64,000 nt of DNA from Cherax quadricarinatus (taxonomy: Eukaryota; Arthropoda; Malacostraca; Decapoda; Parastacidae), in assembly GCF_038502225.1 (NCBI RefSeq), contig NC_091382.1, forward strand, positions 10,864,602-10,928,601. Direction: 5' to 3'. Position 1 is the first letter of the stretch, and each line of letters begins with the position of its first letter. Made by a program: the position numbers and the translations under genes. Shown here piece by piece: positions 1-64,000 of the stretch. Under the pieces are notes generated by a model. It was given only the letters and a program-made list of their open reading frames with translations. It had not been told where the DNA came from and did no database searches.

Positions 1-1876
1 CAGTATATTAAGTATATGCAGTATATTAAGTACATGCAGTATATTAAGTATATGCAGTATATTAAGTGCATGCACAATATTAAGTATATGCAGTATATTA
101 AGTACATGCAGTATATTAAGTATATGCAGTATATTAAGTACATGCAGTATATTAAGTATATGCAGTATATTAAGTACATGCAGTATATTAAGTATATGCA
201 GTATATTAAGTACATGCAGTATATTAAGTATATGCAGTATATTAAGTACATGCAGTATATTAAGTATATGCAGTATATTAAGTATATGCAGTATATTAAG
301 TATATGCAGTATATTAAGTATATGCAGTATATTAAGTATATGCAGTATATTAAGTACATGCAGTATATTAAGTATATGCAGTATATTAAGTACATGCAGT
401 ATATTAAGTATATGCAGTATATTAAGTGCATGCACAATATTAAGTATATGCAGTATATTAAGTATATGCAGTATATTAAGTATATGCAGTATATTAAGTA
501 TATGCAGTATATTAAGTATATGCAGTATATTAAGTATATGCAGTATATTAAGTGCATGCACAATATTAAGTATATGCAGTATATTAAGTACATGCAGTAT
601 ATTAAGTATATGCAGTATATTAAGTATATGCAGTATATTAAGTACATGCAGTATATTAAGTATATGCAGTATATTAAGTATATGCAGTATATTAAGTATA
701 TGCAGTATATTAAGTATATGCAGTATATTAAGTACATGCAGTATATTAAGTATATGCAGTATATTAAGTATATGCAGTATATTAAGTATATGCAGTATAT
801 TAAGTATATGCAGTATATTAAGTATATGCAGTATATTAAGTATATGCAGTATATTAAGTATATGCAGTATATTAAGTATATGCAGTATATTAAGTATATG
901 CAGTATATTAAGTATATGCAGTATATTAAGTATATGCAGTATATTAAGTGCATGCACAATATTAAGTATATGCAGTATATTAAGTACATGCAGTATATTA
1001 AGTATATGCAGTATATTAAGTACATGCAGTATATTAAGTATATGCAGTATATTAAGTACATGCAGTATATTAAGTATATGCAGTATATTAAGTGCATGCA
1101 GTATATTAAGTATATGCAGTATATTAAGTATATGCAGTATATTAAGTATATGCAGTATATTAAGTGCATGCACAATATTAAGTATATGCAGTATATTAAG
1201 TATATGCAGTATATTAAGTACATGCAGTATATTAAGTATATGCAGTATATTAAGTACATGCAGTATATTAAGTATATGCAGTATATTAAGTACATGCAGT
1301 ATATTAAGTATATGCAGTATATTAAGTGCATGCAGTATATTAAGTATATGCAGTATATTAAGTATATGCAGTATATTAAGTATATGCAGTATATTAAGTA
1401 TATGCAGTATATTAAGTACATGCAGTATATTAAGTATATGCAGTATATTAAGTATATGCAGTATATTAAGTATATGAAGTATATTAAGTATATGCAGTAT
1501 ATTAAGTATATGCAGTATATTAAGTATATGCAGTATATTAAGTATATGCAGTATATTAAGTATATGCAGTATATTAAGTACATGCAGTATATTAAGTATA
1601 TGCAGTATATTAAGTACATGCAGTATATTAAGTATATGCAGTATATTAAGTGCATGCACAATATTAAGTATATGCAGTATATTAAGTATATGCAGTATAT
1701 TAAGTATATGCAGTATATTAAGTATATGCAGTATATTAAGTATATGCAGTATATTAAGTATATGCAGTATATTAAGTACATGCAGTATATTAAGTATATG
1801 CAGTATATTAAGTATATGCAGTATATTAAGTACATGCAGTATATTAAGTACATGCAGTATATTAAGTATATGCAGA
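1..1876. repeat. 18-bp tandem array (satellite), cut by window start
   Basis: About 104 head-to-tail copies of an AT-rich 18-nt unit, ATGCAGTATATTAAGTAT, with a frequent C at the last-but-one base. A second variant with GCATGCACA recurs at about 64, 424, 550, 946, 1162 and 1648, always a multiple of 18 bp apart. The array runs off the left edge, so its true length is unknown. Because 18 is a multiple of three and the unit lacks stops, one + frame reads through to 1962 as a hexapeptide repeat. I regard that as an artefact: there is no unique protein sequence before or after it. Confidence 0.95.
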
Positions 1877-1990
1877 AATGTTCTGCATATATTATAGTGA
1901 TTTTCTGCGGTGCAGCTAAATGTTACTCTCCTTTGTACAAATATTGTATTATCCTGAAATAATAATAATAATTATTATGGTGAGTTTCGA

Positions 1991-2157
1991 TTATTATTAT
2001 TATTATAATCAAGGGGAAGCGCTAAACCCGGAGGATTATACAGCGCCTGGGGGGGGGATGTGGAAGGCATTCAGGCTTAATTCGGGGAACTGGAGCACAG
2101 ATCCAATTCCCTATATCAAGAGCCCCTCACCAACATCAAGGAACCTTCCTTGAGGGG
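1991..2157 (-). mobile_element. SINE-like element 'A' (full copy with AAT tail)
   Basis: A 167-bp insertion flanked by a perfect 12-bp direct repeat GGTGAGTTTCGA at 1979-1990 and 2158-2169. Read on the minus strand it starts with CCCTCAAGGAAGG, runs through a segment shared with copies at 14975-15127 and 21898-22058, and ends GGGTTTAGCGCTTCC, then TTGATTATAAT and an AAT-rich tail. The duplication plus simple-repeat 3' tail is the signature of target-primed retroposition. I see no clear RNA polymerase III A or B box, so the promoter class is unknown. The same GTTTAGCGCTT tail ends LINE fragments elsewhere in the window, which suggests mobilisation by a tail-sharing LINE. Confidence 0.8.
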
Positions 2158-2171
2158 GGTGAGTTTCGAGA

Positions 2172-2275
2172 GTTTCACTACTCTCGGAGCCCGGCCATGG
2201 GCCAGACTCGTCTATTTGCCTGGTCAACCAGACTGTTGCTGCTGGAATGCTGTGTGAATATTTTAACAAAAAGTC
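2172..2275. repeat. possible dispersed repeat
   Basis: A short stretch with GGCCATGGGCC followed by a TGGTCAACCAG inverted motif. It resembles a dispersed repeat I associate with decapod transcripts, but no second copy is in this window, so the call is weak. Confidence 0.3.
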
Positions 2276-2337
2276 ATTTAATACTGGCCACCAAGTTCTC
2301 TAGTTTACTGAAAAACGAAATTATGTACCAATTTTCA

Positions 2338-2446
2338 GAGTGTAACACAACTGCAAGCAAACCACGGAACGGCTGGGGTTTGAACTGGCAGCGAGTGGTA
2401 AAAATGCAGGCCAGTGCGTTAACCACTGGGCCAGGTGGCCACAATG
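2338..2446 (-). mobile_element. tRNA-derived SINE fragment
   Basis: On the minus strand there is an A-box-like segment (TGGCCCAGTGGTTAACGC) and a B-box-like segment (CAGTTCAAACCCC), spaced as in a tRNA. They are followed by CCGTTCCGTGGTTTG, also seen in the SINE fragments near 11749 and 59810. It is a diverged head plus part of the body of the 'V' family of tRNA-SINEs, not a working tRNA: the stems do not close convincingly. Confidence 0.6.
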
Positions 2447-2449
2447 AGA

Positions 2450-3390
2450 ATCATCCCACTAGGTACATTCATACACCTTGGGAAAGTTAGTTCTAACCCC
2501 ACCCATACCATGGTTTCAATGTAACTTTTTTCCCTTTTATATATCTGGGATTTTTTTCCCTTCCTTTTATATCACTGAAACCAGTACATCATAATTTAAG
2601 TTTGAAGCCAATAAGCAAAGGCATTCTCCAGGTTTTGATCTGCATCCAAACTTCCAAGTTTTTCTAAGCTATTTCGGTAAAATTTTAAATTTGCACTTAA
2701 GACTATATTTAATGCATCAAGATTAATATTTTGAAGCCGATCTGAAAAATCATTCTTGAAATTGGCAAATTGGAAATTATGGCACTTAATAAGAACGTGA
2801 ACGTTGCATTCAGGAAGTCACACAAGTTTTGAAAATTTGAAGCCGATTCGATGAGTCATTCTCTAGTTACGGCATAGATTCCAAATTGTTTAAATTTTCC
2901 TATATTGACTAACCTGCACGCAAACCAAACTTAATAGTTACTATCCTGGCCCTAAGATACATCAACCATTAAATACTGAATTTATTCAGAAGAGGTAAGC
3001 AGAATTTTGAATTTCCCTCCGTCTTGTCCTCGAATTTGGAGGCCATTTTCTTTTTTTTAACGTTCCATAGTATGTTACCGAGGGTTGTGGAAGCTATTGT
3101 TGCCACTCCAGTATGTTAAGGATGGTTCAGGAAATCTGGCCATAGGGCAGCATGTCATTTCTTTCTAAAATCTGGTCCTCGTTACAGTGCACAGGCACTT
3201 AAAATTTGAAGGTAATCGGATGAGGTGTTCTCGAGTTATGAACGAAAGGAAACTGAAAACGTGGAGAAAAGAAAATAAAAGATTTCGGTCTACCACTTTG
3301 GGGATAACTAAAAAAAAAAAAAGGCGAGAAACTATGTATCCCGGTCACTGCGTGATATGAGGAAGGTATCCCCGTATCCCATAACCTCTG
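2450..3390. other. no gene seen; diverged dispersed-repeat pieces
   Basis: AT-rich sequence without a credible coding region. A diverged motif of the type TTTGAAGCCGATCGGATGAG followed by CATTCTC and AAGTTA recurs at about 2601-2640, 2730-2765, 2834-2876 and 3196-3241. It appears again near 61740 and 62932, so this stretch is probably old dispersed repeat. Confidence 0.5.
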
Positions 3391-3392
3391 TC

Positions 3393-4172
3393 ACTGGCGT
3401 CTTGATGTATGCGATTTGAATAGTGCAGAATGCGACATAAGTTGATAATGAATTTTAATGTTAGTGTTGAACTTTTCAAAGCACCATGATGGTAATGTCG
3501 GTGCAGTAGTAAGTATAAATGGGAGAGTGTTGGTACCCGGGGAAGAAGTTGATATCCTTGGAGGTGAAATTTGAGTCCAAACTGACCATGAAGAACCACG
3601 TTGTAAATCTTGCAAACAAGGCAGCCAGGAAGCTTACAGCACTTCGACTTATCTCACATCTGCTTGGCAGTAGGGGCTGCAAGATTCTGTATGAGGCACA
3701 AGTACGTTCACACCTTGAGTATGCTCCATTTTATTGGTTTGCCTCCCCTCCCCCTTATCTGCTACTGCTTAACAGAGTAGAGAACAGAGCAAGACGTCTC
3801 ATCTCTCGCCTGGACTCATCCTGGATAGATCTGTCATTTCAGCAGAGCCTTCAACACAGGAGGGATGTGGGTGGCCTTACTGTTATGTACAAGGCCAATA
3901 TTGTCAAAGTACCACACTTGGATCCACTTCAAGGACAGCGTGAAGCAAGCTTCTATACCACAAGACGGGCAGCCAGCACCAACTTCACTCTAGCTGTATC
4001 CTTCTCCAGAACATCACTTCATCTGAGATCATTTATCCCCAGGATGACTCGAGTCTGGAACACGTTTGAACAGCATAATGATATAGACGAGACAAAGTCA
4101 GTTGATCAAATGAAAATGCTGGCACACAGATGGCTCCAACTTCATCCTGTTCCCTACTTGTATGTCTCATAA
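3393..4172 (+). pseudogene. decayed non-LTR retrotransposon RT, C-terminal part
   Basis: From 3519 to 4172 a frame reads as the thumb and C-terminal part of a LINE reverse transcriptase. It shows the pattern LTMKNHVVNLANKAARKL, then a CKILYEAQVRSHLEYA segment (the usual 'Y..LVR..LEYA' block), then NRVENRARRLI. Homology starts earlier: NSAECDIS-like residues (the usual 'N..KC' motif) near 3420 and INGRVLVPGEEVDILG at about 3515-3560 lie in other frames. The element is therefore frameshifted near 3562 and carries stops upstream, and the methionine at 3519 is not a true start. An AATAAA lies just after the stop, at about 4175. It is a 5'-truncated, inactive copy. The clade is uncertain (Jockey-like or a relative). 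Confidence 0.8.
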
Positions 4173-4420
4173 CAATAAATATGCTTTCAAATGAGCTGAT
4201 GTAGGTAACAGCTCTTAGCTTGCCAATATATGGTAAAACAGGACATATAGGGTCCATTTCTAATTCAACCCTTTGAAAGAGACAGACGAACAATATCCTA
4301 AAATACAAAAGCACATTAAGCTTGAAAATTATCAAAACTTGCATTTTGAAGTTGAAAGCTTAGTAAGATTGAAGCTCACCAAATGCCACACCCAAAAATT
4401 ATACGTAAGTGCATTATTTT

Positions 4421-4520
4421 ACCTTGATGCTGATGGGTTCTTGATCCACGGAGGTGAACTTACCCTCCCCTTCCTTGGATCGAATCTGAATGCCTTTCAT
4501 TCCACAGGAGCTAAATAACC
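4421..4520 (+). mobile_element. diverged SINE 'A' fragment
   Basis: The order GATGGGTTCTTGATCC, then CTTCCTTGGATCGAATCTG, then AATGCC and GCTAAATAA matches the middle of SINE 'A' (compare 21898-22058) with many substitutions. No target duplication is visible. The remaining intergenic DNA between 4172 and 4725 shows nothing else I can name. Confidence 0.4.
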
Positions 4521-4727
4521 ACTTCTGATTGACATTTTTCCCATGATTAAAATAACCATGACTGGCATCAATGACTGAAATGGTGGAAAAATATTTAGGC
4601 TATAGGCTGTGTAGGCTGACATTTGCTTGTATTTTCTACAGTAACATAACAGCTCTTCTGAATCACCTTTAAACATTTAGTGACATCATATAATGTTCCG
4701 TAAGTTTTGGTATAACAATATTTCTAG

Positions 4728-7700
4728 TCTAGCTGGTCTCTGTGGAACAGCTGGAGGAGGAGGGTGTTGGTGGTCGTAGTGGTGGGTGTTGTGGTGTTGG
4801 TGGTCGTAGTGGTAGGTGTTGGTGGTCGTAGTGGTGGGTGTTGGTTCTGTTGTTGGTGGTCGTAGTGGTGGGTGTTGTGGTGTTGGTGGTAGTAGTGGTA
4901 GGTGTTGGTGGTGGTGTTGGTGGTCGTAGTGGTGGGTGTTGGTTGTGTTGGTGGTCGTAGTGGTGGGTGTTGGTGGTGTTGGTGGTCGTAGTGGTGGGTG
5001 TTGGTTGTGTTGGTGGTCGTAGTGGTGGGTGTTGGTTGTGTTGGTGGTCGTAGTGGTGGGTGTTGTGGTGGTGGTCGTAGTGGTGGGTGTTGGTTGTGTT
5101 GGTGGTCGTAGTGGTGGGTGTTGTGGTGGTGGTGGTGGTCGTAGTGGTGGGTGTTGTTGTGGTGGTGGTCGTAGTGGTGGGTGTTGGTTGTGTTGGTCGT
5201 AGGTGGTGGTGGTGGTGGTCGTAGTGGTGGGTGTTGGTTGTGGTGTTGGTGGTCGTAGTGGTGGGTGTTGGTTGTGGTGTTGGTGGTCGTAGTGGTGGGT
5301 ATTGGTTCTGGTGTTGGTGGTCGTAGTGGTGGGTGTTGTGGTGTTGGTGGTCGTAGTGGTGGGTGTTGGTTGTGGTGTTGGTGGTCGTAGTGGTGGGTGT
5401 TGGTTGTGGTGGTGGTGGTCGTAGTGGTGGGTGTTGGTTCTGGTGTTGGTGGTCGTAGTGGTGGGTGTTGGTTGTGGTCGTAGTGGTGGGTGTTGGTTGT
5501 GGTGGTCGTAGTGGTAGGTGTTGGTTGTGGTGTTGGTGGTCGTAGTGGTAGGTGTTGGTTGTGGTGGTGGTCGTAGTGGTAGGTGTTGGTTGTGGTGGTG
5601 GTGGTCGTAGTGGTAGGTGTTGGTTGTGGTGGTGGTGGTCGTTGTGGTGTTGGTCGTAGTGGTAGGTGTTGGTTCTGGTGTTGGTGGTCGTAGTGGTTGG
5701 TGTTGGTTGTGGTGGTGGTGGTCGTAGTGGTAGGTGTTGGTTGTGGTGTTGGTGGTCGTAGTGGTGGGTGTTGGTTGTGGTGTTGGTGGTCGTAGTGGTA
5801 GGGGCTGGTTGTGTTGGTGGTCGTAGTGGTGGGTGTTGGTTGTGGTGTTGGTGGTCGAAGTGGTAGGGGCTGGTTGTGGTGTTGGTGGTCGTAGTGGTGG
5901 GTGTTGGTTCTGGTGTTGGTGGTCGTAGTGGTAGGTGTTGGTTGTGGTGTTGGTGGTCGTAGTGGTGGGTGTTGGTTGTGGTGTTGGTGGTCGTAGTGGT
6001 GGGTGTTGGTTGTGGTGTTGGTGGTCGTAGTGGTGGGTGTTGGTTGTGGTGTTGGTCGTAGTGGTAGGTGGTGGTGGTGTTGGTGGTCGTAGTGGTGGGT
6101 GTTGATTGTGGTGTTGGTGGTCGTAGTGGTAGGTGTTGGTTGTGGTGTTGGTGGTTGTAGTGGTGGGTGTTGATTGTGGTGTTGGTGGTCGTAGTGGTAG
6201 GTGTTGGTTGTGGTGTTGGTGGTCGTAGTGGTGGGTGTTGGTTGTGTTGGTGGTCGTAGTGGTGGGTGTTGGTTGTGGTGTTGGTGGTCGTAGTGGTGGG
6301 TGTTGGTGGTGGTGGTCGTAGTGGTAGGTGTTGGTTGTGGTGTTGGTGGTCGTAGTGGTGGGTGTTGGTTGTGGTGTTGGTGGTCGTAGTGGTAGGTGTT
6401 GGTTCTGGTGTTGGTGGTGGTCGTGGTGGGTGTTGGTTGTGGCGTTGGTGGTCGTAGTGGTGGGTGTTGGTTGTGGTGTTGGTGATCGTAGTGGTGGGTG
6501 TTGGTTGTGGTGTTGGTGGTCGTAGTGGTAGGTGTTGGTTGTGATGTTGGTGGGCGTAGTGGTAGGTGTTGGTTGTGGTGTTGGTGGTCGTAGTGGTAGG
6601 TGTTGGTTGTGGTGTTGGTGGTAGTGGTGGGTGTTGGTTGTGGTGGTGGTGGTCGTAGTGGTGGGTGTTGTGGTGATGGTGGTCGTAGTGGTAGGTGTTG
6701 GTTGTGGTGTTGGTGGTCGTAGTGGAAGGTGTTGGTTGTGGTGTTGGTGGTCGTAGTGGTGGGTGTTGGTTGTGGTGTTGGTAGTGGTGGGTGTTGGTTG
6801 TGGTGGTGGTGGTCGTAGTGGTGGGTGTTGGTTGTGGTGTTGGTGGTAGTGGTGGGTGTTGGTTGTGGTGTTGGTGGTTGTAGTGGTGGGTGTTGGTTGT
6901 GGTGTTGGTGGTCGTAGTGGTAGGTGTTGGTTGTGATGGTGGTCGTAGTGGTAGGTGTTGGTTGTGGTGTTGGTGGTCGTAGTGGTAGGTGTTGGTTGTG
7001 GTGTTGGTGGTCGTAGTGGTGGGTGTTGGTTGTGGTGTTGGTGGTCGTAGTGGTGGGTGTTGATTGTGGTGTTGGTGGTCGTAGTGGTGGGTGTTGGTTG
7101 TGGTGTTGGTGGTCGTAGTGGTGGGTGTTGGTTGTGGTGGTGGTCGTAGTGGTAGGTGTTGGTTGTGGTGTTGGTGGTCGTAGTGGTGGGTGTTGGTGGT
7201 CGTAGTGGTGGGTGTTGGTTGTGGTGTTGGTGGTCGTAGTGGTGGGTGTTGGTTGTGGTGTTGGTGGTCGTAGTGGTGGGTGTTGGTTGTGGTGTTGGTG
7301 GTCGTAGTGGTGGGTGTTGGTTGTGGTGTTGGTCGTAGTGGTAGGTGTTGGTTGTGGTGTTGGTGGTCGTAGTGGTGGGTGTTGGTTGTGGTGTTGGTGG
7401 TCATAGTGGTGGGTGTTGGTTCTGGTGTTGGTGGTGGTCGTGGTGGGTGTTGGTTGTGGTGTTGGTGGTCGTAGTGGTGGGTGTTGGTTGTGTTGGTGGT
7501 CGTAGTGGTGGGTGTTGGTTGTGGTGTTGGTGGTCGTAGTGGTGGGTGTTGGTTGTGGTGTTGGTGGTCGTAGTGGTGGGTGTTGGTTGTGGTGTTGGTT
7601 GTGGTGGTGTTGGTGGTCGTAGTGGTGGGTGTTGGTTGTGGTGGTGTTGGTGGTGGTAGTGGTGGGTGTTGGTGGTAGTGGTGGGTGTTTGTGGTGGGTG

Positions 7701-9072
7701 TTGGTTGTGGTGGTAGTAGTGGTGGGTGTTTGTGGTGGTAGTGGTGGGTGTTGGTGGTGGTAGTGGTGGGTGTTGGTGGTGGCGTTGGTGGTCGTAGTGG
7801 TGGGTGTTGCTTGTGGTGTTGGTCGTAGTGGTAGGGGTTGGTTGTGGTGTTGGTGGTCGTAGTGGTGGGGTTGGTTGTGGTTGGTGATGGTGGTGGTGAT
7901 GGTGATGGTGGTGGTGGTGGTGATGGTGTTGGTTGTGGTGTTGGTGGTCGTAGTGGTGGGTGTTGGTTGTGGTGTTGGTGGTCGTAGTGGTGGGTGTTGC
8001 TTGTGGTGTTGGTCGTAGTGGTAGGTGTTGGTTGTGGTGTTGGTGGTCGTAGTGGTGGGTGTTGGTTGTGGTGGTGGTGGTCGTAGTGGTAGGTGTTGGT
8101 TGTGGTGGTGGTCGTAGTGGTGGGTGTTGGTGGTCGTAGTGGTGGGTGTTGGTTGTGGTGTTGGTGGTCGTAGTGGTGGGTGTTGGTTGTGGTGTTGGTG
8201 GTTGTAGTGGTGGGTGTTGGTTGTGGTGTTGGTGGTCGTAGTGGTAGATGTTGGTTGTGGTGTTGGTCGTAGTGGTGGGTGTTGGTTTTGGTGGTCGTAG
8301 TGGTGGGTGTTGGTCGTAGTGGTGGGTGTTGGTTCTGGTGGTGTTGGTTGTAGTGGTGGGGGCTGGTTGTGGTGGTGTTGGTCGTAGTGGTGGGTGTTAG
8401 TGGTCGTAGTGGTGGGTGTTGGTTGTGGTGGTGGTCGTAGTGGTGGGCGTTGGTTGTTTGTGGTCGTAGTGGTGGGGGCTGGTTGTGGTGTTGGTCGTAG
8501 TGGTGGGTGTTGGTTGTGGTGGTGGTGTTGGTGGTGGTAGTGGTGGGTGTTGGTAGTGTTGGTGGTGGTCGTAGTGGTGGGTGTTGGTTGTGGTGTTGGT
8601 GGTCGTAGTGGTGGGTGTTGGTTGTGGTGTTGGTGGTCGTAGTGGTGGGTGTTGGTTGTGGTGTTGGTGGTCGTAGTGGTGGGTGTTGGTTGTGGTGGTG
8701 TTGGTTGTGGTGGTGTTGGTTGTGGTGGTGTTGGTGGTCGTAGTGGTGGGTGTTGGTTGTGGTGGTGTTGGTGGTGGTAGTGGTGGGTGTTGGTGGTAGT
8801 GGTGGGTGTTTGTGGTGGGTGTTGGTTGTTGTGGTAGTAGTGGTGGGTGTTTGTTGTGGTAGTGGTGGGTGTTGGTGGTGGTAGTGGTGGGTGTTGGTGG
8901 TGGCGTTGGTGGTCGTAGTGGTGGGTGGTGTTGGTGGTCGTAGTGGTGGGTGTTGTGGTGTTGGTGGTGGTTTTGGTAGTGGTGGTGGTCGTAGTGGAGG
9001 GTGGTGATCGTAGTGGTGGGTGGTGGTCGTAGTGGTGGGTGGTGGTATTGGTGGTCGTGGTGGTTTTGTTGT
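4728..9072. repeat. GT-rich minisatellite, basic period 34 bp
   Basis: About 4.3 kb built from GGTGGTCGTAGTGGTGGGTG and GGTTGTGGTGTT blocks. The commonest unit is 34 bp and many units are shortened or lack a block. The + strand is nearly free of C and A outside the CGTAG block, so the minus strand reads as Thr/Pro/His/Asn-rich peptide in overlapping frames, the longest 1457 codons. The 34-aa peptide period (3 x 34 nt) shows that no frame is selected. Dense GG runs give two-tetrad G-quadruplex potential on the + strand. The right edge abuts a LINE/SINE tail at 9073. Confidence 0.95.
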
Positions 9073-9115
9073 TGAGCGCTAAATCCATGCGAGTCATTCA
9101 GTGCAAGACGGGGTG
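9073..9115 (-). mobile_element. LINE/SINE 3' tail fragment next to array
   Basis: On the minus strand this reads GGATTTAGCGCTCAACAAC, directly continuing into the ACC repeats of the neighbouring array. GGTTTAGCGCTT is the conserved 3' terminal motif of SINE 'A' and of two LINE fragments here. The array therefore starts at the point where the simple-repeat tail of the element would normally be. Confidence 0.5.
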
Positions 9116-9287
9116 GAGGCTCGACCCTCCGTCATCCAAACCACTAGACAGACACACTCCCTGTTTGTACTCATCCAGACACCTTAAATAACTAGAGAAT
9201 GTCTCTTCTGATGGTGAATAAATCACTGATTTTATTTATCATAGGTTAAATATACACACGGTTCATTTAATAAAATCCGGTTACTTA

Positions 9288-9365
9288 GATCAAGGGCTCT
9301 TAACCGGGAGTACCCATACCCATTGGTGGGTATGGTAACCAAGTAATGGGGTATGGGACTACCTC
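9288..9365. mobile_element. possible hAT-type terminus fragment
   Basis: The sequence GGGCTCTTAACCGGGAGTAC followed by a 9-bp inverted repeat (CCATACCCA ... TGGGTATGG, four bases between) resembles termini of hAT-family DNA transposons. No partner end is visible, so this is tentative. The flanks at 9116-9287 and 9366-9473 hold nothing I recognise. Confidence 0.25.
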
Positions 9366-9473
9366 TGAACAATTTTGAAAAACGTTGTTAGATCAGAAAC
9401 TATCAGCTGTTCTGTTGCTAGCTATCCATATAAAAATTAAAACCAAGTCATTGACATCTTTTGAAGTCATAGT

Positions 9474-9949
9474 AAAAACATAAGAACGGAGGAACACTGT
9501 AGCAGGCCTGTTGGCCCATACTAGGCAGGTTCTTCACGAATCCATCCCACTAACAGAATATTTGCCCAACCCGTTTTCTACACTACCTAAACATTAAGCT
9601 TTGATCAATCTGTTTACTCATGTACAAGTCCCACTCAAATCCAATTTCTCTCACTCGTGTATTTATCCAACGTAAATTTGAAACTACCCAAGGTTTTAGC
9701 TTTACTCACCCTACTAGGTAGATTGTTCCACTCATCAACCACCCTATTTCCAAACCAATACTTTCTTATATCCTTTCTAAATCTAAACTTATCAAATTTG
9801 AATCCATTATTGTGGGTTCTCTCTTGGAGAGAAATCTTCAAGACCTTATTTATAATCCCTTTGCTAATACACATCTTCCATTTATACACTTCGATCATGT
9901 CTTCCGTGATTCTTCGTCTTACAAGTGAATGAAATTTAAGAGACTTCAT
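9474..9949 (-). pseudogene. CR1-like LINE, 3' end with last part of RT ORF
   Basis: The minus strand encodes about 104 residues that align with the C-terminal end of the CR1 protein at 24881-27666. Shared landmarks are IIEVYKW/MIEVYKW, NNGFK.DKFRFRKDI, KYWF.NRVVD.WN.LP and TLGSFK..LDKY. The 3' untranslated part ends in CATTCTTATGTTCTTA-like repeats (seen on + as AACATAAGAACGGAGGAA), the same terminus as at 27760-27790 and typical of CR1 elements. The copy is strongly 5'-truncated and its upstream side is occupied by a Jockey-like fragment. Confidence 0.85.
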
Positions 9950-11094
9950 TATTATAGTAAATGAAGCGCTAAACCAACAAGGGTCATACAGTACAGGGGG
10001 GAGGGGAAGGAGGAGGAGTATAGGGTAGCAAGACTGAGGTGGAAAGGGCTGCGAGGAGTGCGAGAGGCAGCAGCATCAAAGATTGTAAAGTAAAACAAGC
10101 GAGAAGGGAAAAGTTATATGCTACATGAACATAGAAAGGTGGCAACTGAAGAGAAGACAAGAGCAAATGTAGATGAAGAGAAAAGGGACAGAGTAAACAG
10201 GGGCGAGGGACAAATAAGGCACTTCTACTAACATCCGTTAATAACCTATATATGCAAGGACTGCGAAGATCAGAGCAAACAAAATAGAGGCAATGAGCAC
10301 CACGGCGATCGGTCAAGGACAGGCCGTTGAATATATCTGGTCGGCGGTTGCCATAATCTAGTTTCGAAAAAATTAGTGCCTAATGCAGTCGAAGGAGAGT
10401 GCTGACAGTATCAAGTTCAGGGATACGTTAGCCATATAGGTACCAGGAATTAGCAGGGACGATTGAGCATATAGTGAAAGGTAATTTGGTGTTTTATTAC
10501 TAGAATATTTAAATCCATGAGCAGTGGCCCAATTGGAAACACGGCTCACCCCATCCTGGAGGGAAACTGCAATGAGGCGACAGTCAGCGCCTGCACAAAC
10601 TATAGCAGAGTCATCAACATAAAGTGATGACCAAATATTAGATTGAAGAACAGATGCCAGATCATTAATACCAAGGAGAAAAAAGGTGGTGCTCAGGGCA
10701 CATCCCTGGGGAACACCTTCAGCTAGGACAAAGTCCGGGGAAAGCATATTATTAGCCCGAACACGGAAATGTCCCTCGGATAAGAAGTTCATCAGGAAAA
10801 GTGGTAGACAGCATCGGAGGCCTATGGAGTGGGCCTGGGTCAAGATGTTATATCTCCAAATTGTGTCATATGCCTTCTCAAGATCAAAAAAGATGGCGAT
10901 AACCGAGTGGTTATTTGCAAAGGCATGACGAACATACTTACCAAAGCAAAGTAGAATGGCCCTTATGAAAGTCATATGACTAGTGGAGAGACTATTGTGT
11001 GCTTAAATATCACATCAAACGTCAATTTACCAGACGTTCCATCACCTTGTAAACTGCACTGGTAAGAACAATGGGACGATAGTGCGTGGCATCA
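9950..11094 (-). pseudogene. Jockey-like LINE RT fragment with AGCGCT tail
   Basis: Minus-strand frames (10373-10975 and flanks) show RT palm motifs: FFDLEKAYD (motif A), EGVPQGCALS (motif B region) and YVDD (motif C, with V where many LINEs have A). Upstream, about 10990-11090, RPIVLTSAVYKVMERLV is the RT finger block, broken by stops. Downstream, 9984-10372 is the decayed C-terminal part, in shifted frames. The 3' end reads TTGGTTTAGCGCTTC then an ATAATAATG tail, the same terminal motif as SINE 'A'. The element is truncated at 11094 next to a tRNA-SINE. It is inactive. It lies in the same orientation as, and next to, the CR1 fragment. Confidence 0.8.
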
Positions 11095-11095
11095 T

Positions 11096-11392
11096 GCCCC
11101 GGTGGCCTGGTGGCTAAAGCTCCCGCTTCACACACGGAGGGCTCGGGTTCGATTCCCGGCGGGTGGAAACATTCCGACACGTTTCCTTACACCTGTTGTC
11201 CTGTTCACCTAGCAGCAAATAGGTACCTGGGTGTTAGTCGACTGGTGTGGGTCGCATCCTGGGAGACAAGATTAAGGACCCCAATGGAAATAAGTTAGAC
11301 AGTCCTCGATGACGCACTGACTTTCTTGGGTTATCCTGGGTGGCTAACCCTCCGGGGTTAAAAATCCGAACGAAATGTTATCTTATCTTATG
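11096..11392 (+). mobile_element. tRNA-derived SINE, near full length (tRNA-Val-like head)
   Basis: The head carries an A box (TGGCCTGGTGGCTAAAGC) and a B box (GGGTTCGATTCCCGG). The anticodon-loop region CTTCACACA is compatible with a valine CAC anticodon. The body contains CTGGGTGTTAGTCGACTGG and the 3' end TTAAAAATCCGAACGAAATG followed by a TTATCTTATCTTA tail. A second, nearly identical copy lies at 35793-36103 on the other strand and a third, different subfamily member at 59241-59545. These are retroposons, not functional tRNA genes. Confidence 0.9.
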
Positions 11393-11536
11393 CCCCGTAG
11401 TATGCGGTTTGCGGAAAGGGAGAACAATGGCAAATTTCCACATCTTGAGAACTTGCGACAAAATAAGATTAAATAGGCATAAAAGAGGACAGCAAAGACT
11501 GACTGATGTAAATCGCGCAACGACCGAAATATCATG

Positions 11537-11790
11537 AGACACGACTCACGAAATTGCAATAACACATTTACAAACAAACCACGGCACGGGTTGTACTTCA
11601 ACCAATGGCGCGTGAGTTTTAAGACTCAATTGTAAACAAACCATACCCCGGCCGGGATTGAACCCGCCGTTTTGAGACTCTCTGACTTCGGGTTCAATCC
11701 CGGCCGGGGTATGTTTTTTTTAAGACTCACTTTCCATGGGTTCGAACACCACCCGTTCCGTGGTTTGATCGCGAGACATGCTGGAATAAC
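11537..11790. mobile_element. cluster of inverted tRNA-SINE 'V' fragments with perfect hairpin
   Basis: Two minus-strand pieces (11537-11600, 11612-11666) and one or two plus-strand pieces (11689-11725, 11740-11785) of the 'V' SINE. The B-box ends of the second and third form a perfect 25-bp inverted repeat, 11642-11666 against 11689-11713, with a 22-nt loop. The arms contain CGGGTTCAATCCCGGCCGG. The next stretch, to 12080, holds nothing I can name. Confidence 0.75.
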
Positions 11791-12080
11791 AGGCCGGGGT
11801 TACTGATGGCTAGTTACGCCCATCTCTGTGGCAAGTGCAGCTGTATCAGCTGACTGATTCACAACAAACCCATAACTTGAACCCTGGATGACATTGCCAT
11901 TCATTCTGAACACAATAATACTCCGGAGAAATTGGAACGACATCCAGTTCTCGTTCTCGCTTTGCCGGTTAATTATCAGGTGGTTAATAATCCTATTAAT
12001 TATAATAATTAGGTGATTAACTGTAATCATATTTATTTAGATATCCCTGAAGACGTTCCTTTAAGTGGTTGAAAATTTTT

Positions 12081-13095
12081 CAACGCTGGTTTACTGCATC
12101 GAGACCAGCGTTGGTTTACTGCATCGAGACCAGCGTTGGTTTACTGCATCGAGAGCAACGCTGGTTTACTGCATCGAGAGCAACGTTGGTTTACTGCATC
12201 GAGAGCAACGTTGGTTTACTGCATCGAGAGCAACGTTGGTTTACTGCATCGAGAGCAACGTTGGTTTACTGCATCGAGAGCAACGTTGGTTTACTGCATC
12301 GAGAGCAACGTTGGTTTACTGCAACGAGACCAGCGTTGGTTTACTGCATCGAGAGCAACGTTGGTTTACTGCAACGAGACCAGCGTTGGTTTACTGCATC
12401 GAGAGCAACGTTGGTTTACTGCAACGAGACCAGCGTTGGTTTACTGCATCGAGAGCAACGTTGGTTTACTGCAACGAGACCAGCGTTGGTTTACTGCAAC
12501 GAGACCAGCGTTGGTTTACTGCATCGAGAGCAACGTTGGTTTACTGCATCGAGAGCAACGTTGGTTTACTGCATCGAGAGCAACGTTGGTTTACTGCATC
12601 GAGAGCAACGTTGGTTTACTGCATCGAGAGCAACGTTGGTTTACTGCAACGAGACCAGCGTTGGTTTACTGCATCGAGAGCAACGTTGGTTTACTGCAAC
12701 GAGACCAGCGTTGGTTTACTGCATCGAGAGCAACGTTGGTTTACTGCATCGAGAGCAGCGTTATTTTACTGCAACGAGACCAGCGTTGGTTTACTGCATC
12801 GAGAGCAACGTTGGTTTACTGCATCGAGAGCAACGTTGGTTTACTGCAACGAGACCAGCGTTGGTTTACTGCATCGAGAGCAACGTTGGTTTACTGCAAC
12901 GAGACCAGCGTTGGTTTACTGCATCGAGAGCAACGTTGGTTTACTGCATCGAGAGCAACGTTGGTTTACTGCAACGAGACCAGCGTTGGTTTACTGCAAC
13001 GAGACCAGCGTTGGTTTACTGCAACGAGACCAGCGTTGGTTTACTGCAACGAGACCAGCGTTGGTTTATCGCAACGAAACCAACTCTGGTTTATT
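12081..13095. repeat. 25-bp tandem array, two unit types
   Basis: About 40 copies of a 25-bp unit beginning TTGGTTTACTGCA. Two types alternate irregularly: one ends ATCGAGAGCAACG and one ends AACGAGACCAGCG, differing at several linked positions. All three + frames stay open because the unit is not a multiple of three and has no stop. The resulting 25-aa periodic peptides are artefacts. Confidence 0.95.
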
Positions 13096-13097
13096 TA

Positions 13098-13310
13098 CTC
13101 CCCCGACCCAGACGACTCCCCCGACCCAGACGACTCCCCCGCGCCAGACGACTCCCCCGCGCCAGACGACTCCCCCGCGCCAGACGACTCCCCCGCGCCA
13201 GACGACTCCCCCGCGCCAGACGACTCCCCCGACCCAGACGACTCCCCCGACCCAGACGACCCAGACGACTCCCCGACCCACACGACTCCCCCGACCCAGA
13301 CGACTCCCCC
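13098..13310. repeat. 18-bp GC-rich array
   Basis: About 12 copies of CCAGACGACTCCCCCG(CG or AC). It begins at the end of the 25-bp array and runs directly into the 61-bp array. Confidence 0.9.
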
Positions 13311-14700
13311 GAGTGTTGTGGTCGCCTTGTAACTACCAGCACCAGACCTCAGCCTCACAAAATACATTAGTGAGTGTTGTGGTCACCTTGTAACTACCAG
13401 CACCAGACCTCAGCCTCACAAAATACATTAGTGAGTGTTGTGGTCACCTTGTAACTACCAGCACCAGACCTCAGCCTCACAAAATACATTAGTGAGTGTT
13501 GTGGTCACCTTGTAACTACCAGCACCAGACCTCAGCCTCACAAAATACATTAGTGAGTGTTGTGGTCACCTTGTAACTACCAGCACCAGACCTCAGCCTC
13601 ACAAAATACATTAGTGAGTGTTGTGGTCACCTTGTAACTACCAGCACCAGACCTCAGCCTCACAAAATACATTAGTGAGTGTTGTGATCACCTTGTAACT
13701 ACCAGCACCAGACCTCAGCCTCACAAAATACATTAGTGAGTGTTGTGGTCACCTTGTAACTACCAGCACCAGACCTCAGCCTCACAAAATACATTAGTGA
13801 GTGTTGTGGTCACCTTGTAACTACCAGCACCAGACCTCATCCTCACAAAATACATTAGTGAGTGTTGTGGTCACCTTGTAACTACCAGCACCAGACCTCG
13901 GCCTCACAAAATACATTAGTGAGTGTTGTGGTCACCTTGTAACTACCAGCACCAGACCTCGGCCTCACAAAATACATTAGTGAGTGTTGTGGTCACCTTG
14001 TAACTACCAGCACCAGACCTCAGCCTCACAAAATACATTAGTGAGTGTTGTGGTCACTTTGTAACTACCAGCACCAGAACTCAGCCTCACAAAATACATT
14101 AGTGAGTGTTGTGGTCACTTTGTAACTACCAGCACCAGACCTCAGCCTCACAAAATACATTAGTGAGTGTTGTGGTCACTTTGTAACTACCAGCACCAGA
14201 CCTCAGCCTCACAAAATACATTAGTGAGTGTTGTGGTCACCTTGTAACTACCAGCACCAGACCTCAGCCTCACAAAATACATTAGTGAGTGTTGTGGTCA
14301 CCTTGTAACTACCAGCACCAGACCTCAGCCTCACAAAATACATTAGTGAGTGTTGTGGTCACCTTGTAACTACCAGCACCAGACCTCAGCCTCACAAAAT
14401 ACATTAGTGAGTGTTGTGGTCACCTTGTAACTACCAGCACCAGACCTCAGCCTCACAAAATACATTAGTGAGTGTTGTGGTCACCTTGTAACTACCAGCA
14501 CCAGACCTCAGCCTCACAAAATACATTAGTGAGTGTTGTGGTCACCTTGTAACTACCAGCACCAGACCTCAGCCTCACAAAATACATTAGTGAGTGTTGT
14601 GGTCACCTTGTAACTACCAGCACCAGACCTCAGCCTCACAAAATACATTAGTGAGTGTTGTGGTCACCTTGTAACTACCAGCACCAGACCTCAGCCTCAC
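13310..14700. repeat. 61-bp satellite array
   Basis: About 22.7 very similar copies of a 61-bp unit containing GTGAGTGTTGTGGTCACC and CTCAGCCTCACAAAATAC. Only scattered single-base differences occur (for example CACTTT for CACCTT in three neighbouring units), pointing to recent amplification. Downstream, 14701-14940 is pyrimidine-rich unique sequence with no recognisable feature. Confidence 0.95.
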
Positions 14701-14943
14701 TCATCTCTCCTCCACTCTTCATTTTCCTAAATTTTCCCTCATTTCCTACACAATAGCATTCTTAGTGCCACTTATCTCTCTGTTTTCCACCTCTAACAGC
14801 CATCCTTTTCCTCTCGATTTTTTTTCTCCTGGGAAGACTAATTTATTTCCCGTGATTTTTTCCTTAACTCTGCTACCGTAAGATCATAATGCACTCTTAC
14901 ATATGATAAAATATTGAGCTTCCAAGCGCTTTCGTAATTTATC

Positions 14944-14974
14944 ACATTATCAAGGAACGGGTCCTTGATAATGT
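14944..14974. other. perfect 13-bp inverted repeat, 5-nt loop
   Basis: ACATTATCAAGGA at 14944-14956 pairs with TCCTTGATAATGT at 14962-14974 around ACGGG. It lies immediately beside the SINE 'A' copy that follows and may be part of another mobile-element terminus. Confidence 0.6.
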
Positions 14975-15127
14975 TATAATCAAAGGGAAGCGCTAAATCA
15001 GTAGGATTATGCAATGCCTGTAAGGGGATGTGAAAGGTATACAGGCTTAATTCAGGGAACTGGAGCACAGAACCAATTCCCTATATCAAGAGCCCCTCAC
15101 CAGCGTCGAGGAACCTTCCTTGAGGGG
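14975..15127 (-). mobile_element. SINE 'A' copy
   Basis: Aligns throughout with 1991-2157 on the minus strand: TTCCTTGATATAG-like start region, the GGTTCTGTGCTCCAGTTCCC block, and the terminal ATTTAGCGCTTCCC. The AAT tail has been reduced to a few bases. No clean target duplication is visible. Confidence 0.75.
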
Positions 15128-15185
15128 TTGATTGTTTTACACGATGGTAGGATTGGTGGTGTCCTCTCTCTGTGTTAAACATGCA

Positions 15186-15523
15186 AGATTTCAGGTACGT
15201 CTTGTTACTTCTACTTACACTTAGGTCACACTACACATACATGTACAAACATGTCTATACACACACACACACACCTGAGTTTTCTTCTATTTTCTTACTA
15301 GTTCTTGTTCTTGTTTATTTCCTATCTCCATGGGAAAGTGGAACAGAATTCTTCCTATGTAAGCCATGTGTGCTGTAAGAGGCGACTAAAATGCCGGGAG
15401 CAAGGCGCTAGTAACCCCTTCTCCTGTATACATTACTGAAGTTAAAAAGAGAAACTTTTGTTTTCTCTATGGGCCACCCTGCCTCGGTGGGATATGGCCG
15501 GTTTGTTGAAAAAAGAAATTCGT
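15186..15523 (+). repeat. dispersed repeat ending near GTTGAAAAAAGAAA
   Basis: Contains a short AC microsatellite, CCATGGGAAAGTGGAACAGA, GAGGCGACTAAAATGCCGGG and the block GCCACCCTGCCTCGGTGGG, ending in an A-rich tail. I recognise this order as a repeat common in decapod sequences. It sits directly before the RTE pseudogene and could be part of the 3' end of another RTE copy. No second copy is in the window. Confidence 0.5.
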
Positions 15524-16830
15524 TGAGTATAGTACCTGGTAAAGTATATAGTTATTACTGAAAGAATTAAGAGTAAAACGGAGAGCAGGATAGCAGATGA
15601 ACAAGGAGGCTTTAGGAAGGGTAGGGGGTGTGTGGACCAAGTGTTTACAGTGAAACATATAGGTGAACAGCATTTAGATAAGGGTAAAGAGGTTTTCGGC
15701 ATTTATGGATTAGAGTGGATAGGGGGGCAATGTGACAGACGTTGCAAATGTATAGTATAGGAGGTAAGTTATTGAAAGCAGTGAAGAGTATTTACGAGGA
15801 TAGTGAGGCTCAAGTTAGAGTATGTAGGAGAGAGGGAGATTATTTCCCAGTAAAGGTAGGCCTTAGATAAGTATGTGTGATGTCACTATGGTTGTTTAAT
15901 ATATTTATAGATAGGGTTGTAAGAGAAATGAATGCGAGGGTCTTGGCAAGAGGTGTGGAGTTAAAAGATAAAGAATCTAACACAAAGTGGGAGTTGTCAC
16001 AGTTGCTCTTTACTGATGATATTATGCTTTTTTGAGATTCTGAAGAGAAGTTGCAGAGGTTGGTGGATGAGTTTGGTAGGGTAAGTAAAAGCAGATAGTG
16101 AATATAGGAATAAGGTGATGTGGATAATAAAAAAAAATTAGGTAACGAAAGATTGAATATCAGATTGGAGGGAGAGAGTATGGAGGAGGTGAATGTATTC
16201 AGGTATTTAAGAGTGGACGTGTCAGCAGATGAGTCTATGAAAGATGAGGTGAATCATAGAATTGATGAGGGGAAAAAGGTGAGTGGTGCAGGAGTCTGTG
16301 GAGACAAAGAACTTTGTCCTTGGAGGCAAAGAGGGGAATGTATGAGAGTATAGTTTTACCAACGCTCTTATATGGGTGTGAAGCATAGGTGATGAATGTT
16401 GCAGCGAGGAGAAGGCTGGAGGCAGTGGAGATGTCATGTCTGAGGGCAATGTGTGGTGTGAATATAATGCAGAGAATTCGTAGTTTGAAAATTGGGAGGA
16501 GGTGCGGGATTACCAAAATTATTATCCAGAGGGCTGAAGAGGGATTGTTGAGGTGGTTCGGACATGTAGAGAGGATAGGACGAAATAGAATGACTTCGAG
16601 AATGCCTAAATCTGCAGTGGATGGAAGGCAGGGTACTGATCATCCTAGGAAAGGTTGGAGGGAGGGGGTAAAGGAGGTTTTGAGTACGAGAGGCTTGGAC
16701 TTCCAGCAAGCATGCGTGAGCGTGTTAGTAGCGAATACAGAGAAATGGTTTTTAGGACTTGACGTGCTGTTGGAGTGTGAGCAAAGTAACATTTATGAAG
16801 GGGTTCAGGGAAACCGGCAGGCCGGACTTG
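15524..16830 (+). pseudogene. RTE-type LINE, RT domain remnant
   Basis: Translated pieces in several + frames give, in order: an EQGGFRKGRGCVDQVF finger segment (about 15600), an interrupted palm segment with SIYEDSEAQVRVCRREGDYF, RVVREMNARVLARGVELKD (about 15915), LLFTDDIMLF (palm motif C, about 16005-16035), then KYL-like RYLRVDVSADESM. From 16389 follows RRRLEAVEMSCLRAMCGV and LLRWFGHVERIGRNRM, with PRKGWREGVKEVL and RGLDFQQA at the C-terminus. This C-terminal order is characteristic of RTE-clade LINEs. Frameshifts and stops are frequent (for example after 'LF' at about 16035), so it is dead. Related pieces are at 29163-29425 and 29430-32660. Confidence 0.85.
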
Positions 16831-16966
16831 AGTCCTGGAGATGGGAAGTACAGTGCCTGCACTCTGAAGGAGGGGTGTTAATGTTGCAGTTTAAAAACTG
16901 TAGTGTAAAGCACCCTTCTGGCAAGACAGTGATGGAGTGGGAAACGGCCGACGTTTTAATTATTAA

Positions 16967-17310
16967 ATAGCAAAGCTTTTCTTGCTGAATAAGGCAAGCG
17001 AAAATTTGTGTATGCAATAATTTCGCAAAAATTATTCTGAGCCTAACGAAAAAATATATTTCATTGTATTTGATTATGATTAAATTATTGTAAACTTATT
17101 TAAAATATATTAAGTTGGATTAGGCTAAATTAAATTGCACTTGATATAATAAAGTCAGGCAAGTTGTCTAAGGTTCTTTAGGTACAAAATCATTAATTTT
17201 TATATTAACAAATACTATATATTTTTAAATGTACAAGAGAAAATTTTAGAAAGGACTTAAATATAAATGAGTTACTGTTAAGTGATCAGTTTTACTTATT
17301 CGGCACATTA
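16967..17310 (+). mobile_element. diverged copy of TIR element at 27791-28176
   Basis: About 340 bp collinear with 27815-28176. Shared blocks are AAATTTGTGTATGCAATAAT, GTTGGATTAGGCTAAA (GTTGGGTTAGGCTAAA in the other copy), AGAGAAAATTTTAGAAAGGA and CAGTTTTACTTATTCGGCAC. The left terminus is missing or diverged. It is probably a non-autonomous DNA transposon. Confidence 0.7.
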
Positions 17311-17321
17311 TATACATACAT

Positions 17322-17324
<3 letters not shown>

Positions 17325-17395
<71 letters not shown>

Positions 17396-17410
17396 ATATA
17401 TATATATGTA
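17325..17410. repeat. (AT)n microsatellite
   Basis: About 80 bp of nearly pure AT dinucleotide between the TIR element and a hammerhead-bearing element. Confidence 0.95.
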
Positions 17411-17560
17411 TCTCACTTGGTATAGAAAAGGCCACGTAAGTGGAAATATAAACACATAAGCAGTATAATGTGATCCTTTATTAACAACGTTTCGCCCACA
17501 CAGTGGGCTTTATCAAGTCACAAACAGATCTACCTGGGTGATACATACGTATTTATAAGA
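17411..17560 (-). mobile_element. hammerhead-bearing (Penelope/retrozyme-like) element, fragment
   Basis: On the minus strand: CTTGATAAAGCCCACTGTG, GGGCGAAACGTTGTTAATAA, then AGGATCACATTATACTGC. This is the TTGATAA subfamily of the hammerhead-bearing repeat seen at 25599-26238. The adjacent 19-bp array begins where the interior of the element should continue. Confidence 0.6.
17482..17520 (-). ncRNA. hammerhead ribozyme-like motif (type I, TTGATAA core)
   Basis: Stem I 5' strand TGAC, box 1 TTGATAA, stem II GCCCAC-TGT-GTGGGC, box 2 plus minimal stem III GAAACGT, cleavage base T, stem I 3' strand GTTA. Stem I pairs with one G-U. Box 1 differs from canonical CTGATGA at the two bases that pair with each other in the known fold (C3-G8 becomes U-A). 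Activity is untested. Confidence 0.55.
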
Positions 17561-17561
17561 T

Positions 17562-19488
17562 GGAGTCAGGTGGAGAATGTTTGTTCAGGTGGAGAATGTT
17601 TGTTCAGGTGGAGAATGTTTGTTCAGGTGGAGAATGTTTGTTCAGGTGGAGAATGTTTGTTCAGGTGGAGAATGTTTGTTCAGGTGGAGAATGTTGGGTC
17701 AGGTGGAGAATGTTGGGTCAGGTGGAGAATGTTGGGTCAGGTGGAGAATGTTGGGTCAGGTGGAGAATGTTGGGTCAGGTGGAGAATGTTGGGTCAGGTG
17801 GAGAATGTTGGGTCAGGTGGAGAATGTTGGGTCAGGTGGAGAATGTTGGGTCAGGTGGAGAATGCTGGGTCAGGTGGAGAATGCTGGGTCAGGTGGAGAA
17901 TGCTGGGTCAGGTGGAGAATGCTGGGTCAGGTGGAGAATGTTGGGTCAGGTGGAGAATGCTGGGTCAGGTGGAGAATGTTGGGTCAGGTGGAGAATGTTG
18001 GGTCAGGTGGAGAATGCTGGGTCAGGTGGAGAATGTTGGGTCAGGTGGAGAATGCTGGGTCAGGTGGAGAATGTTGGGTCAGGTGGAGAATGCTGGGTCA
18101 GGTGGAGAATGTTGGGTCAGGTGGAGAATGTTGGGTCAGGTGGAGAATGCTGGGTCAGGTGGAGAATGCTGGGTCAGGTGGAGAATGTTGGGTCAGGTGG
18201 AGAATGTTGGGTCAGGTGGAGAATGCTGGGTCAGGTGGAGAATGCTGGGTCAGGTGGAGAATGTTGGGTCAGGTGGAGAATGTTGGGTCAGGTGTAGAAT
18301 GTTGGGTCAGATGGAGAATGTTGGGTCAGGTGTAGAATGTTGGGTCAGATGGAGAATGTTGGGTCAGGTGTAGAATGTTGGGTCAGGTGTAGAATGTTGG
18401 GTCAGGTGTAGAATGTTGGGTCAGATGGAGAATGTTGGGTCAGGTGTAGAATGTTGGGTCAGGTGTAGAATGTTGGGTCAGGTGTAGAATGTTGGGTCAG
18501 GTGGAGAATGTTGGGTCAGGTGGAGAATGTTGGGTCAGGTGGAGAATGCTGGGTCAGGTGGAGAATGTTGGGTCAGGTGGAGAATGTTGGGTCAGGTGGA
18601 GAATGTTGGGTCAGGTGGAGAATGCTGGGTCAGGTGGAGAATGCTGGGTCAGGTGGAGAATGTTGGGTCAGGTGGAGAATGCTGGGTCAGGTGGAGAATG
18701 TTGGGTCAGGTGGAGAATGTTGGGTCAGGTGTAGAATGTTGGGTCAGGTGTAGAATGTTGGGTCAGGTGTAGAATGTTGGGTCAGGTGTAGAATGTTGGG
18801 TCAGGTGTAGAATGTTGGGTCAGATGGAGAATGCTGGGTCAGGTGGAGAATGCTGGGTCAGGTGGAGAATGTTGGGTCAGGTGGAGAATGTTGGGTCAGG
18901 TGGAGAATGGTGGGTCAGGTGGAGAATGCTGGGTCAGGTGGAGAATGCTGGGTCAGGTGGAGAATGCTGGGTCAGGTGGAGAATGTTGGGTCAGGTGGAG
19001 AATGTTGGGTCAGGTGGAGAATGCTGGGTCAGGTGGAGAATGCTGGGTCAGGTGGAGAATGTTGGGTCAGGTGGAGAATGTTGGGTCAGGTGGAGAATGC
19101 TGGGTCAGGTGGAGAATGCTGGGTCAGGTGGAGAATGTTGGGTCAGGTGGAGAATGTTGGGTCAGGTGGAGAATGTTGGGTCAGGTGGAGAATGTTGGGT
19201 CAGGTGGAGAATGTTGGGTCAGGTGGAGAATGTTGGGTCATGTGGAGAATGTTGGGTCAGGTGGAGAATGCTGGGTCAGTTGGAGAATGCTGGGTCAGGT
19301 GGAGAATCCTGGGTCACGTGGAGAATGCTGGGTCAGGTGGAGAATGTTGGGTCAGGTGGAGAATGTTGGGTCAGGTGGAAAATGTTGGGTCAGGTGGAGA
19401 ATGCTGGGTCAGGTGGAGAATGTTGGGTCAGGTGGAGAATGTTGGGTCAGGTGGAGAATGTTGGGTCAGGTGGAGAATGTTGGTATTT
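17562..19488. repeat. 19-bp tandem array
   Basis: About 101 copies of GGTGGAGAATGTTGGGTCA, with TTT instead of TTGGG in the first six and blocks of GGTGTAGAATG units near 18290-18490 and 18720-18830. The left flank is a hammerhead element and the right flank begins GGTATTTTATACCATTT, the terminal sequence of the same element family. The array therefore appears to sit inside or between such elements. It is open in all three + frames for stretches, an artefact. Confidence 0.95.
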
Positions 19489-19737
19489 TATACCATTTAT
19501 TTCCAGGCTACTTATGTATAGATCAGGATATCTATGAAATGAAACGTTTTGTCACGAGTAGCGAAACGTTTCCCCATAATATCCTTGAGTACACACAAGT
19601 GGAACGTTTCCACAGTTCGCCGATATCACCGAGTCATTTAAACCAATTCGGTATATACTTCCATAAGGTAGCCTAGGAAAGTTATGAACCAGTACTTCGT
19701 TGGTGTCCAGTTGATGTTGACAACTTTTCCAGTGCAC
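19489..19737. mobile_element. remnant of hammerhead-family element
   Basis: Begins with GGTATTTTATACCATTTA, the conserved end of the family (compare 28575-28595). It contains GTAGCGAAACGTTTCCCC, which keeps box 2 and the ACGT core, but no box 1 is recognisable. Two further AACGTTTC-like segments lie nearby (about 19540 and 19605). A degraded copy; no gene is seen. Confidence 0.4.
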
Positions 19738-21434
19738 TACAATACCTCTAGAATACCGCAACAATACCTCTAGAATACCGCAACAATACCTCTAGAATAC
19801 CGCAACAATACCTCTAGAATACCGCAACAATACCTCTAGAATACCACAACAATATCTCTAGAATACCACAACAATACCTCTAGAATACCGCAACAATACC
19901 TCTAGAATACCGCAACAATACCTCTAGAATACCGCAACAATACCTCTACAATACCGCAACAATACCTCTACAATACCGCAACAATACCTCTACAATACCG
20001 CAACAATACCTCTAGAATACCGCAACAATACCTCGACAATACCGCAACAATACCTCGACAATACCGCAACAATACCTCGACAATACCGCAACAATACCTC
20101 GACAATACCGCAACAATACCTCGACAATACCGTAACAATACCTCGATAATACCCCAACAATACCTCGACAATACCGCAACAATACCTCGACAATACCGCA
20201 ACAATACCTCGACAATACCGCAACAATACCGCGACAATACCTCGACAATACCGCAACAATACCTCGACAATACCGCAACAATACCTCGACAATACCGCAA
20301 CAATACCTCGACAATACCGCAATACCGCAACAATACCGCAACAATACCTCGACAATACCGCAGCAATACCTCGACAATACCGCAGCAATACCTCGACAAT
20401 ACCGCAGCAATACCTCGACAATACCGCAACAATACCTCGACAATACCGCAACAATACCGCAACAATACCTCGACAATACCGCAACAATACCGCAACAATA
20501 CCTCGACAATACCTCGACAATACCGCAATACCGCAACAATACCGCAAAATACCTCGACAATACCGCAACAATACCTCGACAATACCGCAATACCGCAACA
20601 ATACCTCGACAATACCGCAACAATACCGCAACAATACCGCAACAATACCTCGACAATACCGCAGCAATACCTCGACAATACCGCAGCAATACCTCGACAA
20701 TACCGCAACAATACCTCGACAATACCGCAACAATACCGCAACAATACCTCGACAATACCGCAACAATACCGCAACAATACCTCGACAATACCGCAACAAT
20801 ACCGCAACAATACCGCAACAATACCTCGACAATACCGCAACAATACCTCGACAATACCGCAATACCGCAACAATACCGCAACAATACCTCGACAATACCG
20901 CAACAATACCGCAACAATACCGCAACAATAACTCGACAATACCGCAGCAATACCTCGACAATACCGCAGCAATACCTCGACAATACCGCAACAATACCGC
21001 AACAATACCGCAACAATACCGCAACAATACCTCGACAATACCGCAATACCGCAACAATACCTCGACAATACCCTAACAATACCTCGACAATACCGCAATA
21101 CCGCAACAATACCGCAACAATACCTCGACAATACCGCAACAATACCGCAATACCGCAACAATACCGCAATACCTCGACAATACCGCAACAATACCGCAAC
21201 AATACCTCGACAATACCTCGACAATACCGCAATACCGCAACAATACCTCGACAATACCCTAACAATACCTCGACAATACCGCAATACCGCAACAATACCG
21301 CAACAATACCTCGACAATACCGCAACAATACCTCGACAATACCGCAACAATACCTCGACAATACCGCAACAATACCTCGACAATACCGCAACAATACCTC
21401 GACAATACCGCAACAATACCGCAACAATACCGCT
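19738..21434. repeat. 11/22-bp tandem array
   Basis: Built from two related 11-mers, CAATACCGCAA and CAATACCTCGA, mostly alternating to give a 22-bp period. Shortened 8-bp TACCGCAA steps shift the phase. The first ~250 bp uses CAATACCTCTAGAATACC instead. The minus strand is open in overlapping frames (peptides of up to 503 residues of type RYCRGIVAVL), which I reject as coding. Confidence 0.95.
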
Positions 21435-21544
21435 GCCTCTCTCTGTGCGCCTCTTACTATCGCTATTTTGTTTTGTCATGTGGAATGCAAAATAGTTAAA
21501 ACAGGAGCGGATGGGACAATTATTTCCGTGACACGCACGATTTT

Positions 21545-21780
21545 AAACCAACGTCACTTAAGCTTGCATGTTACAGCTCTGGTTTATGAGGTTTTTAGAA
21601 CTGCGTCACAAGCTCTGGTTTATGAGGTTTTAAAAGTGTCACAAGCTCTGGTTCATAAGGTTTTAAAATAGCGTCACAAGCTCTGCATTAAGAGGTTTTA
21701 AAACAACGTCACAAGTTTTGGTTTAAGAGGTTTAAAAACAGCGTCACATATAGAAAAAGTTCTGATTTATGAGGTTTCGC
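21545..21780. repeat. short degenerate tandem repeat (about 36-38 bp unit)
   Basis: Five to six diverged copies of a unit containing GCGTCACAAGCTCTGGTTTA and GAGGTTTTAAAA. The copies differ by indels, so this is an old array. Confidence 0.7.
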
Positions 21781-21897
21781 TCAGGACTGAATATTTTAAA
21801 GCTTGTTAAAGTTTAGTTTTGAGCGAAACTTTGTTCATAACAGAAATTTGCTCTAAATTATTTGTTTTATACCACTTGTTGGTTTGTAGCCTCGGTC

Positions 21898-22058
21898 CCC
21901 TCAAGGAAGGTTCCTTGATGTTGGTGAGGGGCTCTTGATTTAGGGAATTGGATCTGTGCTCCAGTTCCCCGAATTAAGCCTGAATGCCTTCCACATCCCC
22001 CCCCCAGGCGCTGTATAATCCTCCGGGTTTAGCGTTTCCCCCTTGATTATAATAATAA
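21898..22058 (+). mobile_element. SINE 'A' full copy with 13-bp target duplication
   Basis: The perfect repeat TGTAGCCTCGGTC at 21885-21897 and 22059-22071 brackets a 161-bp element. It starts CCCTCAAGGAAGG and ends GGGTTTAGCGTTTCCCC, TTGATTATAATAATAA. It is inserted in a hammerhead-family element, which continues at 22072. Confidence 0.85.
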
Positions 22059-22166
22059 TGTAGCCTCGGTCACCCTGACTGATGGTTCACAAAGTCACTA
22101 TCAAGACTGATAGTCTGAACATAGAGTCGAGGGACTGATTACTCCTTACCCCTCTCTGCTTTGTAT

Positions 22167-22203
22167 TGGACTGATGAAGCCACTGTGTGACGAAACGTTT
22201 CCT
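22167..22203 (+). ncRNA. hammerhead ribozyme-like motif (type I)
   Basis: TGGA, CTGATGA, A, GCCAC-TGT-GTGAC, GAAACGTT, TCC. Box 1 and box 2 are canonical. Stem II has one C-A mismatch (GCCAC/GTGAC) and stem I only three pairs, so this copy may be weakened. It is followed by AATAAAG. Confidence 0.55.
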
Positions 22204-22472
22204 TAATAAAGATTCCCATATGTTGCATAAGTGTCTCAATCTTTATCTTGGGATCTTGATACAGGGAAGTCTTGCGTAACCTACATATATGACCTACTGA
22301 CACTAGTGGATTTGTCCAATGGTGACTCCGCTTCCTGCTTCTACTCACCTGACTGCAGTATATAAGCCACTTCTCCGAGCATATGCTCTACTTTTCTCAA
22401 GATTGATGGACTGAACACAGACTCCAGGCTGAGGAACTGATTACCTCATACTACTACTCATCTTCCACGACG

Positions 22473-22563
22473 GTCTGGAGTTTTGAGACTCTCTGACCGT
22501 GGGTTCAATCCCGGCCGGGGTATGGTTTGTTTGCAATCGTGTCATTACGATTTCGTGAGTCAA
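22473..22563 (+). mobile_element. tRNA-SINE 'V' (3' half)
   Basis: Contains TTTTGAGACTCTCTGACC, B-box-like GGGTTCAATCCCGGCCGG, then GGTATGGTTTGTTTGCAATC and GATTTCGTGAGTCA. Matches 63655-63752. Confidence 0.75.
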
Positions 22564-23361
22564 GTTAAGATTCCCAAATGATGTACAAGTGTCTCATTAT
22601 TCAACTTGTAATGGTTTAAAAACTGACATCACAAACTAAGTTATTTAAAATATTCAGCGAAGAATTTACTAACCAACTGAGGTCACCAATAGCCACATTT
22701 TTCTACCCAGACCTCAAAAAGAATAATTTGGTCTTTGAGGCACTGGTTATAAATTGTATGAGCATTATACTCTGTAATTCAGGCTACTGTACAATGTCAT
22801 TAATGTTTTAAACACTAGTGACCTGGATGATAATTCCGGCGCGCTGGGTTCCGTGACAACGGTTAGAAGACACCGATTGTTATCAGTACTAAGCGCTAAA
22901 CCCACAAAGGCCATACAGCTAGAAGACAGTGAAGGCAGAGAATATCAGTTATAGCAAATTACATTACATCATGGGTAATAATAAATATAATTATGGCACG
23001 GTAAAAAAATATACCAGAACACTGGTGCTGAGGAAGTCAGTCCCACAACCCAGTAATAGATTCAGATTAGATTTTGCCATCGAAGTGGCTAGTTTACTGT
23101 GCACCCCATCATATCCTTCCTGTGGACGATAGCACAAGAACATATGGATACACAAAAGACCTAGGAACTAGGCCTAAAAGGATTAACAGAAGTATATTTG
23201 GATTTATATCTACAATTCACTAATTTGTTAAAAGCAAATTAGGAAATTTACTTAGTATATCTGGCATCTTATTTTCATTAATAAGATGTCTTGACATGTC
23301 ACATAGGTTATTATACTGTATCTATATTCTTCTATAAGTGGACAATTAAGCACATAGTGTT

Positions 23362-23473
23362 GTGATGAATGGTTTGAAAAACCGACAAGTTGAAGATTGA
23401 GACACTTATGCAGCATATGCGAAACGTTTCCTGAATAAAGATTCCCATATGCTGCATAAGTGTCTCAATCTTC
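23362..23473. mobile_element. 112-bp hammerhead-family insertion with 14-bp target duplication
   Basis: AAGCACATAGTGTT is repeated at 23348-23361 and 23474-23487. The insert carries a perfect 30-bp inverted repeat (23390-23419 against 23446-23475, running slightly into the duplication). Its spacer holds CGAAACGTTTCCTGAATAAA. Box 1 of the ribozyme is absent, so it is a minimal, truncated member. Confidence 0.8.
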
Positions 23474-23565
23474 AAGCACATAGTGTTCAAGACAGTGACC
23501 AAATGCCCGACCACATAATTTGCATTTGGCTTGATCATCATCTGTGTGTCTCCCAAATTGCCAGA

Positions 23566-24222
23566 AGTACTTGTAACCAAGCCTAAGCCTGGCCACTACA
23601 ACATCAGTCAGTAATTGGAACCAAGCCTAAGCCTGGCCACTACAACATCAGTCAGTAATTGGAACCAAGCCTAAGCCTGGCCACTACAACATCAGTAAGT
23701 AATTGTAACCAAGCCTAAGCCTGGCCACTACAACATCAGTCAGTACTTGTAACCAAGACTAAGCCTGGCCACTACAACATCAGTCAGTGATTGGAACCAA
23801 GCCTAAGCCTGGCCACAACATCAGTCAGTACTTGTAACCAAGCCTAAGCCTGGCCACTACAACATAAGTCAGTACTTGTAACCAAACCTAAGCCTGGCCA
23901 CTACAACATCAGTAAGTAATTGTAACCAAGCCTAAGCCTGGCCACAACATCAGTCAGTACTTGTAACCAAGCCTAAGCCTGTCCACTACAACATCAGTCA
24001 GTACTTGTAACCAAGCCTAAGCCTGGCCACTACAACATCAGTCAGTACTTGTAACCAAGCCTAAGCCTGGCCACTACAACATCAGTCAGTACTTGTAACC
24101 AAGCCTAAGCCTGGCCACTACAACATCAGTCAGTACTTGTAAACAAGCCTAAGCCTGGCCACTACAACATCAGTCAGTAATTGTAACCAAGCCTAAGCCT
24201 GGCCACTACAACATCAGTCAGT
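23566..24222. repeat. 44-bp tandem array inside LINE coding region
   Basis: About 15 copies of a 44-bp unit containing AACCAAGCCTAAGCCTGGCC and ACTACAACATCAGTC, some lacking ACT. On the minus strand the unit encodes TDVVVARLRLGYKY, the segment that joins the two halves of the surrounding LINE protein. Confidence 0.9.
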
Positions 24223-24589
24223 GTTCACATTGCAAGTTGCTCAATAAACATACTTATCTACGTTCATGTTATCATAGTGGGTTATAGATCTACTCAGGCT
24301 TCTAATTGCATTCCTATAACATTCATTTTCATTATTAACATCTCTCGTAATATTATTCCTAATGCTAGACACAGATACACCAGAGTTATATTCTACATTC
24401 TCCTTCAGGGTAATCATCTTGTCTAACATATCAACTTTACCATGATGGGAACAATAGACGATCTGTCGCCCAACAGAAACTTGATCACATTAACGGTGTC
24501 TCAGACTAAGGGATTGACCACAACCTATCAAGGCTGGGGAACTGAAGTTATCGTACTGCCTCTCCACTTTCTCCAATTTCTTAAGGTTT

Positions 24590-24651
24590 ATAATCACTTC
24601 TGTGGTCGACTGAATAAGCTGGAGAAGTTTGAAGTAATCAGTCCCTCAGCC

Positions 24652-24652
<1 letters not shown>
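24590..24652 (-). mobile_element. hammerhead-element fragment
   Basis: On the minus strand AGGCTGAGGGACTGATTACT matches the interior block found before the ribozyme in other copies (for example 26100-26120, 47735-47760). The ribozyme itself is missing. Confidence 0.45.
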
Positions 24653-24882
<230 letters not shown>

Positions 24883-25665
24883 GATAATACAGTAAAAATC
24901 CCTGATTTTCGTTCTGCAGATTATAATGGACTTAGGGAACATCTGTCTAATCTTGATTGGGGTTATCTAGCTAATGATTTTATTGACGATAATCATACTT
25001 ATGAATATGAAGGGATCTGCTTTTATGATTGTTTTCTTAATAATGTACACAGTGCCCAGAGTATATACATTCCCCAGAGAGAATTTAGGTCTAATAATAA
25101 CGATCCCAAATGGGTTAACAGGAGGCTAAAGCATCTATTAGGGGAGAAAAGGGGAATTTATAGGCGCATCAGAAGAGGAGAGGTTAACCTTACTGACCAA
25201 TATGTTCAGCTTAAAAGAGAAGTAAAAAGGGCGATTAGAAAGGCTAAACGTGACTATGAAATTAGAGTTGCTAATGAATCAAAGACTAATCCAAAGGGGT
25301 TCTTTCAAGTGTATAGGACGAAGGTGAAGGAAAAAGTAGGACCTCTGAAATCTGGGAATGGACAGCTGACGGATAATGAACTGGAAATGTGTTCCTTATT
25401 TAATGACTATTTTTTGTCAGTTTTTACACAGGAAGATGTAAATGAGATTCCAGTAATTAACAATTATTTAGTTCCTGATGAATTTAAGTTAACTAATATT
25501 ACTGTCACGAGGGACATGGTTATTAAACAGATAGACAAACTGAAACAAAATAAGTCCCCGGGACCCGATGAGTTGTTTTCAAGGGTACTTAAGGAATGTG
25601 TACGAAAGGTATATAATACCGACAAGATGAGAGTAAGACACATGTGCAACATCTGGGTATCTTTA

Positions 25666-25704
25666 TTGTAGACGTTTCGCCATCCAGTGGCTTTATCAAT
25701 ACAA
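25666..25704 (-). ncRNA. hammerhead ribozyme-like motif (TTGATAA core)
   Basis: Mirror copy of the motif at 25747-25785: stem I TTGTA/TACAA, stem II GCCA-CTGGA-TGGC, GAAACGTC with cleavage expected after the C. Confidence 0.55.
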
Positions 25705-25746
25705 ATTCCAGGACATAACTTGAAGACAGTAGTTATGTCCTGGAAT

Positions 25747-25785
25747 TTGTATTGATAAAGCCACTGGATGGCGAAACGTCTACAA
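25747..25785 (+). ncRNA. hammerhead ribozyme-like motif (TTGATAA core)
   Basis: TTGTA, TTGATAA, A, GCCACTGGATGGC, GAAACGTC, TACAA. Stem I is five perfect pairs and stem II four pairs with a five-base loop. Stem III is only AC/GT; because ACGT is self-complementary, two copies could share it. It is followed directly by TAAAG (TACAATAAAG). Confidence 0.6.
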
Positions 25786-26164
25786 TAAAGATACCCAGAT
25801 GTTGCACTTGTGTCTTACTCTCATCTTGTCGGTATTATATACCTTTCGTACACAACTTGTCAGACACTGCAACATCATGGAATCTTAATTCTGAGGACAT
25901 GAACATAACCTTCATAACTACGACAACTACTACTACAACTAACCCATCTCTTTGGGAAGGACCTACTTCCACTGGGGAATCCCGCCCACCAGTGAATTTG
26001 CCCTCGTCTGCTTCACCTGACGTTACTATATAAGCGCCAGGATTCTTTCTTCTGCTTCAGAATCTCCACGACTATGGTGCTGTTCGCACCTACTCCTAGG
26101 TTGAGGGACTGATTACCTCATCTTCTGTACATAGTTCTACTGTCTTCAAGTTATGTCCTGGAAT

Positions 26165-26203
26165 TTGTATTGATAAAGCCACTGGATGGCGAAACGTCTA
26201 CAA
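26165..26203 (+). ncRNA. hammerhead ribozyme-like motif (TTGATAA core)
   Basis: Same sequence as 25747-25785, 418 bp downstream. Cleavage at both would release a 418-nt monomer. Confidence 0.6.
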
Positions 26204-27790
26204 TAAAGATACCCAGATGTTGCACATGTGTCTTACTCGTACTTAAGGAATGCAAGATGGAGCTTAGTCAGCCATTAACGAGTGTATTCAATGCGTCCAT
26301 CCTTACCAGTGTTGTGCCAGAGTTGTGGAAGATGGCTAATGTGGTTCCTATATTCAAATCAGGGGATAAGTCCACTCCTTCAAATTACCGTCCAATAAGC
26401 CTGACATCTATAGTGGGCAAGTTATTAGAATCAATTATAGCTGACATTATCAGAAGTCACCTTGAAGAGCATAACTTAATAAATGAATCTCAGCATGGAT
26501 TCACGAGAGGTCGTTCCTGCCTGACAAACTTACTGACGTTCTTCAATAGAACATTTGAGGCAGTTGACAGTGATAAGGAATATGATATTGTTTATTTGGA
26601 TTTCAGTAAAGCCTTCGACAGAGTACCTCACAAGAGACTCTTAAGAAAAGTGGCAGCTCATGGTATAGGAGGTAAAGTTCTAGCATGGATTGAGGCATGG
26701 CTTACCAATAGAAAGCAGAGAGTTACCATTAATGGAGTGAAATCTGAATGGGGATTAGTCACTAGTGGCGTTCCACAAGGATCAGTTTTAGGGCCTCTCC
26801 TATTCATAATTTACATTAATGACCTTGATGAAGGGATTACTAGTGACATGAGTAAGTTTGCTGATGATACAAAGATAGGCCGTATAATTCACTCTGAGGA
26901 GGATATCAATGAACTCCAGGACGATTTAAACAAATTAATGTCTTGGTCTGAAAAATGGCAGATGAAGTTTAATGTGGATAAGTGTAAGGTACTTGCCCTT
27001 GGTAATGAAAATAACCCTCGAAGCTATAATCTAGGTGAAGTAGAGCTTGGTCATACAGAATGTGAAAAAGACTTGGGAGTCATGGTAAGCAGAAATCTAA
27101 AGCCAAGACAGCAGTGCCTTAGTGTGCGCAACAAGGCCAACAGATTACTTGGATTTATCTCAAGAAGTATAAGTAACAGAAGTCCAAAAGTTATTTTACA
27201 GCTCTATACATCACTAGTGAGGCCTCATTTAGATTATGCTGCTCAGTTTTGGTCCCCTTACTACAGGATGGACATAGACTCATTAGAGAACATGCAGAGA
27301 AGAATGACTAAAATGATTTACTGTGTAAGGAACCTCCCGTATGAAGATAGACTTAAAGCCTTAAATCTCCACTCTCTGGAGAGGCGTAGAATGAGGGGAG
27401 ATATCATTGAAGTGTATAAGTGGATGACGGGCATAAACAAGGGAGACATTAATAAAGTACTGAGGGTGTCGAACCAGGTAAGAACCAGGAATAATGGATT
27501 TAAGTTGGATAAATTTAGATTTAGAAAGGACATAGGTAAGTACTGGTTTTCTAACAGAGTTGTAGATGCGTGGAACAGTCTTCCCAATGGGGTGATAGAG
27601 GCTAGGACCTTGGGTAGCTTTAAGAAGAGGCTGGACAAATATATGAGTGGGAGGGGCTGGGTTTGATTGGTGTCAAGGGGTACGGGAGTTATTTCTTGAG
27701 TAGCTTTAGGTAGATGTCGTTTTGATAAGGACCTGCCTCGTATGGGCCAGTAGGCCTTCTGCAGTGTTCCTACATTCTTATGTTCTTATA

Positions 27791-28176
27791 TCGTGCCGAA
27801 TATGTAAAACTTGCGATCTTGGCTTAAATAACAACGCTCATCTTGCCATATAAGACAAGTTAAAATTTGTGTATGCAATAATTTCGCCCAAATCATTCTG
27901 AATCTAACGAAAAAAATATATTTCACTGTGTTTGTTTAGTATTAAATTACTGTAAACAAATCTAAAATATATTTAGTTGGGTTAGGCTAAAATAAATTGT
28001 TCTTGTTATAATAAGGTTAGGTAAGTTTTCTAAGATTCTTTTGGTGCAAAATTAAAAAATTGCACACTAACATTACTGAAAAAAATATATCTTTAAACGT
28101 ATAAGAGAAAATTTTAGAAAGGACTTAATTTTAAATGAGTTCTTGCTAATTGACCAGTTTTACATATTCGGCACGA
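27791..28176. mobile_element. 386-bp DNA-transposon-like element with 21-bp perfect TIRs
   Basis: The left end TCGTGCCGAATATGTAAAAC (27791 onward, to 27811) is the exact reverse complement of 28156-28176. The interior is AT-rich, non-coding and collinear with 16967-17310. It is inserted at the CR1 3' terminus and followed by an AT microsatellite. Superfamily unknown: I cannot fix the target duplication. Confidence 0.75.
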
Positions 28177-28177
28177 C

Positions 28178-28188
28178 ATATATATATA

Positions 28189-28250
<62 letters not shown>
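28178..28250. repeat. (AT)n microsatellite
   Basis: AT dinucleotides with one TTT interruption at each end, between the TIR element and a hammerhead element. Confidence 0.95.
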
Positions 28251-28252
<2 letters not shown>

Positions 28253-28257
28253 ATGGA

Positions 28258-28470
28258 GAAGTTCTGTTCCAAAGCTGAGGGACTGACAACCTCAAATCCA
28301 CGACTTCAAGGGTGATGGACTGATTACATCGTCTTCACGTATCTACTGCTCCTGCCTACTTTCTGTACTCGACTGAAGAAGCCTACTGTGTAGGCGAAAC
28401 GTTTCGGAATAAAGTTACCTAAATGTTCGCTGTGTGTCTTACCTACCAACCAGGTTCTTTACGGTCACCT
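28258..28470 (+). mobile_element. hammerhead-bearing element (CTGAAGA subfamily)
   Basis: AGCTGAGGGACTGACAACCT, a second TGATGGACTGATTACAT, the ribozyme, then AATAAAGTTACCTAAATG and GTGTGTCTTACCT. The same order as at 60400-60570 defines a second subfamily. Confidence 0.7.
28369..28407 (+). ncRNA. hammerhead ribozyme-like motif (best stem II)
   Basis: TCGA, CTGAAGA, A, GCCTAC-TGT-GTAGGC, GAAACGTT, TCGG. Box 1 fits the CUGANGA consensus with A at the free position. Stem II is six perfect pairs. Stem I is TCGA/TCGG (four pairs including U-G), different in sequence from TGGA/TCCA at 47405-47441, that is, compensated. Followed by AATAAAG. Confidence 0.7.
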
Positions 28471-28493
28471 GACTGGCCTACAAGACCATCCTT

Positions 28494-28648
28494 GAACATT
28501 AAAATGGTATAAAATACCGACAGATTGTTAGGTAAGACACATATGCAACAGTTAGGTATCTTTATTTCGAAACGGTCGGTATTTTATACCATTTTAATGT
28601 TCGTTTCGAAATAAAGATACCTAACTGTTGCATATGTGTCTTACCTAA
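28494..28648. mobile_element. hammerhead-family insertion of interlocked inverted repeats, 13-bp target duplication
   Basis: CAAGACCATCCTT is repeated at 28481-28493 and 28649-28661. The insert is almost entirely two perfect inverted repeats in the order A-B-A'-B': A 28494-28521 with A' 28575-28602 (28 bp) and B 28526-28573 with B' 28603-28650 (48 bp). B contains GTATCTTTATTTCGAAAC and A contains GGTATAAAATACCGAC, both terminal pieces of the hammerhead family. Confidence 0.85.
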
Positions 28649-28782
28649 CAAGACCATCCTTCCTGACCAGGAGGGAAGCTGCTGCACGCCCACCATTGTC
28701 AACGTTTACTACCATGACCACGCCCCATGGGGTAATAATTTCCGAAAGGGGGCCTTACTGGCATGCCCTTTCCAATAGTTAA

Positions 28783-28870
28783 GAGAGCTGGTCTGGGACC
28801 AGACCGCGGGGGCGTTGACCCCCAGAAACATCTTATAGGTATCCTTCAGACCTCCATGGGATACTAGCTC
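28783..28870 (+). repeat. dispersed repeat (CGTTGACCCCC family)
   Basis: GGGGGCGTTGACCCCCAGAAACATC, written here in part as GCGTTGACCCCC then GAAACATC and AGGTATCC. A second copy lies at 46930-47005 on the other strand. Nature unknown. Confidence 0.45.
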
Positions 28871-28894
28871 AAAGAGATAGCCATACATATCCTA

Positions 28895-29000
28895 TGAAGG
28901 GATCCTTATTCATGGAATTGATCTTGTCCTTCCCTTCCTTGAATCGAACAGTCTCCGATTCCAACAGGTGTTTTACCACTCCCTACGAGTTTAGCGCTTA
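28895..29000 (+). mobile_element. diverged SINE 'A' or LINE tail
   Basis: TTATTCATGGAATTGATCTT, CCTTCCTTGAATCGA and terminal GAGTTTAGCGCTTAC follow the SINE 'A' order with many changes. Confidence 0.4.
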
Positions 29001-29162
29001 CAAATACAGTAAAAATAATGCATTAAGAGTGCCTACAAAACTCGTAATGCCTGACCCTCTGTACAAAGATATTTTTCAGTACTTGAGATTAAAATATTCT
29101 CTCTATACATATCTACTGGGAAAAAAATCACGATTTATTTGAAATTTGTATATATTTAGTGA

Positions 29163-29425
29163 CAAAACTCAGAAGGTTGAAGAGGGGCTGAGGTGGTTTG
29201 GTCATCTGGAGAAAATGGCACAAAGTAGAATGACTTGGAGAGTGTATAAATCTGTAGGGGAAGGAAGGCGGGGTAGCGGTCGTCCCCGAAAACATTGGAG
29301 GGAGGGGGTAAAGGACGGTTTGCGGACGAGAGGCTTGGACTTCCAGCAAGTATGCATAAGCATGTTAGATAGGAGTGAATGGAGACAAATGGTTTCTGGG
29401 ACCTGATGAACTGTTGGAGTGTGAG
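29163..29425 (+). pseudogene. RTE LINE C-terminal fragment (inverted)
   Basis: Encodes VEEGLRWFGHLEKMAQSRM-like residues, GRPRKHWREGVKDGLRTRG and LDFQQVC, the same C-terminal block as 16530-16720. It lies head to head with the minus-strand RT part that begins at about 29430. Confidence 0.8.
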
Positions 29426-30315
29426 CAGGGAGCAACTGTGACAACTCCCACTTTGTGTTAGATTCTTTTAATCTCACACCTCTTGCCAACACCCGAGCAT
29501 TCACTTCTCTTACAACCTCATATATATTGAACAACCATGGTAACATCACATATCCTTGTCTAAGTCCTACTTTTACTGGGAAATTATCTCCCTCTCTCCT
29601 ACATACTCTAACCTGAGCCTCATTATCCTCGTAAAACTCTTCACTGCTTTCAGTAACCTACCTCCTACATCATACACCTGCAACATCTGCCACATTGCCC
29701 CCCTATCCACCCTGTCATACGCCTTTTCCAAATCCATGAATGCCACAAAAACCTCTTTACCCTTATGCTGTTCACCTATATGTTTACAGTGAAACACCTG
29801 GTCTACACACCCCCTACCCATCCTAAAGCCTCCTTGTTCATCTGTTATCCTACTATCTTACTTTCAATAACAATTCTACCATACACTTTACCAGGTATAC
29901 TCAACAGACGTATTCCCCTATAATTTTTACACTCTTTTGTCCCCTTTGCCTTTATACAAAGGAACTATGCATGCTCTCTGCCAATCCCTAGGTACCTTAC
30001 CCTCTTCCATACATTTATTAAATAATAGCACCAACCACTCCAAAACTATATCCCCACCTGCTTTTAACATTTCTATCTTTATCCCATCAATCCCAGATGC
30101 CTTACCCTCTTTCATTCTACCCACTGCCTCACGAACTTCCCCCACACTCACAACTGGCTCTTCCTCACTCCTACAAGATGTTATTCCTCCTTGCCCTATA
30201 CACGAAATCACAGCTTCCATATCTTCAACATTTAACAATTCTTTCCAATACCTCTAACTCTCCACTGAATAACTCTCTTCTCATATTTTTAACTATCAAA
30301 CCCATTCGTTTCCTA

Positions 30316-32300
30316 CAGAGGCGTCGTAAGGGAAGGGCGGGCCGCCCCAGGTGACACCATTTAGGAGGTGGCACCATAGAGCCTCTAAAGAAGGTAACGC
30401 TAATGACCAAAACAGCGCTGCACCAACATAAGAAAAGAATCCTTCGTTTCTATATAGCCTATTATATATTAACAAACTAAAAATAAGCCTATGTAGGGAA
30501 AAATCATTGATTTTAATGATGTGATAGATGATTTTGCAAGATTGAAGACAAGGAAATGTAAGATCAGATTCACTGAGATGTTACCTGTCCTCAAGGTCAA
30601 ATGTAAGATCAGAGTCACTGAGATGTTACCTGTACTCAAGGTACAATGTAAGATCAGAGTCACTGAGATGTTACCTGTACTCAAGGTACAATGTAAGATC
30701 AGAGTCACTGAGATGTTACCTGTACTCAAGGTACAATGTAAGATCAGAGTCACTGAGATGTTACCTGTCCTCAAGGTCAAATGTAAGATCAGATTCACTG
30801 AGATGTTACCTGTACTCAAGGTCAAATGTAAGATCAGATTCACTGAGATGTTACCTGTACTCAAGGTCAAATGTAAGATCAGATTCACTGAGATGTTACC
30901 TGTACTCAAGGTCAAATGTAAGATCAGATTCACTGAGATGTTACCTGTACTCAAGGTCAAATGTAAGATCAGATTCACTGAGATGTTACCTGTACTCAAG
31001 GTCAAATGTAAGATCAGATTCACTGAGATGTTACCTGCACTCAAGGTCAAATGTAAGATCAGATTCACTGAGATGTTACCTGCACTCAAGGTCAAATGTA
31101 AGATCAGATTCACTGAGATGTTACCTGTCCTCAAGGTCAAATGTAAGATCAGATTCACTGAGATGTTACCTGTACTCAAGGTCAAATGTAAGATCAGATT
31201 CACTGAGATGTTACCTGCACTCAAGGTCAAATGTAAGATCAGATTCACTGAGATGTTACCTGCACTCAAGGTCAAATGTAAGATCAGATTCACTGAGATG
31301 TTACCTGCACTCAAGGTCAAATGTAAGATCAGATTCACTGAGATGTTACCTGCACTCAAGGTCAAATGTAAGATCAAATTCACTGAGATGTTACCTGCAC
31401 TCAAGGTCAAATGTAAGATCAGATTCACTGAGATGTTACCTGTCCTCAAGGTCAAATGTAAGATCAGATTCACTGAGATGTTACCTGCACTCAAGGTCAA
31501 ATGTAAGATCAGATTCACTGAGATGTTACCTGTCCTCAAGGTCAAATGTAAGATCAGATTCACTGCACTCAAGGTCAAATGTAAGATCAGATTCACTGAG
31601 ATGTTACCTGCACTCAAGGTCAAATGTAAGATCAGATTCACTGAGATGTTACCTGTCCTCAAGGTCAAATGTAAGATCAGATTCACTGAGATGTTACCTG
31701 TACTCAAGGTCAAATGTAAGATCAGATTCACTGAGATGTTACCTGTCCTCAAGGTCAAATGTAAGATCAGATTCTGTCAGATGTAAGATCAGATTCACTG
31801 AGATGTTACCTGCACTCAAGGTCAAATGTAAGATCAGATTCTGAGATGTTACCTGCACTCAAGGTCAAATGTAAGATCAGATTCACTGAGATGTTACCTG
31901 TCCTCAAGGTCAAATGTAAGATCAGATTCACTGAGATGTTACCTGCACTCAAGGTCAAATGTAAGATCAGATTCACTGAGATGTTACCTGTCCTCAAGGT
32001 CAAATGTAAGATCAGATTCACTGAGATGTTACCTGCACTCAAGGTCAAATCGAACCTAAGTATTTCTCTGATATTCCAATGTTTTTCTATATTTTTCAAG
32101 ATTTTTTTTTGATTATTTTGTTTTTTGCATTGTTGACGATGAATAAATGTAGGATCTGTTGGCTGTACTCAAAGTGGTATTTGAGTTTGTTTCCTCATAA
32201 CTGGAGTTTACCAACCCTCCCCATCCCCCTGCCTTTGAATTTCATGAGGGTGACACCAGAGATTCCGCCCCGGGTGACACCAGCTCTAGCGACGTCTCTG
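30316..32300. mobile_element. hAT-like non-autonomous transposon carrying a 45-bp array
   Basis: The ends CAGAGGCGTCG (30316) and CGACGTCTCTG (to 32300) match at 10 of 11 terminal bases as inverted repeats. Subterminal GGTGACACC/GGGGCGG blocks occur at both ends in inverted order, as in many hAT elements. The flanking TTTCCTA at 30309-30315 and 32301-32307 is a 7-bp duplication, or 8 bp (GTTTCCTA) if the shared G is counted, the size expected for hAT. It interrupts the RTE LINE. No transposase is recognisable; most of the interior is the tandem array. Confidence 0.75.
30552..32050. repeat. 45-bp tandem array inside hAT-like element
   Basis: About 33 copies of a 45-bp unit containing GTAAGATCAGATTCACTGAG and TGTTACCTG(C/T)(A/C)CTCAAGGT. 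The unit is 15 codons on both strands, so a + frame (30521-31786, peptide period EMLPVLKVKCKIRFT) and a - frame (30469-31758) are both open. I see no independent support for translation. Units near 31560 and 31770-31850 are shortened. Confidence 0.95.
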
Positions 32301-35300
32301 TTTCCTAGGCTCCTCAACTTATTAATCTCAGTCCAAAACTTTCTTATTTTCAGCAAAATTTGTTAAAATCTCACCCACTCATTTGCTCTCTTTTTACACT
32401 GCATCACCACTCTCTTAACCTCTCTTTATCTCTCCATATACTCTTCCCTCCTTGCATCACTTCTACTTTGTAAAAATCTCTCATATGCTAACTTCTTCTC
32501 TCTTACTAATCTCTTTACATCATCATTCTACCAATCGCTCTTCTTCCCTCTCGCACCCACTTTCCTGTAACCACAAACCTCTGCTGAACACTCTAACACT
32601 ACTTTCTTAAACCTACCCCATACATCATCAACCCCACTGCCTATGCTCTCACTAGTCCATCTATCCAGTAATAGCAGGAGAGTACAAAGAGGGTGGAGAG
32701 TACCAGGGGGTGGCAGGAGAGAAGCAGGATACTACTAGGGGGGTGGCAGGAGTGTACCAGGGGCGGTAGTAGAAGACTACCAGGGGGGTGCCAGGAAAAA
32801 ACAGGAGGGTGGCAGGATAGTACCAGGAGGGTGGAAGGAGAGTACCAGTGGGGTGCCAGGAGAGCACCAGGGGGGAGTGCCAGGAGAGTAGCAGGGGGCG
32901 TGTCATGAGACTAGCAGAAGGGCTGGCAGGAGACTCGCACAGGGGGTGGCGGGAGGGTGAAAGAGTACCAGGGGGGTGGCAGGACAGTAGCAGGGGGGTG
33001 GTAGGAGAGTACCAGAAGGAGTGGCAGAAGAATAGCAGGGGTGGCAAGAGTACGAGGGGGGGGGTTCCAGGAGAGTGCCAGGAGGGGTGGCAGTAGAGTA
33101 GCAGGTAGTGGCAGAAGAGTACCAATGGGGTGGCAGGAAAGTAGCAAGAAGGTGGCAGGAGAATACCAGAGATGGGTGACAGGAGAGTACCAGGGGGTGT
33201 GACAGGAGAGTAGCAGGAGGGTGAAAGGAGAGACCCAGGGGTGTGGCAGGACAGTAGCAGGGAGGAGGCAGGAGAGTGCCAGGAGGGGTGGCAGAAGAAT
33301 AGCAAGGATGGCAGGAGAATACCAGGGGAGTTCCAGGAGAGTTCCAGGAGGGGTGGCAGTAGAGTAGCAGGGGGTGGCAGGAGTAGCACAGGGGTGGTTA
33401 GAGAATAGCAGGGGTGTGGCAGGAGAGCACCAGGGGGGTGGCAGGACTGTAACAAGGGGGTGGTAGGAGAGTACCAGGAGGGGTGGCAGAAGAATAGCAG
33501 AGGTGGCAGGAGAGTACCAGGGGGGGTTCCAGGAGAGTGCCAGGAGGGGTAGCAGTAGAGTAGCAGGGGGTGGCAGGAGTTGCAGGGGGGGGTGGCAGGA
33601 GAGTACCAGGGGGGGTAGCAATAGAGAATCAAGGGGGTGGCAGGAGAGTACCAGGAGGGGTGGCAGAAGAATAGCAGGGGTGGCAGGAGAGTACCAGGGG
33701 GGTAGCAATAGAGTATCAAGGGGGTGGCAGGAGAGTACCAGGAGGGGTGGCAGAAGAATAGCAGGGGTGGCAGGAGAGTACTAGGGGGTGCCAGGAGAGT
33801 GCCAGGAGGGGTGGCTTTAGAGTAGCAGGGGGTGGCAGGAGAGTACCAGAGGGGTGGCAGGAGGGTGGCAGGAGAGCACCAGGGGCATGGCAGGAGAATG
33901 GAAGATGGGTGACAGGAGAGTAGCAGGAGGGTAGCAGGAGAGTAGCAGGGGTGGCATGAGAATAGCAGGGGGTTTGAAGGAGGGTGGCAGGAGAGTAGCA
34001 GGGGGTGGCAGGAGGGTAGCAGGGGGTGGCAGGAGAGTAGCAGGGGGTAGCAGGAGGGTAGCAGGGGTTGGCAGGAGAGTAGCAGGGGGTAGCAGGAGAG
34101 TAACAGAGGGGGGGGGGTTGCAGGAGAGCAGCAGGGTGGCACGAGTGTGTCAGGGAGTGGCAATGGAGTAGCAGAGGGTTGAGAAGAGAGTAGCAGGGGG
34201 TAGCAGGAGGGTAGCAGGGGTTGGCAGGAGAGTAGCAGGGGGTAGCAGGAGGGTAGCAGGGGGTGGCAGGAGAGTAGCAGAGCATTGGGAAGGGAGTAGC
34301 AGGGGTGGCAGTTGTAGCAGCGGGGTTGGGAGTAGAATGGCAAGGGGGTGGCAGGAGAGTAGCAGTGGGTGGCAAGAGAGTACCAGGAGGGTAACAGTGG
34401 GTGGCAAGAGAGTACCAGGAGGGTAGCAGGGGAGTGGCAAGAGAGTAGCAGGGAGTGGCAAGAGTGCCAAGAGAGTAGCAGGGGGTGGCAGGAGAGTAGC
34501 AGTGGGTGGCAAGAGAGTACCAGGAGGGTAGCAGGGGAGTGGCAGGGGGTTGCAGGAGAGTAGCAGGGGCTTGGGAGGAGAGTAGCAGATGGGTGGCAGA
34601 AAAGTAGCAGGGGGTGGCAAAAGGGTAGCAAGGGGGTGGCAGGAGAGTATCAGGGGGTGGCAGAAAAGTAGCAGGGGAGTGGCAGGAGAGTATCAGGGGG
34701 TGGCAGGAGGGTAACAGGGTGGCAGGAGAGTATCAGGGGGTGGCAAGAGAGTAGCAAGGGATGGCAAGAGAGTAGCAGGGGGTTGGGAGGATAGTAGCAA
34801 GGGATGACAGGAGAGTGGCAGGGGATGACAGGAGAGTGGCAGGGGATGACAGGAGAGTGGCAGGGGGTGGCAGGAGACTAGCAGGGGGTGGCAGGAGAGT
34901 AGCAGGGGGTGGCAGGAGGGTAACAGGGTGCCAGGAGAGTAGCAAAGGGGTGGCAGGATAGTAGCAAGGGGGTGGCAGGAGAGTAGCAGGGGGTTGGGAG
35001 GATAGTAGCAGTGGGTTGACAGGGGAGTAGCAGTGGGTGGCAAGAGAGTACCAGGAGGGTAGCAGGGGGGTGGCAGGAGAGTAGCAGTGGGTTGACAGGG
35101 GAGTAGCAGTGGGTGGCAAGAGAGTACCAGGAGGGTAGCAGGAGGGTGGCAGGAGAGTAGCAGGGGGTGGCAGGATAGTAGCAGTGGGTTGACAGGGGAG
35201 TAGCAGTGGGTGGCAAGAGAGTACCAGGAGGGTAGCAGGGGGGTGGCAGGAGAGTAGCAAAGAGGTGGCAGGATAGTAGCAGTGGGTTGACAGGGGAGTA

Positions 35301-35792
35301 GCAGTGGGTGGCAAGAGAGTACCAGGAGGGTAGCAGGGGTTGGCAGGAGAGTAGCAGTGGGTTGACAGGGGAATAGCAGTGGGTGGTAAGAGAGTACCAG
35401 GAGGGTAGCAGCGGGTGGCAGGAGAGTAGCAGTGGGTTGACAGGGGAGTAGCAGTGGGTGGCAAGAGAGTACCAGGAGGGTAGCAGGGGGTGGCAGTAGA
35501 GTAGCAGTGGGTTGACAGGGGAGTAGCAGTGGGTGGCAAAAGAGTACCAGGAGGGTGGCAGAAGAGTAGCAGGGGGCTGGGAGGAGAGTAGCAGGGGGTG
35601 GCAGACGAGTAGCAGGGGGTGGCAGGAGAGTAGCAAGGGGGTGGCAGGAGAGTAGCAAGGGGGTGGCAGGAGAGTACCAGGGGGTTGGGAGGATAGTAGC
35701 ATGCGGGTGGCAGAAAAGTAGCAGGGGATGACAGGAGGGTAACAGGGTGGCAGGAGAGTAGCAGAGGGTTGGGAGGAGAGTAGCAAGAGGTT

Positions 35793-36103
35793 AAGATAAG
35801 ATAAGATAAGATTTCGTTCGGATTTTTAACCCCGGAGGGTTAGCCACCCAGGATAACCCAAGAAAGTCAGTGCGTCATCGAGGACTGTCTAACTTATTTC
35901 CATTGTGGTCCTCAATCTTGTCCCCCAGGATGCGACCCACACCAGTCGACTAACACCCAGGTACCTATTTGCTGCTAGGTGAACAGGACAACAGGTGTAA
36001 GGAAACGTGTCGAAATGTTTCCACCCGCCGGGAATCGAACCCGGGCCCTCCGTGTGTGAAGCGGGAGCTTTAGCCACCAGGTCACTGGGCCACCAGAAGA
36101 GTA
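35793..36103 (-). mobile_element. tRNA-derived SINE, full length (tRNA-Val-like head)
   Basis: Minus strand: head with CCTGGTGGCTAAAGCTCCCG and GGGTTCGATTCCCGG, body AGGTACCTGGGTGTTAGTCG, end TTAAAAATCCGAACGAAATC and a TTATC-repeat tail (AAGATAAGATAAGAT on +). Very close to 11096-11392. Its insertion inside an otherwise continuous array dates it after array formation. Confidence 0.9.
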
Positions 36104-36315
36104 GCAGGGGGTGGCACGAGAGTAGCAGGGGGGTGGCAGAAATTAGCAAGGGAGTGACAGGAGAGTAGCAAGTGGGTGGCAGGAGAGTAGCAGGGGATGG
36201 CGGGAGTTTAGCAGGGGGTTGGGAGGAGAGTAACAGGAGGGTGGCAGGAGAGTAGCAGGGGGTGGCAGGAAGGTAACAGGTGGGTGGCAGGAGAGAAGCA
36301 GGGGGTGGCAGGAGA

Positions 36316-36735
36316 GTAGCACTGGGGTGGCAAGAGAGTAGCACTGGGGTGGCAAGAGAGTAGCACTGGGGTGGCAGGAGAGTAGCACTGGGGTGGCAAG
36401 AGAGTAGCACTGGGGTGGCAAGAGAGTAGCACTGGGGTGGCAAGAGAGTAGCACTGGGGTGGCAAGAGAGTAGCACTGGGGTGGCAAGAGAGTAGCACTG
36501 GGGTGGCAAGAGAGTAGCACTGGGGTGGCAAGAGAGTAGCACTGGGGTGGCAAGAGAGTAGCACTGGGGTGGCAAGAAAGTAGCACTGGGGTGGCAAGAG
36601 AGTAGCACTGGGGTGGCAAGTGAGTAGCACTGGGGTGGCAAGAGAGTAGCACTGGGGTGGCAAGAGAGTAGCACTGGGGTGGCAAGAGAGTAGCACTGGG
36701 GTGGCAAGAGAGTAGCACTGTGGTGGCAAGAGAGT
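36316..36735. repeat. homogeneous 22-bp sub-array
   Basis: About 19 nearly identical copies of AGTAGCACTGGGGTGGCAAG plus AG at the right end of the degenerate array, so this end was amplified most recently. Confidence 0.9.
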
Positions 36736-36784
36736 AATGGTGTGTTGGGAGGAGAGCAGCAGGGGGGGGGGGGCAGTAGAGAAG

Positions 36785-38570
36785 TAAACAGAAGAAAGAC
36801 GCTCCCTCTACAGAAAACGACGAAGAATCACTTAACTCCTCAAGAATGCTAGATTATCTGATACACGGAAGGAAGTGCTGACCAGGGAAGTGGAGAGTAT
36901 CGAACTTAAGTTAAAGAACTGTTACAGGACCCAGGAGAGACAGGAGAAGCTAAAAGCGATTAGTGAAATTGTAAGAAATTCGAAATATTTCTTTTCATAT
37001 GCCAAAAACAAGGCAAGTATTGGGCCCTTGCTCAGACAAGATGGGACTTACACAGATGACAACTAAGTGAGTGAGATTGTTAGAGTGAGATTCTGAAATC
37101 CCAATACGACTCTGTGTTTAATGAGCCACTAATCAGTCTGAAGATGGACAATCCAAATAATTTTTTCATGAATGAGCCTCAAAACTCCAATGTATGGTAG
37201 ATTTCCGACATTACCCTAACTCCAATAGACTTTGAGAAAGCCACTGACAACATGCCCATGCCCTCAGCCCCAGGACCAGACTCGTGGAACTCTGTGTTAA
37301 TTAAGAACTGAAAGAAACCCCTCTCACGTGCCCTAAGTATACTATGGAGAAGGAGCTTAGGCATGGACGAAATTTCGTAGTCACTTAAAACAACGGATAT
37401 AGCCCCACTCCATAAAGGTGGCAGCAAAGCATTAGCTAAGAACTATAGACCAATAGCTCTAACATCCCACATCATAAAAGTCATTGAAAGAAGCTAAGAA
37501 GCACTATTGCAAACCACTTAGATACCCAAAAACTGCACAATTCAAGGCAACATGGTTTCAGGGCAGGTCGCTCCTGCCTTTCGCAACTATTGGATCAATA
37601 TGATATAGTCTTGGATGCACTGGAAGAAAAACAGAATGCAGATGTAATATACACAGACTTTGCAAAGGCGTTTGACGAGTACAATCATGGCGTAATAGCG
37701 CACAAAATACGTGCTAAAGAAGAGCTCTGTTCCACAAGGCACAATACTCTCCCCCATCCTGTTCCTCATCCTCATATCAGACATAGACAGAGATGTAATC
37801 CACAGAACCATGCCATCCTTTGCAGACGATACTAGGATCTGCATGAGACTGTCATCTATTGAGGACACTGTTAACCTCCAAGAAGATATAAACTAAGTTT
37901 TCTAATGGGCAACGGAAAACTATATGATCAATGAAAAATTCCAACTACTCCGTTATGGAAAACTGGAGGAGATAATAACTAGAACCGAGTATACTACAAA
38001 CTCTGATCATACAATAGAGCGATAAAATGTGAAGGACCTGGGAGTGGTTATGTCTGAGGATCTCACTTTCAAGAATCACAACAGTGCCTCGATCACATCT
38101 GCAATGAAAATGTAGGATGGATAATGAGAACGTTCTAAACAAGAGATGCCAAGCCAATGATAATCCTCTTCAAATCACTTGTTCTCTCTAGGATGGAATA
38201 CTATTGTACATTAACATCTCCATTCAAAGCAAGAGAAATTGCAAATCCAGTGTACAGAGAACCTTTACCGCATGCTTGGAACGCTTGGAAGCACTTGACT
38301 TGTGCTCATTGGAATGCAGGCGAGAGAGAGAGAGATTATAATCTACACTTGGAAAATCCTAGAAGGAATGGTCCCGAATCTGCACACAGAAATCACTCCC
38401 TACGAAAGTAAAAGACTGGGCAGGCAGTGCAAAATACCCCCAATTAAAAGTAGGGGCGCCATTGGTGCACTAAGAGCCAACACCATAAGTGTCTGGGGGC
38501 CCAAGACTGTTCAACAGCCTCCCACCAAGCATAAAGGGAATTACCTGAATTGGCTGAATAGTAGGGGGTG
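36785..38570 (+). pseudogene. LINE RT remnant (L2/CR1-supergroup-like)
   Basis: Pieces in several + frames: VESIELKLKNCYRTQERQEKL (36875-37066), SAPGPDSWNSVLIKN (about 37265), KNYRPIALTSHIIKVIE (about 37440), ADVIYTDFAKAFDEYNHG (motif A, about 37640), VPQGTILSPILFLILISDID (about 37725), SFADDTRICMRL (motif C, about 37815), LVLSRMEYYCTL and a C-terminal part with ANTISVWGPK. Stops and frameshifts throughout. The VPQGT and SFADDTR pattern suggests an L2- or Daphne-like group; this is uncertain. The 5' edge abuts the preceding array. Confidence 0.75.
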
Positions 38571-39620
38571 GCAGGTGGGGATAATTAACTCGTTTGGAAA
38601 GGGGGGGGGGGTAACTAGTACACTCGGCCATCTGAGGGCCCTAGCCCCCTCAGAAGCTAGTACTCTTTCACTTCCTTGTTCTCATGACAGCTAGCAAACA
38701 CGTGCATCAGAGAGCTGGGCCTCTCATGCTGATGTCAGGATGTCCTCTGCTCATAATTAGAATCTCTGAACAACTGCACACACGAGCTTAAGCCTGGGTC
38801 AATTGCTCTTTCTCTATGTTAAGAAAAAAAAAAACTCTTACCTGATAAACTAGTTAGGGGTATTATGACTCCCAGCCCACAGCTAGAACAACAGCTCTCG
38901 TGCTGAACTCTGTTGCAATCACTGGCGATAAATACCTATAAGCCTAGGTCAGCAGTTAGTGCCTGGAAGCTTGTGCATAGCTGAGCTGGGTCAGATTGCT
39001 TTAAGGAACGAGGGTGAATGTGTGTCACGGGCCGCTACGACATAGACAGTACCCGCCGCAAAACAAAGTGGCTGCACGTTCATAGACTCCTGATCAGTCT
39101 CTAGAACACTAGGAAAGTTAATCTAGTGCGGTGTGCACTCAGGCATAATCGAACATTAGAGGAAACTTCTCCCTACCGTGGATAATACGAATGGTGGTAA
39201 TGAAGAGTGACTACCGACGCATTGCGAGTGATAGGACATTACTGTATCTGGGAACAGCAGCCTACTCAAGCCATCATTCTCGGGGTCAAATTGTGTCAGT
39301 TACATACCCAGGTTAAGTCCAAACTCATATTAGCTTGTGTTAGCTGCAGCTAATAGGTAGATATGGGATTTAACTAGGGTTACCAATAGACCCCGTGATC
39401 TACAGACGATTCGCCCAACATGAGTAACCTAATGTTATGCCTTTTTCTCCATCATATAAATAAATACCCTGGCTCTTAGGGGTAAACAGCCTGTCTAGGA
39501 GCATTGAAAATATTAAACCGCACAAACAAACCTAGGGCCAAGCTTGTTCCTTCTCACAAATTATAAAACAATAATTATATGGTCCATACTTGTACTTATT
39601 TTAAAGGACGTAAAAACTCT
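38571..39620. other. no feature recognised
   Basis: About 1 kb of mostly unique sequence without a credible coding region or a repeat copy found elsewhere in the window. A 15-bp A/T-poor block GGGGGGGGGG at 38603 and a short A-tract at 38822 are the only simple sequences. Confidence 0.5.
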
Positions 39621-39623
39621 ATG

Positions 39624-41560
39624 TACATACAACATACAAGCTTCCCACTACATACAACATACAAGCTTCCCACTACATACAGGCTTCCCACTACATACAA
39701 CATACAAGCTTCCCACTACATACAACATACAAGCTTCCCACTACATACAACATACAAGCTTCCCACTACATACAACATACAAGCTTCCCACTACATACAA
39801 CATACAAGCTTCCCACTACATACAACATACAAGCTTCCCACTGCATACAGCATACAAGCTTCCCACTACATACAACATACAAGCTTCCCACTACATACAA
39901 CATACAAACTTCCCACTGCATACAGCATACAAGCTTCCCACTACATACAACATACAAGCTTCCCACTACATACAACATACAAGCTTCCCACTACATACAA
40001 CATACAAGCTTCCCACTACATACAACATACAAGCTTCCCACTACATACAACATACAAGCTTCCCACTACATACAACATACAAGCTTCCCACTACATACAA
40101 CATACAAGCTTCCCACTGCATACAACATACAAGCTTCCCACTACATACAACATACAAGCTTCCCACTACATACAACATACAAGCTTCCCACTACATACAA
40201 CATACAAGCTTCCCACTACATACAACATACAAGCTTCCCACTACATACAACATACAAGCTTCCCACTACATACAACATACAAGCTTCCCACTACATACAA
40301 CATACAAGCTTCCCACTACATACAACATACAAGCTTCCCACTACATACAACATACAAGCTTCCCACTGCATACAACATACAAGCTTCCCACTGCATACAA
40401 CATACAAGCTTCCCACTGCATACAACATACAAGCTTCCCACTACATACAACATACAAGCTTCCCACTACATACAACATACAAGCTTCCCACTACATACAA
40501 CATACAAGCTTCCCACTACATACAACATTCAAGCTTCCCATTACATACAACATACAAGCTTCCGACTACATACAACATACAAGCTTCCCACTACATACAA
40601 CATACAAACTTCCCACTACATACAACATACAAGCTTCCCACTGCATACAACATACAAGCTTCCCACTACATACAACATACAAGCTTCCCACTACATACAA
40701 CATACAAGCTTCCCACTACATACAACATACAAGCTTCCCACTACATACAACATACAAGCTTCCCACTACATACAACATACAAGCTTCCCACTACATACAA
40801 CATACAAGCTTCCCACTACATACAACATACAAGCTTCCCACTGCATACAACATACAAGCTTCCCACTGCATACAACATACAAGCTTCCCACTACATACAA
40901 CATACAAGCTTCCCACCCACTACATACAACATACAAGCTTCCCACTACATACAACATACAAGCTTCCCACTACATACAACATACAAGCTTCCCACTACAT
41001 ACAACATACAAGCTTCCCACTACATACAACATACAAGCTTCCCACTACATACAACATACAAGCTTCCCACTACATATAACATACAAGCTTCCCACTACAT
41101 ACAACATACAAGCTTCCCACTACATACAACATACAAGCTTCCCACTACATACAACATACAAGCTTCCCACTACATACAACATACAAGCTTCCCACTACAT
41201 ACAACATACAAGCTTCCCACTACATACAACATACAAGCTTCCCACTACATACAACATACAAGCTTCCCACTACATACAACATACAAGCTTCCCACTACAT
41301 ACAACATACAAGCTTCCCACTACATACAACATACAAGCTTCCCACTACATACAACATACAAGCTTCCCACTACATACAACATACAAGCTTCCCACTACAT
41401 ACAACATACAAGCTTCCCACTACATACAACATACAAGCTTCCCACTACATACAACATACAAGCTTCCCACTACATACAACATACAAGCTTCCCACTACAT
41501 ACAACATACAAGCTTCCCACTGCATACAACATACAAGCTTCCTACTACATACAAGCTTCC
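39624..41560. repeat. 25-bp tandem array with a HindIII site per unit
   Basis: About 77 copies of a 25-bp unit containing CATACAAGCTTCCCACTACA. Differences are few (ACA/GCA, one CCCACCCACT insertion at 40914 that shifts the phase by 4 bp). Plus-strand frames up to 681 codons are open because the unit lacks stops. DNA between 41570 and 42125 shows no feature. Confidence 0.95.
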
Positions 41561-42127
41561 TACTACATACAAAAATCACCAAACACCAATACACCTTTAC
41601 CAAGTACTCACATTAGCTCACTAGCACACTGCTATTAGTAGTTAAGAAAAGAAAAACCATTTATGAACAGGGAGGCTCCATTACTCCCCCCTTCTGCCGG
41701 TCTCGTAGCTATCAGGCAAAACACTACACACGCACTCTCCCAAAACAAACAGGGCTCTCCTCATACTAGGACCTTACAGATATATCAGGAGGTTAATGAC
41801 AAACATTAAAGCAACCTGTGGCATAAACTTACCCAAAATCACCCCTCCATCCCCCTGCTTACACAAACACCAAACCATGATCTCCTGCTCCAGCCAACGC
41901 TTTCACAGTACTGCCTCAGAAAACACAGCTCGCCTGTTCCTGTCCTGGCTACTCTTCAGGACTAATACTCGTCTGGTTTCAGAATTAATCCCGTAAATTG
42001 ACATTATATATGGAGTGTTTTATACACATTTTCAACAATACATTGTGTAATACCTATCATTTTTCAAGGCAAATGTGAAATACTTGACATATACGCCCCT
42101 TTGGGGCAAAGTTAACTAAGTTATTCC

Positions 42128-42425
42128 ATCCCTTCAACCACCTGTGGAATCAACTGCAATGTCCAGTGCAGATCCAGGCTGCTGGAATCTGGACTGCAAA
42201 ACCAAGCTAAGTCTTCCCCTGTTACCTTTGAGGTCACCAACAATTATGATACGTTGATAGTTGTGTTGTAGCAGAAGGGAGTCCACATTTTCCATTAGGA
42301 AGTTGATGAGGTCTGCATGTTGCCTCTGAGGTCTGTACATTGCACATACTAGTACAGAGGTGCTAGTGTTATGCATAGCTTGATCATTTTAAGGTGAGTA
42401 GGAATGGCAACATCAATGTGCTGGT
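42128..42425 (-). pseudogene. LINE endonuclease (APE-type) fragment
   Basis: Minus strand: DVAIPTHLKMIKLCIT-like start, then VLVCAMYRPQRQHADLINFL and IIIVGDLKGNRG. The YRP...(I/V)GD(L)(N/K) pattern is that of the endonuclease domain of LINE ORF2 proteins. Truncated on both sides. Confidence 0.6.
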
Positions 42426-42500
42426 CATGTACCTACAAGTACACACACGTACACACACACACGTAAACACACACACACGTAAACACACACACACATAGTA
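42426..42500. repeat. AC-rich microsatellite
   Basis: Interrupted (AC)n with GTA steps, directly before the truncated CR1-like element. Confidence 0.9.
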
Positions 42501-43840
42501 TGCAAAATTATGGAGAAGATTATCAGGAGGAGAGTGGTGGAGCACCTGGAACGGAACAGGAGTATAAATGCCAACCAGCACGGATTCACGGAAGGCAAAT
42601 CTTGTGTCACAAACCTTCTGGAGTTTTATGATAAAATAACAGAAGTAAGACACGAGAGAGAGGGGTGGGTTGATTGCATCTTCTTGGACTGCAAGAAGGC
42701 CTTTGACACAGTTCCTCAAAAGAGATTAGTGCAGAAGCTAGAGCATCAGGCGCATATAACAGGAAGGGCACTGCAATGGATCAGAGAATACCTGACAGGG
42801 AGGCAACAACGAGTCATGGTACGTAATGATGTATCACAGTGGGCACCTGTGACGAGCGGGGTCCCACAGGGGTCGGTCCTAGGACCAGTGCTATTTTTGG
42901 TATATGTGAACGACATGATGGAAGGGTTAGACTCAGAAGTGTCCCTGTTTGCAGATGATGTGAAGTTAATGAGGAGAATTAAATCTGATGAGGACCAGGC
43001 AGGACTTCAAAGAGACCTGGACAGACTGGACACCTGGTCCAGCAAATGGCTTCTCGAATTTAATCCTGCCAAATGCAAAGTCATGAAGATAGGGAAAGGG
43101 CACAGAAGACCACAGACAGAGTATAGGCTAGGTGGCCAAAGACTGCAAACCTCACTCAAGGAGAAAGATCTTGGGGTGAGTATAACACCGAGCATGTCTC
43201 CGGAAGCACACATCAATCAGATAACTGCTGCAGCATATGGGCGCCTGGCAAACCTGAGAACAGCATTCCGATACCTTAGTAAGGAATCATTCAAGACACT
43301 GTACACCTTGTATGTCAGGCCCATACTGGAGTATGCAGCACCTGTTTGGAACCCGCACTTGATAAAGCACGTCAAGAAACTAGAGAAAGTACAAAGGTTT
43401 GCGACAAGGTTAGTTCCAGAGCTAAGGGGAATGTCCTATGAAGAAAGATTAAGGGAAATCGGCCTGACGACACTGGAGGACAGGAGGGTCAGGGGAGACA
43501 TGATAACGACATATAAAATACTGCGTGGAATAGACAAGGTGGACAAAGACAGGATGTTCCAGGGAGGGGACACAGAAACAAGAGGCCACAATTGGAAGTT
43601 GAAGACACAAATGAGTCAGAGAGATAGTAGGAAGTATTTCTTCAGTCATAGAGTTGTAAGGCAGTGGAATAGCCTAGAAAATGACGTAGTGGAGGCAGGA
43701 ACCATACACAGTTTTAAGACGAGGTTTGATAAAGCTCATGGAGCGGGGAGAGAGAGGGCCCAGTAGCAACCGGTGAAGAGGCGGGGCCAGGAGCTAAGAC
43801 TCGACCCCAGCAACCACAAATAGGTGAGTACAAATAGGTG
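42501..43840 (+). mobile_element. CR1-like LINE (second subfamily), 5'-truncated
   Basis: Comprises the RT open frame (42510-43766), a short 3' untranslated part with GGCGGGGCCAGGAGC and CTCGACCCC, and a terminal AATAGGTGAGTACAAATAGG repeat that leads into AC repeats. Two more 3' ends of this subfamily lie at 43876-43990 and 47882-47945, and decayed coding pieces at 45812-45985, 46385-46930 and 60572-60690. Confidence 0.85.
42510..43766 (+). CDS. reverse transcriptase (palm to C-terminus) of CR1-like LINE
   Basis: 418 codons without a stop. Order: NQHGFTEGKSCVTNLLEFYD (finger), FLDCKKAFDTVP (palm motif A, about residue 58), TSGVPQGSVLGPVLF (about residue 115), SLFADDVKLM (motif C, catalytic Asp pair, about residue 146), KCKVMKIGKG, LYTLYVRPILEYAAPVW (thumb), YEERLREIGLTTLEDRR, then FFSHRVVRQWNSL and FKTRFDKA at the end. 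The methionine is internal: LINE RTs normally begin further upstream with the endonuclease and NYRPISL finger block, which are missing here. The palm is intact, but without the endonuclease and 5' region the copy cannot move by itself. It is the least decayed RT of this subfamily in the window. Confidence 0.85.
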   Translation: MEKIIRRRVVEHLERNRSINANQHGFTEGKSCVTNLLEFYDKITEVRHEREGWVDCIFLDCKKAFDTVPQKRLVQKLEHQAHITGRALQWIREYLTGRQQRVMVRNDVSQWAPVTSGVPQGSVLGPVLFLVYVNDMMEGLDSEVSLFADDVKLMRRIKSDEDQAGLQRDLDRLDTWSSKWLLEFNPAKCKVMKIGKGHRRPQTEYRLGGQRLQTSLKEKDLGVSITPSMSPEAHINQITAAAYGRLANLRTAFRYLSKESFKTLYTLYVRPILEYAAPVWNPHLIKHVKKLEKVQRFATRLVPELRGMSYEERLREIGLTTLEDRRVRGDMITTYKILRGIDKVDKDRMFQGGDTETRGHNWKLKTQMSQRDSRKYFFSHRVVRQWNSLENDVVEAGTIHSFKTRFDKAHGAGRERAQ

Positions 43841-43875
43841 AGTACACACACACGTACACATACACATGTACACAC

Positions 43876-43990
43876 ACATAAAGCTCACGGTTCAGGGAGA
43901 GTGACCTAGTAGCGACCAGTGAAGAGGCGGGGCCAGGAGCTTGGACTCGACCCCTGCAACCTCAACTAGGTGAGTACAACTGGGCGAGTA
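43876..43990 (+). mobile_element. 3' end of CR1-like LINE (second subfamily)
   Basis: AAAGCTCACGGTTCAGGGAG, GGCGGGGCCAGGAGCTTGG, CTCGACCCCTGCAACCTC and AACTAGGTGAGTACAACTGG match the 3' end at 43735-43840. Almost no coding sequence remains. Confidence 0.75.
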
Positions 43991-43993
43991 CGT

Positions 43994-44025
<32 letters not shown>

Positions 44026-44047
44026 ACACATACACACATGCGCGCGA

Positions 44048-44100
<53 letters not shown>
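43991..44100. repeat. (AC)n microsatellite
   Basis: About 100 bp AC repeat with a few interruptions, directly after a LINE 3' end; it may have grown from the element's tail. Confidence 0.9.
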
Positions 44101-44101
<1 letters not shown>

Positions 44102-44267
44102 CCTCTCTCACTGACAGCACCAGTAAACATACCTCAGTGAGAAAAACAAAAATCTTGGCAGACTCGCATTAAAAAGAGTATTGCTCTGCTATTTCAATTA
44201 GTGTTGTGGCAGCCATGAAATTCCTTAACTGTTCCCTAAGGTTGCCAGAACTCTGAGGAATCCCTGG

Positions 44268-45810
44268 GTGGGGGTGTGGATGCCAGGGAGGGGCAGAGGA
44301 TGCCATGGACAGAGGATGCCAGGGAGGGGCAGAGGATGCCAGGGAGGGGCAGAGGATGCCATGGAGGGACAGAGGATGCCATGGAGGGACAGAGGATGCC
44401 AGGGAGGGGCAGTGGATGCCAGGGAGGGGCAGAGGATGCCATGGAGGGGCAGAGGATGCCATGGAGGGACAGAGGATGCCATGGAGGGACAGAGGATGCC
44501 AGGGAGGGGCAGAGGATGCCAGGGAGGGATAGAGGATGCCAGGGAGGGGCAGAGGATGCCATGGAGGGGCAGAGGATGCCATGGAGGGGCAGAGGATGCC
44601 AGGGAGGGGCAGAGGATGCCAGGGAGGAGCAGAGGATGCCATGGAGGGACAGAGGATGCCAGGGAGGGACAGAGCATGCCAGGGAGGGGCAGAGCATGCC
44701 ATGGAGGGACAGAGGATGCCAGGGAGGGGCACAGGATGCCAGGGAGGGACAGAGCATGCCAGGGAGGGGCAGAGCATGCCATGGAGGGACAGAGGATGCC
44801 ATGGAGGGGCAGAGGATGCCATGGAGGGACAGAGGATGCCAGGGAGGGGCAGAGGATGCCAGGGAGGGGCAGAGGATGCCAGGGAGGGACAGAGGATGCC
44901 AGGGAGGGGCAGAGGATGCCAGGGAGGGGCAGAGGATGCCAGGGAGGGGCACAGGATGCCAGGGAGGGACAGAGCATGCCAGGGAGGGGCAGAGCATGCC
45001 ATGGAGGGACAGAGGATGCCAGGGAGGGGCACAGGATGCCAGGGAGGGACAGAGCATGCCAGGGAGGGGCAGAGCATGCCATGGAGGGACAGAGGATGCC
45101 AGGGAGGGGCAGAGGATGCCATGGAGGGACAGAGGATGCCAGGGAGGGGCAGAGGATGCCAGGGAGGGGCAGAGGATGCCAGGGAGGGACAGAGCATGCC
45201 AGGGAGGGGCAGAGGATGCCATGGAGGGACAGAGGATGCCAGGGAGGGGCAGAGGATGCCATGGAGGGACAGAGGATGCCAGGGAGGGGCAGAGGATGCC
45301 AGGGAGGGGCAGAGGATGCCATGGAGGGACAGAGGATGCCAGGGAGGGGCAGAGGATGCCATGGAGGGACAGAGGATGCCAGGGAGGGGCAGAGGATGCC
45401 AGGGAGGGATAGAGGATGCCAGGGAGGGGCAGAGGATGCCAGGGAGGGGCAGAGGATGCCAGGGAGGGGCAGAGGATGCCATGGAGGGGCAGAGGATGCC
45501 ATGGAGGGGCAAAGGATGCCAGGGAGGGGCAGAGGATGCCAGGGAGGGGCAGAGGATGCCAGGGAGGGACAGAGGATGCCAGGGAGGGGCAGAGGATGCC
45601 AGGGAGGGGCAGAGGATGCCAGGGAGGGGCAGAGGATGCCATGGAGGGACAGAGGATGCCAGGGAGGGGCAGAGGATGCCAGGGAGGGGCAGAGGATGCC
45701 AGGGAGGGGCAGAGGATGCCAGGGAGGGGCAGAGGATGCCAGGGAGGGGCAGAGGATGCCAGGGAGGGGCAGAGGATGCCAGGGAGGGGCAGAGGATGCC
45801 AGGGAGGGGA
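44268..45810. repeat. 20-bp tandem array with higher-order structure
   Basis: About 77 copies of ATGCCAGGGAGGGGCAGAGG in strict 20-bp phase; variants are CCATGG for CCAGGG, GGACAG for GGGCAG, and GAGCATG. The block 44701-44780 recurs identically at 45001-45080. Open frames of up to 577 codons on either strand come from the stop-free unit. Flanks: no feature at 44101-44267 except a unique stretch; a LINE fragment to the right. Confidence 0.95.
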
Positions 45811-45811
45811 A

Positions 45812-45985
45812 ATTCTGTGACACAGTAAGTGATTCAGGTGGGAGAGAGAGATGAACTGCACATTTTTGGACTGCAATAAAGCATTTAATACCGTACATAA
45901 CGTGACACTAGAGCAAATAGATGAGAAACAAGTAAGAATAACATATAATCTGCTACAGTGGATCGACACGGACCTGTTTACAATA
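45812..45985 (+). pseudogene. CR1-like RT palm fragment
   Basis: NCTFLDCNKAFNTVHNVTLE followed by LLQWIDTDLF corresponds to the motif A region of the 42510-43766 protein (FLDCKKAFDTV ... LQWIREYL). Truncated on both sides. Confidence 0.65.
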
Positions 45986-46003
45986 TCTTAATTTCTGCAA
46001 GTA

Positions 46004-46215
46004 CATATACAAGGTATACAGGCCTAGCTGATATCAGTGACATATTACTATATAGAAAGCTCCTTGTTATGCAGAGCATGTCGGACAAATTAAGTAAATT
46101 TTATCCCAGGATGCGACCCACATAAGTTGACTAACACTCAGGTATCCATTTTTACTGATGGGTGAATAGGAACAGCAGGTGTAAAGAAATACGTCCGATG
46201 TTTCAGCTTTTACCA
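46004..46215 (-). mobile_element. tRNA-SINE, headless copy (59241 subfamily)
   Basis: The body AACACTCAGGTATCC, CCCAGGATGCGACCCACA and the 3' part with AGTGACATATTACTATATAG match, on the minus strand, the SINE at 59241-59545. The tRNA-like head is absent. Confidence 0.65.
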
Positions 46216-46217
46216 CC

Positions 46218-46250
46218 CTTACAATATAATAATAATAATTATTATTATTA
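46218..46250. repeat. AAT/ATT microsatellite
   Basis: AATAATAATAATTATTATTA, between two SINE fragments. Confidence 0.85.
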
Positions 46251-46284
46251 CAAGTGCATTATTACAAAGCATTTCTGGCAACTT

Positions 46285-46362
46285 AGGTTAATCTTGTCTA
46301 CCATATGCCACCCACAACAGTCTGTTAACACCCAGGTACCTATTTACAGCTAGGTGATTGGG
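46285..46362 (-). mobile_element. tRNA-SINE body fragment
   Basis: GTTAACACCCAGGTACCTAT and ATATGCCACCCACAACAGT match the conserved SINE body on the minus strand. Confidence 0.5.
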
Positions 46363-46384
46363 AAAGCATAACAAGTGGGTTGTG

Positions 46385-46930
46385 GAAGGATCAGTATGTA
46401 TGCATGACATACAAGGAAAGTTATCCCCTTTTACAGATGAGAAATTAACGGGAATTAAAATGGATATGCCTTGGATAGATTACAAGTGTGTCTGGAGAAC
46501 CTTCAGGATTAGCCAGAGAAGTGGCTGCTTGAATTCAACCCCAGCAAATGTTATGAAAATTGAGGAAGAGGGAAAAGAAGACCAGGAACTGATTATAGAC
46601 TCGGGGGGACAGAGGATGCAAACCTCACTCACGAGAGAAGCCCAGTGGGTGAGCATAGCGCCAAGCTTATCACCAGAGGTACATAAATGAATCACCTCAG
46701 CAGTAGATACTTGTTTGGCAAATCCAAGTACAGCTTTCAGGAATCTTAACAATGTCATTAATAGCACTATATACGACATTTTTTAGGCCTATACTGATGT
46801 GCACTAACACAGAACACTCAATTGATAATACATATTAAGAAATGGGAGACGAACTGAAGATATGCAATGAGTCTAGTCCCAGTGTTAAGATACAAAGAAA
46901 CTAAAGAAACCATAGCTGACATTATGGGAT
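46385..46930 (+). pseudogene. decayed CR1-like RT (second subfamily)
   Basis: NSTPANVMKIEEEGKEDQEL and GGQRMQTSLTREAQWVSIAP align with FNPAKCKVMKIGKGHRRPQ and GGQRLQTSLKEKDLGVSITP of the 42510-43766 protein, followed by SPEVHK (SPEAHI). Later parts are visible only in shifted frames. Confidence 0.7.
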
Positions 46931-47005
46931 AGAAGAAAGTGGAGATACCTGGAGGATGTTTCGGGGGGTCAACGCCCCCCTGCTTGGTCCATGATCAAAT
47001 TGTTG
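46930..47005 (-). repeat. dispersed repeat (CGTTGACCCCC family)
   Basis: GGGGGGTCAACGCCCCCC on + is the inverted counterpart of 28783-28870. The DNA from 47010 to 47340 shows no other feature. Confidence 0.45.
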
Positions 47006-47404
47006 TAGATAGTTTTGAGAATAGTGAGGCCTTGAAGGATGCACAACAGCTCTGATTTATTGAGGCTAGAGTACTGATGAACCGACCAGCCATGTTCTGG
47101 ACTACCTTATACCTGCAGGTGATAACCTGCGTTCACTTTCCGTGCATGCACAAAATAGGGTGAAGATCTCGTACAGGATAGGCATCAATGAATAATGGGT
47201 GACTCGTACTCAACTGCCCAAATTCCTATGGCTTGTGTCATGCTACATGCCAACCGATAGTTTAACAACACACGGAATACAGACTGGTAGACTGACATGC
47301 CACTGACATGATAACATGCAAAATACGTTAATGTGGATAAATGATTCAGAGAACCGACAAGTTGATAAATTAGACACATGTCCAACACTTGGGTATCTTT
47401 ATTG

Positions 47405-47441
47405 TGGAAACGTTTCGCCACACAGTGGCTTCATCAGTCCA
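47405..47441 (-). ncRNA. hammerhead ribozyme-like motif (canonical core)
   Basis: TGGA, CTGATGA, A, GCCAC-TGT-GTGGC, GAAACGTT, TCCA. Every conserved core base is present. Stem I is four perfect pairs, stem II five perfect pairs, and stem III is the minimal AC/GT, with cleavage expected after the second T of GTT. This is the best canonical copy in the window. Confidence 0.7.
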
Positions 47442-47794
47442 TACAAAAGAGAATGTTGAAGAACAGGAGTTTGAGGTAATCAGTCCCTCAGCCTTGAGGG
47501 ACTCCACCAATCCTGAAAAGACAACATTTGTGCAAAGAAGTTCTTGTATACTGTAGGCAGCTAAGGTGAAGCAGTCGTAGGTGGTATCACATTTGATAAA
47601 TCCTACTTCCACATTCGGATTTGTCAAATGTGACACCACCTACGACTGCTGCACCTCACCTGACTACAGTATATAAGCTACTTCTTCGCACATATGCTGT
47701 ATTCTTTTCCAGACTGATGGACTGATTACATCAACTCATGGCTGAGGGAATGATTACCTCAAACTACTCCTGTTTTTCACCATTCTCCTTTGTA

Positions 47795-47831
47795 TGGACT
47801 GATGAAGCCACTGTGTGGCAAAAGATTTCCT
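47795..47831 (+). pseudogene. inactivated hammerhead motif
   Basis: TGGACTGATGAAGCCACTG is intact but GAAACGTT has become AAAAGATT, destroying box 2 and stem III. Confidence 0.65.
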
Positions 47832-47881
47832 CGATAAAGATACCCAAGTGTAGCATATGTGTCTCATTTATCAAAATAAGT

Positions 47882-47945
47882 TGAGAAGCATGTCAGGAGC
47901 CGAGACTCGACCCTTGTAAAACAAACAGGTGAGTACAAATAGGTG
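47882..47945 (+). mobile_element. 3' end of CR1-like LINE (second subfamily)
   Basis: CAGGAGCCGAGACTCGACCC and AACAGGTGAGTACAAATAGG match the terminus at 43780-43840, next to the 51-bp array. Confidence 0.6.
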
Positions 47946-48053
47946 AGCGTACATCCACACACACAACATACAATCATACACACACACAAACTGAAAAACA
48001 CAAACATACCCATAAAAATTTCACAAACGTGTACACAGACCGCAGCATCAGTG

Positions 48054-51000
48054 AAACATCCCGCTAGGGAACATCCACGACACAAACAATACAAGCAAGA
48101 AACAAAACATCCCGCTAGGGAACATCCACGACACAAACAATACAAGCGAGAAACAAAACATCCCGCTAGGGAACATCCACGACACAAACAATACAAGCAA
48201 GAAACAAAACATCCCGCTAGGGAACATCCACGACACAAACAATACAAGCAAGAAACAAAACATCCCGCTAGGGAACATCCACGACACAAACAATACAAGC
48301 GAGAAACAAAACATCCCGCTAGGGAACATCCACGACACAAACAATACAAGCGAGAAACAAAACATCCCGCTAGGGAACATCCACGACACAAACAATACAA
48401 GCAAGAAACAAAACATCCCGCTAGGGAACATCCACGACACAAACAATACAAGCAAGAAACAAAACATCCCGCTAGGGAACATCCACGACACAAACAATAC
48501 AAGCGAGAAACAAAACATCCCGCTAGGGAACATCCACGACACAAACAATACAAGCAAGAAACAAAACATCCCGCTAGGGAACATCCACGACACAAACAAT
48601 ACAAGCAAGAAACAAAACATCCCGCTAGGGAACATCCACGACACAAACAATACAAGCGAGAAACAAAACATCCCGCTAGGGAACATCCACGACACAAACA
48701 ATACAAGCGAGAAACAAAACATCCCGCTAGGGAACATCCACGACACAAACAATACAAGCAAGAAACAAAACATCCCGCTAGGGAACATCCACGACACAAA
48801 CAATACAAGCGAGAAACAAAACATCCCGCTAGGGAACATCCACGACACAAACAATACAAGCAAGAAACAAAACATCCCGCTAGGGAACATCCACGACACA
48901 AACAATACAAGCAAGAAACAAAACATCCCGCTAGGGAACATCCACGACACAAACAATACAAGCGAGAAACAAAACATCCCGCTAGGGAACATCCACGACA
49001 CAAACAATACAAGCAAGAAACAAAACATCCCGCTAGGGAACATCCACGACACAAACAATACAAGCAAGAAACAAAACATCCCGCTAGGGAACATCCACGA
49101 CACAAACAATACAAGCAAGAAACAAAACATCCCGCTAGGGAACATCCACGACACAAACAATACAAGCAAGAAACAAAACATCCCGCTAGGGAACATCCAC
49201 GACACAAACAATACAAGCAAGAAACAAAACATCCCGCTAGGGAACATCCACGACACAAACAATACAAGCGAGAAACAAAACATCCCGCTAGGGAACATCC
49301 ACGACACAAACAATACAAGCGAGAAACAAAACATCCCGCTAGGGAACATCCACGACACAAACAATACAAGCAAGAAACAAAACATCCCGCTAGGGAACAT
49401 CCACGACACAAACAATACAAGCGAGAAACAAAACATCCCGCTAGGGAACATCCACGACACAAACAATACAAGCAAGAAACAAAACATCCCGCTAGGGAAC
49501 ATCCACGACACAAACAATACAAGCAAGAAACAAAACATCCCGCTAGGGAACATCCACGACACAAACAATACAAGCGAGAAACAAAACATCCCGCTAGGGA
49601 ACATCCACGACACAAACAATACAAGCAAGAAACAAAACATCCCGCTAGGGAACATCCACGACACAAACAATACAAGCAAGAAACAAAACATCCCGCTAGG
49701 GAACATCCACGACACAAACAATACAAGCAAGAAACAAAACATCCCGCTAGGGAACATCCACGACACAAACAATACAAGCAAGAAACAAAACATCCCGCTA
49801 GGGAACATCCACGACACAAAACAAACAATACAAGCAAGAAACAAAACATCCCGCTAGGGAACATCCACGACACAAACAATACAAGCAAGAAACAAAACAT
49901 CCCGCTAGGGAACATCCACGACACAAACAATACAAGCAAGAAACAAAACATCCCGCTAGGGAACATCCACGACACAAACAATACAAGCAAGAAACAAAAC
50001 ATCCCGCTAGGGAACATCCACGACACAAAAACAATACAAGCAAGAAACAAAACATCCCGCTAGGGAACATCCACGACACAAACAATACAAGCAAGAAACA
50101 AAACATCCCGCTAGGGAACATCCACGACACAAAACAAACAATACAAGCAAGAAACAAAACATCCCGCTAGGGAACATCCACGACACAAACAATACAAGCA
50201 AGAAACAAAACATCCCGCTAGGGAACATCCACGACACAAACAATACAAGCAAGAAACAAAACATCCCGCTAGGGAACATCCACGACACAAAACAAACAAT
50301 ACAAGCAAGAAACAAAACATCCCGCTAGGGAACATCCACGACACAAACAATACAAGCAAGAAACAAAATATCCCGCTAGGGAACATCCACGACACAAACA
50401 ATACAAGCAAGAAACAAAACATCCCGCTAGGGAACATCCACGACACAAACAATACAAGCAAGAAACAAAACATCCCGCTAGGGAACATCCACGACACAAA
50501 CAATACAAGCGAGAAACAAAACATCCCGCTAGGGAACATCCACGACACAAACAATACAAGCAAGAAACAAAACATCCCGCTAGGGAACATCCACGACACA
50601 AAACAAACAATACAAGCAAGAAACAAAACATCCCGCTAGGGAACATCCACGACACAAACAATACAAGCAAGAAACAAAACATCACGCTAGGGAACATCCA
50701 CGACACAAACAATACAAGCTAGAAACAAAACATCCCGCTAGGGAACATCCACGACACAAACAATACAAGCAAGAAACAAAACATCCCGCTAGGGAACATC
50801 CACGACACAAACAATACAAGCAAGAAACAAAACATCCCGCTAGGGAACATCCACGACACAAACAATACAAGCGAGAAACAAAACATCCCGCTAGGGAACA
50901 TCCACGACACAAACAATACAAGCAAGAAACAAAACATCCCGCTAGGGAACATCCACGACACAAACAATACAAGCAAGAAACAAAACATCCCGCTAGGGAA

Positions 51001-52215
51001 CATCCACGACACAAACAATACAAGCGAGAAACAAAACATCCCGCTAGGGAACATCCACGACACAAAACAAACAATACAAGCAAGAAACAAAACATCCCGC
51101 TAGGGAACATCCACGACACAAAACAAACAATACAAGCAAGAAACAAAACATCCCGCTAGGGAACATCCACGACACAAAACAAACAATACAAGCAAGAAAC
51201 AAAACATCCCGCTAGGGAACATCCACGACACAAACAATACAAGCGAGAAACAAAACATCCCGCTAGGGAACATCCACGACACAAACAATACAAGCGAGAA
51301 ACAAAACATCCCGCTAGGGAACATCCACGACACAAACAATACAAGCAAGAAACAAAACATCCCGCTAGGGAACATCCACGACACAAACAATACAAGCAAG
51401 AAACAAAACATCCCGCTAGGGAACATCCACGACACAAACAATACAAGCAAGAAACAAAACATCCCGCTAGGGAACATCCACGACACAAACAATACAAGCA
51501 AGAAACAAAACATCCCGCTAGGGAACATCCACGACACAAAACAAACAATACAAGCAAGAAACAAAACATCCCGCTAGGGAACATCCACGACACAAACAAT
51601 ACAAGCAAGAAACAAAACATCCTGCTAGGGAACATCCACGACACAAAACAAACAATACAAGCGAGAAACAAAACATCCCGCTAGGGAACATCCACGACAC
51701 AAAACAAACAATACAAGCAAGAAACAAAACATCCCGCTAGGGAACATCCACGACACAAACAATACGAGCGAGAAACAAAACATCCCGCTAGGGAACATCC
51801 ACGACACAAACAATACAAGCAAGAAACAAAACATCCCGCTAGGGAACATCCACGACACAAAACAAACAATACAAGCAAGAAACAAAACATCCCGCTAGGG
51901 AACATCCACGACACAAAACAAACAATACAAGCGAGAAACAAAACATCCCGCTAGGGAACATCCACGACACAAACAATACAAGCAAGAAACAAAACATCCC
52001 GCTAGGGAACATCCACGACACAAACAATACAAGCAAGAAACAAAACATCCCGCTAGGGAACATCCACGACACAAAACAAACAATACAAGCAAGAAACAAA
52101 ACATCCCGCTAGGGAACATCCACGACACAAAACAAACAATACAAGCAAGAAACAAAACATCCCGCTAGGGAACATCCACGACACAAAACAAACAATACAA
52201 GCAAGAAACAAAACA
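48054..52215. repeat. 51-bp satellite array with 56-bp variants
   Basis: About 80 copies of a unit containing CATCCCGCTAGGGAACATCC and ACGACACAAACAATACAAGC. From 48054 to about 49815 every unit is exactly 51 bp (17 codons) and differs mainly at one A/G site (GCAAG or GCGAG). After that a 56-bp form with AAACAAACAAT (an added AAACA) is interspersed and becomes common to the right. The strict 51-bp part is open on both strands (706 and 728 codons), without any unique protein sequence attached. Confidence 0.97.
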
Positions 52216-52296
52216 AAATTATCCATACAGTAAAGTTATTTTTCTGTTTACACTCCCTATTTTATGCCAAAAAACATCTTTGTCGACCATATTAGA

Positions 52297-52408
52297 ATCC
52301 AGCTTCAGTACTCAGTAACAATGACAAATACAATTCCAGCTTCAGTACTCAGTAACAATAACAAATACAATTCCAGCTTCAGTACTCAGTGACAGTGACA
52401 AACAATTC
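52297..52408. repeat. 37-bp triplicated repeat
   Basis: Three copies of a 37-bp unit containing TTCCAGCTTCAGTACTCAGT. Confidence 0.85.
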
Positions 52409-52419
52409 AGAATAAAAAC

Positions 52420-52560
52420 TCACAATACCGTGGCTGGAACAATACACGAATAACCCGGACTTAGCAGACAAACTTATCAAAGCGTTACGATCCCAGTTGA
52501 ATCGAAACATCGTCTTAAGTTCGTCTCCTACGTGCAAGTTATTTATGAGCGAAAAGAATA
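52420..52560 (-). mobile_element. single-copy relative of the element at 61935-62056
   Basis: On the minus strand GGGTTATTCGTGTATTGTTC followed by CAGCCACGGTATTGTG is the single-copy form of the sequence tandemly repeated at 62057-62603. Upstream TTCGATTCAACTGGGATCG is diverged. Confidence 0.5.
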
Positions 52561-52624
52561 CATCTTCAGCAGCAATACAATAACTGAAGCAAAATTCATC
52601 CAAAATAAAAAACCAGCAGTGCAA

Positions 52625-53775
52625 TTTCTACATCACTATCACTGGAACAGAAACACTGAAACTGCAACAGTAATCACAAGATAATAATAACATCGCTGGC
52701 AGCCACTGTTGACTGGTTGATGCTGCATCACTATCACTGGAACAGAAACAATGATGGTAACATCGCTGGCAGCCACTGTTGACTGGTTGATGCTGCATCA
52801 CTATCACTGGAACAGAAACAATGATGGTAACATCGCTGGCAGCCACTGTTGACTGGTTGATGCTGCATCACTATCACTGGAACAGAAACAATGATGGTAA
52901 CATCGCTGGCAGCCACTGTTGACTGGTTGATGCTGCATCACTATCACTGGAACAGAAACAATGATGGTAACATCGCTGGCAGCCACTGTTGACTGGTTGA
53001 TGCTGCATCACTATCACTGGAACAGAAACAATGATGGTAACATCGCTGGCAGCCACTGTTGACTGGTTGATGCTGCATCACTATCACTGGAACACAAACA
53101 ATGATGGTAACATCGCTGGCAGCCACTGTTGACTGGTTGATGCTGCATCACTATCACTGGAACAGAAACAATGATGGTAACATCGCTGGCAGCCACTGTT
53201 GACTGGTTGATGCTGCATCACTATCACTGGAACACAAACAATGATGGTAACATCGCTGGCAGCCACTGTTGACTGGTTGATGCTGCATCACTATCACTGG
53301 AACAGAAACAATGATGGTAACATCGCTGGCAGCCACTGTTGACTGGTTGATGCTGCATCACTATCACTGGAACACAAACAATGATGGTAACATCGCTGGC
53401 AGCCACTGTTGACTGGTTGATGCTGCATCACTATCACTGGAACAGAAACAATGATGGTAACACCGCTGGCAGCCACTGTTGACTGGTTGATGCTGCATCA
53501 CTATCACTGGAACAGAAACAATGATGGTAACACCGCTGGCAGCCACTGTTGACTGGTTGATGCTGCATCACTATCACTGGAACAGAAACAATGATGGTAA
53601 CATCGCTGGCAGCCACTGTTGACTGGTTGATGCTGCATCACTATCACTGGAACAGAAACAATGATGGTAACACCGCTGGCAGCCACTGTTGACTGGTTGA
53701 TGCTGCATCACTATCACTGGAACAGAAACAATGATGGTAACACCGCTGGCAGCCACTGTTGACTGGTTGATGCTA
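52625..53775. repeat. 70-bp satellite array
   Basis: About 16 copies of a 70-bp unit containing CATCACTATCACTGGAACAG and GGCAGCCACTGTTGACTGG. The first copy (52625-52720) is diverged and contains an extra segment. The others differ at only two or three sites (AACACAAAC/AACAGAAAC, CATCGC/CACCGC). 53776-54044 is unique sequence with a possible 33-codon frame only. Confidence 0.95.
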
Positions 53776-54044
53776 TTCTCTTGCTATATTGTGATAGCGT
53801 TTTACTTTTCTTTATAAAAGAAATAACAACAATAGTCAAAATAAAGAAGTAACAACAATAGTCAAAATGGCGTTGGTGACAGTATCGCAAGTCGGTTATA
53901 CTGGAAACAAGAGAAGTACGCCAAAATGTGTGTATCAGTCAGGAGATGAAGAGGTTTTATGTGACTGATTCGGATGATTGTTATTTTGATAAGTGTGTGT
54001 GTGATAAACTCAGATCTCATGATTGCAATAAATGATGCTCTAGA

Positions 54045-56786
54045 TAGCTCTTCCAGTACCGTGTTTAGTGCTGTTCCAGTACCATGTTTAGCGCTGTTCC
54101 AGTACCATGTTTAACACTGTTCCAGTACCATGTTTAACACTGTTCCAGTACCATGTTTAACACTGTTCCAGTACCATGTTTAACACTGTTCCAGTACCAT
54201 GTTTAACACTGTTCCAGTACCATGTTTAACACTGTTCCAGTACCATGTTTAACACTGTTCCAGTACCATGTTTCACACTGTTCCAGTACCATGTTTAACA
54301 CTGTTCCAGTACCATGTTTAACATTGTTCCAGTACCATGTTTAACACTGTTCCAGTCCATGTTTAACATTGTTCCAGTACCATGTTTAACATTGTTCCAG
54401 TACCATGTTTAACACTGTTCCAGTACCATGTTTGACACTGTTCCAGTACCATCTCTAACACTGTTCCAGTACCATGTTTAACACTGTTCCAGCACCATGT
54501 TTAACATTGTTCCAGTACCATGTTTAACACTGTTCCAGCACCATGTTTAACACTGTTCCAGTACCATGTTTAACACTGTTCCAGTACCATCTCCAACACT
54601 GTTCCAGTACCATATTTAACACTGTTCCAGTACCATCTCTAACACTGTTCCAGTACCATGTTTAACACTGTTCCAGTACCATGTTTAACACTGTTCCAGT
54701 ACCATGTTTAACATTGTTCCAGCACCATGTTTAACATTGTTCCAGTACCATGTTTAACACTGTTCCAGTACCATGTTTAACACTGTTCCAGTACCATGTT
54801 TAACATTGTTCCAGTACCATGTATAACACTGTTCCAGTACCATGTTTAACACTGTTCCAGTACCATGTTTAACATTGTTCCAGCACCATGTTTAACACTG
54901 TTCCAGTACCATGTTTAATACTGTTCCAGTACCATGTTTAACACTATTCCAGTACTATGTTTAACACTGTTCCAGTACCATGTTTAACACTGTTCCAGTA
55001 CCATGTTTAACACTATTCCAGTACCATGTTTAATACTGTTCCCGTACCATGTTTACACTCTTCCAGTACCATGTTTAACACTGTTCCAGTACCATATTTA
55101 ACACTGTTCCAGTACCATATTTAACATTGTTCCAGTACCATGTTTAACACTATTCCAGTACTATGTTTAACACTGTTCCAGTACCATGTTTAACACTGTT
55201 CCAGTACCATGTTTAACACTGTTCCAGTACCTTATTTAACACTGTTCCAGTACCATGTTATCACTGTTCCAGTACCATGTTTAACACTGTTCCAGTACCA
55301 TGTTTAACATTGTTCCAATACCATGTTTAACATTGTTCCAGTACCATGTTTAACATTGTTCCAGTACCATCTCTAACTGTTCCAGTACCATGTTTAACAC
55401 TGTTCCAGTACCATGTTTAACACTGTTCCAGTACCATGTTTAACACTGTTCCAGTACCATGTTTAACACTGTTCCAGTACCATGTTTAACACTGTTCCAG
55501 TACCATGTTTAACACTGTTCCAGTACCATGTTTAACATTGTTCCAGTACCATCTCTAACTGTTCCAGTACCATGTTTAACACTGTTCCAGTACCATGTTT
55601 AACACTGTTCCAGTACCATGTTTAACACTGTTCCAGTACCATGTTTAACACTGTTCCAGTACAATGTTTAACACTGTTCCAGTACCATGTTTAACATTGT
55701 TCCAGTACCATATTTAACACTGTTCCAGTACCATGTTTAACATTGTTCCAGTACCATATTTAACACTGTTCCAGTACAATGTTTAACACTGCTCCAGTAC
55801 CATGTTTAACACTGTTCCAGTACCATGTTTAACACTGTTCCAGTACCATGTTTAACATTGTTCCAATACCATGTTTAACATTGTTCCAGTACCATGTTTA
55901 ACATTGTTCCAGTACCATGTTTAACATTGTTCCAGTACCATGTTTAACACTGTTCCAGTACGATGTTTAACACAGTTCCAGTACCATGTTTAACATTGTT
56001 CCAGTACCATGTTTAACACTGTTCCAGTACCATGTTTAACACTGTTCCAGTACCATGTTTAACACTGTTCCAGTACCATGTTTAACACTGTTCCAGTACC
56101 ATGTTTAACACTGTTCCAGTACCATGTTTAACACTGTTCCAGTACCATGTTTAACACTGTTCCAGTACCATGTTTAACACTGTTCCAGTACCATGTTTAA
56201 CACTGTTCCAGTACCATGTTTAACACTGTTCCAGTACCATGTTTAACACTGTTCCAGTACCATGTTTAACACTGTTCCAGTACCATCTCTAACACTGTTC
56301 CAGTACCATCTCTAACACTGTTCCAGTACCTTATTTAACACTGTTCCAGTACCATGTTTAACACTGTTCCAGTACCATGTTTAACATTGTTCCAATACCA
56401 TGTTTAACATTGTTCCAGTACCATGTTTAACATTGTTCCAATACCATGTTTAACATTGTTCCAGTACCATGTTTAACATTGTTCCAGTACCATGTTTAAC
56501 ATTGTTCCAGTACCATGTTTAACATTGTTCCAGTACGATGTTTAACACTGTTCCAGTACGATGTTTAACACAGTTCCAGTACCATGTTTAACACTGTTCC
56601 AGTACCATGTTTAACACTGTTCCAGTACCATATTTAACACTGTTCCACTACCATATTTAACACTGTTCCAGTACCATCTCTAACACTGTTCCAGTACCTT
56701 GTTTAACACTGTTCTAGTACCTTGTTTAACACTGTTCCAGTACGATATTTAACACTGTTCCAGTATCATATTTAACACTGTTCCAG
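54045..56786. repeat. 23-bp tandem array
   Basis: About 118 copies of TTCCAGTACCATGTTTAACA plus CTG, moderately diverged (ATTG for ACTG, CTCTAAC, ATATTT) and with small deletions. It ends at the 5' edge of a LINE RT. Confidence 0.95.
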
Positions 56787-58118
56787 TAAGAAATTGGATA
56801 GGAAGTGACAAACAATGTAAGAGGTTTCTGTGGAAATTACAGTTGGTGTCCCACAGGGAAGTGTCCTTGGCCCTCTTCTCTTTCTCCTATACATAAATGA
56901 CCTTCCAAATGCTTCGCAATTACTCAAACCCACACTATTTGCAGATGACACTACATACGTCTTCTCTCACCCGAGCCCAGTCACACTAGCCAATACTGTA
57001 AATACCGAATTACAGAAAATATCTACCTGGATGAGGACTAACAAACTTACACTAAACATTGACAAAACCTACTTCATTCAGTTTGGTAACAGAGCTACAG
57101 ATGTCCCTCTTAACATAATGATAAACGGATCACCTATCACAAAGCTAACAGAGGGAAAATTCTTAGGAATCCACCTTGATAATAGACTCAAATTTCATAC
57201 ACATATACAACAAATTTCTAAGAAAATTTCCAAGACTGTAGGCATACTATCGAAGATACGGTACTATGTTCCACAGTCAGCCCTCCTGGCCCTATATCAC
57301 TCTCTTATTTACCCCTATCTCACCTATGGAATTTGTGCATGGGGCTCAACAACAGTTAACCATCTCAGACCACTAATTACCCAACAAAAGGCTGCAGTTA
57401 GAATGATAACAAATTCTCACTACAGGCAGCACACTCCACCAATATTCAATACACTAAACCTACTCACCATACAAAACATCCATACTTATTACTGCACCTA
57501 TTACATACATAGAACACTTAACTCTGATATTAACCCTCCCCTCAAACATCTCCTTGCCAACCTCAACAGAACACATGACCATAACACAAGGCACAGATCA
57601 CTCTTTGATGTTCCTCGTGTTCATCTCACACTATGCAAAAACTCAATGCACATAAAAGGCCCTAAAATCTGGAATTCATTACCTGTAAATATAAAAGAAA
57701 CACTTCCTGTTTATAAATTCAAGTCTCTACTCAAAGATCACTTACTCACCCAAAACCAAATAAATACTGAATAACTGAACCTTATAAATTGTATATCTTA
57801 AATGTTTCTCACAATTATATCACATAAATGTTAAACCTAAAACCCAATCTAACTTTATTATTTTTTAAATACACTACCTAACAGAATCCTTCATATGACC
57901 TGTCTTTGTAATACTCACTTGTGCTTTATAGTAATCTGTTTACATTAATGTTTTATCACTGACTTCATCATTGCTTAATTAATCTTAAGTTAATTTTAAG
58001 CCAGCCCGTAATGCTATGCATAGTATAAGTGGCTTTGGCATACTGCTCTTATCTGTATTTTTTTGTACCTCTGTATGTGTGCACAAATTTATAATAAATA
58101 AATAAAATAAATAAAAAT
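56787..58118 (+). mobile_element. 5'-truncated LINE with AATAAATA tail
   Basis: RT frame (56830-57774), a 340-bp 3' untranslated part with GTGGCTTTGGCATACTGCTC, and a terminal AATAAATAAATAAAATAAAT tail at about 58090-58118. The first 40 bp are decayed (two stops before the frame). Confidence 0.85.
56830..57774 (+). CDS. reverse transcriptase C-terminal half, LINE
   Basis: 314 codons starting inside the palm: GVPQGSVLGPLLFLLYINDL (residues 6-25), PTLFADDTTYVFS (motif C, about residue 40), WMRTNKLTLNIDKTYFIQF, KFLGIHLDNRLKFHTHI, LYHSLIYPYLTYGICAWGST (thumb), then GPKIWNSLPVNIKE and FKSLLKDHLL at the C-terminus. Motif A and the fingers are missing, so it is a truncated fragment although the remaining frame is open. 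The methionine given is only the first in the frame. Clade uncertain; it differs clearly from both CR1 subfamilies here. Confidence 0.8.
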   Translation: MEITVGVPQGSVLGPLLFLLYINDLPNASQLLKPTLFADDTTYVFSHPSPVTLANTVNTELQKISTWMRTNKLTLNIDKTYFIQFGNRATDVPLNIMINGSPITKLTEGKFLGIHLDNRLKFHTHIQQISKKISKTVGILSKIRYYVPQSALLALYHSLIYPYLTYGICAWGSTTVNHLRPLITQQKAAVRMITNSHYRQHTPPIFNTLNLLTIQNIHTYYCTYYIHRTLNSDINPPLKHLLANLNRTHDHNTRHRSLFDVPRVHLTLCKNSMHIKGPKIWNSLPVNIKETLPVYKFKSLLKDHLLTQNQINTE

Positions 58119-58124
58119 GTGTAG

Positions 58125-58255
58125 ATTATAATCAAGGTTAGGTAAGGTTTGTCAGGAAACAGGATAAGTGTTTCCTGATGCGGGTCTTTAGTCATATGAT
58201 GATCCACAGCTGGAGCTTTTGGCCATGTGACCGAGGCTTTCCACTGGCTTACCAC
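58125..58255 (+). repeat. dispersed repeat 'D'
   Basis: GGTTTGTCAGGAAACAGGAT, GTGTTTCCTGATGCGGGTCT, TAGTCATATGATGATCC and GGAGCTTTTGGCCATGTGAC. Collinear with 60126-60290; a weaker relative lies at 63130-63180. The AGGAAAC/GTTTCCT segment is a short inverted repeat. 58260-58638 shows nothing I recognise. Confidence 0.7.
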
Positions 58256-58638
58256 TCCACCTCTTTAAAAATCATGAACACCTTTGAAAGAATACTCAAC
58301 TACCACAAACTGCTAAATTCTTAGCAATACAGTTGCTAAACGAAGTCTATTGCCAAACCACCCGTCAAGCTGAACTGTTATCACGGCATTGAATCTTTCC
58401 TCTCACCTGGCCTCTCCTTTCTCCTGACCTACTCTCGTTCCTGTCTATACAGTCCCCTTGCCTGGGATATATTAACGAGCACTGTCTGGCAGTCACAGCT
58501 GGTGATCAGACCTAAAGTTACCCCGGCGCTCGAGTTGCCAATCAAAATGGTTTGTTGGGAACAGATTACTACTATCGAGACCACCGATCTGAAGGCACCT
58601 CTGACAACCCTCACTGGTAGAATTACCGTCAAAATGTT

Positions 58639-58807
58639 AGGTGAATCTACACAGATGCAACTAATGTGACATAGTTATTGAGGCAACCTATCGTTCTCCA
58701 GGAGCCTTATCAAGCCGTTACCAACGGCTTGACAAAGCTCCTGAAAAAAGAAACGTTGCCACAGTCAAGTGTCACATTAAATGTTGCGTCTGTGTACGTT
58801 TACCTAA
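58639..58807. mobile_element. decayed inverted pair related to hammerhead elements
   Basis: The left arm GTTAGGTGAATCTACACAGA... and the right arm ...GTCTGTGTACGTTTACCTAAC are inverted. The centre is CAAGCCGTTACCAACGGCTTG-like. Each arm has CTTGA(C/T)AA(A/G)GCTCCTG and a GAAACGTTGCC or degraded equivalent, which looks like the TTGATAA subfamily. Ribozyme stems are no longer convincing. Confidence 0.45.
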
Positions 58808-58815
58808 CACAACCT

Positions 58816-59008
58816 CGGCTGTAGCAACTGCTACACCTAGCTGTAGCAACTGCTACACCTAGCTGTAGCAACTGCTACACCTAGCTGTAGCAACTGCTAC
58901 ACCTAGCTGTAGCAACTGCTACACCTAGCTGTAGCAACTGCTACACCTAGCTGTAGCAACTGCTACACCTAGCTGTAGCAACTGCTACAACTAGCTGTAG
59001 CAGCTACT
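58816..59008. repeat. 22-bp tandem array of hairpins
   Basis: About nine copies of a 22-bp unit; each contains TGTAGCAACTGCTACA, a 7-bp perfect inverted repeat around AC, separated by CCTAGC. Confidence 0.9.
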
Positions 59009-59240
59009 ACACCACCACTAGTGACCAACCCAATACTGATGCAACATCTCTCTCTCTCCCTGAGAGCCGTGAGAGTGAGTTTATAACCGGATTGGTCCTG
59101 AGAGAAAACGAAGATTGCAACTACCTATTAAAATTCATGATCAAACCTGGAACCCAGTGCGTGAGTCGACCATCTCTTACATACAATAAAAACATTAAAG
59201 GTTCGCTACTTTAAAACAAATATGATTTGACCAGGCCACA

Positions 59241-59545
59241 CGGTGCCACGTGGCCTGGTGGCTAAACCTCTCGCTTCACACAGCGAGGGTTTGGGTTCGA
59301 TTCCCAGAGAGGGTAGAAACATAGGGCGTGCTTCTTTACACCGGTTGTCTATGTTCACCCATCAGTAAAACAGGTACCTGGGTGTTAGTGGACTGGTGTG
59401 GGTCGCATCCTGGGACAAAACTAACCTAATTTGCGGGAAATGCTCAGCGTAACAAAGGACTTTCTATACAGAAGTATGTCACTGATGTCAGCTATGGTCT
59501 GTATACCTTGTACATGTACTTATAGTAAACATATTACTGTTGTAG
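59241..59545 (+). mobile_element. tRNA-derived SINE, second subfamily
   Basis: Head: TGGCCTGGTGGCTAAACC (A box), an anticodon arm CTCGC-TTCACACA-GCGAG (five perfect pairs, CAC), and GGGTTCGATTCCC (B box). Body CAGGTACCTGGGTGTTAGTG. A 3' part different from the 11096 copy: GCTCAGCGTAACAAAGGAC and TATGTCACTGATGTCAGC. Confidence 0.85.
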
Positions 59546-59774
59546 GAGTAGTTTCAATATAAAGTGTAATAATTTATGTATTTAGCTTATACGCACCACT
59601 CCAGGTGATTACATACCTGAAATAACTAACATAGCCTAGCAATTTACCATGGATACAAGGAGCATCACTGCATCCACTCGTTGATTGGTAAATGGGGTTT
59701 AAAACTGCTTAATAACATATATATCGTAAATTTATATAATGTATTTATACTTTTTTTTTGTCAGTGAATAACTC

Positions 59775-59865
59775 ACACTGACGACTCACTCGCCATGGGT
59801 TCTAACCCCCACCCGTTCCGTGGTTTGTTTGCAATCGTGGGATTACGATTTCGTGAGTCATGAAC
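59775..59865 (+). mobile_element. tRNA-SINE 'V' fragment
   Basis: ATGGGTTCTAACCCCCACCC, CCGTTCCGTGGTTTGTTTGC and TTACGATTTCGTGAGTCA. Neighbouring 59546-59774 and 59866-60125 are AT-rich with no other recognised feature. Confidence 0.6.
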
Positions 59866-60125
59866 TATGGCACAAAACAAATATATAAAAAAGTAATTTA
59901 TATAATCTTAAGACCTCATTAAGATCATTTGTCTTCTAAATATTGAGTTACCTTTAGCCTATGTGAATTTTGCACGTGTTGATGTTTAATATTCTTGTCA
60001 AGTCTCGACCTCTCGCTGGTGAATGGCAGAGTTAATGAGATAGGCTTCTCGCCTCACAGCTTGACATTCTTGTTATAATAACCTGCCTGCTTAGCTTTCA
60101 ACATGCTTCGTGAACCACTAGTCCT

Positions 60126-60290
60126 GTTAAGGTTAAGTAAGATTCGTCAGGAAACAGGACGAGTGTTTCCTGACGCGGGTCTTAGTCATATGATAACCCG
60201 TCACTGGAGCTTTTGGCCATCTGATCGAAGCCTTCCAATGGCTTACCAGTCCACAGCTTTAAAAATCAAGGCTATAATTATAACCTTGCT
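60126..60290 (+). repeat. dispersed repeat 'D'
   Basis: Collinear with 58125-58255: TCGTCAGGAAACAGGACGAG, TTTCCTGACGCGGGTCTTAG and GGAGCTTTTGGCCATCTGAT. Confidence 0.7.
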
Positions 60291-60309
60291 TATTAGTATT
60301 TAAATCTAT

Positions 60310-60568
60310 GTTGAAAACAGTATAAAATACCGACAAGTTGATGAGCAAGACGTGCAGATGTTGAAACGTTTCGCCTACACAGTAGGCTGAGTTCTCTACC
60401 AGGCTGAGGGACTGACCACCTCAATACTATTTCTCCAAGGTTGATGGACTGATTACATCATCTTTTCACTATTACACCTACTACCTTTGTATGTGACTGA
60501 AGAAGTCTATGTAAGCAAAGCGTCTCAACAATAAAGATACCCAATTGTTGCACATGTGTCTTACTCAG
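60310..60568. mobile_element. decayed head-to-head hammerhead elements (CTGAAGA subfamily)
   Basis: The left part, on minus, ends with CTTGTCGGTATTTTATACTG and keeps CCTACTGTGTAGGCGAAACG (stem II and box 2) but has CTCA instead of box 1. The right part, on +, has CTGAAGA at 60497 but AAAGCGTC instead of GAAACGTC. It is followed by AATAAAGATACCCAATTG and CACATGTGTCTTACTC. Confidence 0.65.
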
Positions 60569-60571
60569 TAT

Positions 60572-60690
60572 TAAAGTTTCCTATGCGGTACTGTGTCAAA
60601 ACTCTCCTTACAGCCCAAGAAAATGCAATCTACCCACTCTTCTCCAGTCTTCTGTTACGTTGTCGTGGAACTCCTGTAAGTTTGTGACAG
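60572..60690 (-). pseudogene. CR1-like RT palm fragment
   Basis: Minus strand: pieces like NLQEFHDNVTEDW and ESFDTVPHRKL correspond to NLLEFYDKITEV and KAFDTVPQKRL of the CR1-like protein at 42510-43766; two frames are needed. 60691-60970 has no recognised feature. Confidence 0.55.
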
Positions 60691-60984
60691 GATTTTCTAC
60701 GAGGCTCTACTAGCAATAATTCCTCTCATGCATTATACTGCTACACCTATTTATGAATATAATTTAAGGATAAAATGTATTTAATGAGAATGATGAATGA
60801 TGAGTTTCAAACGATAAAGACTTCAATATAATGAACTGATAACACTCAACCCATCAACTAACCAATCATCTTCTCTACCGCAGAATACATACACTCCAGC
60901 CCCCATCTTCGCTGAACCTCAAGCAGAGTGTTAAATTAGTCTTTCAGTAAGGGTCGGATATAAGGAGGTAAATTGAAAGAGGAT

Positions 60985-61425
60985 GTCCACCACACATCAG
61001 GGGTCACTACACATCAGGGGCCACCATACACATCTGGGACCCCCGCACATCAAAGGCCCAGATACATAAGGGATCCCCATGCATATCAGTTGCCCCCCTT
61101 GCGGGAGGGTTCCCAAACATCAAGGGCCCCCATACATACCAAGGGGGGCCCTCATAAATCACGGGTCACCACACATCAGGGTCCCCATACACATCAAGGA
61201 CTCCAATACATCAATAGGGTCCCCCACACATCAGGGAGCCCCACAAACATAAGGGTTCCCATACATCAGAGCCCCCCGACACTAAAGACCCCTCTCACAT
61301 CAAGGGCCTCCCACTCAAGGTCACCACACACGAGGGTTCCCACACATCATCGGTACCCACATATAAGGTGTCTCCCCCACCAGGTGTCCCCCCACCAGGT
61401 GTCCCCCCCACCAGGTGTCCCCCAC
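60985..61425. repeat. degenerate CA/C-rich minisatellite
   Basis: Repeats of the type CACACATCAGGGGTCACC with a period near 20 bp, strongly diverged, ending in four CCACCAGGTGTCCCC units. The 188-codon + frame across it is unconvincing. Confidence 0.6.
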
Positions 61426-61429
61426 AACA

Positions 61430-61695
61430 TCTACAAAATAAAGATACCCAGATGTCGCACCTGTGTCTTAACCAGCAACTTGTCAGTGTTACACATGTGT
61501 CTTAACCAGCAACTTGTCAGTGTTACACATGTGTCTTAACCAGCAACTTGTCAGTGTTACACATGTGTCTTAACCAGCAACTTGTCAGTGTTACACATGT
61601 GTCTTAACCAGCAACTTGTCAGTGTTACACATGTGTCTTAACCAGCAACTTGTCAGTGTTACACATGTGTCTTAACCAACCACTTGTCAGTGTTA
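61430..61695. repeat. 34-bp array derived from hammerhead-element 3' end
   Basis: The first unit is preceded by AAAATAAAGATACCCAGATG and CGCACCTGTGTCTTA, the end of the hammerhead family. The segment CATGTGTCTTAACCAGCAAC, then TTGTCAGTGTTACA is then repeated about seven times. Confidence 0.8.
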
Positions 61696-61773
61696 GAAAC
61701 AGTGATACCAATCCTGCTGAGCAAAATACATCAGTGTGGAAGGTACGAAGCCGTTCGGAAGAGTCATTCACAA

Positions 61774-61823
61774 TTATCATTATTATAATCATAAATAAGC
61801 GCTAAACCCATCAGAGTCAAGAT
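61774..61823 (-). mobile_element. 50-bp truncated SINE/LINE tail with 10-bp target duplication
   Basis: TCATTCACAA is repeated at 61764-61773 and 61824-61833. On minus the insert reads ...GATGGGTTTAGCGCTTATTT then GATTATAATAATGATAA. It interrupts a copy of the GAAGCCG dispersed repeat. Confidence 0.75.
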
Positions 61824-61934
61824 TCATTCACAAGTTACTGCATGTAGACCAATATCCCATTTTCTCCAATAAAAATTGGTAAATCAGCACCTACGCATCA
61901 AAGCCTATTTTAACTTTCCTTACACACACAACCC

Positions 61935-62056
61935 GCACATAGGAGACAGAAGCTTACGACGACGTTTCGCTCCGACTTGGACTTTGTAAGTGGTCCAAGT
62001 TGGACCGAAACGTTATCGAAAATTTCTCTCGTCTATGTGCGAGTTATTTGTGTATT
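61935..62056. mobile_element. inverted element with GAAACGT motif
   Basis: Two inverted arms meet near 61986: the left, on minus, has AAGTCGGAGCGAAACGTCG and CCTATGTGCGGGTTG; the right has AAGTTGGACCGAAACGTTAT and TCTATGTGCGAGTTATTTG. GGTCCAAGTTGGACC forms a good hairpin before GAAACGTT, as stem II would, but I find no box 1, so I do not call a ribozyme. Confidence 0.5.
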
Positions 62057-62603
62057 GTTCCAGTCACGGTATTGTTCCAGTCACGGTATTGTTCCAGTCA
62101 CGATATTGTTCCAGTCACGGTATTGTTCCAGTCACGGTATTGTTCCAGTCACGGTATTGTTCCAGTCACGGTATTGTTCCAGTCACGGTATTGTTCCAGT
62201 CACGGTATTGTTCCAGTCACGGTATTGTTCCAGTCACGGTATTGTTCCAGTCACGATATTGTTCCAGTCACGGTATTGTTCCAGTCACGGTATTGTTCCA
62301 GTCACGGTATTGTTCCAGTCACGGTATTGTTCCAGTCACGGTATTGTTCCAGTCACGGTATTGTTCCAGTCACGGTATTGTTCCAGTCACGGTATTGTTC
62401 CAGTCACGGTATTGTTCCAGTCACGGTATTGTTCCAGTCACGGTATTGTTCCAGTCACGGTATTGTTCCAGTCACGGTATTGTTCCAGTCACAGTATTGT
62501 TCCAGTCACGGTATTGTTCCAGTCACGGTATTGTTCCAGTCACGGTATTGTTCCAGTCACGGTATTGTTCCAGTCACGATATTGTTCCAGTCACAGTATT
62601 GTG
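62057..62603. repeat. 17-bp tandem array derived from the adjacent element
   Basis: About 32 copies of ATTGTTCCAGTCACGGT. A single-copy version follows the same GTTATT(C/T)GTGTATTG context at 52425-52460. All three + frames are open (17-aa peptide period), an artefact. 62620-62930 is AT-rich with no feature. Confidence 0.95.
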
Positions 62604-62931
62604 GCTATTCTTTCTGTATGCCAGGTTTATATGCTGTTATGTGACCCGTTGTTCAGTCTCCACCACGGTCGTCAGGTTCAATTCCTTTAGTCTTACCTCA
62701 TAACCCTTCACTCTGGGATCAGTCCCGTTGCTTACCTTTGAACTTTCTCCAGTTTTTTTTAGATTAAATCTATAAATCTTTATATGAGATACATTATTGT
62801 ACAATATTTAAGTCATTTAGAAAAAAATATAATTAAGTTTTCACACGTAAAATCATTCCATACTTAATAAAATTATAAAAATTTTGCCTACACATTTTAA
62901 TAACATTCTAAGTAAGGTATACTTGTGTTGA

Positions 62932-62975
62932 AAGTGTGAAGCCGATCGAAAGAGGCATTCTCAAGTTACTGATTG
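62932..62975. repeat. GAAGCCG dispersed repeat fragment
   Basis: GTGTGAAGCCGATCGAAAGA then GGCATTCTCAAGTTACTG, matching the motif at 2834-2876 and 61738-61773. Confidence 0.5.
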
Positions 62976-63077
62976 GAAGCCACTGAGTTATTTATATGTA
63001 TATTGCAAAATTGGCACTTAACACATTTGATTTTATTTAATAATTACTCGATGACTGACTGATTCAGAAACCAGTGT

Positions 63078-63128
63078 AGGGTCAGGTCAGGTCAGGTCAG
63101 GTCAGGTCAGGTCATGTCATGTCAGGTC
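63078..63128. repeat. (GGTCA)n microsatellite
   Basis: About nine GGTCA steps, two with T for G, followed by a weak copy of repeat 'D' (GGGGAAACAGGACAAAGTTT, CCTGATGTGGG) to about 63180. Confidence 0.85.
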
Positions 63129-63252
63129 AGGCTTGTGGGGAAACAGGACAAAGTTTCCTGATGTGGGCAAAGTGATGACTTCAGATCCTCAGGTTGTGAG
63201 AAGCGTTGTCGCCAGGTTACTACCTGCTGTGTAGCCTGGCTACGTAGCCTGA

Positions 63253-63280
63253 CTGTTGGCTAGCAGCTGCTAGCCAACAG
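63253..63280. other. 28-bp perfect palindrome
   Basis: Two 14-base arms, CTGTTGGCTAGCAG and CTGCTAGCCAACAG, with no spacer. A shorter GTAGCC/GGCTAC inverted repeat lies just before it. Confidence 0.8.
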
Positions 63281-63387
63281 CCTCATCCTTTAAGTACCAC
63301 TATCACGAAGGAGATAGAGGATTATCCACTCAAGTGATCCTACAACCCTAGATTAATTCAAGTTGACCATCCTCCTCGTTGGGTATA

Positions 63388-64000
63388 CAGTAGTACCCCC
63401 ATATCCGCTGGGGATACCTTCCAGTGTCCTGCTGTGGATACCGAAACCGCGGATAGTAACAAACCCTATATAAACCATACCCCGGCTGGGATTGAACCCG
63501 CGGTCAGAGAGTCTCAAAACTCCAGCCCGTCACGTTAGCCACTAGACCAGCTAGCCACAATAAGATTCGTCCAACTAGGTATATTTCTACACCATAGGAA
63601 GGTTAGCACAGGCACCACTGTGACCACAAATGCAAGTTTTTACAGACGAATCTCCAGCTAGCGTGGCCGTGACTAACTCTAGCTTCACCGCGGGTTCAAT
63701 CCCAGCCGGGGTATGGTTTGTTTGCAATCGTGTCATTACGATTTCGTGAGTCAAACCCTATATATAAGTCCGATACATACCTATTATCAAGTTTAATTGA
63801 TAAATTATGCACAATAAGTGGAGAATTATCACCTTTTTTACTAATGGGAAGCACTTCAGGCTTCTCTTAGGCTTTGAAAAAGCTGTCAGTTTTCCTACTT
63901 TCACACTTTCGGGCCATTGTTATGCAAAATCAAGAGATATTTTTGGGCCACAGCAAAAAGTGGATAACTAAAACCGTGGCTACCGAATCAGTGGATACTG
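63388..64000 (-). mobile_element. Tigger/pogo-like non-autonomous DNA transposon
   Basis: The left terminus CAGTAGTACCCCCATATCCG, preceded by TA (63386-63387), and the right terminus, on minus CAGTATCCACTGATTCGG, with repeated GGTATCCACGG/CCGCGGAT-type segments, resemble Tigger-group termini (Tc1/mariner superfamily). From 63917 downward on minus, a frame MARKCESRKTDSFFKA then stop looks like the start of a Tigger transposase. The rest of the transposase is missing. The right end coincides with the window end, so the flanking TA cannot be checked. A SINE dimer is inserted at 63473-63752. Confidence 0.6.
63473..63752. mobile_element. inverted tRNA-SINE 'V' dimer with 12-bp target duplication
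   Basis: AAACCCTATATA is repeated at 63461-63472 and 63753-63764. Inside, a minus-oriented SINE (to about 63570) and a plus-oriented SINE (from about 63655) share a perfect 29-bp inverted repeat, 63475-63503 against 63688-63716, covering the B-box region GGGTTCAATCCCAGCCGGGG. The whole 280-bp unit was inserted as one piece. Confidence 0.8.

What the first reader, a model, noticed from the sequence alone, without database searches (positions are those of the whole stretch)
17482..60527. A dispersed family carries minimal hammerhead ribozyme motifs with covarying stem I
Seven copies (17482-17520 -, 22167-22203 +, 25666-25704 -, 25747-25785 +, 26165-26203 +, 28369-28407 +, 47405-47441 -) share box 1, a stem II hairpin and GAAACGT(C/T). 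The bases just before box 1 and just after the cleavage base pair in each copy, yet differ between copies: TGGA/TCCA, TCGA/TCGG, TTGTA/TACAA, TGAC/GTTA. Independent sequences that keep pairing are strong evidence for a conserved RNA fold. Stem III is only AC/GT. ACGT is self-complementary, so a dimeric fold is likely, as known for hammerheads in Penelope-like elements. Three further copies are visibly broken (47795, 60494 and the 60370 region).
Basis: partly seen in the sequence, partly recalled or inferred. Interest (0 to 1): 0.9.

Follow-up and report, generated by a model that had tools for sequence, protein, structure and literature searches.

The report
Crayfish mini-Penelope with hammerhead ribozymes
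The repeats are short, protein-less relatives of Penelope retrotransposons in what looks like a crayfish genome, carrying a tiny self-cutting RNA motif (a hammerhead ribozyme) beside a poly(A) signal; the general kind is known, but this compact form and its swapped core base pair are unusual.

Summary
All seven copies carry a minimal type I hammerhead. They are five lineages (three copies share one insertion). Stem I, stem II and the tertiary 3-8 core pair (C-G or U-A) covary; simulated windows gave no match with both stems. Rfam finds nothing.

The carriers are ORF-less Penelope-like elements (PLEs). Five insertions show PLE anatomy: an inverted head copy with a 30-35 nt 'tail' and a target-site duplication (exactly 14 bp in three, decayed or doubtful in two). 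One lies in a LINE reverse transcriptase; joining its flanks restores the frame. The fullest units have a TATA-like site, covarying leader hairpins, the hammerhead, AATAAA starting 4-6 nt after the cleavage site, a GT-rich stretch and a hairpin between two inferred reverse-transcription start points. By inspection, eleven of twelve cDNA arms cross the cleavage site, so cleavage did not set their 5' ends.

Minimal hammerheads in PLEs are known. The ORF-less form, natural U3-A8 pair and poly(A)-signal link are the unusual parts; two key papers were not held. Named protein relatives are from the crayfish Cherax quadricarinatus. Catalysis and dimerisation are untested; the window's own genome could not be searched.

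The parts
25599..26238 (+). Insertion I, an ORF-less PLE in a LINE reverse-transcriptase ORF: inverted head copy (25599 to about 25730), direct copy with hammerhead 25747, 418-bp unit, second direct hammerhead 26165
   Evidence: exact 14-bp TSD; joined flanks restore the RT frame
25585..25598 (.). Left target-site duplication of insertion I (right copy 26239-26252)
28494..28647 (+). Insertion II: inverted and direct 3' pieces, both arms starting 4 nt upstream of the cleavage position
   Evidence: exact 14-bp TSD 28480-28493 / 28648-28661; 10-14 bp if the 4-nt microhomology is counted to the element
23362..23473 (+). Insertion III: inverted tail piece plus direct piece starting in stem II
   Evidence: exact 14-bp TSD 23348-23361 / 23474-23487; 12-14 bp if a 2-nt microhomology is counted to the element
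47333..47871 (+). Insertion IV: head-to-head copies 47405(-) and 47795(+) with arms of about 240 bp
   Evidence: 79.6% inverted repeat; decayed TSD, 11 of 14 matching (5 of 268 controls reached 11 or more)
60310..60566 (+). Insertion V: head-to-head copies 60365(-) and 60492(+), approximate ends
   Evidence: TSD doubtful: only AGTATT (6 bp) shared at 60295 / 60567
47405..47441 (-). Hammerhead, C3-G8 core, perfect stems I and II
   Evidence: 60.1 bits, in model
28369..28407 (+). Hammerhead, C3-G8 core
   Evidence: 61.2 bits, in model
22167..22203 (+). Hammerhead, C3-G8 core, one mismatch in stem II
   Evidence: 56.4 bits, in model
17482..17520 (-). Hammerhead, U3-A8 core, separate subfamily
   Evidence: 59.4 bits, in model
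25747..25785 (+). Hammerhead, U3-A8 core, direct copy 1 of insertion I
   Evidence: held-out hit 36.6 bits
26165..26203 (+). Hammerhead, U3-A8 core, direct copy 2 of insertion I
   Evidence: held-out hit 36.6 bits
25666..25704 (-). Hammerhead, U3-A8 core, inverted head copy of insertion I
   Evidence: held-out hit 36.6 bits
47795..47831 (+). Degenerate hammerhead (GAAAC lost)
   Evidence: held-out hit 43.2 bits
60492..60527 (+). Degenerate hammerhead
   Evidence: 14.2 bits, E 0.37, within background
60365..60388 (-). Partial hammerhead: stem II and 3' core only
   Evidence: model positions 12-35, 33.7 bits
58725..58761 (+). Degenerate hammerhead, U3-A8, stem II lost, third subfamily
   Evidence: 19.0 bits, E 0.018
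58681..58717 (-). Inverted partner of 58725, U3-A8, degenerate
   Evidence: 14.0 bits, E 0.4, within background
26202..26236 (+). AATAAA and GT-rich stretch directly after the hammerhead (example)
   Evidence: AATAAA starts 4-6 nt after cleavage in 8 of 11 hammerhead rows, three of the eight being from insertion I
25831..25843 (+). Hairpin B (GGTAT-TAT-ATACC), which lies between the two inferred RT start points
   Evidence: 5 bp in 5 of 5 insertions, 4 of 5 pairs in a sixth piece at 61 kb; pair 4 A-T or T-A, pair 5 T-A or C-G
25599..25630 (-). Tail: 32-nt extension on the inverted copy
   Evidence: tails of 32, 35, 30, 32 and 33 nt in insertions I, II, III, IV and V
26102..26120 (+). Hairpin A (TGAGG-GACTGATTA-CCTCA) in the leader; other copies at 22430, 24648(-), 28276, 28313, 47490(-), 47715, 47743, 60405, 60442
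   Evidence: 10 sites in or beside element pieces with 5 bp; GAGG/CCTC versus GATG/CATC; the copy at 22129 does not form it
26027..26034 (+). TATATAAG core-promoter-like site; also at 22359 and 47670, with a variant at 47552(-)
   Evidence: not seen upstream of the 17482, 28369 or 60492 copies, and one further match at 63761 lies outside the elements

Best explanation
These are copies of a non-autonomous (ORF-less) Penelope-like retroelement. The repeat unit is essentially the pseudo-LTR: a TATA-type promoter, leader hairpins, a minimal type I hammerhead, a poly(A) signal with a GU-rich element, and a hairpin at which reverse transcription starts. Proposed cycle (inferred): tandem units are transcribed by Pol II; a reverse transcriptase supplied in trans by an autonomous PLE binds the RNA, cuts both target strands about 14 bp apart and primes from both ends at two fixed points flanking hairpin B, giving head-to-head cDNAs with a 30-35 nt tail on one side. 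Two hammerheads in one transcript (stem III is only AC/GU, so the ACGU of one can pair with the ACGU of the other) would cleave just before AAUAAA, trimming off the leader and the poly(A) signal to release unit RNAs. Shown by sequence: the anatomy, the TSDs, the covarying stems, the clustered end points and the absence of poly(A) tails at the right ends. Inferred: catalysis, dimerisation, trans-mobilisation.
For: Three insertions with exact 14-bp TSDs; random zone pairs shared 14 bp or more in 2 of 1360 trials. The joined flanks of insertion I read through as one LINE RT frame. Tails of 30-35 nt in 5 of 5 insertions, each holding a 5-bp hairpin with two-sided changes between insertions. These match published PLE features: direct pLTRs plus an inverted pLTR, an optional 31-bp tail and 8-10 bp TSDs (absent in some copies) in a rotifer (PMC3846280, passages), and a 30-40 bp tail lying between two internal RT start sites, with both strands cut and extended, in the Anolis PLE (PMC11167929, main text). 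Covariation. Covariance search. Direct tandem hammerheads 418 bp apart. The same body is found in two Cherax quadricarinatus predicted proteins, and I read the leader hairpin and the hammerhead in one of them.
Against: No PLE reverse transcriptase or GIY-YIG domain was found in the window; ten ORFs were scanned with Pfam and gave only RVT_1 or nothing, and a six-frame scan for recalled PLE signatures found none, so the mobilising enzyme is unseen; most ORFs of the window were not scanned with Pfam. Rfam's hammerhead models do not match. Eleven of twelve cDNA arms cross the cleavage site, so the templates of these insertions were not cut there, or were religated or circular. The 47-kb TSD is decayed and the 60-kb one doubtful. 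No activity data.
Confidence: 0.85

Rival explanations
1. They are metazoan retrozymes: small tandem repeats with type I hammerheads that spread through circular RNAs.
For: Unit size (418 bp in insertion I; 358 bp between the tail signals at 22205 and 22563, the second of them degenerate and beside a probable SINE) is near the 170-400 nt range; direct tandem hammerheads; crustaceans are said to have retrozyme-like repeats (PMC7229834, passages). Arms that cross the cleavage site would also fit a religated circular template.
Against: The hammerheads are the minimal stem-III-less PLE type, the fullest units carry promoter-like sites, and the insertions have PLE inverted heads and tails, whereas retrozymes are described as lacking promoters and, in animals, LTRs (PMC7761336, passages).
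Confidence: 0.1
2. The hammerheads are decayed passengers with no function in these elements; the conserved letters reflect recent shared descent only.
For: Several copies are broken (47795, 60492, 58725, 58681); templates of inserted copies were intact across the site; in the Anolis PLE, hammerhead mutants did not affect insertion in vitro (PMC11167929).
Against: Two-sided changes that keep pairing in stem I, stem II and the 3-8 pair across five intact and two degenerate lineages imply selection on the fold before the copies were inserted.
Confidence: 0.2
3. Chance resemblance in a repeat family to the hammerhead consensus.
For: Rfam gives no match.
Against: 0 of 150 simulated windows gave a core with both stems; held-out copies score 36.6 bits against 32.3 for the best of 24 preselected chance cores, a small margin; covariation.
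Confidence: 0.02

Closest known systems
Minimal type I hammerheads of Penelope-like elements (Cervera & de la Pena 2014; Lunse et al. 2017; neither read, seen in reference lists; summarised in PMC7761336)
   Same: Type I order, stem III reduced to AC/GU, no loop-loop contacts evident, dispersed and in pLTRs, proposed to act as dimers
   Different: Here the cleavage site lies 3-5 nt before an AATAAA in most copies, and three lineages carry U3-A8 instead of C3-G8. Both primary papers were not held, so these may be recorded there
Poseidon PAc element of Anolis (PMC11167929)
   Same: Two internal RT start points with a 30-40 nt tail between them, a stem loop at the start region, both target strands used, hammerhead upstream
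   Different: PAc is autonomous and its ORF starts at hammerhead stem II; here there is no ORF and a poly(A) signal lies between hammerhead and start points
Penelope elements of Adineta vaga (PMC3846280)
   Same: Inverted pLTR at the head, 31-bp tail, TSD, TATA in the pLTR; pLTR-flanked inserts without the PLE ORF were seen
   Different: 8-10 bp TSDs (none in some copies) and captured non-PLE cargo there; 14-bp TSDs and a short dedicated unit here
Metazoan retrozymes (PMC7229834, abstract and passages)
   Same: Small tandem units with type I hammerheads
   Different: Retrozymes have canonical hammerheads with tertiary contacts and are said to lack promoters

Membership tests
Hammerhead ribozyme (type I) | Core CUGANGA ... 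GAAA ... NUH | tested here: met
   Five lineages intact; two of these five (and the degenerate 58-kb pair) have U3-A8 in place of C3-G8
Hammerhead ribozyme (type I) | Stems I and II kept by compensatory change | tested here: met
Hammerhead ribozyme (type I) | Stem III | tested here: inconclusive
   Only A-C/G-U with no loop; complete only as an ACGU-ACGU dimer, by inspection
Hammerhead ribozyme (type I) | Match to the Rfam models | tested here: not met
   those models may not suit this stem-III-less form (my inference, no positive control)
Hammerhead ribozyme (type I) | Self-cleavage | not testable with these tools
   needs RNA assays
Penelope-like element | RT plus GIY-YIG ORF | tested here: not met
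   Insertions of 112-640 bp leave no room for it; ten window ORFs gave RVT_1 in five and nothing in five; signature scan empty. Hence filed as a non-autonomous derivative
Penelope-like element | Direct tandem pLTRs and an inverted partial pLTR at the head | tested here: met
   Inverted head in 5 insertions, direct tandem in insertion I
Penelope-like element | 30-40 bp tail on one end | tested here: met
   30, 32, 32, 33 and 35 nt
Penelope-like element | Target-site duplication | tested here: met
   three exact 14 bp, one decayed, one doubtful
Penelope-like element | Hammerhead in the pLTR | tested here: met
Metazoan retrozyme | Canonical hammerhead with loop contacts, no promoter or LTR | tested here: not met
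   Minimal hammerhead, TATA-like sites in the fullest units, pLTR-type insertion
Metazoan retrozyme | Circular RNA intermediate | not testable with these tools
   needs RNA

The most novel reading that the evidence does not exclude
The pLTR is a self-contained RNA switch. Folding of stem I in dimeric hammerheads covers or cuts off the adjoining AAUAAA, so one transcript becomes either a polyadenylated mRNA or tail-less unit-length retrotransposition RNA; and because the unit also seems to carry a 3' splice site (two Cherax gene models join it at the same residue), it can be captured as a terminal exon, which would give host mRNAs a ribozyme-gated poly(A) site. The naturally compensated U3-A8 core would be a second, evolved solution to the catalytic core.
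Probability: 0.12. Interest if true: 0.75.

Novelty: new variant of a known kind. Interest (0 to 1): 0.42.

Why it matters
What minimal hammerheads do in Penelope elements is described as a mystery (PMC7761336, passage). An ORF-less family that still moved must hold every cis-acting signal the enzyme needs, so its conserved blocks (leader hairpins, hammerhead, poly(A) signal, start-site hairpin) are a ready list for dissection. The natural U3-A8 variant lets the 3-8 pair be tested without design, and the arms that cross the cleavage site argue that cleavage does not set the 5' ends of new insertions.

Tried and rejected
Rfam at gathering and permissive thresholds: no hammerhead. Searching viral and prokaryote collections for relatives: one and 23 bare-core matches, and no match to the tail pattern in viral contigs; by inspection none of the 24 has the AATAAAG tail. 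From its ORFs I read the viral contig as a phage; I took all 24 as chance and used them as controls. Idea that 5' truncations mark the ribozyme cut: both arms of insertion II start 4 nt upstream of the cut, but the other arms start elsewhere, so I dropped it. Pfam for a PLE enzyme: only RVT_1, whose catalytic motifs I read as LINE-like. The short AUG frame within CUGAUGA as the start of a PLE ORF: it stops at or near the TAA of AATAAA (by inspection). Single-sequence and dimer energy folds did not settle the dimer question: they favoured other or full-length duplex pairings. MAFFT alignments A1 and A2 misplaced some columns, and one row of A2 (the 58675 piece) was cut at wrong coordinates, so the nine-row pair table was aligned by hand. 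In that table 58725 came from a scan that required a C-G or U-A pair at 3-8, so it is not independent evidence for that pair; its partner at 58681 was read by eye. The three 25-26 kb copies were counted once, and the partial copy 60365(-) was left out.
Full report
CHECK OF THE OBSERVATION. The seven motifs are at the stated coordinates. All have box 1, a hairpin and GAAACGT(T/C). A descriptor scan found 8 cores in the window (the seven copies plus 58729), 6 of them with both stems; 150 simulated 64-kb windows gave 8 bare cores and none with stems. A looser listing of GAAACG-like places, read by eye, gave a degenerate inverted pair at 58681(-)/58725(+), and a mismatch scan for the 3' signal gave several truncated 3' pieces. 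Rfam release 15 gave no hammerhead at gathering or at E<=10, nor for a 76-base piece around 47405; I infer that its models do not suit hammerheads without a stem III loop, but I ran no positive control.

COVARIATION. In nine hand-aligned rows (five intact lineages, four degenerate rows), stem I positions 1-3 pair in 9 of 9 rows each, position 4 in 4 of 9, stem II positions 1-4 in 8, 6, 8 and 8 of 9, and the 3-8 core pair in 9 of 9 (five C-G, four U-A). In total 70 of 81 cells pair, with 17 two-sided changes; 0 of 20,000 shuffles reached either, 0 of 20,000 for the five intact rows alone, and 1 of 20,000 for a third set of five rows. The shuffles ignore relatedness: rows from one insertion are not independent. 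U-A occurs in three lineages (17 kb, 25 kb, 58 kb) and C-G in four (22, 28, 47, 60 kb). On the four copies of alignment A3, five of eleven pairs have a two-sided change; 2 of 500 shuffles matched on four measures and 20 of 500 on the fifth (further pair types); slid structures paired 28-53% against 95%. A model from those four (R1) found the held-out 25-26 kb copies at 36.6 bits, 47795 at 43.2, 60365(-) at 33.7, 58725 at 19.0, and 60493 and 58681 near 14 bits, the last two within background (filters off). The 24 control contigs had been preselected for a bare core (viral; from 257 billion bases of prokaryote contigs); 23 matches were reported, the best 32.3 bits (default filters). So the held-out margin is real but not large on score alone; context settles it.

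WHAT CARRIES THEM. Insertion I (25599-26238) splits the reverse-transcriptase ORF of a LINE (RVT_1). It is flanked by GTACTTAAGGAATG on both sides, and joining the flanks gives one open RT frame. Inside are an inverted copy, a direct copy and, 418 bp on, a second direct copy. Insertions III (23362-23473) and II (28494-28647) also have exact 14-bp duplications; up to 2 bp in III and 4 bp in II could be microhomology with the element. Random pairs of zones shared 14 bp or more in 2 of 1360 trials (control zones were 55 and 46 bases, about the size of the real ones). Insertion IV (47 kb) has a decayed duplication, 11 of 14 matching, which 5 of 268 controls reached. For insertion V (60 kb) I place the ends at AGTATT (6 bp) at 60295/60567; the best 14-base match in those zones, 10 of 14, lies elsewhere and 50 of 268 controls reached that, so its duplication is doubtful. 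In all five the inverted copy ends 30-35 nt further out than the direct copy (32, 35, 30, 32, 33 nt; the ends of IV and V are my reading). That extension always holds hairpin B, GGTNT-NNN-ANACC, with 5 of 5 bp in 5 of 5 insertions and two-sided changes at pairs 4 and 5; a sixth piece, at 61 kb, keeps 4 of 5 pairs in that register, and the 22.6-kb piece was not tested.

This is the anatomy published for Penelope-like elements: direct pLTRs, an inverted pLTR at the head, an optional 31-bp tail and short TSDs, absent in some copies (PMC3846280, passages read), with the tail corresponding to the stretch between two internal reverse-transcription start sites in the Anolis element, where both target strands are cut and extended (PMC11167929, main text read). 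By this test the carriers are PLE insertions. They lack the defining ORF: Pfam on ten window ORFs gave RVT_1 in five and nothing in five (other ORFs were not scanned), and a scan for recalled PLE signatures found none. I therefore call them non-autonomous derivatives.

ANATOMY OF THE UNIT, 5' to 3', in the fullest copies. A TATATAAG site (26027, 22359, 47670; variant at 47552 on the minus strand; one unrelated match at 63761); none was seen for the 17482, 28369 and 60492 copies. One or two leader hairpins A with loop GACTGATTA; ten sites in or beside element pieces form 5 bp, seven as GAGG/CCTC-type (one with a G-U) and three as GATG/CATC, a two-sided change, while the copy at 22129 does not form the stem (that scan listed 17 of 143 loop-like sites with at least 3 bp, 12%, background 5.5%). 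The hammerhead. AATAAA starting 4-6 nt after the cleavage position in 8 of 11 hammerhead rows (three of the eight from insertion I), lost in 47795, 58725 and 58681 (55 AATAAA on both strands of the window). A GT-rich stretch. Then hairpin B. In the 17-kb and 25-kb lineages stem I overlaps the first A's of AATAAA (by inspection).

MECHANISM. Shown: PLE-type insertion, clustered end points, no A-tail at the right ends, conserved fold. Inferred: Pol II transcription, trans-mobilisation, cleavage, dimerisation through ACGU. A result against the simplest role: of twelve cDNA arms (five insertions plus the 58-kb pair) eleven include the cleavage phosphate; only the minus arm of insertion III starts downstream of it, and both arms of insertion II start 4 nt upstream (sequences, by inspection). 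The templates were therefore uncut there, or religated or circular. This agrees with the Anolis work, where hammerhead mutants did not change insertion in vitro, unprocessed RNA was the main substrate and the hammerhead cut only with protein present (PMC11167929). The same paper reports that C3G/G8C double mutants partly restore cleavage; the U3-A8 pair here is a natural two-sided change at the same place.

HOST. The unit's reading frame matched two predicted proteins of the crayfish Cherax quadricarinatus (67% and 71% identity over 54 and 45 residues). By my reading P0002 continues through AEGLIT (hairpin A) and IDKATGWRNVYNKD (hammerhead), the latter string also in a window frame, and P0003, from an unnamed source, carries AEGLIT and the tail. 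Both Cherax models join the unit at DTATSWNL, which suggests a shared 3' splice site. The window is thus probably from a crayfish or near relative.

PRINT. Minimal hammerheads in PLEs and dispersed in animal genomes are known (PMC7761336, PMC7229834, PMC6155905, passages). Searches for hammerhead with Penelope, also with polyadenylation, with crustacea and with dimer, hairpin and tail, for Penelope with pLTR and inverted or non-autonomous, for Cherax with Penelope, for hammerhead with the 3-8 pair, and for hammerhead ribozyme with crayfish gave no title or abstract that describes this family (listings only, beyond the papers named). A decapod repeat survey reports Penelope elements at a mean of 2.3% in Astacidea and its main text does not contain the word hammerhead (PMC10454600, passages). 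The two primary papers on PLE hammerheads were not held, so novelty of the U3-A8 pair and the AATAAA link is unproven.

Noticed in passing
61437-61695: A 3' PLE piece runs into six more head-to-tail copies of a 34-bp unit made of its own tail region (five identical, the last with two differences). The length is within the 30-35 nt between the two RT start points, so repeated re-copying by a telomerase-related reverse transcriptase is conceivable; slippage or unequal crossing-over is the plain alternative.
   Followed up: partly
25853-26030: The unit seems to supply a 3' splice site and coding exon to two predicted Cherax quadricarinatus genes, both joining at DTATSWNL.
   Followed up: partly
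26098-26125 and similar: The leader hairpin A loop GACTGATTA resembles hammerhead box 1 with its preceding stem (GACTGATGA); the hammerhead model gives background-level hits at two such places, 28316 and 22407, so it may derive from a collapsed hammerhead copy.
   Followed up: no
22454-22562: In the direct-tandem unit at 22.3-22.6 kb the hammerhead is replaced by a stretch with a tRNA-like B box (GGTTCAATCCCGGC), probably a SINE.
   Followed up: no
19482-19610: A hairpin-B-like GGTATTTTATACC at the end of the 17565-19483 minisatellite, followed by GAAACGTTT stretches and a GTGGAACGTTTCCAC palindrome; possibly remains of another PLE.
   Followed up: no
17309-17411, 24653-24880, 28178-28249: Element pieces lie beside or within about 70 bp of TA and AG microsatellites (24648 minus, 28255, 17482), which may reflect AT-rich or simple-repeat targeting.
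   Followed up: no
whole window: Very many tandem repeats (65 rows, some overlapping) and five ORFs with a reverse-transcriptase domain that I read as LINE-type.
   Followed up: no
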